Assembly: GCF_032854445.1 (NCBI RefSeq)
Contig: NC_088295.1
Span: 95,907,805 to 95,971,804 of the forward strand
DNA: 64,000 nucleotides
Direction: 5' to 3'
Origin: Liolophura sinensis
Lineage: Eukaryota; Mollusca; Polyplacophora; Chitonida; Chitonidae
Shown: piece after piece, positions 1 through 64,000 of the stretch
How the letters are laid out: each line of letters opens with the position of its first letter
Position numbering within the stretch: the first letter of the stretch is position 1
The notes under the pieces: generated by a model
Told to the model about the DNA's origin: nothing
The model's database searches: none
What the model saw: the letters and a program-made list of their open reading frames with translations, nothing else
Made by a program: the position numbers and the translations under genes

Positions 1-640
1 TTGTATCTGTGACACAATTATCATTGTATCTGTGTCATATGTAACATTGTATCTGTGTCACATGTGACATTGTATCTGTGTCACATGTAACATTGTATCT
101 GTGCCACATTTAACATTGTATCTGTGCCACAATTATCATTGTATCTGTGACACATTTAACATTGTATCTGTGCCTCATTTAACATTGTATCTGTGACACA
201 TTTAACATTGTATCTGTGTCACATGTAACATTGTATCTGTGCCTCATTTAACACTGTATCTGTGACATTTAACATTGTACCTGTGTCACATGTAACATTG
301 TATCTGTGTCACATGTAACATTGTATCTGTGCCTCATTTAACACTGTATCTGTGACATTTAACATTGTACCTGTGTCACATGTAACATTGTATCTGTGTC
401 ACATGTAACATTGTATCTGTGCCTCATTTAACACAGTATCTGTGACATTTAACATTGTACCTTTGTCACATGTAACATTGTATCTGTGTCACATGTAACA
501 TTGTATCTGTTACCCATTTAACATTGTATCTGTGCCACATTTAACATTGTATCTGTGCCACATGTAACATTGTATCTGTGTCACATGTAACATTGTATCT
601 GTGCCACACTTAACATTGTATCTGTGCCACATTTAGACAT
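1..640. repeat. Minisatellite, about 23-bp unit, in intron upstream of PRDM10 exon 1
   Basis: About 27 imperfect units of the type cattgtatctgtgtcaca, with variants gccacat, gcctcat and gacacat. The array continues past the left edge of the window and stops about 40 bp before the exon 1 acceptor. A block spanning roughly 220-420 repeats with a period of several units, indicating higher-order duplication. Confidence 0.95.
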
Positions 641-682
641 TACTGAACATGTTTAGATCACTTTACTTTGAATGAAATTCAG

Positions 683-835
683 GGTTATCCCGTGCAGCAG
701 CTGATGGTAGATGCTGACAACCGAGTGGTAACCGTACAGAGGATTATCTCCCCTGATGAGCAAACTGTTACGCAGTCATCAATGTCTGTGAGGAGAGAAA
801 TGCCCGACGCTTCTCAAGCTCCCCTCATCGCAGTG
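683..835 (+). CDS. PRDM10: PRDM10 exon 1 in this window (internal coding exon, phase 0-0)
   Basis: The acceptor is ttcag at 678-682. The exon reads [20 protein letters not shown] onward, and upstream codons in the window do not supply a plausible start. The better donor is gtggtaagt (GT at 836). A weaker donor, tctgtgagg (GT at 788), would give a 105-nt exon in the same phase. The last 30 nt of the longer form ([10 protein letters not shown]) are themselves the first unit of the minisatellite that follows, so the choice decides whether repeat-derived residues are in the protein. Confidence 0.7.
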
Positions 836-3800
836 GTAAGTCTTTGCTTGAAGCTCCCACCAGCATAGTGGTAGGTCTTTGCTTGATGCTTCACCAGGTC
901 CCCTCTTTGCTGTGGTAGGTTTTTGCTTGACGCCTCACAATGTCCCCTCAGCATAGTGGTAGGTTTTTGCTTGACGCGTCACAAGCTTCCCTCAGCACAG
1001 TGGTAGGTCTTTGCTTGACGCTTTACAAGCTCCCCTCAGCATATTGGCAGGTCTTTGCTTTATGCTTCACAATGTCCCCTCAGCATAGTGGTAGGTTTTT
1101 GCTTGACACTTTACAAGCTCCCTTTAACATAGTGGTAGGCTTTTGCTGGACGTTTCACAATGTCACCTCAACATGGTGGTAGGTTTTTGCTTGACGCTTC
1201 ACAAGCTCCCCTCGGTACAGTAGCAAAATGTTTGCTTGACGCTTCACAAGCTCCCCTCAGAACAATGGTAGGTCTGCTTAATGCTTCACCGGCTCCCTCC
1301 AGCATAGTGGTAAGTCTTTGGTTACGTTTTACAAGGTCCCCTCAGTATAGTGGTAGGATTTTGCTTGACTCTTCACAAGCTCTTTCAGCACAGTGGTAGG
1401 TTTTTGCTTTATGCTTCACAATGTCCCCTCAGCATAGTGGTAGGTCTTTGCTTGATGCTTCACAAGCTCCTCTCAGCATAGTGGTAGGTTTTTGCTTCAT
1501 GTTTCACAAGCTCTTTTCAGCACAGTGGTAGGATTTTGCTTTATGCTTCATAATGTCCCCTCAGCATAGTGGTAGGTCTTTGCTTGATGCTTCACAAGCT
1601 CCCGTCAGCATAGTGGTAGGTCATTGCTTGACGCTTTACAAGTTCCCCTCAGCATAGTGACAGGTCTTTGCTTGACGCTTTACAAGCTCCCCTCAGCATA
1701 GTGACAGGTCTTTGCTTGACGCTTTACAAGCTCCCCTCAGCATATTGGCAGGTCTTTGCTTTATGCTTCACAAACTCCCCTCAACATAGTGGTAGGTTTT
1801 TGCTTGACGCTTCACAATCTCCCCTCGGTACAGTGGCAAAATGTTTGCTTGACGCTTCACAAGCTCCCCTCAGCACAGTGGTAGGTCTTTGCTTGATGCT
1901 TTACAAGCTCCCCTCAGCATAGTGACAGGTCTTTGCTTGACGCTTTACAAGCTCCCCTCAGCATAGTGACAGGTCTTTCCTTGACGCTTTACAAGCTCCC
2001 TTCAGCATATTGGCAGGTCTTTGCTTTATGCTTCACAAACTCCCCTCAGCATAGTGGTAGGTTTTTGCTTGACACTTCACAATCTCCCCTCAGTACAGTG
2101 GCAAAATGTTTGCTTGACGCTTCACAAGCTCCCCTCAGAACAATGGTAGGTCTGCTTAATGCTTCACCGGCTCCCTCCAGCATAGTGGTAAGTCTTTGGT
2201 TACGTTTTACAAGGTCCCCTCAGTACAGTGGTAGGTTTTTGCTTGACTCTTCGCAAGCTCTTTCAGCACAGTGGTAGGTTTTTGCTTTATGCTTCACAAT
2301 GTCCCCTCAGCATAGCTTCACAAGCTCCTCTCAGCATAGTGGTAGGTTTTTGCTTCACGTTTCACAAGCTCTTTTCAGCACAGTGGTAGGATTTTGCTTT
2401 ATGCTTCACAAGCTCCCGTCAGCATAGTGGTAGGTCTTTCCTTGATGCCTCACGAGGTCTCACAGTGGCAAGTCTTTGCTTGACACTTCACAACCTCTCC
2501 TCAGCATAGTGGTAAGTCTTTGAGGATGCTTTACGAGGTCCCCTCATTGCAGTGACAGGTCTTTGCTTGACGCTTCACAAGCTCCCCTCAGCACAGTGGT
2601 AGGTCTTTGCTTGACGCTTCACAAGCTCCCCTCAGCATAGTGACAGGTCTTTGCTTGACGCTTTACAAGCTCCCCTAAGCATAGTGACAGGTCTTTCCTT
2701 GACGCCTCAGGAGGTCCCCTCATCACAGTGGCAAGTCTTTGCTTAACGCTTCACAAGCTCCCCTCAGCACAGTGGTAGGTCTTTGCTTGACGCTTTACAA
2801 GCTCCCCTCAGCATAGTGACAGGTCTTTGCTTGACGCTTTACAAGCTCCCCTCAGCATAGTGACAGGTCTCTCTTTGACGCTTTACAAGCTCCCTTCAGC
2901 ATATTGGCAGGTCTTTGCTTTATGCTTCACAAACTCCCCTCAGCATGGTGGTAGGTTTTTGCTTGACACTTCACAATCTCCCCTCAGTACAGTGGCAAAA
3001 TGTTTGCTTGACGCTTCACAAGCTCCCCTCAGAACAATGGTAGGTCTGCTTAATGCTTCACAGGCTCCCTCCAGCACAGTGGTAAGTCTTTGCTTACGTT
3101 TTACAAGGTCCCCTCAGTACAGTGGTAGGTTTTTGCTTTATGCTTCACAAACTCCCATCAGTAAAGTGGTAGGTGTTTGCTTGACGCTTCACAAGCTCCC
3201 CTCAGAACAGTGGCAAGTGACACTTTACAAGGTCCGTCAGCACGGTGGTAGATCTACTTGATGCTTCACAAGCTCCCCTCATCACAGTGGTAGGATTTTG
3301 CTTCACAATTCGCAAGGTCTCCTCAACATAGTGGTAGGATTTTGCTTGACGCTTCGCAAGGTCTCCTCATCACAGTGGTAGGTTTTTGCTTGACGCTTCA
3401 CAAGGTTCCCTCAGCACCATGGTAAGTTTTTGCTTGACACTTCACAAGCTCCCCTCGGCACAGTTGTAGGTTTTTGCTTGATGCTTCACAATGTCCCCTC
3501 AGCACAGTGGTAAGTTTTTGCTTGAGGCTTTACAAGCTCCCTCAGCACAGTGGTAGGTTTTTGCTTGACGTTTGACAAGCTCCCCTCAGCGCATGTATTG
3601 GCCGACACTGTATTTTCTGACACTGTGTTTGCCAATGCACCGTGTTTGCTGACCGTGTATTGGCTGACCCTGCATTTGCTTATCCTGTATTGGTGACCCT
3701 GTACTTGCTAACAGTGTATTTACTGACGCTGTGTTGGCTCACAATGTATTGACTGACAATGTATTTGCTGAACCTGTATTTGCGATACTGTATTAGTGGA

Positions 3801-6800
3801 CCCTGTCTTGGTGACCCTATATTTGCTAACCCTGTCTGAGTGACCCTGTATTTGCTGACGCTGGATTGGCTGACCGTGTATTTGCTGACATTGTATTTGG
3901 TAACCCTTTATTGGCTCACAATGTATTGACTGACCATGTATTTGCTGACCCTGTATTGGCTGACCTTGTATTTCTTATACCATACAGATACCCTCCCACA
4001 GCCAGGCTAACTTCCATGCCATGCCGTCTCAGTCGACCGCTATGCCAAAAACCTCTCTGGGGATGATTGTGTCTAGCTCACACGCCACCCACAGCAGTTT
4101 GGTCTCCTTCGGTTCCACGTCTGAGGTTAGCACAACGGCGGGATCTCCCAGTATGCACGCTGCTCACATGGACCACTCAGGGGAGGGTGACGCAGACCCA
4201 ACAGTCAGCTCCATCAGTACAGTATTCACAGGCTCAGACATGATGGAGACCGTACCACCCAAGGTAGGCAGCTGTGATGTAGGCAAGATACAACATGCTG
4301 TTTATGCAGCTGTAGTTTAGGTGAGATACAACGTGCTGTTCATGCCGACCATGAATTTTTGTGTAACGCTGTATGTTTATATCACTGGCCACAGATTTAT
4401 GGTAAGAAAAGACCTTGGGTGGTAGTCATGGCAGAAACTGTATTTCTTCTGTAGAGATAGCTGTAGAAATGTGCAGCAATGACATGGACACATTGCCAGA
4501 TTCCTCCAGGGCCTAATCCAGCCCTTCTCAGCGTCCGATTACCAGATGCTGCCCTTCCCTCTAAGTGCCCTTTGTGTCAAAAGGAAAAAAAAAAAACAGA
4601 AACAGCCTGAATTCATTATAAGACTTGAATTATTTACTTAGTCGCTAGGTTTTGACTAGTTGTTCGCCACAATAGTTTTGGCAAATACAATTTCTGTGTG
4701 GTGAAAGCATATTGATGTCCCTTCGCCACAGTGGCGAAAGCAGTGGATGCCTGTCAACTTCAGTTGTTTAGGTTTAAAGTTCGTTAATTTACTCAAATTT
4801 AATGTTGGATCCAGAATCAAGAAGGAATATTTGACTTCGGTGTGAAAGAACTTGGTTATGAAAACAACAAAGTTTTTAAAGACCATTTAACATTGGAAAT
4901 GTATGCCCTGAAGCAAGTGACGAAAATTGGACCCAGGATTATTCAGTTAGCATTCAGATTATGCGAACAACTTTTTAATGATGGCCTGGGGTAGCTATGA
5001 TACCTGTGATGATCAGATGCACATGTCATCCGGGATGGCAAAGTTCTCCACATATCAATAAATACAAGCCATCCTTTGACTGAATTTTTGGGCCAGATAC
5101 ATGTTGTGGTGCGCACGTGGGTTGGTGGTCAACCATAGGAATCGAGGCCCTTAAAAATGTATGAGAATCGAAATATTCAACAATGAGGTGCCAGTGTTTC
5201 GACCCCCTGCCCTTCTGAGGCCAGATTAGGCCCAGTCCTCCCATTCATATGTCTGGGTTTTGATGATGTAACATGTGAATGATGAGGTTACTGTTTCCGG
5301 ATAGAGCTTTGCATGATGATATAACAAGTTACAGTTACGGACTGAGGTTGAGGTGTGCAAGTTACATGTGGATGATCACCCAGTCGAGGCCGTCTTTTGT
5401 CATAGAGGTCGCAAAGCTACCGAGGTGACAAGATTACCAAGACTGGGTGATTATCTATCTTGGACACCAAAACCAAAAGCGGTAAGTGACTTACACAGTG
5501 GTTTTATTGTTTATCAAGAGTTAGTCGTAGTTGTTAACTATTTTACTTTTGACATCTGGTAATAGCTCTGCTATTTCACAGTTTTACCATACGTGGCCTA
5601 ATCCTTTAAGATATATTAAACAACCCTGTTGTATCTTGTTACATGCACCTGACCTTCTAACCTTCTAAGATTATCTATGCTTACTTGTTTACTTTCATAT
5701 TCTGTTGAAAAGGCGGCTTCAGTAGGCCCTGTGTTTCTTTATGGTTCGACTTCTATTATAAGCCACTGAGACTCGCAGGGTCTGGTTTGGAGAAGCTAAT
5801 AGCTTGACATTTTCAGCGTACCCACAGGAGTGACAGTGGCAGCGGGGAGCCTGACACCACCCAAGGGGACGGCGAGGACTTTCCTCCTCACAGAGGTGGG
5901 TGACCACAGCCGTGTCTTGTACATACATGCATGTATCATATTAGGCCTACTTCTTAAATGTTCAGCACTTTACTGTGCAGTAAATAAAACCGAATTTGTT
6001 CAGTTTGCCCATGGAACTATTACATACTCTTTATTCAGTCATATTATTGTTCAGTTTGCCCATGGAACTATTACATACTCTTTATTCAGTCATATTATTG
6101 TTCAGTTTGCCCATGGAACTATTACATACTCTTTATTCAGTCATATTATTGTTGAGTTTGCCCATGGAACTATTACATACGCTTTATTCAGTCATATTGA
6201 ATGCCATTATTTACTTTCTGTATTGGAAAAAGGTGCTTCCCATGTTTTTGCTCCGCTGTTGGATAATCATGTGGTTGTTATTCTAGTGCTTCAGTCTGGA
6301 CATTTACCAGATGTTGTTATTGTAGTGCCTCACTCGGGACATTTACCAGATGTTGTTATTGTAGTGCCTCACTCGGGACACTTACCAGATGAAAGTGATG
6401 AGACTGGGCTTCTTCACTCGACAGTGGTGGGTTCCACGGTCAAACACATCAGAGGATGTTATGGATGCCTCTCTTGATACGAGTCACTTGAGTCAGGAGT
6501 CTGTGGGCTCCAGCGGACTCACTTCGTCCAGCGACTCAGCCATGGACTCAGGACTTGATCGCACAGTGGACAGCAGCTCTGTGGGTCAGTGCTTCCATTT
6601 ATTTATTTCAGTTTTATGTCCAGAAGGCTCTGGGTACCCCTCTTTACAGTGCACACATGCACAAAGAAATCATAATTACATCTATATTCTAGACTTTACA
6701 ATTGCTTGTTGATCCTGCAACTGGCTATACAATTGCTTGTTGATTGCGCAACTGGCTATACAATTGCTTGTAGATCCCACAACTGACTTTACAATTGCTT

Positions 6801-9800
6801 GTTGATCCTGCAACTGGCTATACAATTGCTTGTAGATCCCACAACTGACTTTACAATTGCTTGTTGATCCTGCAACTGGCTGTACAATTGCTTGTAGATC
6901 CCACAACTGACTTTACAATTGCTTGTTGATCCTGCAACTGGCTGTACAATTGCTTGTAGATCCCACAACTGACTTTACAATTGCTTGTACATCCCGCAAC
7001 TGGCTTTACAATTGCTTGTAGATCCCACAACTGACTTTACAATTGATTGTAGACCCTACAATTGACTTTACAATTGATTCAAAACCCTTCATTACAGCCA
7101 TACCCCGTTACAGCCAGGAATCAGTAGGAAACCCCCAAAATGCGGATTAATTGGCTTAAATGCAGGACATCAAGGGTTTCCGAATGGTGACCTGCTTATT
7201 CAGTCTTTTTATGCTAACTCTTGTCATTGAGCACACTAATTTTAACAAAATGGAAGTCAAGCAAATGGCCAGCGGTGATGTGTTCAAAGATATAAAGGCA
7301 CAGAAAGTCACTTACATTGGTAAACAAATCCTTAATTCTCAAAATTACGGCATCTCACCTGGACAAACTCAGATCATCACATAATCTATCCAATGCCCTG
7401 AAAGGTCCACCTATGACACTGATGATCACACCGCACATGACACTCTTCATCAGTCCATCCATGACACTGATGATCAAGCCGCACATGACACTTGTCATCA
7501 GTCCATCCATGGACACTGATGGATCATGCCGCACCTGACACTGGTCATCAGTCCATCCATGACACTGATGATCATGGCGCACATGACACTGGTCATCAGT
7601 CCATCTGAGACACTGATGATCATGCCACACATGACACTGGTCATCAGGCCATCCGAGACACCTGATGATCATGCTGCACATGACACTGGTCATCAGGCCA
7701 TCTGTGACACTGATGATCATGGTGCACATGACCACCGGTCATCAGTCCATCCATGACACTTACTGATCATGCCGCACGTGACACTGGTCATCAATCCATC
7801 CATGACCCCGGATGGATCAAGGCGTACATGACGCTGGTCATCAGTCCAATCCATCACACTGATGATCACGCCGCACATGACACTGGTTATTAGTTCATCC
7901 ATGACACTGATGATCATGCCACACATGACATTGGTCCATCAGGCCACACATGACAGTGGTCATCAGTCCAAACCTTACACTGGGCAACAGTATATCAATG
8001 GCACTGGTCATCAGGCCACACACGGGAACTGGTTATCAGGTCACAACATGACACTGGTCATCAGCCAAACCTGACACTGGGCAACAGTACATCAGTGACA
8101 CTGGGTCATCAGGTCACACATGACACTGGTCCATCAGGTCACACATGACACTGTTCATCAGTCCAAACCTTACACTGGGCAACAGTACATCAATGACACT
8201 GGTCATCAGTCCCAAACTTCACAGTGGTCATCAGGCCACACATGACACTGGTCATCAAGTCCAAACTTGACTCTGGTCATCAGGTCACACATGACACTGG
8301 TCATCAGTCCAAACCTCACACTGGGCAACAGTACATCAATGACACTGGTCATCAGTCCAAACCTCACACTGGCAACAGTACATCAATGGACACTGGTCAT
8401 CAGTCCAGACTTCACAGTGGTCATCAGGCCACACATAACAACTGGTCATCAGTCCAAACCTGACACTGGGTGACAGTACACTCAATGACACTGGTAATCA
8501 GGCTGCACATAACACTGGTCTTTGGGCCACACATGGCAATTGGTTCTTGGGCCACCCATGCCATTGGTCCTTTGGTCACCCATGACTCTGGGCCTTGGGC
8601 CACACATGACACCAATCTTTGGGCCACCCATATCACTGATCATCAGTCCACCCATGCCACTGGTCCTTGGGCCACCCAAGGTATGAATAGTATGATAAAT
8701 GACAGTCATTTGTATGTTTTTGTGCACGCAGGCTTCATATAGATGATGGGTTATTTTCTCTGTCCAGGTCATCATCAGATATCACCACCTCCCTATAGTG
8801 CTCATCATATGACCCCGTCAGATCACCGGTTACATACTTCAAACAACCACTCCAGTCAATCAGTTAATCATGCTAGTCAATCCGGGCTTTTGCTGGCACC
8901 TTCAGGACATGTGACTGCCACACTTAACTTGGCACCCAATCAGATGTCCACCATCTCTGGCTATGCGGTGTCTAACCTACAGTATGCTAACTTCCCTATG
9001 ACACAACCTCAGCAGGCCTCAGGCTCTGGGCAGATGGGCTACTTCATACCTGTGGAACTGCCCAATGTCCAGAATGTGCAAACTGCCCAGTCCACTGTCA
9101 CCCCTAATGGTCAGCTGGATGAGAGAGAAGACAAGGAGAATGTGGACACTGACCAGAGAAGGGTGAGCATCCAGCATTTATCTGTCAGTGTAGCTGTTAT
9201 AGGCCATATAGATTATAAGTTTATGTACCCATCGTAGATCCAAACTAATGAGTGTTTGGGTGTTATGTTTCTGTTCATAACATGAAATGCACAGCTTTTT
9301 TCATGAGGAGGACTTAATTGTGTCACACACCTGGAGGTTTCTAATGGTGAACTCTAACCTTTGGACTGTATTCACAAGTACAGGTATGTGCATACTGCTG
9401 CGTGGGTGGATGCATGTATGCAGGGGCCACTTTCACAAAGCAGCATATGACATTTATTTATCTTACATTTGTCGTATGATATTTTGTACGTTACTATTAA
9501 CATACCATCGTCGTACAAATACAACATCTTTGTGAAAGAGCCCCAGGTGTCTGTACAAGTGGGTGTGTACATAGTTTGTTCTCAAATGTCAGGAGTGTGT
9601 TCATGGATATGTGCATATGTCAGGTGTGGGTACATGGTGTGTTGTGCATATGTCAGGTGTGGGTACATGGTGTGTGTGCAAATGTCAGGTGTGTGTAGAC
9701 GGTGTATGTGCCAATGTCAGGTGTGTGTACACAGTGCATGCTCATGTCATGTGTGGGTAAATGGCATATGTGGAAATGCGTATGTATCAGGTGTGTGTAC

Positions 9801-12800
9801 ATGGTGTGTTTGCATATGTCTGGTGTGGGTACATGGTGTGTGCGTGTATGTCTGGTGTGGGTACATGGTGTGTGTGTGTATGTCTGGTGTGTTTACGTGG
9901 TGTATGTGCATGTGTCAGGCGTGTCTACATAGGGTGTGCACATGCATGTATGTAATATGTGTGTACATGGTGTGTGTGTGGGCATATGTCAGGTGTGGGT
10001 ACATGGTTTGTGCATATATATCATGTGTGTGTACATGGTGTGTGCGCATATGCCAGGTGTCTGTACATGGTGTGTGGGCATGTGTCTGATGTGTGTATAT
10101 GGTGTGTGTGCATATGCCAGGTGTCTGTACATGGTGTGTGGGCATGTGTCAGGTGTGTGTACATGGTGTGTGGGCATGTGTCAGGTGTGTATATATGGTG
10201 TGTGGGCATGTGTCAGGTGTGTGTATATGGTGTGTGGGCATGTGTCAGGTGTGTGTACATGGTGTGTGGGCATGTGTCAGGTGTGTGTACATGGTGTGTG
10301 CGCATATGCCAGGTGTCTGTACATGGTGTGTGCGCATATGCCAGGTGTCTGTACATGGTGTGTGGGCATGTGTCAGGTGTGTGTATATGGTGTGTGGGCA
10401 TGTGTCAGGTGTCTGTACATGGTGTGTGGGCGTGTGTCAGGTGTGTGTACATGGTGTGTGGGCATGTGTCAGGTGTGTGTATATGGTGTGTGGGCGTGTG
10501 TCAGGTGTGTGTATATGGTGTGTGGGCATGTGTCAGGTGTATGTACATGGTGTGTGGGCATGTGTCAGGTGTGTGTATATGGTGTGTATGAATATGTTAG
10601 GTGTATGTACATGGTGTGTGGGCATGCGTCAGGTGTGTGTACATGGTGTGTGGGCATGTGTCAGGTGTGTGTACATGGTGTGTACAGTTATGTCAGGTGT
10701 GTGTACAGGTGCTGATGAATTGCTCATTATTGATTGACAGGTGAGAAAGTCTGACAGGATCGCCCACATGGAGGCCGATACATACCAGAGACGCCCTCAG
10801 AGATATATCCCCAAGCCATACAATCACGAGGAAATCTGTAAGCCGTAATCACCATTTACAAGTCATTTGGAAACTCACAGAATCAGTCATTCTTTGAATA
10901 TATAAAATTTGTCAAGCAATCAAAGGTACGAATGGGATATAAACATGTATTTACATTTCTTTTTATCAGTGCTTTGTTTTATTGCACTACAGTGTGTTAC
11001 CATGCTACTTTTGTTTTACCATACTATTGCAATTTACCATGCTGCTGTTTTACACTGATGCTGTTTAACTTTGCAACTGTGTTTTTCAGTATTTTTGTAC
11101 TTTACCATACCACTAATTGTTCAACCTTTTGGCATGTTTGTAAGGTGTTCAGGTATGGTCTGAGGGCTATATTCTGTGTCTAAATTGAAATTTGCTCATT
11201 CACACTCACAAAGGTTGAGGAATTCGGGTAGTTTGGTATTTTATTTATGTTTTTTGTATTACTCTACTTGCAGGGTGTGAGGAATGCATGAGGTCCTATG
11301 CTACAGAATGTGCCCTACACAAACTCATGCCCATCCCTGACAAACTGGTGCTGTCTAGAGCCTGGTCAAGTCTGCCCAATCTTCTACAGATATTCCGCTT
11401 TGGAGATACGCCTGGTAAGAAGAATGTATTCCATTCTAGAAATACAGAAACAAAGAGAAATTATTACATGAAAGATTCATAGCAGATTCTGTAAATATAT
11501 ATGCAGATAGCAAGTTACTTGTAAGACAAGAATGGTTGCATTAGGAATCTTCCAGAGGTATTTGCCAATCTGAGTAAGAGCTTGAATAGGTTTTGCATGT
11601 GGAGAAGCACTTTCTGAAGAGAAATATTCAACCTGTATTGTTTTTTCAGAGCTGGGTGTTTTTGCCAAGCGCCTTTTACCTAAACAGACTCAGTTTGGAC
11701 CATTCATAGCTGAGCTGTGTGAGAGCAGAGATATGGTGGCAAACACTCGCTTTCTTCTGCGGGTAGGTACAGTAATCATACAGTTGATGTGGAGTGAATC
11801 CAGGATGTCTCTGTAATACTATGGTTGGTTAGCGCACTGGCACAGTGTAATAACCCGGGAGCCTCTCACCAATGGAGTCGCTGTCAGTTCAAGTCCAGCT
11901 CATGCTGGCTTCCTATGCTGTCATATGTGGGAAGGTCTGCCAGCAACTTGCGGATGATCGTGGGTTTTTCCTTGGGCTCTGCCTGGTTTTCTCCCACCAT
12001 AATGCTGACCGCCGTCGTATAAGTGAAATATTCTTGAGTACACCATAAAGCACAAATCAAATAAATAAATAAATGCTGCGGATGTGGTTTGTCTGTAATA
12101 CTGCCGATGTGGTGTGTCTCTATTGTTGCGAATGTGGAGTATCTGTAATACTGCAAATGTGGTGTGTCTAATACTGCAGATGTGGTGTAAATCCAGGATG
12201 TGTCTGTAATACCACGGATGTGGTGTAAATCTAAGATGTGTGTGTAATACTGCAGATGTGGTGTAAGTCCAGGATGTGTCTGTAATACTGCAGATGTGGT
12301 GTAAATCCAGAATGTGTCTGTAATACCGTGGGTCTGGGTAAATAGGGTAAATCAAGCATGTGTCTGTAATACTGTGGATGTGGTGTAAATCCAGGATGTG
12401 TCTGTAATACTGCAGATGTGGCGTAAATCCAGGATGTGTCTGTAATACTGTGGATGTGGTGTAAATCCAGGATGTGTCTGTAATACTGCAGATGTGGTGT
12501 AAATCCAGCATGTGTCTGTAATACTGCAGATGTGGCGTAAATCCAGGATGTGTCTGTAATACAGCAGATGTGGTGTAAATCCAGCATGTGTCTGTAATAC
12601 TGTGGATGTGGTGTAAATCCAGGATGTGTCTGTAATACAGCAGATGTGGTGTAAATCCAGCATGTGTCTGTAATACTGTGGATGTGGTGTAAATCCAGGA
12701 TGTGTCTGTAATACAGCAGATGTGGTGTAAATCCAGGATGTGTCTGTAATACTGTGGATGTGGTGTAAATCCAGGATGTGTCTGTAATACAGCAGATGTG

Positions 12801-15800
12801 GTGTAAATCCAGCATGTGTCTGTAATACTGTGGATGTGGTGTAAATCCAGGATGTGTCTGTAATACAGCAGATGTGGTGTAAATCCAGCATGTGTCTGTA
12901 ATACTGTGGATGTGGTGTAAATCCAGGATGTGTCTTATACTGCAGATGTGGTGTTTGTAAACTATAATAATTTTCAGAGTTGATGTATTTTGTGTACTAT
13001 TTTATCACCAGCTGGAAAAGGAAGGAGGAGATTATGGTTACTTCAACACGAGGGATGAGAATCTGTGTAACTGGATGATGTTTGTACGTCCAGCTGAGAA
13101 CTACGCTGAGCAGAACCTGGTGGCCTATCAGTATGGATATGACATCTTCTTCACCGTGACAAAAGCCATTGAGCCCAAGCAGGAGCTAAAGGTGTCTCCA
13201 TTTTTTGTCTTCTTATTCCTGGCGTTTGTTTTCCTGTGCAACATTCACCCTACTTTTCCTGTGCAACATTCACCCTACTTTTCCTGTGCAACATTCACCC
13301 TACTTTTCCTGTGCAACATTCACCCTACTTTTCCTGTGCAACATTCACCCTACTTTTCTAGTCTTAACATGGCTTCTTGTTCAACACAACTAGTAAATTA
13401 TTGTTGTCTTGCAGCTGTGTGACTTAAATACTGCCAATATAGCAGTAAAACCTAATTATTGATTCATTTTATACCTGATCTCTTTTTGGGCAAGGATTTA
13501 AAACCTTATCCAACATAGCTCTGTCTTACATGTGTTTTGTCACACCCATTGGATGAGTGGCAAGTGTGTGAATTAGTGTGTGAATTAGTGTGTTGCTGTG
13601 TTTTCAGGTCTGGTATGCTGCACACTATGCTGAAAGGCTGGGTGTCAACACCCTGCCTATTCTACAGGAGGACATGGAAGGTAAGGCTGATAGATGATGG
13701 AATGAAGGGTGACAGGGCTTGTATGGGGTTAATACATGGCTTGTATATGGCTTTTACAGGGCTGGTACGGGGTTTATACATGGCTTAAACAGGGCTTATA
13801 CGGGGTTTATACATGGCTTGTATATGGCTTATACAGGGCTTGTACAGGGTTTATACATGGCTTATACAGGGCTTGTACAGGATTTATACATGGCGTATAC
13901 AGGGCTTGTACATTGTTTATACATGGCTTATACAGGGCTTGTACAGGGTTTATACATGGCGTATACAGGGCTTGTACATTGTTTATACAGGGCTTGTATG
14001 GGGTTTATACATGGCTTATACAGAGCTTGTATGGGGTTTATACATGGCTTATACAGTGCTTGTACGGGGTTTATACATGGTTTATACAGGGCTTGTACAG
14101 GCTTTATACATGGCATATACAGGGCTTGTACATTGTTTATACATGGCTTATACAGGGCTTGTACAGGGTTTATACATGGCATATACAGGGCTTGTACATT
14201 GTTTATACATGGCGTATACAGGGCTTGTATGGGGTTTATACATGTGTTATACATGGTTTATACAGGGCTTGTACAGGGTTTATACATGGCTTATACAGGG
14301 TTTATACATGGCATACACAGGGCTTGTACATTGTTTATACATGGCGTATACAGGGCTTGTATGGGGTTTATACATGTGTTATACATGGTTTATACAGGGC
14401 TTGTACGGGGTTTATTCATGGCATATACAGGGCTTGCATGGGGTTTATACATGGCTTATACAGGGCTTATACATGGCATATACAGGGTTTACAAAGAGCT
14501 TGTACGGGGTTTATACAGGGCTTATACAGGGCTTTTACATGGCTTCTACATGGCATAAACAGGGATTGTATGGGGTTTATACATGATTTATACATGGCTT
14601 TTACTTGTGTTATACATGGCTTATTCAGGGTTTGTACAGGGTTTATACAGGGCTTATACATGACTTTTACAGGGTTTATACATGGGTTTTACATGGCTTA
14701 TAAAGTGATCCATACATCCAAGGTTAGGTACCATGTGTATGTTATGGTTAATTTTATTGGAAGACCTTTACTCAAGTGGTCACATAATCAGCTGGATGAC
14801 CTGCATGATCTAGCTTGTTACAATTCACCATTGTTGTCAGTTGACCAGGCTACCATACACGTGTGTCCTCTGGTTTTAGGCTGTAATCATTCTACTCTGA
14901 TTTTAGCTGACCCGGATGCCAAGTGATGTGCTGGTTTTAGGCTGTAATCATTCTGCTCTGATTTCAGCCGACCTGCATGCCAAGTGCTGGTTTTAGGCTG
15001 TAATCATTCTACCCTGATTTTAGCTGACCCAGATGCCAAGTGATGTGCTGGTTTTAGGCTGTAATCATTCTAATCTGATTTTAGTTGACCCAGATGCCAA
15101 GTGATGTGCTGGTTTTACGTTGTAATCATTCTACTCTGATTTTAGCTGACCCGGATGCCAAGTGGTGTGCTGGTTTTAGGCTGTAATCATTCTACTCTGA
15201 TTTTAGCTGACCTGGATGCCAAGTGATGTGCTGGTTTTAGGCTGTAATCATTCTACTCTGATTTTAGCTGACCCGGGTGCCAAGTGATGTGCTGGTTTTA
15301 GGCTGTAATCATTCTGCTCTGATTTCAGCCGACCTGCATGCCAAGTGCTGGTTTTAGGCTGTAATCATTCTACTCTGATTTTAGCTGACCCAGATGCCAA
15401 GTGATGTGCTGGTTTTAGGCTGTAATCATTCTAATCTGATTTTAGTTGACCCAGATGCCAAGTGATATGCTGGTTTTACGTAGTAATCATTCTACTCTGA
15501 TTTTAGTTGACCCGGATGCCGAGTGGTGTGCTGGTTTTAGGCTGTAATCATTCTACTCTGATTTTAGCAGACCCGTATGCCAAGTGGTGTGCTGGTTTTA
15601 GGCTGTAATCATTCTACTCTGGTTTTAGCTGACCTGGATGCCAAGTGATGTGCTGGTTTTAGGCTGTAATCATTCTACTCTGATTTTAAACTGACCTGGA
15701 TGCCAAGTGATATGCTGGTTTTAGGCTGTAATCATTCTACTCTGATTTTAGCTGACCCAGATGCGAAGTGGCCATGTTACGAGTGCCCTAAGAAGTTCCG

Positions 15801-18800
15801 TACGTCTGCTCAGCTACAAAACCATCTGGCGGAGCATGAGGAGGGTGGAACCGAGGGTGACCCGGATGAAGAGTATGACAGTAACGGTGTCAAGAAACCC
15901 AAACGTAAAGCCACACAACTCACAGCCTCTGGGGTGCCCAAGAAAAGGGGACGACCTGCCAAAACACTGAAGGTTTGTGCTACGTGCCATACAAAACACT
16001 GAAGGTTTGTGCTACGTGTCATACAAAACACTGGAGGTTTGTGCTGCGTGTTGTACAAAACACTGAAGGTTTGTGCTATGTGTCATACAAAACACTGAAG
16101 GTTTGTGCTATGTGTCATACAAAACACTGAAGGCTTGTGCTACGTGCCATACAAAACACTGGAGGTTTGTGCTAGTGTCATACAAAACACTGAAGGTTTG
16201 TGCTAGTGTCATACAAAACACTGAAGGATTGTGCTACGTGTCATACAAAACACTGAAGGTTTGTGCTACACGTCGTACAGAACACTGAAGGTTTGTTCTA
16301 CGTGTCATACAAAACACTGGAGGTTTGTGCTAGTGTCATACAAAACACTGAAGGTTTGTTCCAAGTGTCATACAAAACCCCTAAAGTTTGTGCTATGTGT
16401 CATACAAAACACTGAAGGTTTGTGCTACGTGTCATACAAAACACTGAAGGTTTGAGCTATGTGTCATACAAAACACTGAAGGTTTGTGCTATGTGTCGTA
16501 CAAAACACTGAAGGTTAGTGCTACCTGTCTTAAAAAAACACTGGAGGTTTGTGCTACGTGTCATACAAAACACTGAATGTTTGTGCTAGTGTAGTACAAA
16601 ACATTGACGGTTTGTGCTACGTGTCATACAAAACACTGAAGGTTTGTGCTACGTGTCATACAAAACACTGAAGGTTTGTGTTAGTGTAGTACAAAACATT
16701 GAAGGTTTGTGCTACGTGTCATACAAAACACTGGAGGTTTGTGCTATGTGTCATACAAAGCACTGAAGGTTTGTTCTAGTGTAGTACAAAACATTGAAGG
16801 TTTGTTCTAGTGTCGTACAAAACACTGGAGGTTTGTGCTATGTGTCATACAAAACACTGCAGGATTGTGTTCTGTGTCATACAAAACACTGAAGGATTGT
16901 GCTACGTGTCATACAAAACACTGAAGGTTTGTGCTCCATGTCATACAAAACACTGAAGGTTTGTGCTACATGTCATACAGAACACTGAAGGTTTGTTCTA
17001 CGTGTCATACAAAACACTGGAGGTTTGTGCTAGTGTCATACAAAACACTGAAGGTTTGTGCTATGTGTCGTACAAAACTCTGAAGGTTTGTGCTACGTTT
17101 CATACAAAACACTGAAGGTTTGTGCTTCGTGCTATACAAAACACTGAAGGTTTGTGCTAGGTGTCGTACCAAACACTGAAGGTTTGTGCTGCATGTCATA
17201 CAAAGTACTGAAGGTTTGTGCTCTGTGTCATACAAAACACTGAAGGTTTGTGCTGCATGTCATACAAAGTACTGAAGGTTTGTGCTCTGTGTCATACAAA
17301 ACACTGAAGGTTTGTGCTCCATGTCATACAAAAACACTGAAGGTTTGTGCTCCATGTCATACAAAACACTGAAGGTTTGTGCTATGTGTCATACAAAACA
17401 CTGAAGGATTGTGCTATGTGTCATACAAAACACTGAAGGTTAGTGCTACATGTCGTACAAAACACTGAAGGTTAGTGCTACATGTCGTACAAAACACTGA
17501 AGGTTAGTGCTACATGTCGTACAAAACACTGAAGGTTAGTGCTACATGTCATACAAAACACTGAAGGTTTGTGCTACATGTCGTACAAAACACTGAAGGT
17601 TTGTGCTACGTGTCGTACAAAACACTGAAGGTTTGTGCTACGTGTCATACAAAAACACTGAAGGATTGTGCTACGTGTCATACAAAAACACTGAAGGTTT
17701 GTGCTCTGTGTCATACAAAAACACTGAAGGTTTGTGTTATGTGTCATACAAAACACTGAAGGTTTGTGCTGCGTGTCATACAAAATACTGAAGGTTAGTG
17801 CTACATGTCGTACAAAATACTGAAGGTTTGTGCTACATGTCGTACAAAACACTGAAGGTTTGTGCTCCATGTCATACAAAACACTGAAGATTAGTGCTAC
17901 ATGTCGTACAAAACACTGAAGGTTTGTGCTCCATGTCATACAAAACACTGAAGGTTAGTGCTACATGTCGTACAAAACACTGAAGGTTTGTGCTACGTGT
18001 CATACAAAACACTGAAGGTTTGTGCTACATGTCGTACAAAACACTGAAGGTTAGTGCTACATGTCGTACAAAACACTGAAGGTTTGTGCTACGTGTTATA
18101 CAAAACACTGAAGGTTAGTGCTACGTGTCATACAAAACACTGGAGGTTTGTGCTACGTGTCATACAAAACACTGAAGGTTTGTGCTCTGTGTCATACAAA
18201 AACACTGAAGGCTTGTGCTCCATGTCATACAAAAACACTGAAGGTTTGTGCTACGTGTTATACAAAACACTGAAGGTTTGTGCTATGTGTCATACACAAC
18301 ACTGAAGGTTTGTGCTACGTGTCATACAAAACACTGAAGGTTTGTGCTACGTGTCATACAAAACACTGAAGGTTTGTGCTACGTGTCATACAGAACACTG
18401 AAGGTTTGTGCTCCATGTCATACAAAACACTGAAGGTTTGTTCTACGTGTCATACAAAATACTGAAGGTTTGTGCTCCATGTCGTACAAAATACTGAAGG
18501 TTTGTGCTACATGTCGTACAAAACACTGAAGGTTAGTGCTACATGTCGTACAAAACACTGAAGGTTTGTGCTACATGTCGTACAAAACACTGAAGGTCTG
18601 TGCTACATGTCGTACAAAACACTGAAGGTTAGTGCTACATGTCGTACAAAACACTGAAGGTTTGTGCTACGTGTCATACAAAAACACTGAAGGTTTGTGC
18701 TACGTGTCATACAAAACACTGAAGGTTTGTGCTACATGCCATACAAAACACTGAAGGTTAGTGCTACATGTCATACAAAAACACTGAAGGTTTGTGCTAC

Positions 18801-21389
18801 GTGTTATACAAAACACTGGAGGTTAGTGCTACGTGTTATACAAAACACTGGAGGTTTGTGCTACGTGTTATACAAAAACACTGAAGGTTTGTGCTACGTG
18901 TTATACAAACAGGATTACCTTGTAAGATTATAAATTGTATGCAGTGCTCTTTGACTGCCACACTTTTTACTGAGAAAACATTCGAAAGCGTTAGTGTTTT
19001 AATTATAAATATCTGAGGTTGAAACTTAACTTTCGTCACTAAGGATGCTGCAGCACTGGGTATATTGAAATAAGCCAATTCATTTGAGGGTTTCTTCTGG
19101 GACTGTTTTCACTTTGCTTATATGATACATTGTGTTTATCCTGCAGGAAAACGGAGAAACTAAAGTTTTCCAGAGCTGGAAGAAGAGGACAACCAATCTG
19201 TATCTGACAAAGTGAGCTCACACTTTGATTAACTGAAAGATGTCTTGTACTAATATTTTGAAGTCTGGTAAATAATTTCATCTTATTTCAAACTTTCATT
19301 TCTTCTAATGAAAGCGTAACTTCTCCCTGTGCTCTGTGGATGTAAGTTTAAGGATCTTGTGACACTTGATTTCAGAACACTGAAGAAATACCAGAAGAGG
19401 CATGATCCTGAGATGATCAAGAGAACTCTTAAGTCTCTCTACAAACGGAAGGGCAAGGAGACAGGTGGGAACGAGTGGGTGTGTACTCACTGTGACCTCA
19501 CATTTGACAACTCCAGCCTGCTCAACCTGCACACGCTGACCCACGCAGCCGAGGATGTGGGGCTGGAAGGCACAGAAAAGACTGTTTCCATATCCACTGG
19601 TGAAGATGGAGAGCTGATCATTACGGGCAGTGTGCTGGAGGGTGCAGGGGATGCCAGCAGCGAGGGTAACCTGGTCAGCCTACAGAGTTCTCCCCCTGCC
19701 TGCCCAGTCTGCCACAAGGAGTTCACCTCCAAGCGAGATCTCATTGAGCATGCGAGCGACCACGCCATGACTCGGAAAAGCTGCGTGCGAGCAAACAAGT
19801 GCTCACTGTGTTGGAAGGGCTTCAGCACCCAGGAGAGGCTGCAGAAGCACATGCTATGTCACGGAGATGAAGAGACCAAACCTCTTCAGTGTACTGTCTG
19901 CTTCAAGCGCTTCATGAACAACTCCGCGCTATCCTGTCACATGAAGACCCACAGCAACAGGAAGTTCCACGAGTGCCCCATCTGCCGCATGGGCTTTGAC
20001 CAATCCCTGGTGCTCAAGGACCATGTGAAGCAGCATGAGACCAATGGGGTGTATATATGTCCTATTTGCCAGCGGCAGTTTGACGACTTCGTCCTCATCA
20101 AAAAGCACATTCGCGGATTCCACTCGGAAAAACGCTACCCTTGTCCTGACTGTGACAAAATATTCCCGCGCTCAGACAAGCTGAAGCTGCACATGCTGAA
20201 GCACTCCGCCCACAGGGACTTCATGTGCGAGACGTGCGGGCGGCAGTTCAAACGCAAAGACAAGCTCAAGGAACACATGAAGAGGATGCACTCTATAGAG
20301 CGGGAACAGAGAATCCGCGAGAAGTCAGAGCGCAGACCCAGCCTCAAGCGCTTCATTCCCAAGGTGTCGCCCACAGACTATCACCGCTTCATCTACAAAT
20401 GTCACACTTGTCTACTGGGGTTCAAGAGGAGAGGTATGCTGGTGAACCACCTGGCTAAGCGTCATCCAGATATCAAACCTGACCAAGTGCCTGAGCTCAA
20501 TCTGCCCATCCTAAAGACACAGAGAGACTACTACTGCCAGTACTGCGACAAGGTCTACAAGTCTAGCTCCAAGAGGAAGGCCCACATCATCAAGAACCAC
20601 CCAGGGGCAGATCTGCCTCTGAGCAGCAGGACAAAGACGCTGATCCCAGACATCCCAGGCCTGCCCAACCCCACATACTCCCAGACTGTGGGCAGCATCA
20701 CCACCATGCCCCACTCCTGTGACTTCTGCCACAAGCAGTATGCCAGCAAGGCCAAATTGATGCAGCATCAGAGGAAGAAGCACTCCGAGCTTGTGCCCGC
20801 TGTGTCGGATCGCAGGCTTAAGGATGAGATGGAGGGGGAGGAGGAGTGCCTGACGGAAGAGCCAAAGACTCATGAGATCCATGTATATGAGACAGTGCAG
20901 GCCGCAGCCTTAGCCCAGGCTTCCACAGAGATCCCCACAGCCGACCTGCTCACCCAGGCCATGAGTGAGCTCACCCAGAGCCTGAGTGAGTACCGTAACC
21001 CCACCGGAGAGTATCGCCTCACTCCGGGCACCCACACTACCCTGGTGCAGGCCGCCACTCACATCCCCATCCAACACTCCACAATTGAGCTGAGCCACTT
21101 GGGACAGGCTCTTGGGCAGACCCAGTACACCACTCAAGGCCACCTTGCCACAGTCCAGGCTGCCCCCTCCCCCGGACAGCCCCAGGCCCCTGCTGCAGTA
21201 CCTGTCACTATACAGACCATACCTGTGTCCGAAGTGGTGAATGGTCAGACAATGTCTGTCAGTGGACAGACAGTGGCGGTCAGCGGAGGTACCACCATTC
21301 AGGTGCCTGTGTCCACTCTGGGCACCATTCAGGGACAGACCTACTTACAGACTCAACGCACCTGGGCAAACTACCCAAATTACCGCTAA
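683..21389 (+). CDS. PRDM10: PRDM10 orthologue: PR-domain C2H2 zinc-finger transcription factor, 13 exons, 5' partial
   Basis: Nuclear DNA-binding regulator of the PRDM family. My exon model is 683-835, 3988-4263, 5817-5895, 6453-6584, 8768-9162, 10741-10837, 11274-11414, 11650-11762, 13012-13191, 13608-13680, 15752-15972, 19147-19211 and 19376-21389. These join in phase to 1312 codons plus TAA. In partial-protein numbering the PR domain lies at about 378-546 ([36 protein letters not shown]), one C2H2 finger at 555-575, eleven fingers at about 678-1110, and a Gln/Thr-rich tail follows, containing [16 protein letters not shown]. The PR core, the [16 protein letters not shown] finger, the QYCDKVYKS finger and the tail motif match what I remember of vertebrate PRDM10, so the assignment is firm. 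No initiator Met is in the window, because exon 1 follows a splice acceptor. The human protein, from memory, has about ten fingers; this one has twelve. The tail is shorter than in human and ends where a tandem array begins. Splice choices at exons 1, 4 and 12 are the least certain. Confidence 0.92.
836..3590. repeat. Minisatellite, about 44-bp unit, seeded at the PRDM10 exon 1 donor
   Basis: Roughly 60 units built of cacaagctcccctcagca, tagtggtaggtctttgct and tgacgctt. The last 30 nt of exon 1 plus its donor (ctcaagctcccctcatcg, then cagtggtaagtctttgct) are the first unit. Each unit therefore carries a donor-like gtggtaggt. Confidence 0.95.
3591..3985. repeat. Degenerate short repeat (about 20 bp, tgaccctgtatttgc type)
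   Basis: Imperfect runs of tgaccctgtatttgctga and tgtattggctgac fill the space between the 44-bp array and the exon 2 acceptor. Units are much more diverged than in the neighbouring array, suggesting an older array. Confidence 0.8.
3988..4263 (+). CDS. PRDM10: PRDM10 exon 2 (Ser/Thr/Met-rich, phase 0-0)
   Basis: The acceptor is cttataccatacag and the donor is cccaaggtaggc. It encodes 92 residues beginning [20 protein letters not shown] and ending METVPPK. The sequence is low in order-promoting residues and rich in Ser, Thr and His, as expected for the unstructured N-terminal half of PRDM10. Codon usage is more GC-rich than the flanking repeats. No domain is recognised. Confidence 0.75.
4264..5816 (+). 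other. PRDM10 intron 2: unique sequence, no gene recognised
   Basis: About 1.5 kb with no clear tandem array, unusual for this gene. It contains an A-run near 4590 and an open frame at 5353-5473 ending in a good donor (aaagcggtaagt at 5474). I could not place that frame as a PRDM10 exon and recognise no domain. Confidence 0.5.
5817..5895 (+). CDS. PRDM10: PRDM10 exon 3 (acidic/Ser-rich, phase 0-1)
   Basis: The acceptor is gacattttcag and the donor is cacagaggtgggt. In the phase-0 frame it reads [20 protein letters not shown] and then DFPPHR, leaving one base. The charged, Ser/Gly-rich composition and good splice sites support it. The other open frame here (starting MTVAAGSL) does not keep phase. 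Confidence 0.65.
5996..6205. repeat. Tandem repeat, 51-bp unit, 4 copies
   Basis: Four nearly identical units containing cagtttgcccatggaact and attacatactctttattc. The length is a multiple of three, so it is open in two frames and mimics a repeat protein. It is intronic. Confidence 0.95.
6285..6390. repeat. Short tandem repeat, about 39-bp unit, 3 copies, just upstream of PRDM10 exon 4
   Basis: Units contain gttgttattgtagtgcct, cactcgggacatttacca and gat. It ends about 60 bp before the chosen acceptor of exon 4. Confidence 0.85.
6453..6584 (+). CDS. PRDM10: PRDM10 exon 4 (Ser/Asp-rich, phase 1-1); 5' splice boundary uncertain
   Basis: It encodes [20 protein letters not shown], then [20 protein letters not shown] and SSV. 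The donor is tctgtgggtcagt (GT at 6585), whose phase fits exon 5. The only nearby AG that keeps phase with exon 3 is atcag at 6448-6452, which has a poor pyrimidine tract. A better-looking acceptor, ttcactcgacag (AG ends 6424), breaks the frame. The coding content is convincing; the left edge is not. Confidence 0.6.
6697..7085. repeat. Minisatellite, 31-bp unit, in PRDM10 intron 4
   Basis: About 12 units of tttacaattgcttgtaga plus tcccacaactgac, with a higher-order alternation of gttgatcctgcaactggc and tagatcccacaactgac types. Confidence 0.95.
7395..8680. repeat. Minisatellite, 24/48-bp unit, in PRDM10 intron 4 before exon 5
   Basis: Units of acatgacactggtcatca and gtccatccatgacactga, with the second half drifting into ggccacacatgac and ggccttgggccaccc variants. 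The core ggtcatcag resembles the start of exon 5 (ccag then gtcatcatcag), so the array may also derive from that junction. Confidence 0.93.
8768..9162 (+). CDS. PRDM10: PRDM10 exon 5 (Gln/Ser/His-rich, phase 1-0)
   Basis: The acceptor is ttctctgtccag and the donor is agaagggtgagc. The 395-nt exon encodes [20 protein letters not shown], then a Gln/Ser/Asn-rich stretch ([19 protein letters not shown]), and ends acidic ([16 protein letters not shown]). It is a disordered, activation-type region before the PR domain. The upstream minisatellite has units carrying ggtcatcag, which resembles the first bases of this exon. Confidence 0.85.
9423..9544. mobile_element. Short palindromic MITE-like element in PRDM10 intron 5
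   Basis: Ends are inverted repeats: ggggccactttcacaaag at the left and ctttgtgaaagagcccc at the right, about 122 bp apart. Terminal sequence of the gggcc...tttcacaaag type is common in small foldback elements of marine invertebrates, from memory. No unambiguous target-site duplication is visible. Confidence 0.6.
9580..10725. repeat. UG-rich minisatellite, 30-bp unit, before PRDM10 exon 6
   Basis: About 38 units of gtgtgtacatggtgtgtg plus ggcatgtgtcag, strongly G/T-biased on the transcribed-sense strand. The 30-bp unit leaves all three + frames largely open, giving long Cys/Val-rich spurious ORFs. The array ends 16 bp before the exon 6 acceptor. Confidence 0.97.
10741..10837 (+). CDS. PRDM10: PRDM10 exon 6 (basic linker before the PR domain, phase 0-1)
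   Basis: The acceptor is attgattgacag and the donor is gaaatctgtaagc. It encodes [20 protein letters not shown] then [12 protein letters not shown], a basic linker leading into WCEEC of the next exon. It lies directly downstream of a 1.1-kb UG-rich tandem array whose units end in tgtcag. Confidence 0.8.
10838..11273 (+). other. PRDM10 intron 6: unique T-rich intron
   Basis: 436 bp, pyrimidine-rich (several ttttgttttaccat-like stretches), with no array and no mobile element that I can see. Confidence 0.5.
11274..11414 (+). CDS. PRDM10: PRDM10 exon 7 (start of PR region, Cys-rich knuckle, phase 1-1)
   Basis: The acceptor is tctacttgcag and the donor is cgcctggtaaga. It encodes [20 protein letters not shown] then [22 protein letters not shown]10 relatives have a short Cys/His cluster followed by a LTRARASLP-like stretch just before the PR fold, and this matches in order and spacing. 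Confidence 0.9.
11650..11762 (+). CDS. PRDM10: PRDM10 exon 8 (PR domain, N-terminal strands, phase 1-0)
   Basis: The acceptor is gttttttcag and the donor is ctgcgggtaggt. It encodes [20 protein letters not shown] then [18 protein letters not shown]. The GVFAKR and TQFGP motifs are the first PR/SET strands of PRDM10. The following intron holds a SINE and a 38-bp array. Confidence 0.92.
11820..12074 (+). mobile_element. tRNA-derived SINE (family B) in PRDM10 intron 8
   Basis: Sense orientation, slightly 5'-truncated. It starts near ggttggttagcgcactgg (A-box-like), has B-box-like agttcaagtccagctc, the central ccaccataatgctgaccg and cgtcgtataagtgaaata, and ends in an (aaat)n tail. It splits the first unit of the 38-bp array: ctgtaatact lies before it and gcggatgtgg directly after. 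Confidence 0.9.
12075..12955. repeat. Minisatellite, 38-bp unit, in PRDM10 intron 8
   Basis: About 23 units of gtgtaaatccaggatgtg, tctgtaatactgcagatg and tg, with sub-types (ctgtgg/cagcag/ctgcag; aggatg/agcatg) alternating in a higher-order pattern. One related unit lies upstream of the SINE at about 11785-11819. Confidence 0.96.
13012..13191 (+). CDS. PRDM10: PRDM10 exon 9 (PR domain core, phase 0-0)
   Basis: The acceptor is tttatcaccag and the donor is ctaaaggtgtct. It encodes the most conserved PR block: [26 protein letters not shown] and IEPKQELK. It corresponds to the SET-like core, but, as in other PRDM proteins, the canonical SET NHxCxPN motif is replaced by NWMMFVRPA. Confidence 0.96.
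13230..13358. repeat. Tandem repeat, 25-bp unit, 5 copies, in PRDM10 intron 9
   Basis: Near-identical units of cctgtgcaacattcaccc plus tactttt. Very low divergence suggests recent expansion. Confidence 0.96.
13608..13680 (+). CDS. PRDM10: PRDM10 exon 10 (end of PR domain, phase 0-1)
   Basis: The acceptor is gctgtgttttcag and the donor is atggaaggtaagg. It encodes [20 protein letters not shown] then EDME. VWYA is the last conserved PR strand. A 33-bp tandem array begins about 40 nt after the donor. Confidence 0.93.
13720..14705. repeat. Minisatellite, 33-bp unit of three 11-bp sub-repeats, in PRDM10 intron 10
   Basis: Units cttatacaggg, cttgtacaggg and tttatacatgg alternate. A length divisible by three without stops yields a 396-codon open frame (13736-14926) that is not a gene. 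Retaining the intron from exon 10 reaches TGA within a few codons. Confidence 0.96.
14870..15751. repeat. Minisatellite, 61-bp unit carrying the PRDM10 exon 11 acceptor
   Basis: About 14 units of ctgacccggatgccaagt, gatgtgctggttttaggc and tgtaatcattctactctg attttag. Each contains a full copy of the branch/pyrimidine/AG region and the first ~18 nt of exon 11. Most decoys read ADPDAK then TGA, where the true exon has TGG. Confidence 0.97.
15752..15972 (+). CDS. PRDM10: PRDM10 exon 11 (first C2H2 finger and AT-hook-like basic linker)
   Basis: The acceptor is ctctgattttag and the donor is ctgaaggtttgt. It encodes [20 protein letters not shown] and continues to HLAEH, giving Cys555, Cys558, His571 and His575 of a C2H2 finger. 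A basic [14 protein letters not shown] stretch with an RGRP AT-hook core follows. The 61-bp array upstream carries copies of the acceptor plus the exon start, and the 32-bp array downstream carries copies of the exon end plus the donor. The true donor (aaggtttgt) is weaker by consensus than many decoys (aaggttagt). Confidence 0.93.
15973..18910. repeat. Minisatellite, 32-bp unit carrying the PRDM10 exon 11 donor
   Basis: About 90 units of aaaacactgaaggtttgt plus gctacgtgtcatac. The last 12 nt of exon 11 (aaaacactgaag) and the donor gtttgt form the start of the unit. Variants include aaggttagt, a stronger donor match, in many copies between about 16500 and 18840. Confidence 0.97.
19147..19211 (+). 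CDS. PRDM10: PRDM10 exon 12 (linker, phase 0-2); reading frame uncertain
   Basis: The acceptor is tttatcctgcag and the donor is gacaaagtgagc. Phase-consistent translation is [20 protein letters not shown] then TK, joining [11 protein letters not shown] of exon 13. An overlapping frame reads [13 protein letters not shown], which looks more like an acidic linker. It would need the internal acceptor gttttccag (AG ends 19174), a different frame and another junction to exon 13. I kept the version that joins cleanly. Confidence 0.55.
19376..21389 (+). CDS. PRDM10: PRDM10 exon 13: eleven C2H2 fingers and C-terminal tail, stop TAA
   Basis: The acceptor is cttgatttcag, and the 2014-nt exon is open to TAA at 21387-21389. 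Eleven C2H2 fingers begin, in order, at VCTHC, ACPVC, KCSLC, QCTVC, ECPIC, ICPIC, PCPDC, MCETC, KCHTC, YCQYC and SCDFC. All have a plausible His pair, several of the longer-spaced kind (HIRGFH, HMKRMH, HLAKRH, HIIKNH, HQRKKH). Fingers 3-11 line up with the vertebrate PRDM10 array as I recall it; fingers 1-2 look additional. The tail is Gln/Thr/Pro-rich with several serial TVSGQT-like phrases, typical of an activation region. The whole finger array in one exon is notable, since the vertebrate gene splits it among several. The final codons (WANYPNYR) lie in the first unit of a 63-bp tandem repeat. Confidence 0.97.
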
Positions 21390-21885
21390 GTGTGGCTAAC
21401 TGTGACGTGTGTGTGACAATGCAGACAAACTACCCAAATCACCACTACATGTGGCTAACTGTGACGTGTGTGTGACAATGCACTTAGACAAACTACCCAG
21501 ATCACCACTACATGTGGCGAACTGTGACGTGTGTGTGACAATGCACTTAGACAAACTACCCAAATCACCACTACATGTGGCTAACTGTGATGTATGTGTG
21601 ACAATGAACTTAGACAAACTACCCAAATCACCTCTAGGTGTGGTGAACTGTGACGTGTGTGTGACAATGCACTTAGACAAACTACCCAAATCACCACTAC
21701 ATGTGGCTAACTGTGACGTTTGTGTGACAGAATGCGCTTAGACAAACTACCCAAATCACCACTACGTGGCTAACTGTGACGTGTGTGTGACAGAATGCGC
21801 TTAGACAAACTACCCAAATCACCACTAGATGTGGCTAACTGTGATATGTGTGTGACCCATGAAAATAACCTGGACAAACTCCCAA
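21355..21885. repeat. Tandem repeat, about 63-bp unit, overlapping the PRDM10 stop codon
   Basis: About 8 units of acaaactacccaaatcac, cactacatgtggctaact and gtgacgtgtgtgtgacaa. The first unit contains the last PRDM10 codons and TAA. A shorter decayed derivative (ggacaaactccccaaact, gtgac) continues to about 22110. Confidence 0.94.
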
Positions 21886-23190
21886 AACTGTGACGTATGT
21901 GACCCATGAACCATTATGGACGAACTCTTAAACTGACGTGTGTGGCCCATAAACCGACCTGGACAAACTCCCCAAACTGTGACATGTGTGACTCATGAAC
22001 CAACCTGGACAATTTGCCCAAACTGTGACATGTGTGACCCATTAACCAACCTGGACAAACTCAACAAACTGTTACCCATGAACCAACCTGGACAAACTCC
22101 CTAAATGGTGTTGCTATGTAGTATCGTTTTCTGCGAGTCTTTGTATTGCCAGTCTGCATCTCCAGCGCCAAAGCCTTCTACAAGACTGTACGTGATTACA
22201 GAAAAAGACTTCGTGCCATGCTTTGATAGTGCCATGCTTTCATAGTGCCTCATTGATGAGATGTTCCAGTATATGCTCTTCCTTGACAATTTCAAGTATT
22301 GACTGTCACATATTAATGTGCTGTTGAGGCTAACGGCTTGTTTTGTCCACGCAGTAAATGGACACATAAGTATTCCCAGCACTATATGTAGGTACGAAAC
22401 TATGTTCCTGCTCTCATGCACTTACAATGTTTACTTTTAATTTATTGTTTGAGTTTATTTCTTAGTTGTGATTTCCATGCATTTCTTCCTTGATAGTTTA
22501 AGGAGCAAATTAGTAATATAGGAATCTGACACATCACACAAGGCAAGAGTTTGGAGTGAAATTGAGAGAAGAAGCGATTTTCTTTGTGAGTGAAATACAC
22601 TCAGTAGAATCACTTCAGTGTTTTGTGTCTTGATTAATCGCTTCCGTGTTTACACCGTCATTAAGGGTTTGGTATCCAGATTTAGCTACTAGCCCTAATC
22701 ATAAAGATTAAACAGTATGTCACCAGGAGGGCTTCGGAGAAACGTAATAGCGACCTTAAATCCACCAAAAACAATGGATTCACTGCCCTAGCCAATCTCC
22801 CACCGGCTGCCCGGTAGGACTATAGCTCAGCGGGTGACGTCATCGATGGCCAACCCAATTCAGGCTGGACTAAATAACCTGGGAATTCATATCAAAATAA
22901 TGTCATTTTCAAGATGGATTCTACCTACACAGAAGCAAATATACTATCGTATGAATTTGAACCCATAGTGGAGGACATTGAAGTTACGATTTATGACACT
23001 GGTATCTCTGGACTTCGTGGACTTCAGATTCCGAGTTAAATTTGATCTTTGTCCAGACATTTCCACCCATCCGTGGCAATACAAATTGATAAACTATGCC
23101 TCTATCCTGTGTTATACTGTACATGCCGTGTGTTTATCTTAAAATTTAGTGTTTATTCACTATTCTTTACCTCTGTCGCTTCACAATAAA
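21390..23190 (+). other. Probable PRDM10 3' UTR with AATAAA at 23185-23190
   Basis: After the stop codon come a 63-bp array, degenerate shorter repeats, then unique AT-rich sequence. The first canonical AATAAA that I noticed is in tcacaataaatatg at 23185-23190. The UTR extent is inferred, not seen. A perfect CRE palindrome TGACGTCA lies at 22835-22842 next to tagctcagcgggt; its role is unknown. Confidence 0.35.
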
Positions 23191-23629
23191 TATGAACTAG
23201 CAGTACATGTTATTGTCAGCATTGTGAATAGCCTCTGCCTGTAACCTCATATAGTCGAGTACAATGAGGACAATATAAATACACGTGCCATGTGGACGTC
23301 GGCATTAGTGTACAGAGATTACTATCCATCAGTTTTCAGTTCAGTTATTAATATTTTATAACTACTGGGTGCAGGCACCGGGGTGGAAATTGTTGGACTT
23401 GTATGACATCACTGAGCAGAGACCGCTGACTGTTGACGAAAAAAAAATGTATTAAACCAGTCTCATTATCTAGTGATTTTACGTGCCATGTTACTCAGAT
23501 TAATATAACCTTTTTCAATATTTTTTACACTCAATTTAATAACATATACAGGGCTAGCTAATTACATGTATGAATAAATAATATATCTTGGACACTAATC
23601 CTTTAACGACTGATATTATCTGTCTTAGC

Positions 23630-24120
23630 TGGTAACTTCCTTACAGAGTGTCATTAGTCACTAGCTGATATTGAGATTCTGTGATGTACTTGATCACTTA
23701 CCTGCGAAGAGTCATTATTGACTGGCTGATATTGAGATTCTGTGGTATACTTGATCACTTACCTACACACTGTCATTATTGACTGACTGATATTGAGATT
23801 CTGTGGTATACTTGATCACTTACCTACACACTGTCATTATTGACTGACTGATATTGAGATTCTGTGGTATACTTGATCACTTACCTACACACTGTCATTA
23901 TTGACTGACTGATATTGAGATTCTGTGGTATACTTGATCACTTACCGACACACTGTCATTATTGACTGGCTGATATTGAGATTCTGTGGTATACTTGATC
24001 ACTTACCTACACACTGTCATTATTGACTGACTGATATTGAGATTCTGTGATGTACTTGCTCACTTACGTGCAAAGTGTCATTAGTGATTGGCTGAAATTG
24101 GGATTCTGTGATGTACTTTT
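23630..24120. repeat. Minisatellite, 61-bp unit, intergenic
   Basis: About 8 units of ttgactgactgatattga, gattctgtggtatacttg and atcacttacctacacact. The central copies are almost identical and the outer ones diverged, as expected if the middle expanded most recently. Confidence 0.96.
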
Positions 24121-27100
24121 TTCAGTTAAACCATAGCACCTCGCCGGGGGACAGAATAAGGTCGTAACGTATGAGTGTAACTAAACCATAGCAACGCGTT
24201 GGGGGACAGTGTGAGGTCCTAACGTAAGGCTGTAGCTAAACCATAGCACCTCATATATCGGGACATTGTGAGGTCCTAAAATAAGGCTGTAGCTAAACCA
24301 CAGCACCTCGTCGGGGGACAGTGTGAGGTCCTAATGAGTGAGTGCTTGGGGTTTAACGTCGTACTCAGCAATTTTTCAGTCATATGACCACGAAGGAATC
24401 ATTAGGATGCATGTACGTGTAATGTGCCTCCTTGTTGCAGGACGGATTTCCACCGCTCTTTTATTCTTTTATTTAGTACTGCTTCACTGAGACGACTTAC
24501 CGAAGGCAAGTAAGCCGCCCCGCCCGAGCCATTATACTGATACGGGTCAACCAGTCGTTGCTCTATCCCCTTCATGCTGAACGCCAAGCGAGGAAGTTAC
24601 AACTTCCTCTTTTAAAGTCTTAGGTGTGACTCGATCAAGGATTGATCCTGGATCTACCGGTGACGAAGCGGACGCTCTACCAACTGTGCTATCCGGGCCG
24701 GTGAGGTCCTAATGTAAGGATGTAGCTAAACCACACCACCTCGTCGGGGGACAGTATGAGGTCCTAACCAATGACTGTAGCTAAACCACAGCACCTCGTC
24801 GGGGGACAGTATGAGGTCCTAACCTATGACTGTAGTTAAACAATAGCACCTCGTCAGGGGACAGTATGAGGTCCTCACCAATGACTAGTTAAACCATAGC
24901 ACCTCGTCAGGGGACAGTGTGAGGTCCTAACCTATGACTGTAGCTAAACCATAGCAACTCGTCGGGGGACAGTGTGAGGTCCTAACGTAAGGCTGTAGCT
25001 AAACCATAGCACCTCGTCAGGGGACAGTGTGAGGTCCTAACCAATGACTATAGCTAAACCATAGCAACTCGCCGGGGGACAGTATGAGGTCCTAACCAAT
25101 GACTGTAGCTAAACCATAGCACCTCATCAGGGAACAGTGTGAGGTCCTAAGCTATGACTGTAGCTAAACCATAGCAACTCGTCAGGGGACAGTGTGAGGT
25201 CCTAACCTATGACTGTAGCTAAACCATAGCAACTCGTCGGGGGGACAGTGTGAGGTCCTAACGTAAGGCTGTAGCTAAACCATAGCACCTCGTCAGGGGA
25301 CAGTGTGAGGTCCTAACCAATGACTATAGCTAAACCATAGCAACTCGCCGGGGGACAGTATGAGGTCCTAACCAATGACTGTAGCTAAACCATAGCACCT
25401 CATCAGGGGACAGTGTGAGGTCCTAAGCTATGACTGTAGCTAAACCATAGCAACTCGTCAGGGGACAGTGTGAGGTCCTAACGTATGACTGTAGCTAAAC
25501 CATAGCAACTGGTCGGGGGACAGTGCGAGGTCCTAACCAATGACTGTAGCTAAACCATAGCAACTCGCCGGGGGACAGTATGAGGTCCTAACCAATGACT
25601 GTAGCTAAACCATAGCACCTCATCAGGGGACAGTGTGAGGTCCTAAGCTATGACTGTAGCTAAACCATAGCAACTCGTCAGGGGAGAGTGTGAGGTCCTA
25701 ACCTATGACTGTAGCTAAACCATAGCAACTCGTCGGGGACAGTGTGAGGTCCTAACCAATGACTGTAGCTAAACCATAGCAACTCGTCGGGGGACAGTAT
25801 GAGGTCCTAACCAATGACTGTAGCTAAACCATAGCAACTCGTCGGGGGACAGTGTGAGGTCCTAACGTAAGGCTGTAGCTAAACCATAGCAACTCGTCGG
25901 GGGACAGTATGAGGTCCTAACGTAAGGCTGCAGCTAAACCATAGCAACTCGTCGGGGGACAGTATGAGGTCCTAACATAAGGCTGTAGCTAAACCATAGC
26001 AACTCGTCGGGGGACAGTGTGAGGTCCTAAGCTATGACTGTAGCTAAACCATAGCAACTCGTCAGGGGACAGTGTGAGGTCCTAATGTAAGGATGTAGCT
26101 AAACCACACCACCTCGTCAGGGGACAGTGTGAGGTCCTAACCTATGACTGTAGCTAAACCATAGCAGCTCGTCGGGGGACAATATGAGGTCCTAACGTAA
26201 GGCTGTAGTAAACCATAGCAACTCGTCGGGGGACAGTGCGAGGTCCTAACGTAAGGCTGTAGCTAAACTATAGCAACTCGTCGGGGGACAGTATGAGGTC
26301 CTAACGTAAGGCTGTAGCTAAACCATAGCAACTCATCGGGGGACAGTATGAGGTCCTAACGTAAGGCTGTAGCTAAACCATAGCAGCTCGTCGGGGGACA
26401 GCATGAGGTCCTAAGCTATGACTGTAGCTAAACCATAGCAACTCGTCAGGGGACAGTGTGAGGTCCTAACCTATGACTGTAGCTAAACCATAGCAACTCG
26501 TCGGGGACAGTGTGAGGTCCTAACCAATGACTGTAGCTAAACCATAGCAACTCGTCGGGGGACAGTATGAGGTCCTAACCAATGACTGTAGCTAAACCAT
26601 AGCAACTCGTCGGGGGACAGTGTGAGGTCCTAACGTAAGGCTGTAGCTAAACCATAGCAACTCGTCGGGGGACAGTATGAGGTCCTAACGTAAGGCTGCA
26701 GCTAAACCATAGCAACTCGTCGGGGGACAGTATGAGGTCCTAACATAAGGCTGTAGCTAAACCATAGCAACTCGTCGGGGGACAGTGTGAGGTCCTAACC
26801 TATGACTGTAGCTAAACCATAGCAACTCGTCAGGGGACAGTGTGAGGTCCTAATGTAAGGATGTAGCTAAACCACACCACCTCGTCAGGGGACAGTGTGA
26901 GGTCCTAACCTATGACTGTAGCTAAACCATAGCAGCTCGTCGGGGGACAATATGAGGTCCTAACGTAAGGCTGTAGTAAACCATAGCAACTCGTCGGGGG
27001 ACAGTGCGAGGTCCTAACGTAAGGCTGTAGCTAAACTATAGCAACTCGTCGGGGGACAGTATGAGGTCCTAACGTAAGGCTGTAGCTAAACCATAGCAAC

Positions 27101-29480
27101 TCATCGGGGGACAGTATGAGGTCCTAACGTAAGGCTGTAGCTAAACCATAGCAGCTCGTCGGGGGACAGCATGAGGTCCTAAGCTATGACTGTAGCTAAG
27201 CCATAGCAACTCGTCGGGGGACAGTGTGAGGTCCTAATGTAAGGATGTAGCTAAACCATAGCACCTCGTCAGGGGACAGTGTGAGGTCCTAACCTATGAC
27301 TGTAGCTAAACCATAGCAACTCGTCGGGGGACAGTATGAGGTCCTAACGTAAGGCTGTAGCTAAACCATAGCAACTCGTCGGGGGACAGTATGAGGTCCT
27401 AACGTAAGATTGTAGCTAAACCATAGCAACTCGTCGGGGGACAGCGTGAGGTCCTAAGCTATGACTATAGCTAAACCATAGCAACTCGTCGGGGAACAGT
27501 GTGAGGTCCTAATGTAAGGATGTAGCTAAACCATAGCACCTCGTCAGGGGACAGTGTGAGGTCCTAACCTATGACTATAGCTAAATCACACCACCTCGTC
27601 GGGGGACAGTATGAGGTCCTAACCTATGACTGTAGCTAAACCATAGCAACTCGTCGGGGAACAGTGTGAGGTCCTAATGTAAGGATGTAGCTAAACAATA
27701 GCACCTCGTCAGGGGACAGTGTGAGGTCCTAACCTATGACTGTAGCTAAACCATAGCAACTCGTCGGGGGCCAGTGTGAGGTCCTAACGTAAGGCTGTAG
27801 CTAAACCATAGCAACTCGTCAGGGGACAGTATGAGGTCCTAACCAATGACTGTAGCTAAACCATAGCACCTCGTCAGGGGACAGTGTGAGGTCCTAACCT
27901 ATGACTGTAGCTAAACCATAGCAACTCGTCGAGGGACAGCGTGAGGTCCTAACGTAAGGCTGTAGCTAAACCATAGCACCTCGTCAGGGGACAGTGTGAA
28001 GTCCAAACCTATGACTGTAGCTAAACCATAGCAACTCGTTGGAGGACAGTGTGAGGCCCTAACCTATGACTGTAGCTAAACCACAGGACCTTGTCGGGTG
28101 GATAGTGTGAGGTGCTAATGTAAGGATGTAGCTAAACCACACAACCTCATCGGGGGACAGTGTGAGGTGCTAATGTAAGGATGTAGCTAAACCACACGAC
28201 CTTGTCGGGGGACAGTGTGAGGTCCTAACGTAAGGCTGTAGCTAAACCATAGCAACTCGTCGGGGAACAGTGTGAGGTCCTAATGTAAGGATGTAGCTAA
28301 ACAATAGCACCTTGTCAGGGGACAGTGTGAGGTCCTAACCTATGACTGTAGCTAAACCATAGCAACTCGTCGGGGGCCAGTGTGAGGTCCTAACGTAAGG
28401 CTGTAGCTAAACCATAGCAACTCGTCAGGGGACAGTATGAGGTCCTAACCAATGACTGTAGCTAAACCATAGCAACTCGTCGGGGGACAGTGTGAGGTCC
28501 TAACCTATGACTGTAGCTAAACCATAGCACCTCGTCAGGGGACAGTGTGAGGTCCTAACCAATGACTGTAGCTAAACCATAGCACATCGTCAGGGGACAG
28601 TGTGAGGTCCTAACCTATGACTGTAGCTAAACCATAGTAACTCGTCGAGGGACAGCGTGAGGTCCTAACGTAAGGCTGTAGCTAAACCATAGCACCTCGT
28701 CAGGGGACAGTGTGAAGTCCAAACCTATGACTGTAGCTAAACCATAGCAACTCGTTGGGGGACAGTGTGAGGTCCTAACCTATGACTGTAGCTAAACCAC
28801 AGGACCTTGTCAGGTGGATAGTGTTAGGTGCTAATGTAAGGATGTAGCTAATCCACAGCAACTCGTCGGGGGACAGTGTGAGGTGCTAATCTGAGCATGT
28901 AGCTAAACCACACGACCTTGTCGGGGGACAGTGTGAGGTCCTAATGTAGGGATGTAGCTAAACCATAACACCTCGTCAGGGGACAGTATGAGGTCCTAAC
29001 CAATGACTGTAGCTAAACCATAGCACCTCGTCGGGGGACAACGTGAGGTCCTAACGTAAAAATGTAGCTAAACCATAGCACCTCGTCGGGGGACAGTGTG
29101 AGGTCCTAATGTAAGGATGTAGCTAAACCACACGGCCTTGTCGGGGGACAGTGTGAGCTCCTAATGTAAGGATGTAGCTAAACCATAACACCTCGTCAGG
29201 GGACAGTATGAGGTCCTAACCTATGACTGTAGCTAAACCACAGCACCTCGTCGGGGGATATTGTGAGGTCCTAATGTAAAAATGTAGCTAAACCACAGGA
29301 CCTTGTCGGGGGACAGTGTGAGGTCCTAACGTAAGGCTGTAGCTAAACCATTGCTCCTCGTCAGGGTACAGTGTGAGGTCCTAACCTATGACTGTAGCTA
29401 AACCATAGCAACTCGTCGGGGGACAGCGTGAGGTCCTAACGTAAGGCTGTAGCTAAACCATAGCACCTCGTCAGGCTGGG
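24120..29480. repeat. Large minisatellite, 55-bp unit, about 90 copies, intergenic
   Basis: Units of tgtagctaaaccatagca, actcgtcgggggacagtg and tgaggtcctaacctatga c. Sub-types differ at aacctatgac / aacgtaaggc / aaccaatgac / aatgtaagga and at gcaactcg / gcacctcg. Blocks of about 0.77 kb (around 25740-26500 and 26510-27230) and about 0.6 kb recur nearly verbatim, so the array has higher-order structure. Confidence 0.97.
24337..24700 (-). mobile_element. tRNA-derived SINE (family A), full length, inserted in the 55-bp array
   Basis: Read on the minus strand it has a tRNA-like head (ggcccggatagcacagtt, ggtagagcg; B-box-like ggatcaatcc), a middle region, and a 3' end of atatgactgaaaaattgc, tgagtacgacgttaaacc, ccaagcactcactcatt. 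It is flanked by the 14-bp direct repeat gtgaggtcctaatg (24323-24336 and 24701-24714). It sits inside one unit of the array and has not been co-amplified. Confidence 0.93.
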
Positions 29481-29830
29481 GCTAAACCACATACCGCAAC
29501 TTGTCGGGGACAGTGTGACTTTCTGAGGTATAGCTGTAATTGACCACCTTTGTAATGCTGCGAGATATCAGGTATTCCACAGAGAACAGGTCCGTGTTTT
29601 TCACGAAATGGGACTAGATCTAGGTGCAGAATTGCTTTTTCACATGAGATCTGTAATATTGGAGCATAGGTTGTAACGAGAATTTCCAAGTCATGTTGTC
29701 TGTCTGGCTGAGAAAAGCAAATAGTGCCCTTTAATGGATGGCTGAGTCAGTCAGCTATTTTTTGTAGCTGGAGTGGCCATCATATTGTTCCACGTCGTCA
29801 CGCTTCAGCTCAAATCAGCTACAATTACAG
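29481..29830. other. Intergenic unique sequence between two arrays
   Basis: About 350 bp of unique sequence; one minus-strand open frame of 72 codons with no recognisable features. Nothing else seen. Confidence 0.4.
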
Positions 29831-30505
29831 CACATATTACTGTGATACAGTAAAAGTTACAATAACGGTACACATTAATGTGATACAGTAAAAATTACAT
29901 TAACGATACACAATACTGTGAGACAGTAAAAAAAACTACAGTAACGGTACACATTACTGTGATTGATACAGTAAAAATTACAGCAACGATACACATTACT
30001 ATGATACAGTAAAATTACAGCAACGATACACATTACTGTGACAGTAAAAAATTACAGTAATGGTACACATTACTGTGATACATTAAAAACTACAGTAACG
30101 ACACACATTACTGTGATACAGTAAACATTACAGTAACGATAAACATTACTGTGATACAGTAAAAATTACAACAACGGGACACATTACTGCGATACAGTAA
30201 AAATGACAACAACGGAACACATTATGGTGATGCAGTAAAAATTAAAGTAGCAGTACACAGTACTGTGATACAGTAAAAAATTACAATAACGGTACACATT
30301 ACTGTCATACAGTAAAAAATACAATAACGGTATATTTTACTGTGGTACAGTGAAAATTAAAATTGCGGTACATATTACTGTGATACAGTAAAAATTACAA
30401 AAACCGTACACATTACTGTCATACAGTAAAAATTACAATTAAGGTACATGTTACTGTGATACAGTAAAAATTACAGTCACGATACACATTACTGTGATAC
30501 AGCTG
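29830..30505. repeat. AT-rich minisatellite, about 38-bp unit, with internal dyad
   Basis: About 17 imperfect units of acacattactgtgataca plus gtaaaaattacagtaacg. Each unit carries the inverted repeat ttactgt-gat-acagtaa. Divergence is higher than in most other arrays here. Confidence 0.93.
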
Positions 30506-30979
30506 TACATGCACCTTATGTGAGGACTTTGTCCAAACACAGTATCTAATATTTCGATCATTTTTTGTATTATTTTGATTTTTTTTTTCTTTCTCTGGTG
30601 TACTACCAGGTTTTTAACATTTAGGCCTATGTCGACATGAGTATATAGTGTGTTTTCTTATCTTTTTTCCCCAAATATCTTATTACATGTAACTTTTATG
30701 CATGTATATGAAAAAAAATAATTGTGGGTGTCATTTACACATCTGTCATTGTTTTTCCTCTCAGCATATGTAGCCTTTGGCTAATGCTAATTTTTTGCAA
30801 CCAACTGAAATTAAATACAAAGATTTTGAGATCTGAGATTTGAGTAGTATGTCTTTTAGAAGTCCCCCTCGCACGGTTGACGAGAGAAACTCAGGTAGGC
30901 CTGAGGTAACTGCAGTCTGCGCCATGTGAGCGAGTACAGAGTATGCCAAATATGTGGGGTGAAAAAAGTCCGAATCCGA
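30506..30979. other. Unique AT-rich sequence upstream of REXO2
   Basis: Contains T-runs and an A-run near 30710. Minus-strand open frames at 30761-31066 have no recognisable domain. No feature supported. Confidence 0.35.
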
Positions 30980-31195
30980 CTGTGAGCAGTCTCCATTGCG
31001 TACTTTTGATAAATACTGCCTGTAGTGACGCGACGCAGCGATGGCGCCAAACAGAATGAATATCAACTTGTCAGCACTTGAGACGAGGGAAGTTTTGATC
31101 CATTTTTGACAAAAAAATAGACGCCTTCAACTGAGGACACTACACAAAAGGCTGAACCCAGTTCTCGAGGTCAAGCAACTTTCAGTGCCTGTCGC
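30980..31195 (+). promoter_or_regulatory. Putative REXO2 promoter/5' leader with E2F-like site and upstream ORF
   Basis: The sequence becomes CpG-richer just before the REXO2 start. GCGCCAAA at 31044-31051 is an E2F-type site in reverse orientation (TTTGGCGC). An out-of-frame upstream ATG at 31041 opens a 22-codon ORF closing at TGA 31107-31109, which would sit in the leader if transcription starts upstream of it. No TATA box is obvious. The transcription start is unknown. Confidence 0.3.
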
Positions 31196-31375
31196 ATGTT
31201 ATCGCGTGGATTGCGAACGATGCTCTATGGGTGCGGACTGAACGTCAGCCGAGCAATGTCGGGTGAAGCTAGACCCGCCAGAGTTGAGGAGAAGAGCAAA
31301 TCTGTGGGCGGAGCAAGGGGGGATTCCTGTAAAGATAACAGCCATGTTAACAGGCTTGTCTGGGTGGATTTAGAG
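31196..31375 (+). CDS. REXO2: REXO2 exon 1 (presequence and first catalytic block)
   Basis: Starts at ATG 31196; the donor is ttagaggtatgg. It encodes residues 1-60 and ends [10 protein letters not shown], carrying the first two metal ligands Asp58 and Glu60. The stretch 22-50 is low-complexity and Lys/Ser/Gly-rich, probably a flexible linker after the presequence. Confidence 0.93.
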
Positions 31376-34300
31376 GTATGGGAAGATGGCACTGGGGACA
31401 TAATAAACCAAACACATTACTTACTACATGCATATGCCATATGTACTGAACGTTTAGCCTAATGGATAAGCCCTAACGGCGTTTCAATAGTCTCGCGGGT
31501 TCACGCAGATATCAGCGAGACAGGTGGAAGCTCTCGCAAACCAACGTAGATAAAGGATGTTATTTTACAGTAGCTTGCTAGATTGAATACACTTGTCTGT
31601 TGACTCGAGGGCGCCGTTGACACCTAAGTAAAATCTCGTCTTTAAGCCGATGAAGTTTGCGAGAGCTTCCACCTGTCTCGCTGATATCTGCGTGAACCTG
31701 CGAGCCTCCTGAAAGGCCGAGTTGTATGTCAGTAGCATGGAGGTAAAATAGTCTGCTTCATCTCCATGCCCCAGCGCGGCGCAATAACTCGAGAGCCTCT
31801 CATCAATGTAGTCCCTGCGAGTTCAAGTTCAGCTCATGCTGTGTTCCTCTCTGGCCGTAGGTTGGAAGGTCTTCCAGCTGCCTGTGGATGATCTTGGGTT
31901 TTCCCCGGTCTTGCTCGGTGTCCTTCCACCATAATGCTGGCCGCTGTCGTATAAGTGAAATATTCTTGAATATGGCATAAAACACCAATCAAATAAATAA
32001 ATACCTCCATGCCAGTACTGACTCTGTCTGAACGCTAAACCTGGTCTATTCCCCAAAAAATTCTTTTACGTTGGCTGTTTCTAGTCTACTGTATACATTT
32101 GCTGAATGTCATTGCCACCGCAAGCAAATTTTGTACAGAAATCTTGAACAATGCCAAGTTGACTGGGGTCATGGTGAAGAGGCAGGAAGTGATGTGAGAA
32201 AACACACGAGTTCTCTTTCAACATTTGTTTCTAACAATAGTTCATACATATGTATGCTAACTCTTATCTACAGAATGCCCAGTGTGATTTTAACCAACAC
32301 GTACCACAATTTTATGGATGGATTATAATTAAATAGCTCTGCACAATGACAACAGAGGTGAGGATTGGCCTGTACAAGCCTATGTGAGTTGTACAAAGGT
32401 AGAGCTTATCTGGTGGTGGCAGTGTTGTAAAGCATAGACAGCCGAGCATGTGCTGTGAGGAGTATGTACAAACAAGGCAAAATTTGAACAGGAAGTCATG
32501 TTTGCCTTCTCAATGCTATGCTGAATTATAGGATGGGGACTCCTCACCAGGTCGATGTCTGATGTACAGATAGGGTAAGAATTGGCCTCAGGCTTAAAGT
32601 CTCCATTGAGGAGAACAGCCCACTCAATGCCTACATATAGTCTCCATTGAGGAGAGCAGCCCACTCAACGCCTACAAGTGTACACATAAAGTCTCCATTG
32701 AGGAGAACAGCCCACTCAATGCCTACACATGTACACATAGTCTCCATTGAGGACAGCAGCCCACTCAATGCCTACACGTGTACACGTAAAGTCTCCATTG
32801 AGGAGAACAGCCCACTCAATGCCTACACATGTACATATAGTCTCCATTGAGGAGAGCAGCCCACTCAACGCCTACACGTGTACACATAAAGTCTCCATTG
32901 AGGAGAACAGCCCACTCAACGCCTACACGTGTACATAGTCTTCATTGAGGAGAACAGCCCACTCAACGCCTACACGTGTACACATAAAGTCTCCATTGAG
33001 GAGAACAGCCCACTCAACACCTACACATGTACACATAGTCTCCATTGAGGAGAACAGCCCACTCTGCACCTACACATGTACACAGTCTCCATTGAGGAGA
33101 GCAGCCCACTCAACGCCTACACGTGTACACATAAAGTCTCCATTGAGGAGAACAGCCCATTCAATGCCTACACATGTACATATAGTCTCCATTGAGGAGA
33201 GCAGCCCACTCAACGCCTACACGTGTACACATAAAGTCTCCATTGAGGAGAACAGCCCACTCAACGCCTACACGTGTACACAGTCTTCATTGAGGAGAAC
33301 AGCCCACTCGACGCCTACACGTGTACACATAAAGTTTCCATTGAGGAGAACAGCCCACTCAATGCCTACACGTGTACACATAAAGTTTCCATTGAGGAGA
33401 ACAGCCCACTCAATGCCTACACATGTACACATAGTCTCCATTGAGGAGAACAGCCCACTCGACGCCTACACATGTACACATAAAGTTTCCATTGAGGAGA
33501 ACAGCCCACTCAACGCCTACACATGTACACATAGTCTCCATTGAGGAGAACAGCCCACTCGACGCCTACACATGTACACATATAGTCTCCATTGAGGAGA
33601 GCAGCCCACTCAACGCCTACACATGTACACATAGTCTTCATTGAGGAGAACAGCCCACTCAACGCCTACACATGTACACAGTCTCCATTGAGGAGAACAG
33701 CCCACTCGACGCCTACACATGTACACATATAGTCTCCATTGAGGAGAACAGCCCACTCAAAGCCTACACATGTACACATAAAGTTTCCATTGAGGAGAAC
33801 AGCCCACTCAACGCCTACACATGTACACAGTCTTCATTGAGGAGAACAGCCCACTCCACGCCTACACATGTACACAGTCTTCATTGAGGAGAGCAGCCCA
33901 CTCAACGCCTACACGTGTACACATAAAGTCTCCATTGAGGAGAACAGCCCACTCAACGCCTACGCATGTACACATAGTCTCCATTGAGGAGAGCAGCCCA
34001 CTCAACGCCTACACGTGTACACATAAAGTCTCCATTGAGGAGAACAGCGCACTCAACGCCTACACATGTACACAGTCTTCATTGAGGAGAACAGCCCACT
34101 CGACGCCTACACATGTACACAAAGATTCTGAATGGCAAACATGGCCACCTGCTCAGAATTTTACTGGGTTTGCTGGGTAGAATTGACTAATTTCAGCCAA
34201 CAGAAGCCATTTTTGGTTCAAGGAAAGTACAATACCCTCGAAAAAGGGATTGCCTATTGAGAAAATGTCAGGTGTGAAAGATTACACAGGTTCTAAGTTA

Positions 34301-37300
34301 AAACTACTCATGGTTTTGAGAATGGACATTTGTTAGATATTGTGTCATTAGTAACAACATCATTCAGTAGGCCTCCAGGCATACATGGGAAGGTCTTCCA
34401 GTGACCTGCAGATGCTCGTTGGTGGGGGTTTTTTTTAGGTCTGCCTGGTTCGTCCCACCGTAATGACTTGAAACACCAATTAAAATTAAAGCTGTTATCC
34501 AACATCGTTACAGGGGTCCACACCACTAGCCTTTTATCACTTCTGGTAGCCTGATGTCCATACAGTTCATGATAATGGGGAAAAAATGTAAAAAAAACAA
34601 AATTGAAGTGAAATGTACTGGATTGAACCTTTGATCTTTGGTTGATAGCCGAGGACAACATGCAGTAAGAATGCATTGTTGCAAAGTTGGTTAGGGAGAG
34701 CAAAAGGCAGAAAGAATACATTGTTATAGAATGATGCCCGTTCAGAATGGTAAACTGCAGTGAATGTTTTCATGCATTCTAGTATAAAGCTACTGTGTAA
34801 TTTACATAGGACGGTTTGGTCCTATTGGTCCAAAAAAATTTTTGGTGGTTTTTTTGGTCATAACATGAAAACAACTCAAAGTACAAAAATGATTATTGCA
34901 GAATTGTAATCGTGATGTCAAGGGGCACAAGTTATTGTCCTTGTTTATTGATTTTAGGCAGTTTGAAAAACTGACCTACTTTTGTGCCAAGTTCTTTGGT
35001 CAGTTTTGGCCTTATTTGCATACCAGAATGAAAGTTTTTACAATCTGGGTTGGGCGATCCACCTAAAACCGTAAACAAAAAGTTTACTTCGATAGGTTTA
35101 GCCGTTTTGGAGAAGATGATAAAAGAGCACGAAATGTCAAAAGTTGCTCCATTTGTTCCTCATTGAGACTCGAAAGTTTGTTTTTTCTATTGTTACCAGT
35201 TTTCGAGATATTGCAATTTTACGAGTTGACTAATAATAATAATAATAATAATAATCCAAACGATTTCAACAGGTGTTCCTCTAGGATGCTAGTGTTGACC
35301 CTCATAATCCAAACGATTTCAATAGGTGTTCCTCTAGGATACTAGTGTTGACCCCTCATAATCCAAACGATTTCAATAGGTGTTCCTCTAGGATGCTAGT
35401 GTTGACCCCTCATAATCCAAACGATTTCAATAGGTGTTCCTCTAGGATGCTAGTGTTGACCCCTCATAATCCAAACGATTTCAATAAATGTTCCTCTAGG
35501 ATGCTAGTGTTGACCCCTCATAATCCAAACGATTTCAACAGGTGTTCCTCTAGGATGCTAGTGTTGACCCCTCATAATCCAAACGATTTCAAGAGGTGTT
35601 CCTCTAGGATACTAGTGTTGACCCCTCATAATCCAAACGATTTCAATAGGTGTTCCTCTAGGATACCAGTGTTGACCCCTCATAATCCTAACGATTTCAA
35701 TAGGTGTTCCTCTAGGATACTAGCGTAGATCCCTAATAATCCGAACGTTTTGAATAGGTGTTCCTCTAGGATACTAGCGTAGACCCCTCATAATCCAAAC
35801 GATTTGAATAGGTGTTCCTCTAGGATACTAGCGTAGACCCCTCATAATCCAAACGATTTCAATAGGTGTTCCTCTAGGATACTAGCGTAGACCCCTCATA
35901 ATCCAAACAATTTCAATAGGTGTCCCTCTAGGATACTAGTGTAAATAAATAATTCCTTAGACTAGACCTTGCATGTCCTCAAACGTAAATACCTATGGTT
36001 AATAATAATACAGGTGCTAGAAAACGTAACCTGTAGGATGGTGGATTAGATAGGTGTATAATCCAAGATAAGCCTTACCACACATATCATAGATATTATT
36101 ATAGATGAAAACATTTAACTTAAATGCCACTGATGTACACATTGTGACAAATGTCATAGATGCAAACTTTCTGACATAAATGATGTTGATGTACACATTC
36201 TGGCATTAATGTCATAGATGTACATAGTCTGACATAAATGTCGTAGATGTACACAGTCTGACATAAACGTCGTAGATGTACACTTTCTGCCATTAATGTC
36301 GTAGATGTACACTTTCTGGCATGAATGTCGTAGATGTACACTTTCTGGCATAAATGTCGTAGATGTACACATTTTGGCATTAATGTCGTAGATGTACACA
36401 TTCTGGCATATACTTCGCAGATGTACACTTTCTGACATAAAGTTCATAGATGTACACTTTCTGACATAAATGTCGTAGATGTACACTTTCTGACATGAAT
36501 GTTGTAGATGTTCACTTCTGACATAAATGTCGTAGATGTTCACTTCTGACATAAATGTCGTAGATATACACTTTCTGACAAATGTTGTAGATGTACACAT
36601 TCTGACAAATGCCGTAGATGTACACTTTCTAACATAAATGTCGTAGATGTACACTTTCTGATATAAATGTCATAGATGTACTTTCCACCATAAGTGTCGT
36701 ACATGTACACTTTCTGACATAAATGTCATAGATGTACACTTTCTGACATAAGTGTTGTACATGTGCACATTCAGACATAAATGTTATAGATGTACACTTT
36801 CTGACATAAATGTCATAGATGTCACACTATGTAAGACATTTATGTACTAAAACCATAACAGCAACCCAAACAATTTGCATTTGCCCTGTATCCTTCTCTC
36901 GGCTCAAAAGCGAATCCAGCTCTTTTGGTCACATTTATGTAGAAAGGATGCACAAAGCTATGTTAAAATCACAAGTACTTTCTGTTTGAAACAACCTTGC
37001 AAAACTGAATATAAACAAAAATTGTGTTGTCCAGTATAGTGCTGAGTGTTGTGTGGTGTTTGTATTTGTAGATGTCTGGGCTGGAGCTAGAGAGAGACCA
37101 GATCCTGGAGATGGCTTGTATTGTGACAGATGCTGACCTGAATATCGTGGCTGAGGTTCTCTTTGCCTTATCCTACTAGATACTCCGGTGTTAGGCTACA
37201 TAGTATAGCCAAGCTTTCAGCGAACCTCACATATCACTCTATAACTTAATTATGATTATCTAAGACAGTCACTCGTTCCCAACATGCTTAATGTGCTATC

Positions 37301-40300
37301 TCTGCACCTTACAGAAACAGCTAGAATCTCTGGTGATTCGTTTGTAGCTTAATGTTGATCCACGCGTAGTGTCATGATTATCAATTCGCAGGAAATTCTA
37401 AAGTGTTGTAATTAAGTTAGTCTCATATCATCACATGATGTCAGACAGCCTCTGGTCTCCTGTCCATGTGTAGAATACCCCCTGATGTCAGACAGCCTCT
37501 GGTCTCCTGTCCCTGTGTAGAATACCCCCTGATGTCAGACAGCCTCTGGTCTCCTGTCCATGTGTAGAACATCCCCTGATGTCAGACAGCCCCTGGTCTC
37601 CTGTCCATGTGTAGAACATCCCCTCATGTCAGACAGCCTCTGGTCTCCTGTCCCTGTGTAGAACATCCCCTGATGTCAGACAGCCTCTGGTCTCCTGTCC
37701 ATGTGTAGAACATCCCCTCATGTCAGACAGCCTCGGGTCTCCCGTCCCTGTGTAGAATACCCCCTGATGTCAGACAGCCTCTGGTCTCCTGTCCATGTGT
37801 AGAACATCCCCTCATGTCAGACAGCCTCTGGTCTCCTGTCCATGTGTAGAATACCCCCTGATGTCAGACAGTCTCTGGTCTCCTGTTCATGTGTAGAACA
37901 TCCCCTCATGTCAGACAGCCTCTGGTCTCCTGTCCATGTGTAGAACATCCCCTCATGTCAGACAGCCTCGGGTCTCCTGTCCATGTGTAGAATACCCCCT
38001 TATGTCAGACAGTCTCTGGTCTCCTGTTCATGTGTAGAACATCCCCTCATGTCAGACAGCCTCTGGTCTCCTGTCCATGTGTAGAATACCCCCTGATGTC
38101 AGACAGTCTCTGGTCTCCTGTCCATGTGTAGAACATCCCCTCATGTCAGACAGCCTCGGGTCTCCCGTCCCTGTGTAGAATACCCCCTGATGTCAGACAG
38201 CCTTTGGTTTCCTGTCCCTGTGCAGAACACCCCCTCATGTCAGACAGCCTCTGGTCTCCTGTCCATGTGTAGAACACACCCTGATGTCAGACAGCCTCCC
38301 CGTCCTTAATGACAGGTGTCCTCTGGTCTCCTGTCCCTGTGTAGAACACCTCCTGATGTCAGACAACCTCTGGTCTCCCGTCCCTGTGTAGAACAATCTG
38401 TGATGTCAGACAGCTACTGGTCTCCTATCCCTGTGTAGAACACCCCTCATGTCAGACAGCCTCATCGCCCCTAATGACAGATATATCGTCTGTTCTCCCG
38501 TCTCTGTGTAGAACACACCCTGATGTCAGACAGCCTCTGATCTCCTGTCCCCATGTAGAACACCCCCTGATGTCAGACAGTCTCCCCGCCCCAAATGACA
38601 GGTTGCGTCTTGTCTCCCATCCCTGTGTAGAACACACCCTGATGTGAGACGGCCACTGATCTCCCGTCCTTGTGTAGAACACCCCCTGATGTCAGACAAC
38701 CTCTGGTCTCCTGTCCCTGTGTTGAACACCCCCTGATTTCAGACTGCCTCTGATCTCCTGTCCCTGTGTAGAATACCCCCTGATGTCAGACAGCCCCTGA
38801 TCTCCTGTCCCTGTGTAGAACACCCCCTGATGTCAGACAGCCCCTGGTCTCCTGTCCATGTGTAGAACATCCCCTCATGTCAGACAGCCTCTGGTCTCCT
38901 GTCCCTGTGTAGAACATCCCCTGATGTCAGACAGCCTCTGGTCTCCTGTCCATGTGTAGAACATCCCCTCATGTCAGACAGCCTCGGGTCTCCCGTCCCT
39001 GTGTAGAATACCCCCTGATGTCAGACAGCCTCTGGTCTCCTGTCCATGTGTAGAACATCCCCTCATGTCAGACAGCCTCTGGTCTCCTGTCCATGTGTAG
39101 AATACCCCCTGATGTCAGAAAGTCTCTGGTCTCCTGTTCATGTGTAGAACATCCCCTCATGTCAGACAGCCTCTGGTCTCCTGTCCATGTGTAGAATACC
39201 CCCTGATATCAGACAGTCTCTGGTCTCCTGTTCATGTGTAGAACATCCCCTCATGTCAGACAGCCTCTGGTCTCCTGTCCATGTGTAGAATACCCCCTGA
39301 TGTCAGACAGTCTCTGGTCTCCTGTCCATGTGTAGAACATCCCCTCATGTCAGACAGCCTCGGGTCTCCCGTCCCTGTGTAGAATACCCCCTGATGTCAG
39401 ACAGCCTTTGGTTTCCTGTCCCTGTGCAGAACACCCCCTCATGTCAGACAGCCTCTGGTCTCCTGTCCCTGTGTAGAACACACCCTGATGTCAGACAGCC
39501 TCCCCGTCCTTAATGACAGGTGTCCTCTGGTCTCCTGTCCCTGTGTAGAACACCTCCTGATGTCAGACAACCTCTGGTCTCCCGTCCCTGTGTAGAACAA
39601 TCTGTGATGTCAGACAGCCTCTGGTCTCCTATCCCTGTGTAGAACACCCCTCATGTCAGACAGCCTCATCGCCCCTAATGACAGATATATCGTCTGTTCT
39701 CCCGTCTCTGTGTAGAACACACCCTGATGTCAGACAGCCTCTGATCTCCTGTCCCCATGTAGAACACCCCCTGATGTCAGACAGTCTCCCCGCCCCAAAT
39801 GACAGGTTGCGTCTTGTCTCCCATCCCTGTGTAGAACACACCCTGATGTGAGACGGCCACTGATCTCCCGTCCTTGTGTAGAACACCCCCTGATGTCAGA
39901 CAACCTCTGGTCTCCTGTCCCTGTGTTGAACACCCCCTGATTTCAGACTGCCTCTGATCTCCTGTCCCTGTGTAGAACACCCCCTGATGTCAGACAGCCT
40001 CTGGTCTCCTGTCCGTGTGTAGAACACCCCCTGATGTCAGACAACCTCTGGTCTCCTGTTCCTGTGTACAGGGCTCTCAGTGTTTCTATATTTCCTATAT
40101 ATTCCTATATTTTTGACAGCCCCCTATAATTTTCTGTATTTTGAAAAAAATCTCTGAGAATTCCAATATTTCCACTCAATTTTACGTCTAGTCTTGCTGC
40201 TGCTTTTGCTTGCTTATCGTTTGAAGCGTCGTGCACAACCCTCCCTGGTTGCCTATTGATGTTGAGATGGTATTGGCTGTCAGTTCACCTCACATATTGC

Positions 40301-43300
40301 ACTGATGGCTCACAGGAAGAACAAGAGCAAATTAAGGTGAGCTTTACTGTTCCTTTTCTGTTCTTGGCAAGGCTTGCACACTGGCCCCATGATGAATACG
40401 TAGGTCACCATGTCTGAGGGCTCTGAAGTTTTTATTTCATAAATATGATCATGTTGGTTTGAAATAAATGAATGTGTGTGCCATTTTGTCACCCATAGAC
40501 TCAACCTGACAGAAAGTGAGATTCCAGCATGCCACATTTTGTCACCCATAGACTCAACCTGACAGAAAGTGAGATTCCAGTGTGCCACATTTTGTCACCC
40601 ATAGACTCAACCTGACAGAAAGTGGGATTCCAGCATGCCACATTTTGTCACCCATAGACTCAACCTAACAGAAAGTGAGGCCTCTCTCACCGTTGTAACG
40701 ATTGTCACCGTTCAATTAATATTGAATCTGAGTCTTTAGTCTTTCAGTAATAAAACTGAGTTTTTCACAATTTCAAATTTGGTTTTGCCAAGTCATCTCG
40801 GTTAATAAAAAAACCAGTGGAAATCCACCCTGAACCAAGGAGACACTGCTGTCACATGGTTGAAATACTGCTAAGTACGGCGTTAAACACTCACTCACTC
40901 ACTCATGATGTGGTGCCACTTCCAACCAGAACCTGCATAATGGTTTTGGAAGAGGAGTAGATGTATATTGAGGAGTTGGCCATAGATGTGTTTTACTGGT
41001 TTAAAGTAGAGCAGTAAAACACAAGGATTACACAGCCATTCAGGTTTGTCTAGATCTCCAAGAGCATGCGTTCCTGTGGCATGGAATGTCTATGGCTAAG
41101 CCGCCACCCAGTGATTAAAAGGCTTATTGGGCAGTTGACAGGCCTCAACAAGTATTTCTTGGAACTTCCGAAGAAGGACAAACAAGAGGAAAACAATCCT
41201 AGATACTTGTGAAGAAAGTTGCAGGCAATAGACATGCTTGTGAAAATGTGTTGTTACTCAAGTCCTACTCAGATTTCTGAAACCTTAGCTTGTGGCAGAG
41301 AAAGATGGAGATCAGTTGATGGCAATTGATGTCTCTGACAGCAGTAACCAACTTTCACACTCAAGCATGGAAAGTGTAGACCCAATCAGAAAGCAACTCT
41401 CCAAGCTACCTCGTGATCAGAGGAAGGCCCCTTTAAGGAACATGTAGAAGTTTTGTGTGGTTGTATGTGAGTATCTGCTTTAAAAATTGGCTTTCAAGAA
41501 CACACTGCTGAAGGACTTGAGCTGTTTGCACCCTGTTATGAATAAGGAATCTTCCACTTTGGGAATGATAAGAAGAATTGGTAGATAGCTACAGCATGTG
41601 GTAGGTGACCATGAAATAGCATCTGTGACAGATGAGTGGAAGCTGCGCCAAGCTCAAGATGTACCAAAGGACTAGTATGAAAACAACAGTGGGGAGCCAG
41701 TGCGAGTTGATAACTATTGGAAATGGGTGCTAACATTGAAAACATCAACAAGTAATGTCATGTTTTCAACTCTGCCCAAACTAGTAAAAACTACCTTATC
41801 GCTTGCTCACGGAAATGCGGATCTCTAGCGGGGATTTTCAGTCAGCAAAAAGGTGTTGGCAAAAGATTGCACTTTGTGTTGCGTGAAAGAAAAGCAAAAG
41901 CTGTCCCTGTAAGAGAGAGAGAAGGAATGTCTGCAGACTCTGTGTCCCAAAATTTGTTTTCTGAATTCAGTGAAAAGTTTGCAAAGGCAGTAAAAGAGAA
42001 GACTACACACAGTTGTCCATTGCACAGTTGTGATTAACAGCACAAAAACCAAGATGAAGGATGTGAACAAAGATCCAGAAAAGCTTGGAAATGAACAACT
42101 GGATGTTGACCTATGTCACTTTTTGACGTTAAAGCATAGCAAGCCAAAACCTCTTATTATGTGCTGTCAGTTTTACAGTTAATATTAAACAAATATCTGA
42201 TTTTCCCAGTTTCTTGGTGTGAGGAGTTATTTTGTGTATTGCATACAAATTTATGGAGCTGCCGCAAATAATCATTTCACACATTATTTTGTATGTTTTC
42301 TCTGTTAGAATTATCATTTTACTGGCATAACAATGCATGGTTTAATTATTTATGCATCATTTCCTTGCCTTGTTAGTAAACAGTCAGAAACAGGTGTGAA
42401 TGTTTCTTACAATGTAATTGTGCATTTGTCATTCATATCCTGCATTCATACAAGATAATATTTTGTCTTATCTCACTCCATGTGCGTGATTCATACAATG
42501 AAACTTGTAATGAGTACGTTATTAGTGTATGTTAACCCATGTGGTTAAATAAAAGCACTTTGTCTTGCTTACAGGTGTGAACTGTTTGCCAGTACCATTT
42601 CAACGTTGGTAAGTTACTCAAGCCACTTGGGTTGTGTTATTCAGGTAAGTTTATAAATAGTTCAGATTCATAATGCTTGTTAACAGTTTTCATATATTTC
42701 CTATAATTCAGTAAAAAATATCCTACATTTTTATCAAAAACTTACTATATTTTTTCCTAGATTTTGGAAGGAGAGTGCTGAAAGCCCAATGTGTAGAATA
42801 TCCTCACCCCAAATGTCAGGCAGCCTCTGATCTCCTGTCCCCGTGTATCACACCCCCTGATGTCAGACAGCCTCTGGTCTCCTGTCCCTGTGTAGAACAC
42901 CCCCTGATGTCAGGCAGCCTCTGATCTCCTGTCCCCGTGTAGAACACCCCCTGATGTCAGGCAGCCTCTGATCTCCTGTCCCCGTGTAGAACACCCCCTG
43001 ATGTCAGGCAGCCTCTGGTCTCCTGTCCCCGTGTAGAACACCCACTGATGTCAGACAGCCTCTGGTCTCCTGTCCCCGTGTAGAACACCCCCTGATGTCA
43101 GACAGCCTCTGGTCTCCTGTCCCTGTGTAGAACACCCACTGATGTCAGACAGCCTCTGGTCTCCTGTCCCCGTGTAGAACACCCCAAATGTCAGGCAGCC
43201 TCTGATCTCCTGTCCCCGTGTAGAACACCCCCTGATGTCAGACAGCCTCTGGTCTCCTGTCCCCGTGTAGAACACCCCAAATGTCAGGCAGCCTCTGATC

Positions 43301-46300
43301 TCCTGTCCCTGTGTAGAACACCCCCAAATGTCAGGCAGCCTCTGATCTCCTGTCTCTGTGTAGAACACCCCCTGATGTCAGGCAGCCTCTGATCTCCTGT
43401 CCCCGTGTAGAACACCCCAAATGTCAGGCAGCCTCTGATCTCCTGTCCCCGTGTAGAACACCCCCTGATGTCAGACAGCCTCTGATCTCCTGTCCCTGTG
43501 TAGAACACACCCCAAATGTCAGGCAGCCTCTGATCTCCTGTCCCCGTGTAGAACACCCCCTGATGTCAGGCAGCCTCTGGTCTCCTGTCTCTGTGTAGAA
43601 CACCCCCTGATGTCAGGCAGCCTCTGATCTCCTGTCCCCGTGTATCACACCCCCTGATGTCAGACAGCCTCTGGTCTCCTGTCCCCGTGTAGAACACCCC
43701 CTGATGTCAGGCAGCCTCTGATCTCCTGTCCCCGTGTAGAACACCCCCTGATGTCAGGCAGCCTCTGATCTCCTGTCCCCGTGTAGAACACCCACTGATG
43801 TCAGACAGCCTCTGGTCTCCTGTCCCCGTGTGGAACACCCCCTGATGTCAGACAGCCTCTGGTCTCCTGTCCCTGTGTAGAACACCCACTGATGTCAGAC
43901 AGCCTCTGGTCTCCTGTCCCCATGTAGAACACCCCAAATGTCAGGCAGCCTCTGATCTCCTGTCCCCGTGTAGAACACCCCCTGATGTCAGACAGCCTCT
44001 GGTCTCCTGTCCCCGTGTAGAACACCCCAAATGTCAGGCAGCCTCTGATCTCCTGTCCCTGTGTAGAACACCCCAAATGTCAGGCAGCCTCTGATCTCCT
44101 GTCCCCGTGTAGAACACCCCCTGATGTCAGACAGCCTCTGATCTCCTGTCCCCATGTAGAACACCCCCTGATGTCAGACAGCCTCTGTTCTCCCGTCTCT
44201 GTGTAGAACACCCCCTGATGTCAGGCAGCCTCTGATCTCCTGTTCCTGTGTAGAACACCCCCTGATGTCAGGCAGCCTCTGATCTCCTGTCCCCGTGTAG
44301 AACACCCCCTGATGTCAGACAGCCTCTGATCTCCTGTCCCCGTGTAGAACACCCCCTGATGTCAGACAGCCTCTGGTCTCCTGTCCCCGTGTAGAACACA
44401 CCCTGATGTCAGGCAGCCTCTGATCTCCTGTCCCCGTGTAGAACACCCCCTGATGTCAGGCAGCCTCTGGTCTCCTGTCCCCGTGTAGAACACCCCCTGA
44501 TGTCAGGCAGCCTCTGGTCTCCTGTCCCCGTGTAGAACACCCCCTGATGTCAGGCAGCCTCTGGTCTCCTGTCCCTGTGTAGAACACCCACTGATGTCAG
44601 ACAGCCTCTGGTCTCCTGTCCCCGTGTAGAACACCCCAAATGTCAGGCAGCCTCTGATCTCCTGTCCCCTTGTAGAACAACCCCTGATGTCAGACAGCCT
44701 CTGGTCTCCTGTCCCCGTGTAGAACACCCCAAATGTCAGGCAGCCTCTGATCTCCTGTCCCTGTGTAGAACACCCCAAATGTCAGGGAGCCTCTGATCTC
44801 CTGTCCCCGTGTAGAACACCCCCTGATGTCAGACAGCCTCTGATCTCCTGTCCCTGTGTAGAACACCCCCTGATGTCAGACAGCCTCTGATCTCCTGACT
44901 CTGTGTAGAACACCCCCTGATGTCAGACAGCCTCTGTTCTCCCGTCTCTGTGTAGAACACCCCCTGATGTCAGGCAGCCTCTGATCTCCTGTTCCTGTGT
45001 AGAACACCCCCTGATGTCAGGCAGCGTCTGATCTCCTGTCCCCGTGTAGAACACCCCCTGATGTCAGACAGCCTCTGATCTCCTGTCCCCGTGTAGAACA
45101 CCCCCTGATGTCAGACAGCCTCTGGTCTCCTGTCTCTGTGCAGAACACACCCTGATGTCAGGCAGCCTCTGATCTCCTGTCCCCGTGTAGAACACCCCCT
45201 GATGTCAGACAGCCTCTGGTCTCCTGTCCCCGTGTAGAACACCCCCTGATGTCAGGCAGCCTCTGGTCTCCTGTCCCTGTGTAGAACACACCTTGGCCTG
45301 TGTAGAACACACCCTGATGGCAGACAGCCTCTGGTCTCCTGTCTCTGTGTAGAACACCCCCTGATGTCAGACAGCCTCTGATCTCCTGTCCCCATGTAGA
45401 ACACCCCCTGATGTCAGACAGCCTCTGATCTCCTGTGCCCGTGTAGAACACCCCCTGATGTCAGACAGCCTCTGATCTCCTGTCCCCGTGTAGAACACCC
45501 CCTGATGTCAGGTAGCCTCTGATCTCCTGTCCCCGTGTAGAACACCCCCTGATGTCAGACAGCCTCTGGTCTCCTGTCTCTGTGTAGAACACACCCTGAT
45601 GTCAGACAGCCTCTGGTCTCCTGTCCCTGTGTAGAACACACCTTGGCCTTTGTAGAACACACCCTGATGGCAGACAGCCTCTGGTCTCCTGCCCCTGTGT
45701 AGAAGACCCCTGATGTCAGACATCCTCTGTTCTCCCGTCTCTTTGTAGAACACCCCCTCATTTCAGACACCCTCTGGCCTCCTGTCCCTGTGTAGAACAC
45801 CCCTCATGTCAGACACCCTGTGGTCTCCTGTCTTTGTGTAGAACACTCCCTGATGTCAGAAGTCTGTGGTCTCCTTTCCCTGTGTAGAAGACCTCCTTGT
45901 ATCAGACACCCTCTGGTCTCCTATCCCTGTGTGGAACATCCCCTTACATCAGACAGCCTCTGGTCTCCTGTGTCTGTGTAGAATACCCCTTGATGTCAGA
46001 CAGCCTCTGGTCTCCTGTCCCTGTGTAGAACACCCCCTTATATCACACACCCTCTGGTCTCCTGCGCCTGTGTAGAATACCCCCTGATGTCAGAAGTCTC
46101 TGGTCTCCTGCGCCTGTGTAGAACACCCCCTGATGTCAGACAACCTCTGGTCTCCTGCCCCTGTGTAGAACATCCCCTGATGTCAGGCAGCCTCTGATCT
46201 CCTGTCCCCGTGTAGAACACCCCCTGATGTCAGGCAGCCTCTGATCTCCTGTCCCCGTGTAGAACACCCCCTGATGTCAGACAGCCTCTGGTCTCCTGTC

Positions 46301-49300
46301 TCTGTGTAGAACACACCCTGATGTCAGACAGCCTCTGGTCTCCTGTCCCTGTGTAGAACACACCTTGGCCTGTGTAGAACACACCCTGATGGCAGACAGC
46401 CTCTGGTCTCCTGTCCCTGTGTAGAAGACCCCTGATGTCAGACATCCTCTGTTCTCCTGTCTCTTTGTAGAACACCCCCTCATTTCAGACACCCTCTGGC
46501 CTCCTGTCCCTGTGTAGAACACCCCTCATGTCAGACACCCTGTGGTCTCCTGTCTTTGTGTAGAACACTCCCTGATGTCAGAAGTCTGTGGTCTCCTTTC
46601 CCTGTGTAGAAGACCTCCTTGTATCAGACACCCTCTGGTCTCCTATCCCTGTGTGGAACATCCCCTTACATTAGACAGCCTCTGGTCTCCTGTCTCTGTG
46701 TAGAATACCCCTTGATGTCAGACAGCCTCTGGTCTCCTGTCCCTGTGTAGAACACCCCCTTATATCACACACCCTCTGGTCTCCTGCGCCTGTGTAGAAT
46801 ACCCCCTGATGTCAGAAGTCTCTGGTCTCCTGCGCCTGTGTAGAATACCCCCTGATGTCAGACAACCTCTGGTCTCCTGCCCCTGTGTAGAACATCCCCT
46901 GATGTCAGACAGCCTCTTGTCTCCTGTCCTTGTGTAGACAGTAATGTCAACTGGCACGACCAGTTTTAGTCTAGTTCCATCTAGGCCTTACCAATAAAAA
47001 CAAACGGAACAAGTGAGACAGGCAACTTTTTCAAGCCAGCACAAGCAAACCTTGCATCACTGTGTAGAGCTGGCTGGTGCAGTTTGCTCTACATTAGCGT
47101 TCATTGTGCACCTCAGCGACCATTGTTCACCTGAGTTCTCATCGTTCACCTGAGCAACCATTGTTCACCTGAGCGACCATTGTGTAATTTGAGTGATCAT
47201 TTTTGTCATTCGTGAGTATTAGAGGAAGTATTTGATTGGTGTTTAATACTTTTCTCAGGAATTTTTCACTGATATGATGGTGGTCAGGTTTATGACTGGG
47301 ATCCCAGCTGGAACCCAGAGGAAGCCACCTGGCCTTGCCAGCAAAATATATTACACGAATATCAGTTAAGGAAATGCATTTATGACTGCATTGAAAATAG
47401 TGTATGTATATACATGTAAGATGTGAACTTTGAAGCATCCAAAATCAGTCAACACCTGAAATATGGCCATCCACACAGAGCTTTCTTAAGGTTTTGTCCA
47501 AAATCAGTCAGCACGTGAAGCATGGCTGTCCACACAGAGCTCTCTCATAGAGTTTTGTCCAACCATCAACCCGCACCTAAAACATGGCCGTCCACACAGA
47601 GCTCTCGTAGGGTTTTGTCTAAAATCAGTTTGCATCGGAAACATGGCCCTCCACACCGAGCTCTCCTAGGGATTTGTCCAAAATCAGTTTGCACCGGAAA
47701 CATGGCCGTCCACACAGAGCTCTCTCGTAGGGTTTTGTCCAAAATCAAACAGCACCTGAGACATGGCCCTGCACACAGAGCTCTTGTACATTTTTTTCCA
47801 AAATCAGTCAGCACCTGAACATGGCTGTCCACACAGAGCTCTCATAAGGTTTTGTCCAAAATCATTCAGTACCTAAAATATGGCTGTCCACACGAAGTTC
47901 TCATGGGGTTTTGCCCAAAATTAAACATCACCTGAGAAATGGCTGTCCACACAGAGCACTCGTAGAGTTTTGTCCAAACATCAATCAGCACTTGAAACAT
48001 GGCCGTCCACACAGAGCTCTCATAGGGTTTTGTCAAAAATCAGTCAGCACGTGAAGCATAGCTGTCCACACAGAGCTCTCTCGTAGAGTTTTGTCCAAAT
48101 ATCAACCCGCACCTAAAACATGGCCGTCCACACAGAGCTCTCATAGGGTTTTGTCCAAAATCAGTCAGCACGTGAAGCATAGCTGTCCACACAGAGCTCT
48201 CTCGTACAGTTTTGTCCAAACATCAACCTGCACCTAAAACATGGCCGTCCACACAGAGCTCTCGTAGCGTCCAAAATCAATCAGCACCTGATACATGTCC
48301 GTCCACACCTAGCTGTCAGAGGGTTTTGTCCAAGAATGATTCTAGGTTTCTTACTGGTCAGAGTATTTTCGAGAAACAGCACACAGTATGTTACTCGTGT
48401 AAATGTTGGTGATACAATGTTGACAACGTCCCTGTGTTTCTGGCCTGTGTGAATGTTGGTGATACATGTTGACAATATCCCTGTGTTTCTGCCTTGTGTA
48501 AATGTTGGTGATACATGTTGACAATATCCCTGTGTTTCTGGCTTGTGTAAGTGTTGGTGATACATGTTGACAATATCCCTGTGTTTCTGGCTTGTGTAAG
48601 TGTTGGTGATACATGTTGACAATGTCCCTGTGTTTCTGGCTTGTGTGAATGTTGGTGATACATGTTGACAATATCCCTGTGTTTCTGGCTTGTGTGAATG
48701 TTGGTGATACATGTTGACAATATCCCTGTGTTTCTGGCTTGTGTAAATGTTGGTGACACATGTTGACAATATCCCTGTGTTTCTGGCTTGTGTGAATGTT
48801 AGTGATACATGTTGACAATGGCCCTGTGTTTCTGGCTTGTGTAAATGTTGGTGACACATGTTGACAACGTCCCTGTGTTTCTGGCTTGTGTAAATGTTAG
48901 TGATACATGTTGACAATGGCCCTGTGTCTCTGGCTTGTGTAAATGTTGGGGATACATGTTGACAATGGCCCTGTGTCTCTGGCTTGTGTGATACATATTG
49001 ACAATATCCCAGTGTTTCTGGCTTGTGTAAATGTTGGTGATACATGTTGACAATGGCCCTGTGTTTCTGGCTTGTGTGATACATATTGACAATATCCCAG
49101 TGTTTTTGGCTTGTGTAAATGGTGGTGATACATGTTGACAATGTCCCTGTGTTTCTGGTGTGTGTAAATGTTGGGGATACATGTTGACAATGGCCCTGTG
49201 TTTCTGGTGTGTGTAAATGTTAGTTTATACATGTTGACAATGTCCCTGTGTTTCTGGCTTGTGTAAATGTTGGTGGTACATTTTGACAATATCCCTGTGT

Positions 49301-52300
49301 TTCTGGCTTGTGTAAATGTTGGGGATACATGCTGACAATGGCCTGTGTTTCTGGCCTGTGTGAATGTTGGTGATACATGTTGACAATATCCCTGTTTCTG
49401 GCTTGTGTAAATGTTGGGGATACATGTTGACAATGGCCCTGTGTTTCTGGTGTGTGTAAATGTTGGTGGTACATGTTGACAATGTCCCTGTGTTTCTGGC
49501 TTGTGTAAATGTTGGTGGTACATTTTGACAATTTCCCTGTGTTTCTGGCTTGTGTAAATGTTGGTGATACATGTTGACAATATCCCTGTGTTTCTGGCTT
49601 GTGTAAATGTTGGTGACACATGTTGACAATATCCCTGTGTTTCTGGCTTGTGTAAATGTTCGCGATACATGTTGACAACGTCCCTGTGTTTCTGGCTTGT
49701 GTGAATGTTGGTGGTACATGTTGGCAATGTCCCTGTGTTTGTGGCCTGTGTAAATGTTGGTGATACATGTTGACAACATCCCTGTGTCTCTGGCTTGTGT
49801 GTGTTTCAGGCTCCAGACCTCATTATCCATCACCCAGACAGTGTTTTAGATGCGATGGGCGACTGGTGCAAGGAGCACCATGGGAAGGTCTGTCAAACTA
49901 CTGTGTATCATGGTATAATGCCAGCGTCAAATTATACTTTAGGGACCGTCCCCATAAATCGTTTGCATTTGTTTGGTTTGTTTTTCTCCGAAAAACCAGA
50001 CTCGATCTACACCTTTCGTTTGCTTATTCGGTTGAAACGATTTAAGGGAATCAAAGGAATCCCCTGTATCGGTCGACCATAGTGATACATTTAAACATCG
50101 TTGTGTTAACTGGCGATTGGTAAGGAGGTTTCATCGCTAATATGCACAAGAAACAAATCCAAAGAAACAACAACATTGGTAGCACTTGTGAAACCTTTCA
50201 AATAAAAAGCTCAAGTTTCGCTCTTACATATTTTCACGATATTCCCGAGTCTACCGATACCCAGTATACAGGCCTAAATATGTGGTCGGACATATATGCC
50301 AGAAACTCATACAGGCCTATCCTACACCGTACAAGTACACATGTGCCAGGACATGCCAGTTCCTGCAGGTGTCGTTCCAGCCAACGCTGAGTTCTGACAA
50401 CTATGTGGTGCGATGGGTGTTTGACCAATCAGTGCTTGAGATCTAATAAAGGATATTCAATCATTTCATATGAACTGTAAGTTATATTCAGCCTTGGGAC
50501 TCGGGGTGTGACTGGGGCCGTCATGCAGGTGTTGAGAGGTGTTGATTCCTGCTGATCAAGCCCTGTTTACCGTTGATTAAAAGTTTTAATTGTCATATAC
50601 AACCAGGTGTCAGCATCTACTCACACCGAGTTTTGGTGTAATAAAATGTGCATATTTCTTTATTATAGTAGGCTATCCTTCATTCACAAACATAAGTAAG
50701 CCTACCAGCAGGCGTACAGACGATTATGGAAAGTTTAAAAATCTCCGCAGGATACATACAATTTGTCAACTTCAGCTTTGTCTGAATTCTCAAATAATTT
50801 TAATAATGCATTTTGTTTTGTATTTGTTATCTGCTGTTAATTTCTAAAGTAAACGTCTGTACCAGTTGTCACCAGCCTGATGTAATCCTTATAAACATTG
50901 TATAGTTTGTGTCGCTATCGTTCAACTGAAACCTTTGTCAAGAAGATAGTTCAGTTCAATCCAAGTTTGAGTTAAAGCTTTCAGGGGATGGGAGAAGAGG
51001 TAAGGTATTTACTGGAAATGGACTTTACTCCACGTCATACTGCATCGTTCGTATCTTCGAGCATATCTTTAGGATAATTTAGTATATATAAATATGCATA
51101 TTGATTATTAGGTTCTTTGCAATTCTAAATTTACTGCAGACATTATTAGGACAGGAAGTCATTTTGTGTGAGAAATTGAGGGATAGCTTCCAAATCCTCA
51201 CACCTAAAAGGGATGCAGGTGCCACATGAAATGTACGTGGTTTGTGTGTGATGGATGACAGGTATGCTCACATTTTCCCTCTACAGATGTCAAGCAAGGC
51301 CTGGTGGGGAATCAGGAAATAAGGCCTTTAATCTTTTCAATTAGGTTGAACCACTCAAACTTTGTTGTCAACTGAGCAAACATTGTTTATGCTTTCTGTC
51401 ACACTACTTATAGCCTTTCATCAAATACCTGCCACCCTACCCAGATAAATTATCCCAACATAGCTTGATAACAGTGGGCTTTGAAATAATTGTGACAAAA
51501 GTGTACACTGTACATGAATACAAATACTCCTGTAAATAAATTAGAAACTATCTTTCTTGACTTCTGTTTGTTTTTGTAAAGTGGTTTGTAAAGTTAAATA
51601 ATGTTCAGCGAGTTGATGTCCTCTCGATGAGCCTCCCCACCCTCCCTACCTTTGAGAATGGTCTGTCAGATTGGTGTCGTTCTCCCACCAAGGTAGACGC
51701 ATGGCCAGAAAAGGGAAACCACTTGTGTTTTACCCTCGCGGGCATTTTTCAAAAGCTTTATTCACATGAAAGGCAGCATTACTCGTTGACGAAACCGCAA
51801 TTTATCGACTTTCAATCATACAAGAGAGGCTATGGAGACAAGTGGTCGGTAAATTCGAGACCTGATGGGTGGAGTAACGAAAAGGTGAGAAAGCTAAATC
51901 TAAGAAGAAAAAAACGAAAATGATTCTTATAATAATTTTTGGGTATTAAATTTACTGCGTTAACGTGTCGTATAGAAAAGGCTCCAAAAGCAACCATTTA
52001 CATTGTTTGTACAGCTAGGTATCCTGACAGTTCTGATCAGTGAAGCGTGTCGTTGTTGTAGTCGACATTCCCTGCTGAGCTAGTGGGACTACTTTCGCAA
52101 GGCCTGCTCCCTCTGGCTGTTTCCAATATTATCGGCTCTAAGGGAAAAAACCCAACGAACTCGACTCTCATTAATTGAGTGTTCGTTCTTTTCATTCGTT
52201 TTTACTGAATCCGAAGCAAACGATTTATGGGGACGGGCCTGTAAATAAAATAGTTCCTGTGGTGTTAATTGAGGCCATATACGGTGTTGTATAGGTGTAC

Positions 52301-55300
52301 TATGGCACAACTCCTTCCTGTAATTCACATTCCTGTGTTGTCGCTAGTATCATGGTAATTAGCCATTTAGTGGGCTCACCTGGTGTAGGCAAAATGTCGG
52401 AATGACTGCAGATCTCAGGGTGCTGTGTTTGATGGATGCCAGTGGTAGGTAACGCATTTTCCAACCACTGGGCTTAACTTGGAAACATTTTTTCACTGCG
52501 TGGTTTTCTCAGCACACATTGACCTTGCCTGCACTGTTTACAATAAACCTAACAATGGAAGGTGTCTGCCTGTTACACCATTCACGAGTGCCTATGCAAA
52601 TTACTAGCTGCACGTACCTCTACACCTTTGCTAACACTACTGGGTGGAGCTACACAACGTTCTGTTTCATTTACTTGGAGTAGTGCCAGAGTTTTAGTGC
52701 CAACACGCACCTCAGGCACTTGTCTCCCGTCTCCTGCGAGAGTACGAGACCAACACAAATATGTGCACTGAAATTTAGGTGGCCTCATCTTCATTCCTTG
52801 GGAAAATCATCGCCTCTTGTTAAAACGAAACCTATATCTGTCGTGATGGCTGTGGTGAGTGTAAAGTGTGAGTCTTAGATACACCCTAAGAATTCCTTCG
52901 TCGGCATATGACTGAAAAATTGTTGAGCATGACGTTAAACCCCAAGCACTCATTCACTCACTCACTCTTTTCCTTTGACCAATCTGGCTTCACAGGCATT
53001 TGAGTTTCTGCTTTTTGTTTCTTCTTTCCCTTTGACCAATCTGGCCCCAGGAACAGTTGACAGTCCTGAATGTGGCCAGCCTGGGCTAACTTAAGTATTT
53101 GTGTTTCTGCTCTCACTTTGGCCAGTCGTCGTCATATGACTGAAAAATTGTTGAGTACTGCTCTCACTTTGGCCAGTCTGGGCTGACTCAGGTATTTGTG
53201 TTTCTGCTCTCACTTTGGCTAGTCTGGGCTGACTCAGGTATTTGTGTTTCTGCCCTCACTTTCACCAGTCTAGGCTGACTTAAGTATTTGTGTTTCTGTT
53301 CTCACTTAGGTCAGTCTGGGCTACTTAGATATTTGTGTTTCTGCCCTCACTTAGGTCAATCTGGGCTACTTAGATATTTGTGTTTCTGCCCTCACTTTGG
53401 CCAATCTGGGCTGACTTAAGTATTTGTGTTTCTGCTCTCACTTTTATCAGTCTGGGCTGACAGAAGCGGTAAGGCAGAGTAATATCAGTCTAACCAGTGC
53501 TGAGGATCAGATGGTGAAGTTTGTAACAGAGCATGTACCCAAAGGAAGCTGCCCCCTAGCTGGCAACTCCATCCATGTCGACAAAGAGTTCCTGAACCGA
53601 TACATGCCACGGTTCATGAGCCACCTCCACTACAGGATTGTTGACGTGAGCACATTGAAGGAACTCTGCAGGTAAATCTGGTCTATTCTAGCCTCTTAAT
53701 GGTAAGAGGGAACTCTGCAGGTAAATCTGGTCTATTCTAGGCTCACAGGGGTAAGGGGCGGGTCATGAAATGTGTCAGGAGGAACATGATTTTTGAGGGT
53801 TTATGGACAACAATCAGCTACACTTAAACCACATGATGCACATAAGTGATGAGAAAAAGTTTTGCCTTACTTCACTTCTAGAAGTTACTTACTTAATCAC
53901 CTATAGTAAAACTGGTATAAGTGTGCATGGGTCTTAAGTAAGGTTTATGGAAGTGGGTGTAAAGAGAACCGAAAATTGTCAAAGTTTTATTAATACCTAA
54001 TTTATCGCTATGGATGGTAAAAGAAGAAAAAACGAGTGTAGTTTAGTGAAAAAGAGAATATAATCCTCAAATCTGATATTCATTTACAACTTCCTAAATG
54101 AGAAAAGGGACTTCCCCAAGACACCAGTTTCCAAAACAACCATTTCTTACACTGGATATGCTGTCCACAACCATCAACACTGATTCACACAGGACACGCT
54201 GTACACACAACCATTAACACCAATTCACACAAGAAATACTGTACACACAACCATCAACACTGATTCACACAGGAAACACTGTACACACAACCATTAACAC
54301 TGATTCACACAAGAAATACTGTACACGCAACCATTAACACCGATTCACACAAGAAATACTGTACACGCAACCATCAACACTGATTCACACAGGAAACACT
54401 GTACACACAACCATTAACAGTGATTCACACAGGAAATACTGTACACACAACCATTAACACGGATTCACACTGGAAGTACTGAACAGGCAAGCATAAACAC
54501 TGATTCGCACAAGAAATACTGTACACAACCATCAACACTGATTCACACAGGAAACACTGTACATACAACCATTAACACTGATTCACACGGGAAACGCTGT
54601 ACACAACCATCAACACTGATTCACACAGGAAACACTATACACAACCATCAACACTTATTCACACAGGAAACGCTGTACACACAACCGTTAACACTGATTC
54701 ACAAAGGAAACACTGTACACACAACCATCAACACTGATTCACACAGGAAACACTGTACATACAACCATTAACACTGATTCACACGGGAAACGCTGTACAC
54801 AACCATCAACACTGATTCACACAGGAAACACTATACACAACCATCAACACTTATTCACACAGGAAACACTGTACACACAACCATTAACAGTGATTCACAC
54901 AGGAAACACTGTACACACAACCATTAACACGGATTCACACAGGAAACACTGTACACACAACCATTAACACGGATTCACACAGGAAACCTAATTCAGATAA
55001 TTATTGTGATGTTTGTTCTGGTTGAGTGTAGCAGAAAAGCTATTTGTGTTGGCAGACGCTGGTACCCTGATGTGTATTTACGTTGTCCTCCCAAAGCCCT
55101 CAGCCACAGGTTTGTTGATTTTTGTTCTGCTCTCAGTCTGTCCACAAAAAAGTGGTTAATCTGTGTGTACACACTTTGATATGGCACAATACCGGGTTAG
55201 GAAGAATCAGGAAGTTTTGTAAAGGATGAAGATTTTTTTTTTTTTTTTTTTTTTTGATTGGTGTTTTACGCCGCACTCAAGAATATTTCACTTATACGAC

Positions 55301-55844
55301 GGCGGCCAGCATTATGGTGGGTGGAAACCGGGCAGAGCCCGGGGGAAACCCACGACCATCCGCAGGTTGCTGGCAGACCTTCTCACGTACGGCCGGAGAG
55401 GAAGCCAGCATGAGCTGGACTTGAACTCACAGCGACCGCATTGGTGAGAGACTCCTGGGTCATTACGCTGCGCTAGCGCTTTAACCGACTGATCCACGGA
55501 GGCCCCTAAAGGATGAAGAGTGTATGCCAGATACATACATACATGTATATGGCTCGTTATGGTGGGGCACGTCTGCTTTACTGAAGGGGAGGTCATTTTT
55601 TGATCATGTATGAATAGTTGTAATTACCTCTAAGATCAACCCAGTTTCCTTAATAACCATAAAATTGACCACACTAAAAAAAAAGGGCAATAAGCCTGGC
55701 TTTGGTATAAAGCATGCAAAGCACAAAACCCATTCTTCTCATCTGTTTGTTCATATTTTGCTTTTCTCTTTCCACAGAGCCCTAGATGACATCAAGGAAA
55801 GCATAGCTGAGTTGCAACACTACAGGAAAACCATGCTGAAGTGA
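31196..55844 (+). CDS. REXO2: REXO2: oligoribonuclease, DEDDh 3'-5' exonuclease, complete, 6 exons
   Basis: Degrades 2-5 nt RNA (and short DNA) fragments to mononucleotides in mitochondria and cytosol. Exons 31196-31375, 37072-37155, 49810-49887, 53451-53671, 55056-55109 and 55778-55844 join in phase to 227 aa (human about 237). ExoI block: [20 protein letters not shown], with Asp58 and Glu60. Exo[18 protein letters not shown], with Asp158. Exo[13 protein letters not shown], with His205 and Asp209/Asp210. The characteristic [19 protein letters not shown] is intact. Residues 1-20 ([20 protein letters not shown]) are basic and lack acidic residues, like a mitochondrial presequence. The in-frame Met21 (MSGEARP) could give a cytosolic form, as described for human REXO2. 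ATG 31196 is the first Met of the open frame. Introns total about 24 kb and are mostly tandem repeats, yet every exon is undamaged. Confidence 0.97.
31455..31718. mobile_element. Foldback element with tRNA-Arg-like head in REXO2 intron 1
   Basis: Arms of about 64 bp (31478-31541 and 31655-31718) are near-perfect inverted repeats: ggttcacgcagatatcag, cgagacaggtggaagctc, tcgcaaac against its complement, with a loop of about 113 bp. Just left of the left arm, tagcctaatggataagc resembles a tRNA-Arg A box and gcgggttcacgc resembles a B box. It looks like a head-to-head SINE-derived or foldback element. No flanking duplication recognised. Confidence 0.6.
31771..32004 (+). mobile_element. SINE (family B), 5'-truncated, in REXO2 intron 1
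   Basis: Matches the copies at 11820 and 55233: gagcctctcatcaatg, gcgagttcaagttcagct, ccaccataatgctggccg, cgtcgtataagtgaaata and an (aaat)n tail. The flanking direct repeat ctccatgcc lies at 31762-31770 and 32005-32013. Confidence 0.9.
32580..34130. repeat. Minisatellite, about 47-51-bp unit, in REXO2 intron 1
   Basis: About 32 units of tctccattgaggagaaca, gcccactcaacgcctaca and cgtgtacacataaag. Units vary mainly as cgcctacacgtg versus tgcctacacatg, that is, at CpG sites, and in whether ataaag is present. The CACGTG version is an E-box. Confidence 0.96.
34131..35215. other. REXO2 intron 1 unique region with a degraded SINE B fragment
   Basis: At about 34372-34495 the sequence retains the SINE B series catgggaaggtcttccag, gtctgcctggttcgtccc, accgtaatgacttg and ends aaacaccaattaaaatta. 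From 34800 to 35215 there is a unique stretch with no recognisable coding content, running into an (aat)n run. Confidence 0.55.
35229..35256. repeat. (AAT)n microsatellite
   Basis: Eight or nine taa/aat triplets directly before the 54-bp array. Such triplet runs often mark the 3' end of a retroelement, which would fit the unrecognised unique stretch to its left, but no element is identified. Confidence 0.85.
35257..35945. repeat. Minisatellite, 54-bp unit, in REXO2 intron 1
   Basis: About 12 units of aatccaaacgatttcaat, aggtgttcctctaggatg and ctagtgttgacccctcat. Left units carry agtgttgacc and right units carry agcgtagacc, a clean directional change along the array. Confidence 0.97.
36120..36830. 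repeat. Minisatellite, 29-bp unit, in REXO2 intron 1
   Basis: About 24 units of atgtcgtagatgtacact plus ttctgacataa, with cgtag/catag variation at a CpG. It ends about 240 bp before exon 2. Confidence 0.96.
37072..37155 (+). CDS. REXO2: REXO2 exon 2
   Basis: The acceptor is gtatttgtag and the donor is gctgaggttctc, which is weak downstream of GT. It encodes residues 61-88, [20 protein letters not shown] then ADLNIVAE, directly continuing VDLE of exon 1 as in other oligoribonucleases. Confidence 0.95.
37430..40068. repeat. Minisatellite, 47-bp unit, left part, in REXO2 intron 2
   Basis: About 55 units of gtgtagaacaccccctga, tgtcagacagcctctggt and ctcctgtccct. A block of about 1.2 kb is duplicated: features at 38124-38730 recur almost base for base at 39328-39934, an offset of 1204 bp. 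The array is interrupted at its right end by a DNA transposon and resumes at 42790. Confidence 0.97.
40480..40690. repeat. Tandem repeat, 53-bp unit, about 4 copies, inside the transposon
   Basis: Units of cattttgtcacccataga, ctcaacctgacagaaagt and gagattccagcatgcca. It arose after or with the transposon, as it lies wholly within it. Confidence 0.95.
40813..40906 (+). mobile_element. SINE (family A) 3' fragment nested in the transposon
   Basis: Retains gtggaaatccaccctgaa, accaaggagacactgc and ctgctaagtacggcgtta then aacactcactcactcact, matching the 3' half of the SINE at 24337-24700. Diverged and 5'-truncated. Confidence 0.75.
41090..41870 (+). pseudogene. hAT-type transposase remnant, multiple stops
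   Basis: Around 41123-41182 the + strand reads [20 protein letters not shown]. Around 41706-41850 it reads [14 protein letters not shown], then [18 protein letters not shown], a stop, then RGFSVSKK. This resembles the C-terminal dimerisation region of hAT transposases (LP.L.K...LS..HGNA..ERxFS); the Glu position of that motif is TAG here. Several other stops and frame changes occur between. Clearly non-functional. The family level is an inference from the motif. Confidence 0.7.
42790..46935. repeat. Minisatellite, 47-bp unit, right part, in REXO2 intron 2
   Basis: Same unit family as 37430-40068, about 88 units. Sub-types: caccccaaatgtcaggc, caccccctgatgtcagac and cacccactgatgtcagac. Blocks recur with offsets of about 702 bp (43801-44076 and 44503-44778) and 722 bp (45555-45800 and 46277-46522). 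The unit is nearly free of stops on the minus strand, producing many spurious ORFs. Confidence 0.97.
46936..47440. other. REXO2 intron 2 unique stretch with a diverged SINE fragment
   Basis: At about 47230-47345, attggtgtttaatacttt, gaatttttcactgatatg and atggtggtcagg resemble the antisense 3' half of SINE B but with many changes. A short ttgttcacctgagcgacc motif repeats about five times near 47100-47190. Confidence 0.5.
47450..48340. repeat. Minisatellite, 59-bp unit, in REXO2 intron 2
   Basis: About 15 units of aaaatcagtcagcacctg, aaacatggccgtccacac and agagctctcgtagggttt. Moderately diverged. Confidence 0.95.
48380..49800. repeat. Minisatellite, 49-bp unit, abutting REXO2 exon 3
   Basis: About 28 units of aaatgttggtgatacatg, ttgacaatatccctgtgt and ttctggcttgtgt. 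The last unit merges into the exon 3 polypyrimidine tract (ggcttgtgtgtgtttcag), so the acceptor itself may be built from array sequence. Confidence 0.96.
49810..49887 (+). CDS. REXO2: REXO2 exon 3
   Basis: The acceptor is gtgtgtgtttcag and the donor is gggaaggtctgt. It encodes residues 89-114, [20 protein letters not shown] then KEHHGK. [13 protein letters not shown] is the family signature across this junction. A 49-bp array runs almost to the acceptor. Confidence 0.95.
49942..52239. mobile_element. Candidate TIR element (2.3 kb) in REXO2 intron 3
   Basis: The left end gggaccgtccccataaat, cgtttgc (49942-49966) and the right end gcaaacgatttatgggga, cgggcc (52216-52239) are inverted repeats of about 24 bp with one or two differences. 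No convincing target-site duplication. The interior has open frames (for example 51627-51923, 98 codons) with no domain I recognise, so it could be a non-autonomous element or a chance foldback. Confidence 0.45.
52240..53075. other. REXO2 intron 3 unique region with a SINE A 3' fragment
   Basis: At about 52881-52968, ccttcgtcggcatatgac, tgaaaaattgttgagcat, gacgttaaaccccaagca and ctcattcactcactcact form the sense 3' end of SINE A. The remainder is unique with no supported feature. Confidence 0.7.
53080..53450. repeat. Minisatellite, about 47-bp unit, carrying the REXO2 exon 4 acceptor
   Basis: About 8 units of ctctcactttggccagtc, tgggctgactcaggtatt and tgtgtttctg. The true exon begins ...ttatcag then tctgggctgacagaagcg. 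Each unit thus includes a decoy acceptor plus the first ~12 nt of exon 4. A SINE A scrap (catatgactgaaaaattg, ttgag) is embedded at about 53130-53156. Confidence 0.95.
53451..53671 (+). CDS. REXO2: REXO2 exon 4 (ExoII block with Asp158)
   Basis: The acceptor is acttttatcag and the donor is ctctgcaggtaaat. It encodes residues 115-187 plus two bases of Arg188, from SGLTEAVRQ to [10 protein letters not shown]. The upstream array carries decoy copies of the acceptor and first codons. The donor region is duplicated once downstream (53710-53740). Confidence 0.97.
53661..53740 (+). repeat. Two-copy duplication of the REXO2 exon 4 donor
   Basis: The 31-bp segment gaactctgcaggtaaatc plus tggtctattctag occurs at 53661-53691 (exon 4 end plus donor) and again at 53710-53740, 49 bp apart. 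The second copy is an intact decoy donor in the intron. Confidence 0.97.
54140..54990. repeat. Minisatellite, about 36-40-bp unit, in REXO2 intron 4
   Basis: About 22 units of cactgattcacacaggaa, acactgtacacacaacca and ttaa. A block of about 180 bp around 54540-54660 recurs around 54750-54860. Confidence 0.95.
55056..55109 (+). CDS. REXO2: REXO2 exon 5
   Basis: The acceptor is tgtgttggcag and the donor is agccacaggtttgt. The 54-nt exon encodes (R)[17 protein letters not shown] with catalytic His205. Phase 2 on both sides matches exons 4 and 6. Confidence 0.94.
55233..55506 (-). mobile_element. tRNA-derived SINE (family B), full length, in REXO2 intron 5
   Basis: On the minus strand: ggggcctccgtggatcag, tcggttaaagcgctagcg (A-box region), gagttcaagtccagctca (B-box region), ccaccataatgctggccg, cgtcgtataagtgaaata and an A-tail (22 T on the + strand at 55233-55254). 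The 13-bp target duplication taaaggatgaaga lies at 55220-55232 and 55507-55519. It is the youngest-looking mobile element in the window. Confidence 0.95.
55778..55844 (+). CDS. REXO2: REXO2 exon 6 (last), stop TGA
   Basis: The acceptor is ttctctttccacag. It encodes (R)[20 protein letters not shown] then K and TGA at 55842-55844. It supplies the final catalytic Asp in ALDD. I found no AATAAA in the first few hundred bases downstream, so the polyadenylation site is unresolved. Confidence 0.95.
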
Positions 55845-55969
55845 GAATTCCTCCATCATACATCTAGTTTTGTTGTTTTATTTCATGTATCGTGTTTCTC
55901 AGTAAATGATTTTAAGACGTCTTGATCACACATTGCTTTCTGTTCAGTTTTTTCCAAAAAATTGTTCAT

Positions 55970-58170
55970 TTCCAAAAATTTAACGGCCTTACTCTGCCAT
56001 ATCAGGGTCCACAATGTGAACCCTGGGGTTAACAAGGAACCCACAGCTGACGGCCTGACTCTGCCATGTCAGTGTCCACAGTGTGAACCCTGAGGTTAAC
56101 AAGGAACCCACAGCTGATGGCCTTACTCTGCCATGTCAGTGTCCACAGTGTGAACCCTGGGGTTAACAAAGAACCTACCGTCCACAGTGTGAACCCTGAG
56201 GTTAACAAGGAACCCACAGCTGACGACCTTACTCTGCCATGTCAGTGTCCACAGTGTGAACCCTGGGGTTAACAAAGAACCTACAGCAGGCGGTCTTACT
56301 CTGCCATATCAGTGTCCACAGTGTGAACCCTGAGGTTAACAAAGAACCCACAGCTGATGGTCTTACTCTGCCATATCAGTGTGATCCCTGGGGTTAACAA
56401 AGAACCTACAGCTGACCGTCTTACTCTGCCACCTCAGTATCCACAGTGTGAACCCTGAGGTTCACAAGAAACCTACAGCTGACGGCCTTACTCTGCCATA
56501 TCAGTGTCCACAGTATGAACCCTGGGGTTAACAAGGAACCCACAGCTGACGGTATTACTCTGCCATGTCAGTGTCCACAGTGTGAACCCTGAGGTTAACA
56601 AGGAACCTACTGCTGATGGCCTTACTCTGCATTATCATTGTTCTCAATGTGAACCTGCGGTTAACAAGGAACCCACAGCTCATGGCCTTACTCTGCCATA
56701 TCAGGGTCCACAATGTGAACCCTGAGGGTAACAAGGAACCTACTGCTGATGGTCTTACTCCACTATGTCATTGTCCTCAATGTGAACCCTGGGGTTAACA
56801 TAGAACCCATACATGTAGCTGATGGTCTTACTTTGCCATGTCAAGTGTTCACTGTGTGAACCTGCAGTTAACAAGGAACCTACTGCTGATGGCCTTACTC
56901 CACCAAATCATTATCCTCAACGTTAACCCTGAGGTTAACAAGGAACCTACAGCTGATGGTCTTACTCTGTTATGTTAGTGTTCACAGTGTGAACCCTGAG
57001 GTTAACAAGGAACGTACTGCTGATGGCCTTACTCTGTTATGTCAGTGTCCACAGTATGAACCCTGAGGTTAACAAGGAACCTACTGCTGATGGCCTTACT
57101 CCACCATATCATTGTCCTCAATGTTAACCCTGGGGTTAACAAGGAACCTACAGCTTATGGTCTTCCTCTGCTATGTCAGTGTTCACAGTGTGAATCCTGA
57201 GGTTAATAAGGAACCTACAGCTTATGGCCTTACTCCACTATGTCATAGTGTTCACTGTGTGAACCTGCGGTTAACAAGGAACCTACTGCTGACGGCCTTA
57301 CTCCACCATGTCAGTGTCCACAATGTTAACCCTAAGGTTAACAAAGAAACTACAGCTGACCGTCTTACTCTGCCACCTCAGTATCCACAGTGTGAACCCT
57401 GAGGTTAACAAGGGACCTACAGCTGACGGCCTTACTCTGCCATATCAGTGTCCACAATGTGAAACCTGAGGTTAACAAGGAACCCACAGCTGACGGCCTT
57501 ACTCTGCCATGTCAGTGTCCACAGTGTGAACCCTGGGGTTAACAAGGAACCCACAGCTGACGGTCTTCCTCTGCTATGTCAGTGTTCACAGTGTGAATCC
57601 TGGGGTTAACAAGGAACCTACAGCTGACGGCCTTACTCTGCAACCTCAGTATCCACAGTGTGAACCCTGAGGTTAACAAGAAACCTACAGCTGACGGCCT
57701 TACTCTGTCATATCAGTGTCCACAATGTGGGCCCTGGGGTTAACAAGGAACCCACAGCTGACGGCCTTACTCTGCCATGTCAGTGTCCACAGTGTGAACC
57801 CTGGGGTTAACAAGGAACCCACAGCTGACGGTCTTCCTCTGCTATGTCAGTGTTCACAGTGTGAATCCTGAGGTTAACAAGGAACCTACAGCTGACGGCC
57901 TTACTCTGTCATATCAGTGTCCACAGTGTGAACCCTGGGGTTAACAAGGAACCCACAGCTGACGGTCTTCCTCTGCCATGTCAGTGTCCACAGTGTGAAC
58001 CCTGGGGTTAACAAGGAACCCACAGCTGACGGTCTTCCTCTGCCATGTCAGTGTCCACAGTGTGAACCCTGGGGTTAACAAGGAACCCACAGCTGATGGT
58101 CTTCCTCTGCTATGTCAGTGTTCACAGTGTGAATCCTGAGGTTAACAAGGAACCTACAGCTGATGGCCTT
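55970..58170. repeat. Minisatellite, about 67-bp unit, downstream of REXO2
   Basis: About 34 units of aaccctggggttaacaag, gaacccacagctgacggc, cttactctgccatgtcag and tgtccacagtgtg. Starts about 125 bp after the REXO2 stop, so it may lie within its 3' UTR. Confidence 0.96.
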
Positions 58171-58800
58171 ACTCTATGTTATGTCACCACTCTGAGGCAT
58201 CCCTTCAGTATCACCAAGTCACACCTGTGTTCTGAGGCCTGCCAGAGTCACACCTGTGCTCTGAAAAAAAAGGTGCTGTCCTTTTTTGGCTACATCCTTT
58301 TTTTCACATCAGCAACCCATACAGACAACAAGCAAGACAACATTATTTACCATGATATGGTTTTAATAAGTCAAAGAATTCTTTACTGTATCAGAAAAGC
58401 TTTCAAAGAAACATGGTCTGGTTTAAGATGAAAGTGCCATTGGTGTTTCTGAGTCCCAACTCGCCAATTATTGACACAGAATTTAATAATCTGTCAATCT
58501 ATTTAATGAGCTAAAGCACAGCAAATGTTCCTGGTCTACCTGCATTCAGACACCTGCATCAAAGTTTACAGCTCCTGGTATGTGATATCCAACTATACTT
58601 CTTTTACCAATGATCTCGCCCACAAAAAACCAACAGACTATTTCCAGACTGATGAGGGTGTTCAGCCATGCTTCCTGAAAGGACAAAAATTACAGGTCAT
58701 AGTGAGAAAGTTGGTAAAAATGATAGAGATTAATATATAATTTTCACGTTTATCTTTACTAAATTTCATGTAGAACAATAGTTCAGATGTGAGAGACACG
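58171..58800. other. Unique AT-rich stretch between two large arrays
   Basis: About 630 bp with an A-run near 58263 and an open frame at 58525-58740 (71 codons) without recognisable domain. No gene can be supported. Confidence 0.4.
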
Positions 58801-61800
58801 TATTTCCTACCCAGTAAAATGACAACCCCTCCTCAACACTCGCCCTCAACACTGAGGAGGCTCTATTGTACAACCTACCCAGTTAAATGACAACCCCTCA
58901 ACACTGAGGAGGCTCTATTGTACAACCTATCCAGTTGAATGACAACCCCTCAACACTGAGGGAGGCTCTATTGTACAACCTATCCAGTTGAATGACAACC
59001 CCTCAACACTAAGGAGTCTCTGTTGGACAACCTTCGAAGCTGAATGACCACCCCTCAACACTGAGGAGTCTCTATTGTACGACCTATCCAGTTGAATGAC
59101 AACCCTTCAAAACTGAGGAGGCTCTGTTGGACAACCTACCCAGCTCAACACCGAGGAGTCTCTATTGTACGACCTATCCAGTTGAATGACAACCTACCCA
59201 GCTCAACACCGAGGAGTCTCTATTGTACAACCTATCCAGTTGAATGACAACCCTTCAAAACTGAGGAGGCTCTGTTGGACAACCTACCCAGCTGAATGAC
59301 CATCCCTCAACACCGCGGAGTCTACTGTACGACCTATCCAGTTGAATGACCACCCTTCAACACTGAGGAGTCTCTATTGTACGACCTATCCAGTTGAATG
59401 ACAACCCTTCAACACTGCGGAGTCTCTATTGTACGACCTGTCCAGTTGAATGACCACCCCTCAACACCGAGGAGTTTCCATTCTACGGCCTGTCCAGTTG
59501 AATGACAACCCCTCAACACCTAGGAGTCTCTATTGTACGACCTATCCAGTTGAATGACCACCCCTCAACACCGAGGAGTCTCTACTGTACAACCTGTCCA
59601 GTTGAATGACCACCCCTCAACACTGACGAGGCTCTATTGTACAACCTATCCAGTTGAATGACCACCCCTCAACACTGAGGAGTCTCTACTGTACGACCTA
59701 TCCAGTTGAATGACCACCCTTCAACACTGAGGAGTCTCTATTGTACGACCTATCCAGTTAAATGACAACCCCTCAACACTGAGGAGTCTCTATTGTACAA
59801 CCTATCCAGTTGAATGACCACCCCTCAACACCGAGGAGTCTCTATTGTACGACCTATCCAGTTGAATGACAACCCTTCAACACTGCGGAGTCTCTATTGT
59901 ACGACCTGTCCAGTTGAATGACCACCCCTCAACACCGAGGAGTTTCCATTCTACGGCCTGTCCAGTTGAATGACAACCCCTCAACACCTAGGAGTCTCTA
60001 TTGTACGACCTATCCAGTTGAATGACCACCCCTCAACACCGAGGAGTCTCTACTGTACAACCTGTCCAGTTGAATGACCACCCCTCAACACTGACGAGGC
60101 TCTATTGTACAACCTATCCAGTTGAATGACAACCCCTCAACACCGAGGAGGCTCTATTGTACGACCTATCCAGTTGAATGACCACCCCTCAACACCGAGG
60201 AGTCTCTATTGTACGACCTATCCAGTTGAATGACAACCCTTCAACACTGCGGAGTCTCTATTGTACAACCTGTCCAGTTGAATGACCACCCCTCAACACC
60301 GAGGAGTTTCCATTCTACGGCCTGTCCAGTTGAATGACAACCCCTCAACACCTAGGAGTCTCTATTGTACGACCTATCCAGTTGAATGACCACCCCTCAA
60401 CACCGAGGAGTCTCTACTGTACAACCTGTCCAGTTGAATGACCACCCCTCAACACTGACGAGGCTCTATTGTACAACCTATCCAGTTGAATGACCACCCC
60501 TCAACACTGAGGAGTCTCTATTGTACAACTTATCCAGTTGAATGACCACCCCTCAGCACTGAGGAGGCTCTATTGTACAACTTATCCAGTTGAATGACCA
60601 CCCCTCAGCACTGAGGAGGCTCTATTGTACGACCTATCCAGTTGAATGACAACCCCTCAACACCGAGGAGGCTCTATTGTACGACCTATCCAGTTGAATG
60701 ACCACCCCTCAACACCGAGGAGTCTCTATTGTACGACCTATCCAGTTGAATGACAACCCTTCAACACTGCCGAGTCTCTATTGTACGACCTGTCCAGTTG
60801 AATGACCACCCCTCAACACCGAGGAGTTTCCATTCTACGGCCTATCCAGTTGAATGACAACCCCTCAACACCTAGGAGTCTCTATTGTACGACCTATCCA
60901 GTTGAATGACAACCCCTCAACACCGAGGAGTCTCTACTGTACAACCTGTCCAGTTGAATGACCACCCCTCAACACTGACGAGGCTCTATTGTACAACCTA
61001 TCCAGTTGAATGACCACCCCTCAACACTGAGGAGTCTCTATTGTACGACCTATCCAGTTGAATGACCACCCCTCAACACTGAGGAGTCTCTATTGTACAA
61101 CTTATCCAGTTGAATGACCACTCCTCAGCACTGAGGAGGCTCTATTGTACAACTTATCCAGTTGAATGACCACCCCTCAGCACTGAGGAGGCTCTATTGT
61201 ACGACCTATCCAGTTGAATGACAACCCCTCAACACCGAGGAGGCTCTATTGTACGACCTATCCAGTTGAATGACCACCCCTCAACACTGAGGAGTCTCTA
61301 TTGTACGACCTGTCCAGTTGAATGACCACCCCTCAACACCGAGGAGTCTCTATTGTACGACCTGTCCAGTTAAATGACAACCCCTCAACACCTAGGAGTC
61401 TCTATTGTACAACCTATCCAGTTGAATGACCACCCATCAACACTGAGGAGTCTCTTTTCTACGACCTATCCAGTTGAATGACCACCCCTCAACACTAAGG
61501 AGGCTCTATTGTACGACCTATCCAGTTGAATGACAACCCCTCAACACCTAGGAGTCTCTATTGTACAACCTATCCAGTTGAATGACCACCCCTCAACACC
61601 TAGGAGTCTCTATTGTACGACCTATCCAGTTGAATGACAACCCCTCAACACTAAGGAAGCTCTATTGTACAACCTATCCAGTTGAATGACCACCCCTCAA
61701 CACCGAGGAGTCTCTATTGTACAATCTATCCAGTTGAATGACCACCCCTCAACACTGAGGAGTCTCTATTGTACAACCTATCCAGTTGAATGACCACCCC

Positions 61801-64000
61801 TCAACACCGAGGAGTCTCTATTGTACAACCTATCCAGTTGAATGAAAACCCCTCAACACTGAGGAGTCTCTATTGTACAACCTATCCAGTTGAATGACCA
61901 CCCCTCAACACTGAGGAGTCTCTATTGTACGACCTATCCAGTTGAATGACCACCCCTCAACACTGAGGAGTCTCTATTGTACAACCTATCCAGTTGAATG
62001 ACAACCCCTCAACACTAAGGAGGCTCTATTGTACAACCTATCCAGTTGAATGACCACCCCTCAACACCGAGGAGTCTCTATTGTACAATCTATCCAGTTG
62101 AATGACCACCCCTCAACACTGAAGAGTCTCTATTGTACGACCTATCCAGTTGAATGACCACCCCTCAACACTGAGGAGTCTCTATTGTACAACCTATCCA
62201 GTTCAATGACCACCCTCAACACTGAGGAGTCTCTATTGTACAACTTATCCAGCTGAATGACCACCCCTCAACACTGCACAGTCTCTATTGTACAACCTAT
62301 CCAGATGAATGACAACCCCTCCACACTGAGGAGTCTCTATTGTACAACCTATCCAGTTGAATGACCACCCCGCAACACTGCAGAGTCTCTTCTGCACAAT
62401 CTAACCAGTTGAATGACAACCCTTCAACACTGAGGAGTCTCTATTGGACAACCTATCCAGTTGAATGACCACCCCTCAACACTGAAGAGTCTGTATTGTA
62501 CAACCTATCCATTTGAATGACAACCCCTCAACACTGAGGAGTCTCTATTGTACAACCTATCCAGTTGAATGACCACCCCTCAACACCGAGGAGTCTCTAT
62601 TGTACAACCTGTCCAGTTGAATGACCACCCCTCAACACCGAGGAGTCTCTATTGTACAACCTATCATGCTGAATGACCACCCCTCAACACTGAGGAGGCT
62701 CTATTGTACGACCTATCCAGCTGAACGACCACCCCTCAACACTGAGGAGTCTCTATTGTACAACCTATCCATTTGAATGACCGCCCCTCAACACCGAGGA
62801 GTCTCTATTGTACAACCTATTCAGTTGAATGACCACCCCTCAACACTGAGGAGTCTCTATTGTACAACCTGTCCAGTTGAATAACCCCCCTTCAACACTG
62901 CAGGGTCTCTTCTGCACAACCTACCCAGTTAAATGACAACCCCTCAACACTGAGGAGTCTCTATTGTACGACCTACCCTGTTGAATGACCACCCCTCAAC
63001 ACTGCAAAGTCTCTATTGTACAACTTATCCAGCTGAATGACCACCCCTCAACACCAAGGAGTCTCTATTGTACGACCTACCCAGTTGAATGACCACACCT
63101 CAACACTGCGAAGTCTCTATTGTACGACCTATCCAGTTCAATGACCACCCCTCAACACTGAGAAGGCTCTATTGTACAACCTATCCAGTTGAATGACAAC
63201 CCCTCAACACTGAGGAGGCTCTATTGTACGACTTATCCAGCTGAATGACAACCCCTCAACACTGCGAAGTCTCTATTGTACAACCTATCCAGTTGAATGA
63301 CCACCCCTCAGCACTGAGGAGGCTCTATTGTACGACCTATCCAGTTGAATGACAACCTCTCAACACCGAGGAGTCTCTATTGTACCACTTATCCAGCTGA
63401 ATGACCACCCCTCAACACTGAGGAGGCTCTAATGTACGACCTATCCAGTTGAATGACAACCCCTCAACACTGAGGAGTCTCTATTGTACGACCTATCCAG
63501 TTGAATGACCACCCCTCAGCACTGAGGAGGCTCTATTGTATGACCTATCCAGTTGAATGATCACCCCTCAGCACTGAGGAGGCTCTATTGTACGACCTAT
63601 CCAGTTGAATGACCACCCCTCAACACTGAGGAGGCTCTATTGTACAACCTATCCAGTTGAATGACCACCCCTCAACACTGAGGAGTCTCTATTGTACAAC
63701 CTATCCAGTTGAATGACCACCCCTCAACACTGAGGAGTCTATGGTACAACCTATCCAGTTGAATGACCACCCCTCAACACTAAGGAGGCTCTATTGTACA
63801 ACCTATCCAGTTGAATGACCACCCCTCAACACCGAGGAGTCTCTATTGTACAATCTATCCAGTTGAATGACCACCCCTCAACACTGAGGAGTCTCTATTG
63901 GACAACCTATCACGTTGAATGACCACCCCTCAGCACTGAGGAGGCTCTGTTGTATGACCTATCCAGCTGAATGACCACCCCTCAGCCCAGGTTTATGTGA
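58800..64000. repeat. Large minisatellite, about 52-bp unit, running off the right edge
   Basis: About 100 units of ccagttgaatgaccaccc, ctcaacactgaggagtct and ctattgtacaacctat. Sub-types (gacaacccct, aggctctatt, tacgacct, ccattctacggcct) form higher-order blocks; the marker cattctacggcct recurs near 59472, 59949, 60310 and 60832. The last bases (gcccaggtttatgtga) leave the repeat. Confidence 0.97.

Follow-up and report, generated by a model that had tools for sequence, protein, structure and literature searches.

What makes minisatellites arise at the edges of exons? The question is posed by a window of 64,000 nucleotides of the mollusc Liolophura sinensis (NC_088295.1, positions 95,907,805 to 95,971,804), for which the initial annotation described at least six junctions copied into adjacent DNA and proposed, as a general rule, that minisatellites nucleate at exon-intron junctions. 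The two genes concerned are a PRDM10-like gene (SET exon vs human PRDM10, E 6e-19) and a REXO2-like gene (exon 4 vs mitochondrial oligoribonuclease, E 2e-26). Exons are numbered within the window only, the splice sites are predictions read from sequence rather than from RNA, and all features below lie on the forward strand.

In the PRDM10-like gene, the donor edge of exon 1 (683..835) lies within an array of 44-bp units (801..3590) founded on the exon end and its donor, 62 copies of which were aligned to the authentic unit. Exon 11 (15752..15972) has arrays at both edges, one of 61-bp units with the acceptor and 19 exonic bases (14870..15770) and another of about 92 copies of a 32-bp unit with 13 exonic bases and the donor (15960..18909). 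The zinc-finger exon (19376..21389) ends in a TAA stop and is probably the last; an array of 63-bp units (21367..21856) runs from its last codons across the stop codon, a region that we take to be the true gene end. Exon 4 of the REXO2-like gene (53451..53671) has an array of 46-bp units with its acceptor and 11 exonic bases (53073..53461) and, at its other edge, a 49-bp tandem duplication of the exon end and donor (53660..53755), which has two copies and is not a large array.

For each of 36 window edges (25 PRDM10-like splice edges, 10 REXO2-like splice edges and the PRDM10 stop region), a 60-base segment with the edge at its middle was aligned to up to 5 kb on either side, with a threshold score of 18. 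A local edge-crossing copy was found at six of them, namely the exon 1 donor (after 835), the exon 11 acceptor (before 15752) and donor (after 15972), the PRDM10-like stop region (about 21388), and the exon 4 acceptor (before 53451) and donor (after 53671); at the remaining 30 no copy reached this score. These are the same six edges first described, and the observation is confirmed, except that only five are splice edges (5/35), the stop region not being an exon-intron junction. Donors in the window were spanned weakly above chance (3/17 vs 0.82 expected, P 0.05) and acceptors 2/18 times vs 1.27 (P 0.36), with array starts dense near both kinds of edge.

The claim that units are unrelated between loci held up well. 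Among 138 arrays compared (42 from the window and 96 from the sample described below, some redundant), 20 pairs were related, 19 of them within one piece or the window and at most a few kb apart; the remaining pair joined short units of sample pieces L009 and L029. Genome searches, by a method that ignores very common words, placed the exon 1 region and the exon 4 region each at its own locus alone and found no second copy of either. With own-locus-only matches for the two regions searched and mostly unrelated units among the arrays compared, the spread of one satellite was rejected.

The general rule was put to the refuting test set for it in the initial annotation, here on a blind sample of 28 pieces of 10 kb picked irrespective of arrays, with 264 splice edges (132 donors and 132 acceptors). 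Arrays were collapsed to one unit, sites lying 100-600 bp into the same introns served as distance-matched controls, and a 6-base rule was applied to the spanning count. Donors were spanned in 8/132 cases vs 1.32 expected (Poisson P 7e-5, which assumes independence of pooled positions that are not fully independent), and acceptors showed no excess (1/132 vs 2.26 expected; 3 vs 3.28 with the window included). When whole pieces were resampled, the donor rate exceeded the interior rate by 0.05 (95% range 0.01-0.09; a difference of zero or less in 0.2% of resamples) while the acceptor difference spanned zero, and random founding per piece again gave a donor excess. In this sample of few genes, donors are therefore spanned at roughly five to six times the interior rate, a statistically supported excess, and acceptors at much the same rate as intron positions taken at random; array starts around the first 170 sample edges likewise showed no rise towards acceptors. 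A donor excess without an acceptor excess makes "exon-intron junctions" too wide a rule, which survives for donors and fails for acceptors.

Boundary-spanning units in the sample amount to nine donor cases and one acceptor case among the 264 edges, with donor cases checked by eye in pieces L012, L016 (two), L025, L028 (two), L029 and L004. The donor at 5242 in L002 is doubtful, as it lies 118 bases beyond the domain match and its copies lack GT, and is kept among the eight; that in L025 fell one base short of the 6-base rule and was left out of them. The L019 donor at 3234 was found via its array and stands outside the blind counts, and a borderline L013 donor (640, score 18) was left uncounted. 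A further L028 donor (4632), counted once, was dropped as spurious, its array being weak and of 18 bp.

The first 170 edges derive from 95 exon matches (190 possible edges, 20 dropped for weak splice scores), and a first founder null on them gave nine spanning edges (eight donors, one acceptor) vs 3.13 expected. Raw array cover was lower at edges (10/170, two of the ten being a duplicated myosin exon in L025 that was later excluded) than within introns at 40-500 bp from them (13-27 out of some 170), which refutes any notion that arrays are densest at edges. Raw cover was rejected as a gauge of nucleation, since one edge-founded array fills much of an intron.

The position of the junction within donor units varies from 13 to 93 exonic bases, which leaves no fixed breakpoint at AG|GT. 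In the nine firm donor arrays GT is retained in 48-100% of aligned copies (copies below 60% identity dropped), compared with 0/3 in the doubtful L002 array, and in eight of the nine (the exception being L019) this retention is at least the mean of the copies' dinucleotides, which fits harmless copies.

We consider it probable that these arrays are "mirage" minisatellites, that is, short tandem duplications silent across donors, with a donor-side excess and no fixed breakpoint. Each locus-specific array would originate in a short duplication in tandem, some 30-125 bp long, that spans an exon edge by chance. Where it crosses a donor it would be silent because the exon-proximal donor stays put and the extra copies all go to the intron, the authentic copy presumably being the one spliced. 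The array would then expand and turn over as an ordinary minisatellite, most of all near chromosome ends. Array cover does climb strongly towards contig ends, taken here as chromosome ends (Spearman -0.61 with distance, P 6e-4, 28 pieces), a gradient for which such turnover may account, and, among the matches listed, contigs C10 and C13 begin with telomere repeats. Human minisatellites cluster subtelomerically in a similar way, and the array density of the window fits a subtelomeric position.

As to the donor excess itself, there is about an even chance that it reflects surroundings of exon 3' ends that are more prone to short tandem duplication. More tentatively, the 5' splice-site regions of this mollusc, taken as the exon 3' end with some 100 bp of adjoining intron, may be hot zones of mutation in which minisatellites arise several times as often as in intron interiors, with no such zone at acceptors. 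If so, thousands of introns would carry or have carried arrays seeded by their own donors, with intron length changing from the 5' end.

A rather doubtful but still serious alternative is that exon DNA is generally prone to duplication and that selection clears copies from exon interiors and acceptors, leaving donor- and stop-spanning ones, so that the junction is not special. The stop-region case is likewise of the silent kind, the outer unit is more than half exonic in 9/12 donor cases (eight if the unit at L028 3008 is taken as 66 bp), and pooled array units have 44% GC, closer to exons (47-49%) than to introns near edges (33-39%). Units spanning no known edge, however, are barely richer in GC than matched DNA (41.5% vs 40.0%), and a GC preference predicts only a 1.2-fold donor rise; with a GC-corrected expectation of 1.54 (P 2e-4) the donor excess is unexplained by GC. 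Nor are acceptors clearly under expectation, with or without the window, as selection against copies there would require.

It is unlikely that chance alone, with dense subtelomeric arrays and short collapsed introns placing random founding on edges, produced the pattern, although several weaker counts agree with it, as do the window's own P values. A whole-intron null on 56 introns (17 from the window, 39 from the sample; median collapsed intron 436 bp), which left out 28 neighbouring exon pairs for a model-coordinate gap or weak site, gave two donors and two acceptors vs 1.30 each in the window and three donors and no acceptor vs 1.29 each in the sample, no clear excess; the TRF array starts that it used in the window miss the exon 1 donor, which was counted by edge alignment. 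Half of the eight donor cases come from pieces L016 and L028; leaving these two out lowers the donor count to 4/119 vs 1.01 (P 0.02), and leaving out the doubtful L002 as well lowers it to 3/116 vs 0.95 (P 0.07). The 61 exons of set 2, chosen on codon score and visual inspection, give no clear donor excess on their own (1/49 vs 0.46). Against chance stand the full sample count, also after GC correction, the resampled difference above zero, and an asymmetry of donor motifs (score at least 5) in gene-body units, found in 10/73 in sense and 0/73 in antisense, and in 5/59 and 0/59 once arrays spanning known edges are removed.

The general junction-linked birth first proposed, in which junctions of either type give rise to minisatellites by way of R-loops, stalled forks or repair at exon edges, draws on both edge kinds being copied in the window and on array starts dense near both there, but is very improbable given the acceptor count and the flat array starts in the sample and the variable junction position. 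GC skew, measured as a possible sign of R-loops, did not set donors apart (0.03-0.10 in the introns close to donors and 0.04-0.08 close to acceptors). Least credible is an artefact of assembly or collapse, as arrays are difficult to assemble but copies in donor arrays diverge from the authentic copy by about 9-24% on average, each of the two genome searches (exon 1, exon 4) led to a single locus, and like anatomy recurs across several unrelated genes.

Neither the phenomenon nor the idea of intron gain is novel, as both appear in the available text of PMC3087553. Mirages were described in lancelets as minisatellite-like tandem duplications of exon-intron boundaries with splice signals in many copies, in Adh3 (B. 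floridae and B. lanceolatum), the globins BflGb6 (3 or 6 repeat units) and BflGb9, PGBD5 and troponin C, with both edge types reported and an intron-gain model put forward (PMC3087553, PMC3902484; available portions). Ours resemble them in boundary-spanning units, unrelated between loci, and in many copies with AG/GT signals, and differ in the host, in the size of the largest arrays (about 60-90 copies) and in the counted donor-only excess, which the available portions of those accounts do not contain. Mirages thus reach a further phylum, Mollusca, the mirage literature that we found, as far as its available text goes, being confined to lancelets. A lancelet origin of the present genome was rejected because it carries eight molluscan haemocyanin domains in tandem. 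The Rogers model of intron gain by tandem duplication of AGGT-containing segments (cited in PMC3087553) and its potato RdRp case (PMC4974935) share with our arrays, in the text available, the tandem duplication of exonic AG|GT sequence; here existing introns lengthen at one end, and no new intron was demonstrated. Mirages in several unrelated mollusc genes of a small sample suggest a broader route to intron lengthening. Should the donor-only excess hold genome-wide, it would be a measurable signature by which founding at random could be told from a process linked to the 5' splice site, and would offer models of intron gain a natural substrate.

Most of the 15 rows tabulated for microhomology at young duplications were short or partly slipped, and four came from one C-rich tract.

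Exon models for the two window genes were taken from sequence reading and gave 35 splice edges plus the stop region of PRDM10, 36 edges in all. For each, the surrounding 60 bases were aligned to the adjacent DNA, up to 5 kb per side. Both genes lie on the + strand: the PRDM10-like gene, whose SET exon matches human PRDM10 (3ihx, E 6e-19), and the REXO2-like gene, whose exon 4 matches a mitochondrial oligoribonuclease (E 2e-26). A local copy crossing the edge was recovered at 6 of the 36 edges, exactly the six that the initial annotation had named as duplicated. At the exon 1 donor of the PRDM10-like gene (exon end GCAGTG followed by GTAAGTC) a 44-bp unit repeats the same text (array at 801-3590), while exon 11 has arrays at both ends, with a 61-bp unit at the acceptor and a 32-bp unit (about 92 copies) at the donor; at REXO2-like exon 4 the acceptor lies in an array and the donor in a two-copy duplication. 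A three-copy 39-bp array (6274-6391, unit end ACCAGAT), near the start of a PRDM10-like exon, is a possible further acceptor-linked array, left uncounted because the acceptor was placed about 33 bases downstream.

The units of different arrays are largely unrelated. In genome searches, all 18 matches of the exon 1 region fell inside its own array and all seven of the REXO2 exon 4 region at its own locus. Among 138 arrays compared, 19 of the 20 related pairs lay within one sampled piece or the window, the single cross-piece pair involving short units of pieces L009 and L029.

Exon matches were listed for myosin heads, CCT/Cpn60 and kinesins, and 28 loci were taken in order of E-value (10 kinesin, 8 CCT/Cpn60 and 10 myosin), each as a 10-kb piece centred on the best exon with repeats disregarded. 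Two other Cpn60 matches, C5:5566404 and C6:7942446, sit in long open frames, are probably intronless and were skipped. Splice-site scoring kept 170 edges of the 190 that 95 exon matches could yield (set 1). A further 61 exons from the same pieces, chosen by codon score and visual inspection, blind to edge arrays, added 96 edges (set 2); candidates half covered by arrays were excluded beforehand, a bias against finding cases. Removal of two edges of a duplicated myosin exon from these 266 left 132 donors and 132 acceptors. One myosin-head exon occurs in two tandem copies, L025:476-580 (model positions 118-152) and 1572-1667 (121-152), which resemble alternative exons in a gene for muscle myosin.

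In raw cover, a local repeat was present at 10 of 170 edges vs 13-27 of some 170 intronic positions lying 40-500 bp from the edge. Since an edge-founded array fills much of its intron, arrays were collapsed to one unit each, and cover at distance zero was compared with mean collapsed-unit cover at 100-600 bp from the edge. Sample donors were covered in 8 of 132 cases vs 1.32 expected (P 7e-5; GC-corrected expectation 1.54, P 2e-4), namely in L002 (doubtful), L004, L012, L016 (two), L028 (two) and L029. Nucleation by a process shared among all junctions, as originally proposed for these genes, finds no support, sample acceptors being covered at 1 of 132 vs 2.26 expected. The window gave 3 of 17 donors vs 0.82 expected (P 0.05) and 2 of 18 acceptors vs 1.27, and window and sample together 11 of 149 donors vs 2.01 and 3 of 150 acceptors vs 3.28. 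The acceptor cases are thus explained by chance founding.

The donor cases are concentrated in few genes. Set 1 contributed 7 of 83 (0.86 expected) and set 2 1 of 49 (0.46 expected); without L016 and L028 the count was 4 of 119 vs 1.01 (P 0.02), and without L002 as well 3 of 116 vs 0.95 (P 0.07). When the 28 pieces were resampled, the donor-minus-interior difference was 0.05 (0.01-0.09) and the acceptor-minus-interior difference spanned zero. Compared with random placement within each piece, 10 donors were spanned vs 2.16 expected, one of the ten later being judged spurious. Restriction to 39 whole introns counts against a donor excess (donors 3 vs 1.29 expected, acceptors 0 vs 1.29). Among the first 170 edges, array starts per collapsed kb fell from 3.44 spanning the donor to 1.2 at 0-50 bp, 0.73 at 50-150 bp, 0.25 at 150-250 bp and 0-0.45 beyond, vs 0.23-0.64 at all distances from acceptors.

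Strand provided a further control. A strong donor motif (score at least 5) occurred in the unit of 10 of 73 gene-body arrays in sense vs 0 of 73 in antisense orientation, and of 5 vs 0 among the 59 arrays spanning no known edge. Of these five, the L028 array of period 25 adjoins a known mirage (a minisatellite whose unit spans an exon-intron boundary) and three are intron-internal (L004 6924-7218, one in L017 and window 9545-10711). The fifth, at L019:3211-4151, is a donor mirage with a 36-bp unit and 25 aligned copies; it lies at the end of a CCT-like exon (donor after 3234) that the anchors had missed, and was found via its array. Donors carry an excess that composition does not account for, though from few genes.

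The sample donor cases were read by eye, together with one in L025. The outer donor unit contained between 13 and 93 exonic bases, so the junction is not a fixed breakpoint. In eight of nine firm arrays GT was kept (0.65-1.0) at least as well as the unit's dinucleotides on average, the L019 array retaining it at 0.48 vs a mean of 0.67; pseudo-donors are thus not generally purged. The authentic donor was stronger than most copies in two arrays: at window 801-3590 it reads GTAAGT and most copies have G at intron position 4, and at L028 5496-6071 (the 5518 array, reverse strand coordinates) it reads GTGAGT and most copies have C at position 3.

Copies that span a donor should be silent, since the donor next to the exon would stay in place, and the stop-codon array may be tolerated by the same logic. 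Silence accounts for tolerance and not for the excess, since intron interiors should be equally tolerant. We therefore infer that duplications arise more often around the 3' ends of exons.

Mirages at exon edges are described for lancelet Adh3 and other loci in the available text of PMC3087553, and that of PMC3902484 adds two in lancelet PGBD5, citing Adh and troponin C. The accessible portions of two more lancelet papers mention tandem repeats, none at exon edges (PMC2206037, PMC2632668). No mollusc mirage was found in searches of an open-licence library; an intronic 27-bp minisatellite of one abalone gene may or may not lie at an exon edge (PMC6905558).

Contig C1 is 96,433,062 bases long in a genome of 609 Mb; the window (C1:95907805-95971804) ends up about 0.46-0.53 Mb short of the contig's end, and Tandem Repeats Finder placed 40,746 of its 64,000 bases in arrays (37 merged intervals). 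Across the 28 pieces array cover was negatively correlated with distance to the end of the contig (Spearman -0.61, P 6e-4), averaging 39% in the 11 pieces at most 5 Mb from an end vs 5.8% in the 17 others. The trend is not absolute, as one piece close to the end of contig C4 (0.19 Mb away) is almost without arrays. The mirages of the window lie among densely packed subtelomeric minisatellites. A dispersed element, probably a SINE, in which one open-frame fragment recurs, occurs on both strands (window 11817-12045, 31736-31988 and 55258-55444; also L005, L012, L014-L016, L018 and L019). The genome is that of a mollusc: contig C8 carries eight consecutive matches to PF14830, the molluscan haemocyanin beta-sandwich domain, and molluscan haemocyanin genes have eight functional units each.

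Follow-up and report, generated by a model that had tools for sequence, protein, structure and literature searches.

A PRDM10 exon flanked on both sides by minisatellites made of its own splice junctions in the chiton Liolophura sinensis

The stretch of DNA analysed here (the window, 64,000 bp, C1:95907805-95971804) lies on scaffold 1 of a genome of 632 contigs and 609,464,459 bases, and ends 0.46 Mb short of the end of that scaffold (96,433,062 bp). The assembly was published under the name Liolophura japonica, and the species has since been corrected to L. sinensis (PMC12441733). Among the 7998 candidates scored, those with the most shared words, the two closest COX1 matches are chitons, Acanthochitona at 94% and Callochiton at 93%. 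By its relatives and domains, the gene that runs through the left part of the window is identified as PRDM10, in keeping with a preliminary description of the locus: the best relatives of residues 280-780 were brachiopod and mollusc PRDM10 proteins (identities of 49-55% for the three top rows of the search), the best 30 rows were all PRDM10, PRDM10-like, hypothetical or unnamed products, or nameless, the PR domain had its best PDB match in 3ihx (PRDM10), and Pfam recognised both a PR domain and zf-C2H2, the features by which we assign a protein to PRDM10. We assembled by hand a model of twelve coding exons on the forward strand, beginning at exon 683-835, and the eleven from position 3988 onward were translated, with an approximate start coordinate for the exon near 6425. 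Judged by eye, the translation of exon 683-835 is similar to the N-terminal region of the Haliotis orthologue (P0002), and as this exon comprises 51 whole codons, its phase fits that of the exon at 3988.

Flanked on both sides by arrays of its own splice junctions is a 221-nt exon of this gene (Table 1). Its limits were drawn from the phase shared with both neighbouring exons and from an alignment to 15 PRDM10 orthologues, both of which bear out the real exon of this length that had been proposed; the residues flanking it are conserved among the 15, and its 5' end is two residues shorter than in most of them. Upstream, the 61-bp unit consists of the 3' end of the intron, the AG, and the first 19 exonic bases, 17 of which are identical to the exon, and downstream, the 32-bp unit consists of the last 13 exonic bases, all identical to the exon, followed by the donor GT and the start of the intron. 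Neither unit's match to the exon was equalled by any of 2000 mononucleotide-shuffled units, and junction-centred 40-mers matched the adjacent intron with a score of 73 at the acceptor, where the best of 60 shuffles reached 25, and of 61 at the donor, where the best of 60 reached 20. The proposal that two arrays with different units arose from the two edges of one exon was thus upheld by Tandem Repeats Finder and by the comparison of the units with shuffled sequence. By Tandem Repeats Finder, the upstream array starts about 880 bp earlier than the interval given for the whole structure in the preliminary description, 15752 to 18910. A similar array at C7:21037402 (71% identity) was considered as the source of the 32-bp unit and rejected, being a different array with no recognised adjoining exon.

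Table 1 Features of PRDM10 and its junction arrays in the window (a slash marks the splice site).
Feature	Position	Strand	Details
Upstream coding exon	683..835	+	ends GCAGTG/GTAAGT
44-bp array	832..3590	+	~62 units by length; built from the last bases of exon 683-835 and its donor
Preceding exon	13608..13680	+	ends GAA/G, phase 1
Upstream array	14870..15770	+	61 bp x 14.9, 89% matches (Tandem Repeats Finder)
Segment that use of the last unit's second AG would add to the exon	15725..15751	+	27 nt; ctggttttag/GCTGT; in frame, adds 9 codons
Exon between the two arrays	15752..15972	+	221 nt; completes the phase-1 codon, ends in phase 0
Downstream array	15960..18909	+	32 bp x 92.1, 90% matches (Tandem Repeats Finder)
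Next exon	19147..19211	+	begins in phase 0; encodes a conserved FQSWKK-like segment
63-bp array	21367..21856	+	63 bp x 7.8; derived from where the coding sequence ends and the 3' UTR begins

Many of the copies retain the dinucleotides that splicing requires. Of 14 upstream copies of the authentic acceptor type, 13 have an intact AG, with the AG destroyed in the copy nearest the exon, and a second AG (ggttttag) is present in 13 upstream units, the last unit among them. Downstream, we counted 80 decoy donors of the form [AG]AG/GT, or 81 with the authentic one: 57 read AAGGTTTGT (including the authentic donor, so that 56 decoys share its 9-mer), 12 read AAGGTTAGT, nine read GAGGTTTGT, and three other forms occur once each; GTTAGT is found in 13 decoys. 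Earlier figures of about 14 acceptors and about 90 donors are therefore about right as counts of units and somewhat high as counts of intact sites. Across 90 downstream units the T of the GT is kept in 83 and the G in 89 (the latter being part of the anchor by which the units were cut), and 7 of the 32 unit columns are more variable than this T, which is somewhat less well kept than most columns; the decoys are thus not strongly depleted. The lost AG in the nearest acceptor copy and the lower retention of the T could reflect either chance or weak selection against decoys.

Between 14700 and 15774, an AG yields an open exon in phase at just three positions, 15725, 15752 and 15761. Use of 15761 would shorten the exon by 9 nt; most of the 15 orthologues are only two residues longer than the form starting at 15752 at the place where 15725 would add its segment. 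The remaining decoys bring a stop codon or a frame shift, and all 80 decoy donors sit past the first in-frame TGA after the authentic donor, such that any later donor retains that TGA. With what we take to be the sequence of the U1 5' end, the predicted pairing energy is −5.5 kcal/mol for the authentic donor, −5.6 kcal/mol for GAGGTTTGT, and −6.2 and −6.3 kcal/mol for the two GTTAGT forms, so that 13 decoys are predicted to pair clearly better than the authentic site. Because these decoys pair better and 56 others share the authentic 9-mer, strength over nine bases cannot choose the real donor. The real splice pair is thus probably selected by position rather than strength, and the sequence supports the earlier suggestion that splicing would have to choose the inner pair among its copies.

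Tandem repeats that run across exon-intron boundaries were reportedly named 'mirages' in amphioxus Adh3. The chiton structure has the same features, namely minisatellite-like arrays, units that span an intron-exon boundary of a protein-coding exon, and many copies with AG or GT kept, and on these structural features, read from the genomic sequence of one haplotype, we class the arrays as an extreme double mirage, a known kind of structure extended from cephalochordates to a mollusc. From the observed arrays, their derivation from the exon edges, the reading frames and the stop codons, we consider it very probable that a double mirage grew from both edges of the exon, that the inner pair is the one used, and that slips are removed. 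Tandem duplication of short segments straddling the acceptor and the donor, through slippage or unequal exchange, would have founded the two minisatellites, both of which would have grown outwards, through the introns on either side. As no copy falls within the exon, its original 221 nt are still framed by the innermost acceptor and donor, which is most likely why the arrays are tolerated. Exon definition would most likely pick this inner pair, the one with the shortest span, regardless of how strong the outer copies are, and mis-spliced RNA from outer sites would be removed because splicing there brings a frame shift or a stop. Beside the inner pair, acceptor 15725 (with nine additional residues), acceptor 15761 or decoys may also be used. 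Intron gain by tandem genomic duplication, of which a study reportedly dealt with the duplication of segments carrying splice signals, resembles this scheme in the kind of segment duplicated, and differs from it in that introns already flank the chiton exon.

Two other readings would change what the copies mean. The outer copies might be put to use in alternative or regulated splicing, as poison extensions or as many U1 sites that prevent early polyadenylation, a reading that would suit the retention of AG or GT in most copies and the absence of strong GT loss; we regard it as unlikely, given that every alternative found, save 15725 and 15761, ends in a stop or a frame shift, and that the amphioxus cases appear to splice regularly (PMC3087553). 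We give no more credit to the reading in which the boundaries of the exon are wrongly assigned and the arrays only resemble splice junctions. Although 15725 is in frame too, and the exon falls short of most orthologues at its 5' end, the phases of both neighbouring exons fit the boundaries as drawn, the flanking residues are conserved, and between 15972 and the first in-frame stop a GT in the right phase occurs only at 15973 (by eye).

As a double mirage, the chiton exon can be set beside several known systems. Amphioxus globin mirages occur at both boundary types, with units of 10-160 bp and many copies that carry AG or GT, and they vary in length between haplotypes, BflGb6 having haplotypes with six and three units; to judge by Adh3 data and by RT-PCR of the globins, splicing seems to be regular all the same (PMC3087553). 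The chiton case shares with those of Adh3, BflGb6 and BflGb9 the tandem units that span a splice junction and keep many AG or GT, but it occurs in a mollusc, affects both edges of one exon, and comprises about 15 plus 92 units. In lancelet PGBD5, 60- and 108-bp repeats likewise overlap exon edges of one gene, but at two exons and in 2-7 copies (PMC3902484). Genes in human segmental duplications also carry minisatellites (mean unit 30 bp), some at exon-intron boundaries, but with about four copies on average, in recent paralogues and with the formation of novel introns (PMC2812944). A search of the openly licensed literature, with one Conus paper left aside, found no report of mirages in molluscs. 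With 13 acceptor copies and 80 donor copies around one natural exon, and some of these donors probably stronger than the real one, the locus lends itself to testing exon definition, and sequenced RNA from five tissues of this Liolophura species has been published (PMC11068029).

Junction arrays are not unique to this exon, and occur also at exon 683-835 and at myosin exons. The 44-bp array after exon 683-835 scored 60 against a shuffle maximum of 26, with 27 of 30 exonic bases identical, and the 63-bp array at the end of the coding sequence scored 60 against 29, with 29 of 35 aligned coding bases identical. Of the 22 PRDM10 splice junctions, three (scores 60, 73 and 61) matched the neighbouring intron much better than any of 60 shuffles did, and 18 of the remaining 19 stayed within the shuffle range in this comparison. 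The nineteenth, the donor at 4263, was just above it (22 versus 20) and lies beside a two-copy repeat of 38 bp (4268-4345), which begins 5 bp past the donor of exon 3988-4263 and may be a junction array at an early stage. The window also holds two very long minisatellites (24701-29472, 55 bp x 87; 59144-63984, 52 bp x 93) that lie outside the modelled PRDM10 exons. Copies of a dispersed element that look alike by eye, perhaps a SINE, stand at 11826-12070 and about 31780-32000.

Elsewhere in the genome, we sampled 44 myosin exons in 30 fetched loci (of 81 matches listed) and tested both edges of each, with a simple score to predict the edges and a base-by-base reading of the junction-array cases. 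Five of the 88 edges carried junction arrays (donors at loci L026, L029, L033 and L041, and an acceptor at L035), against 1.2-1.4 expected from the array density per block, an expectation to which one 267-bp repeat contributes much (P 0.009-0.015). This supersedes an earlier expectation of 0.49-0.59, which had omitted overlapping and two-copy arrays and had treated array density as uniform across loci. At L035 we discarded two more flags, one a third-ranked GT inside the 4-copy array after exon C2:5379301 and the other a GT that follows exon C2:5378501 and has 2 copies. Arrays also lie past the matched exon region at L039 (by 10 bp) and L025 (by 32 bp), and these hold no junction copies. In 36 kinase and ion-channel loci, where arrays are rare and exon edges were guessed, no junction array was found. 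At L026 the authentic donor (GTGAGT) is predicted to be stronger than its decoys (GTCAGT, GTCACT).

How the arrays came to lie on junctions is a question of origin, and the simplest answer, random seeding in a minisatellite-rich gene with the junction overlap as a by-product, is compatible with the double mirage. Tandem repeats with a period of at least 10 cover 64% of the window, as compared with 6.8% of 60 loci from the myosin and kinase searches, and when the 15 listed PRDM10 arrays were seeded at random in simulation, 0.81-1.14 junction hits were obtained, depending on tolerance, with a probability of 0.04-0.10 for at least three. Genome-wide, the donor octamer CAGGTRAG formed close triples in 2861 of 59,903 occurrences (4.8%), a rate close to the highest of three controls, its reverse and two other permuted octamers (1.8%, 2.7% and 4.4%); the comparison does not set donors apart. 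We lean slightly towards seeding without junction preference on these grounds, even though in the same simulation one exon was struck at both edges with a probability of only 0.019 and the myosin count stands well above its expectation. Random seeding nearly suffices for PRDM10, and the myosin sample exceeds it. The alternative, that junctions, mostly donors, are preferred minisatellite seeds owing to some process linked with transcription or splicing, such as breaks or R-loops at the ends of exons, draws on this myosin excess (P about 0.01) and on the eight junction arrays of the two samples combined (three in PRDM10, five in myosin genes), six of which are at donors; against it stand the small sample, analysed after the pattern had been noticed, the lack of junction arrays among the kinase and ion-channel loci, and the octamer comparison, in which CAGGTRAG does not stand apart from its controls. 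These data suggest a preference for junctions as array seeds, yet as a full account we hold it to be rather doubtful. Tentatively, splice junctions, and donors above all, might be preferred birthplaces of minisatellites in this chiton, in which case a fair number of exons across the genome, though a minority, would have dozens of copies of their own splice sites close by, as strong as the real ones or stronger, and their splicing would be decided by position alone and not by sequence.

The recurrence of such arrays in PRDM10 and in myosin genes suggests a genome in which junction arrays can be counted. In the same assembly, contig C99 holds seven COX1 matches at a spacing of about 15.5 kb, one of them shorter, and the mitochondrial genome is apparently present there as a head-to-tail concatemer.
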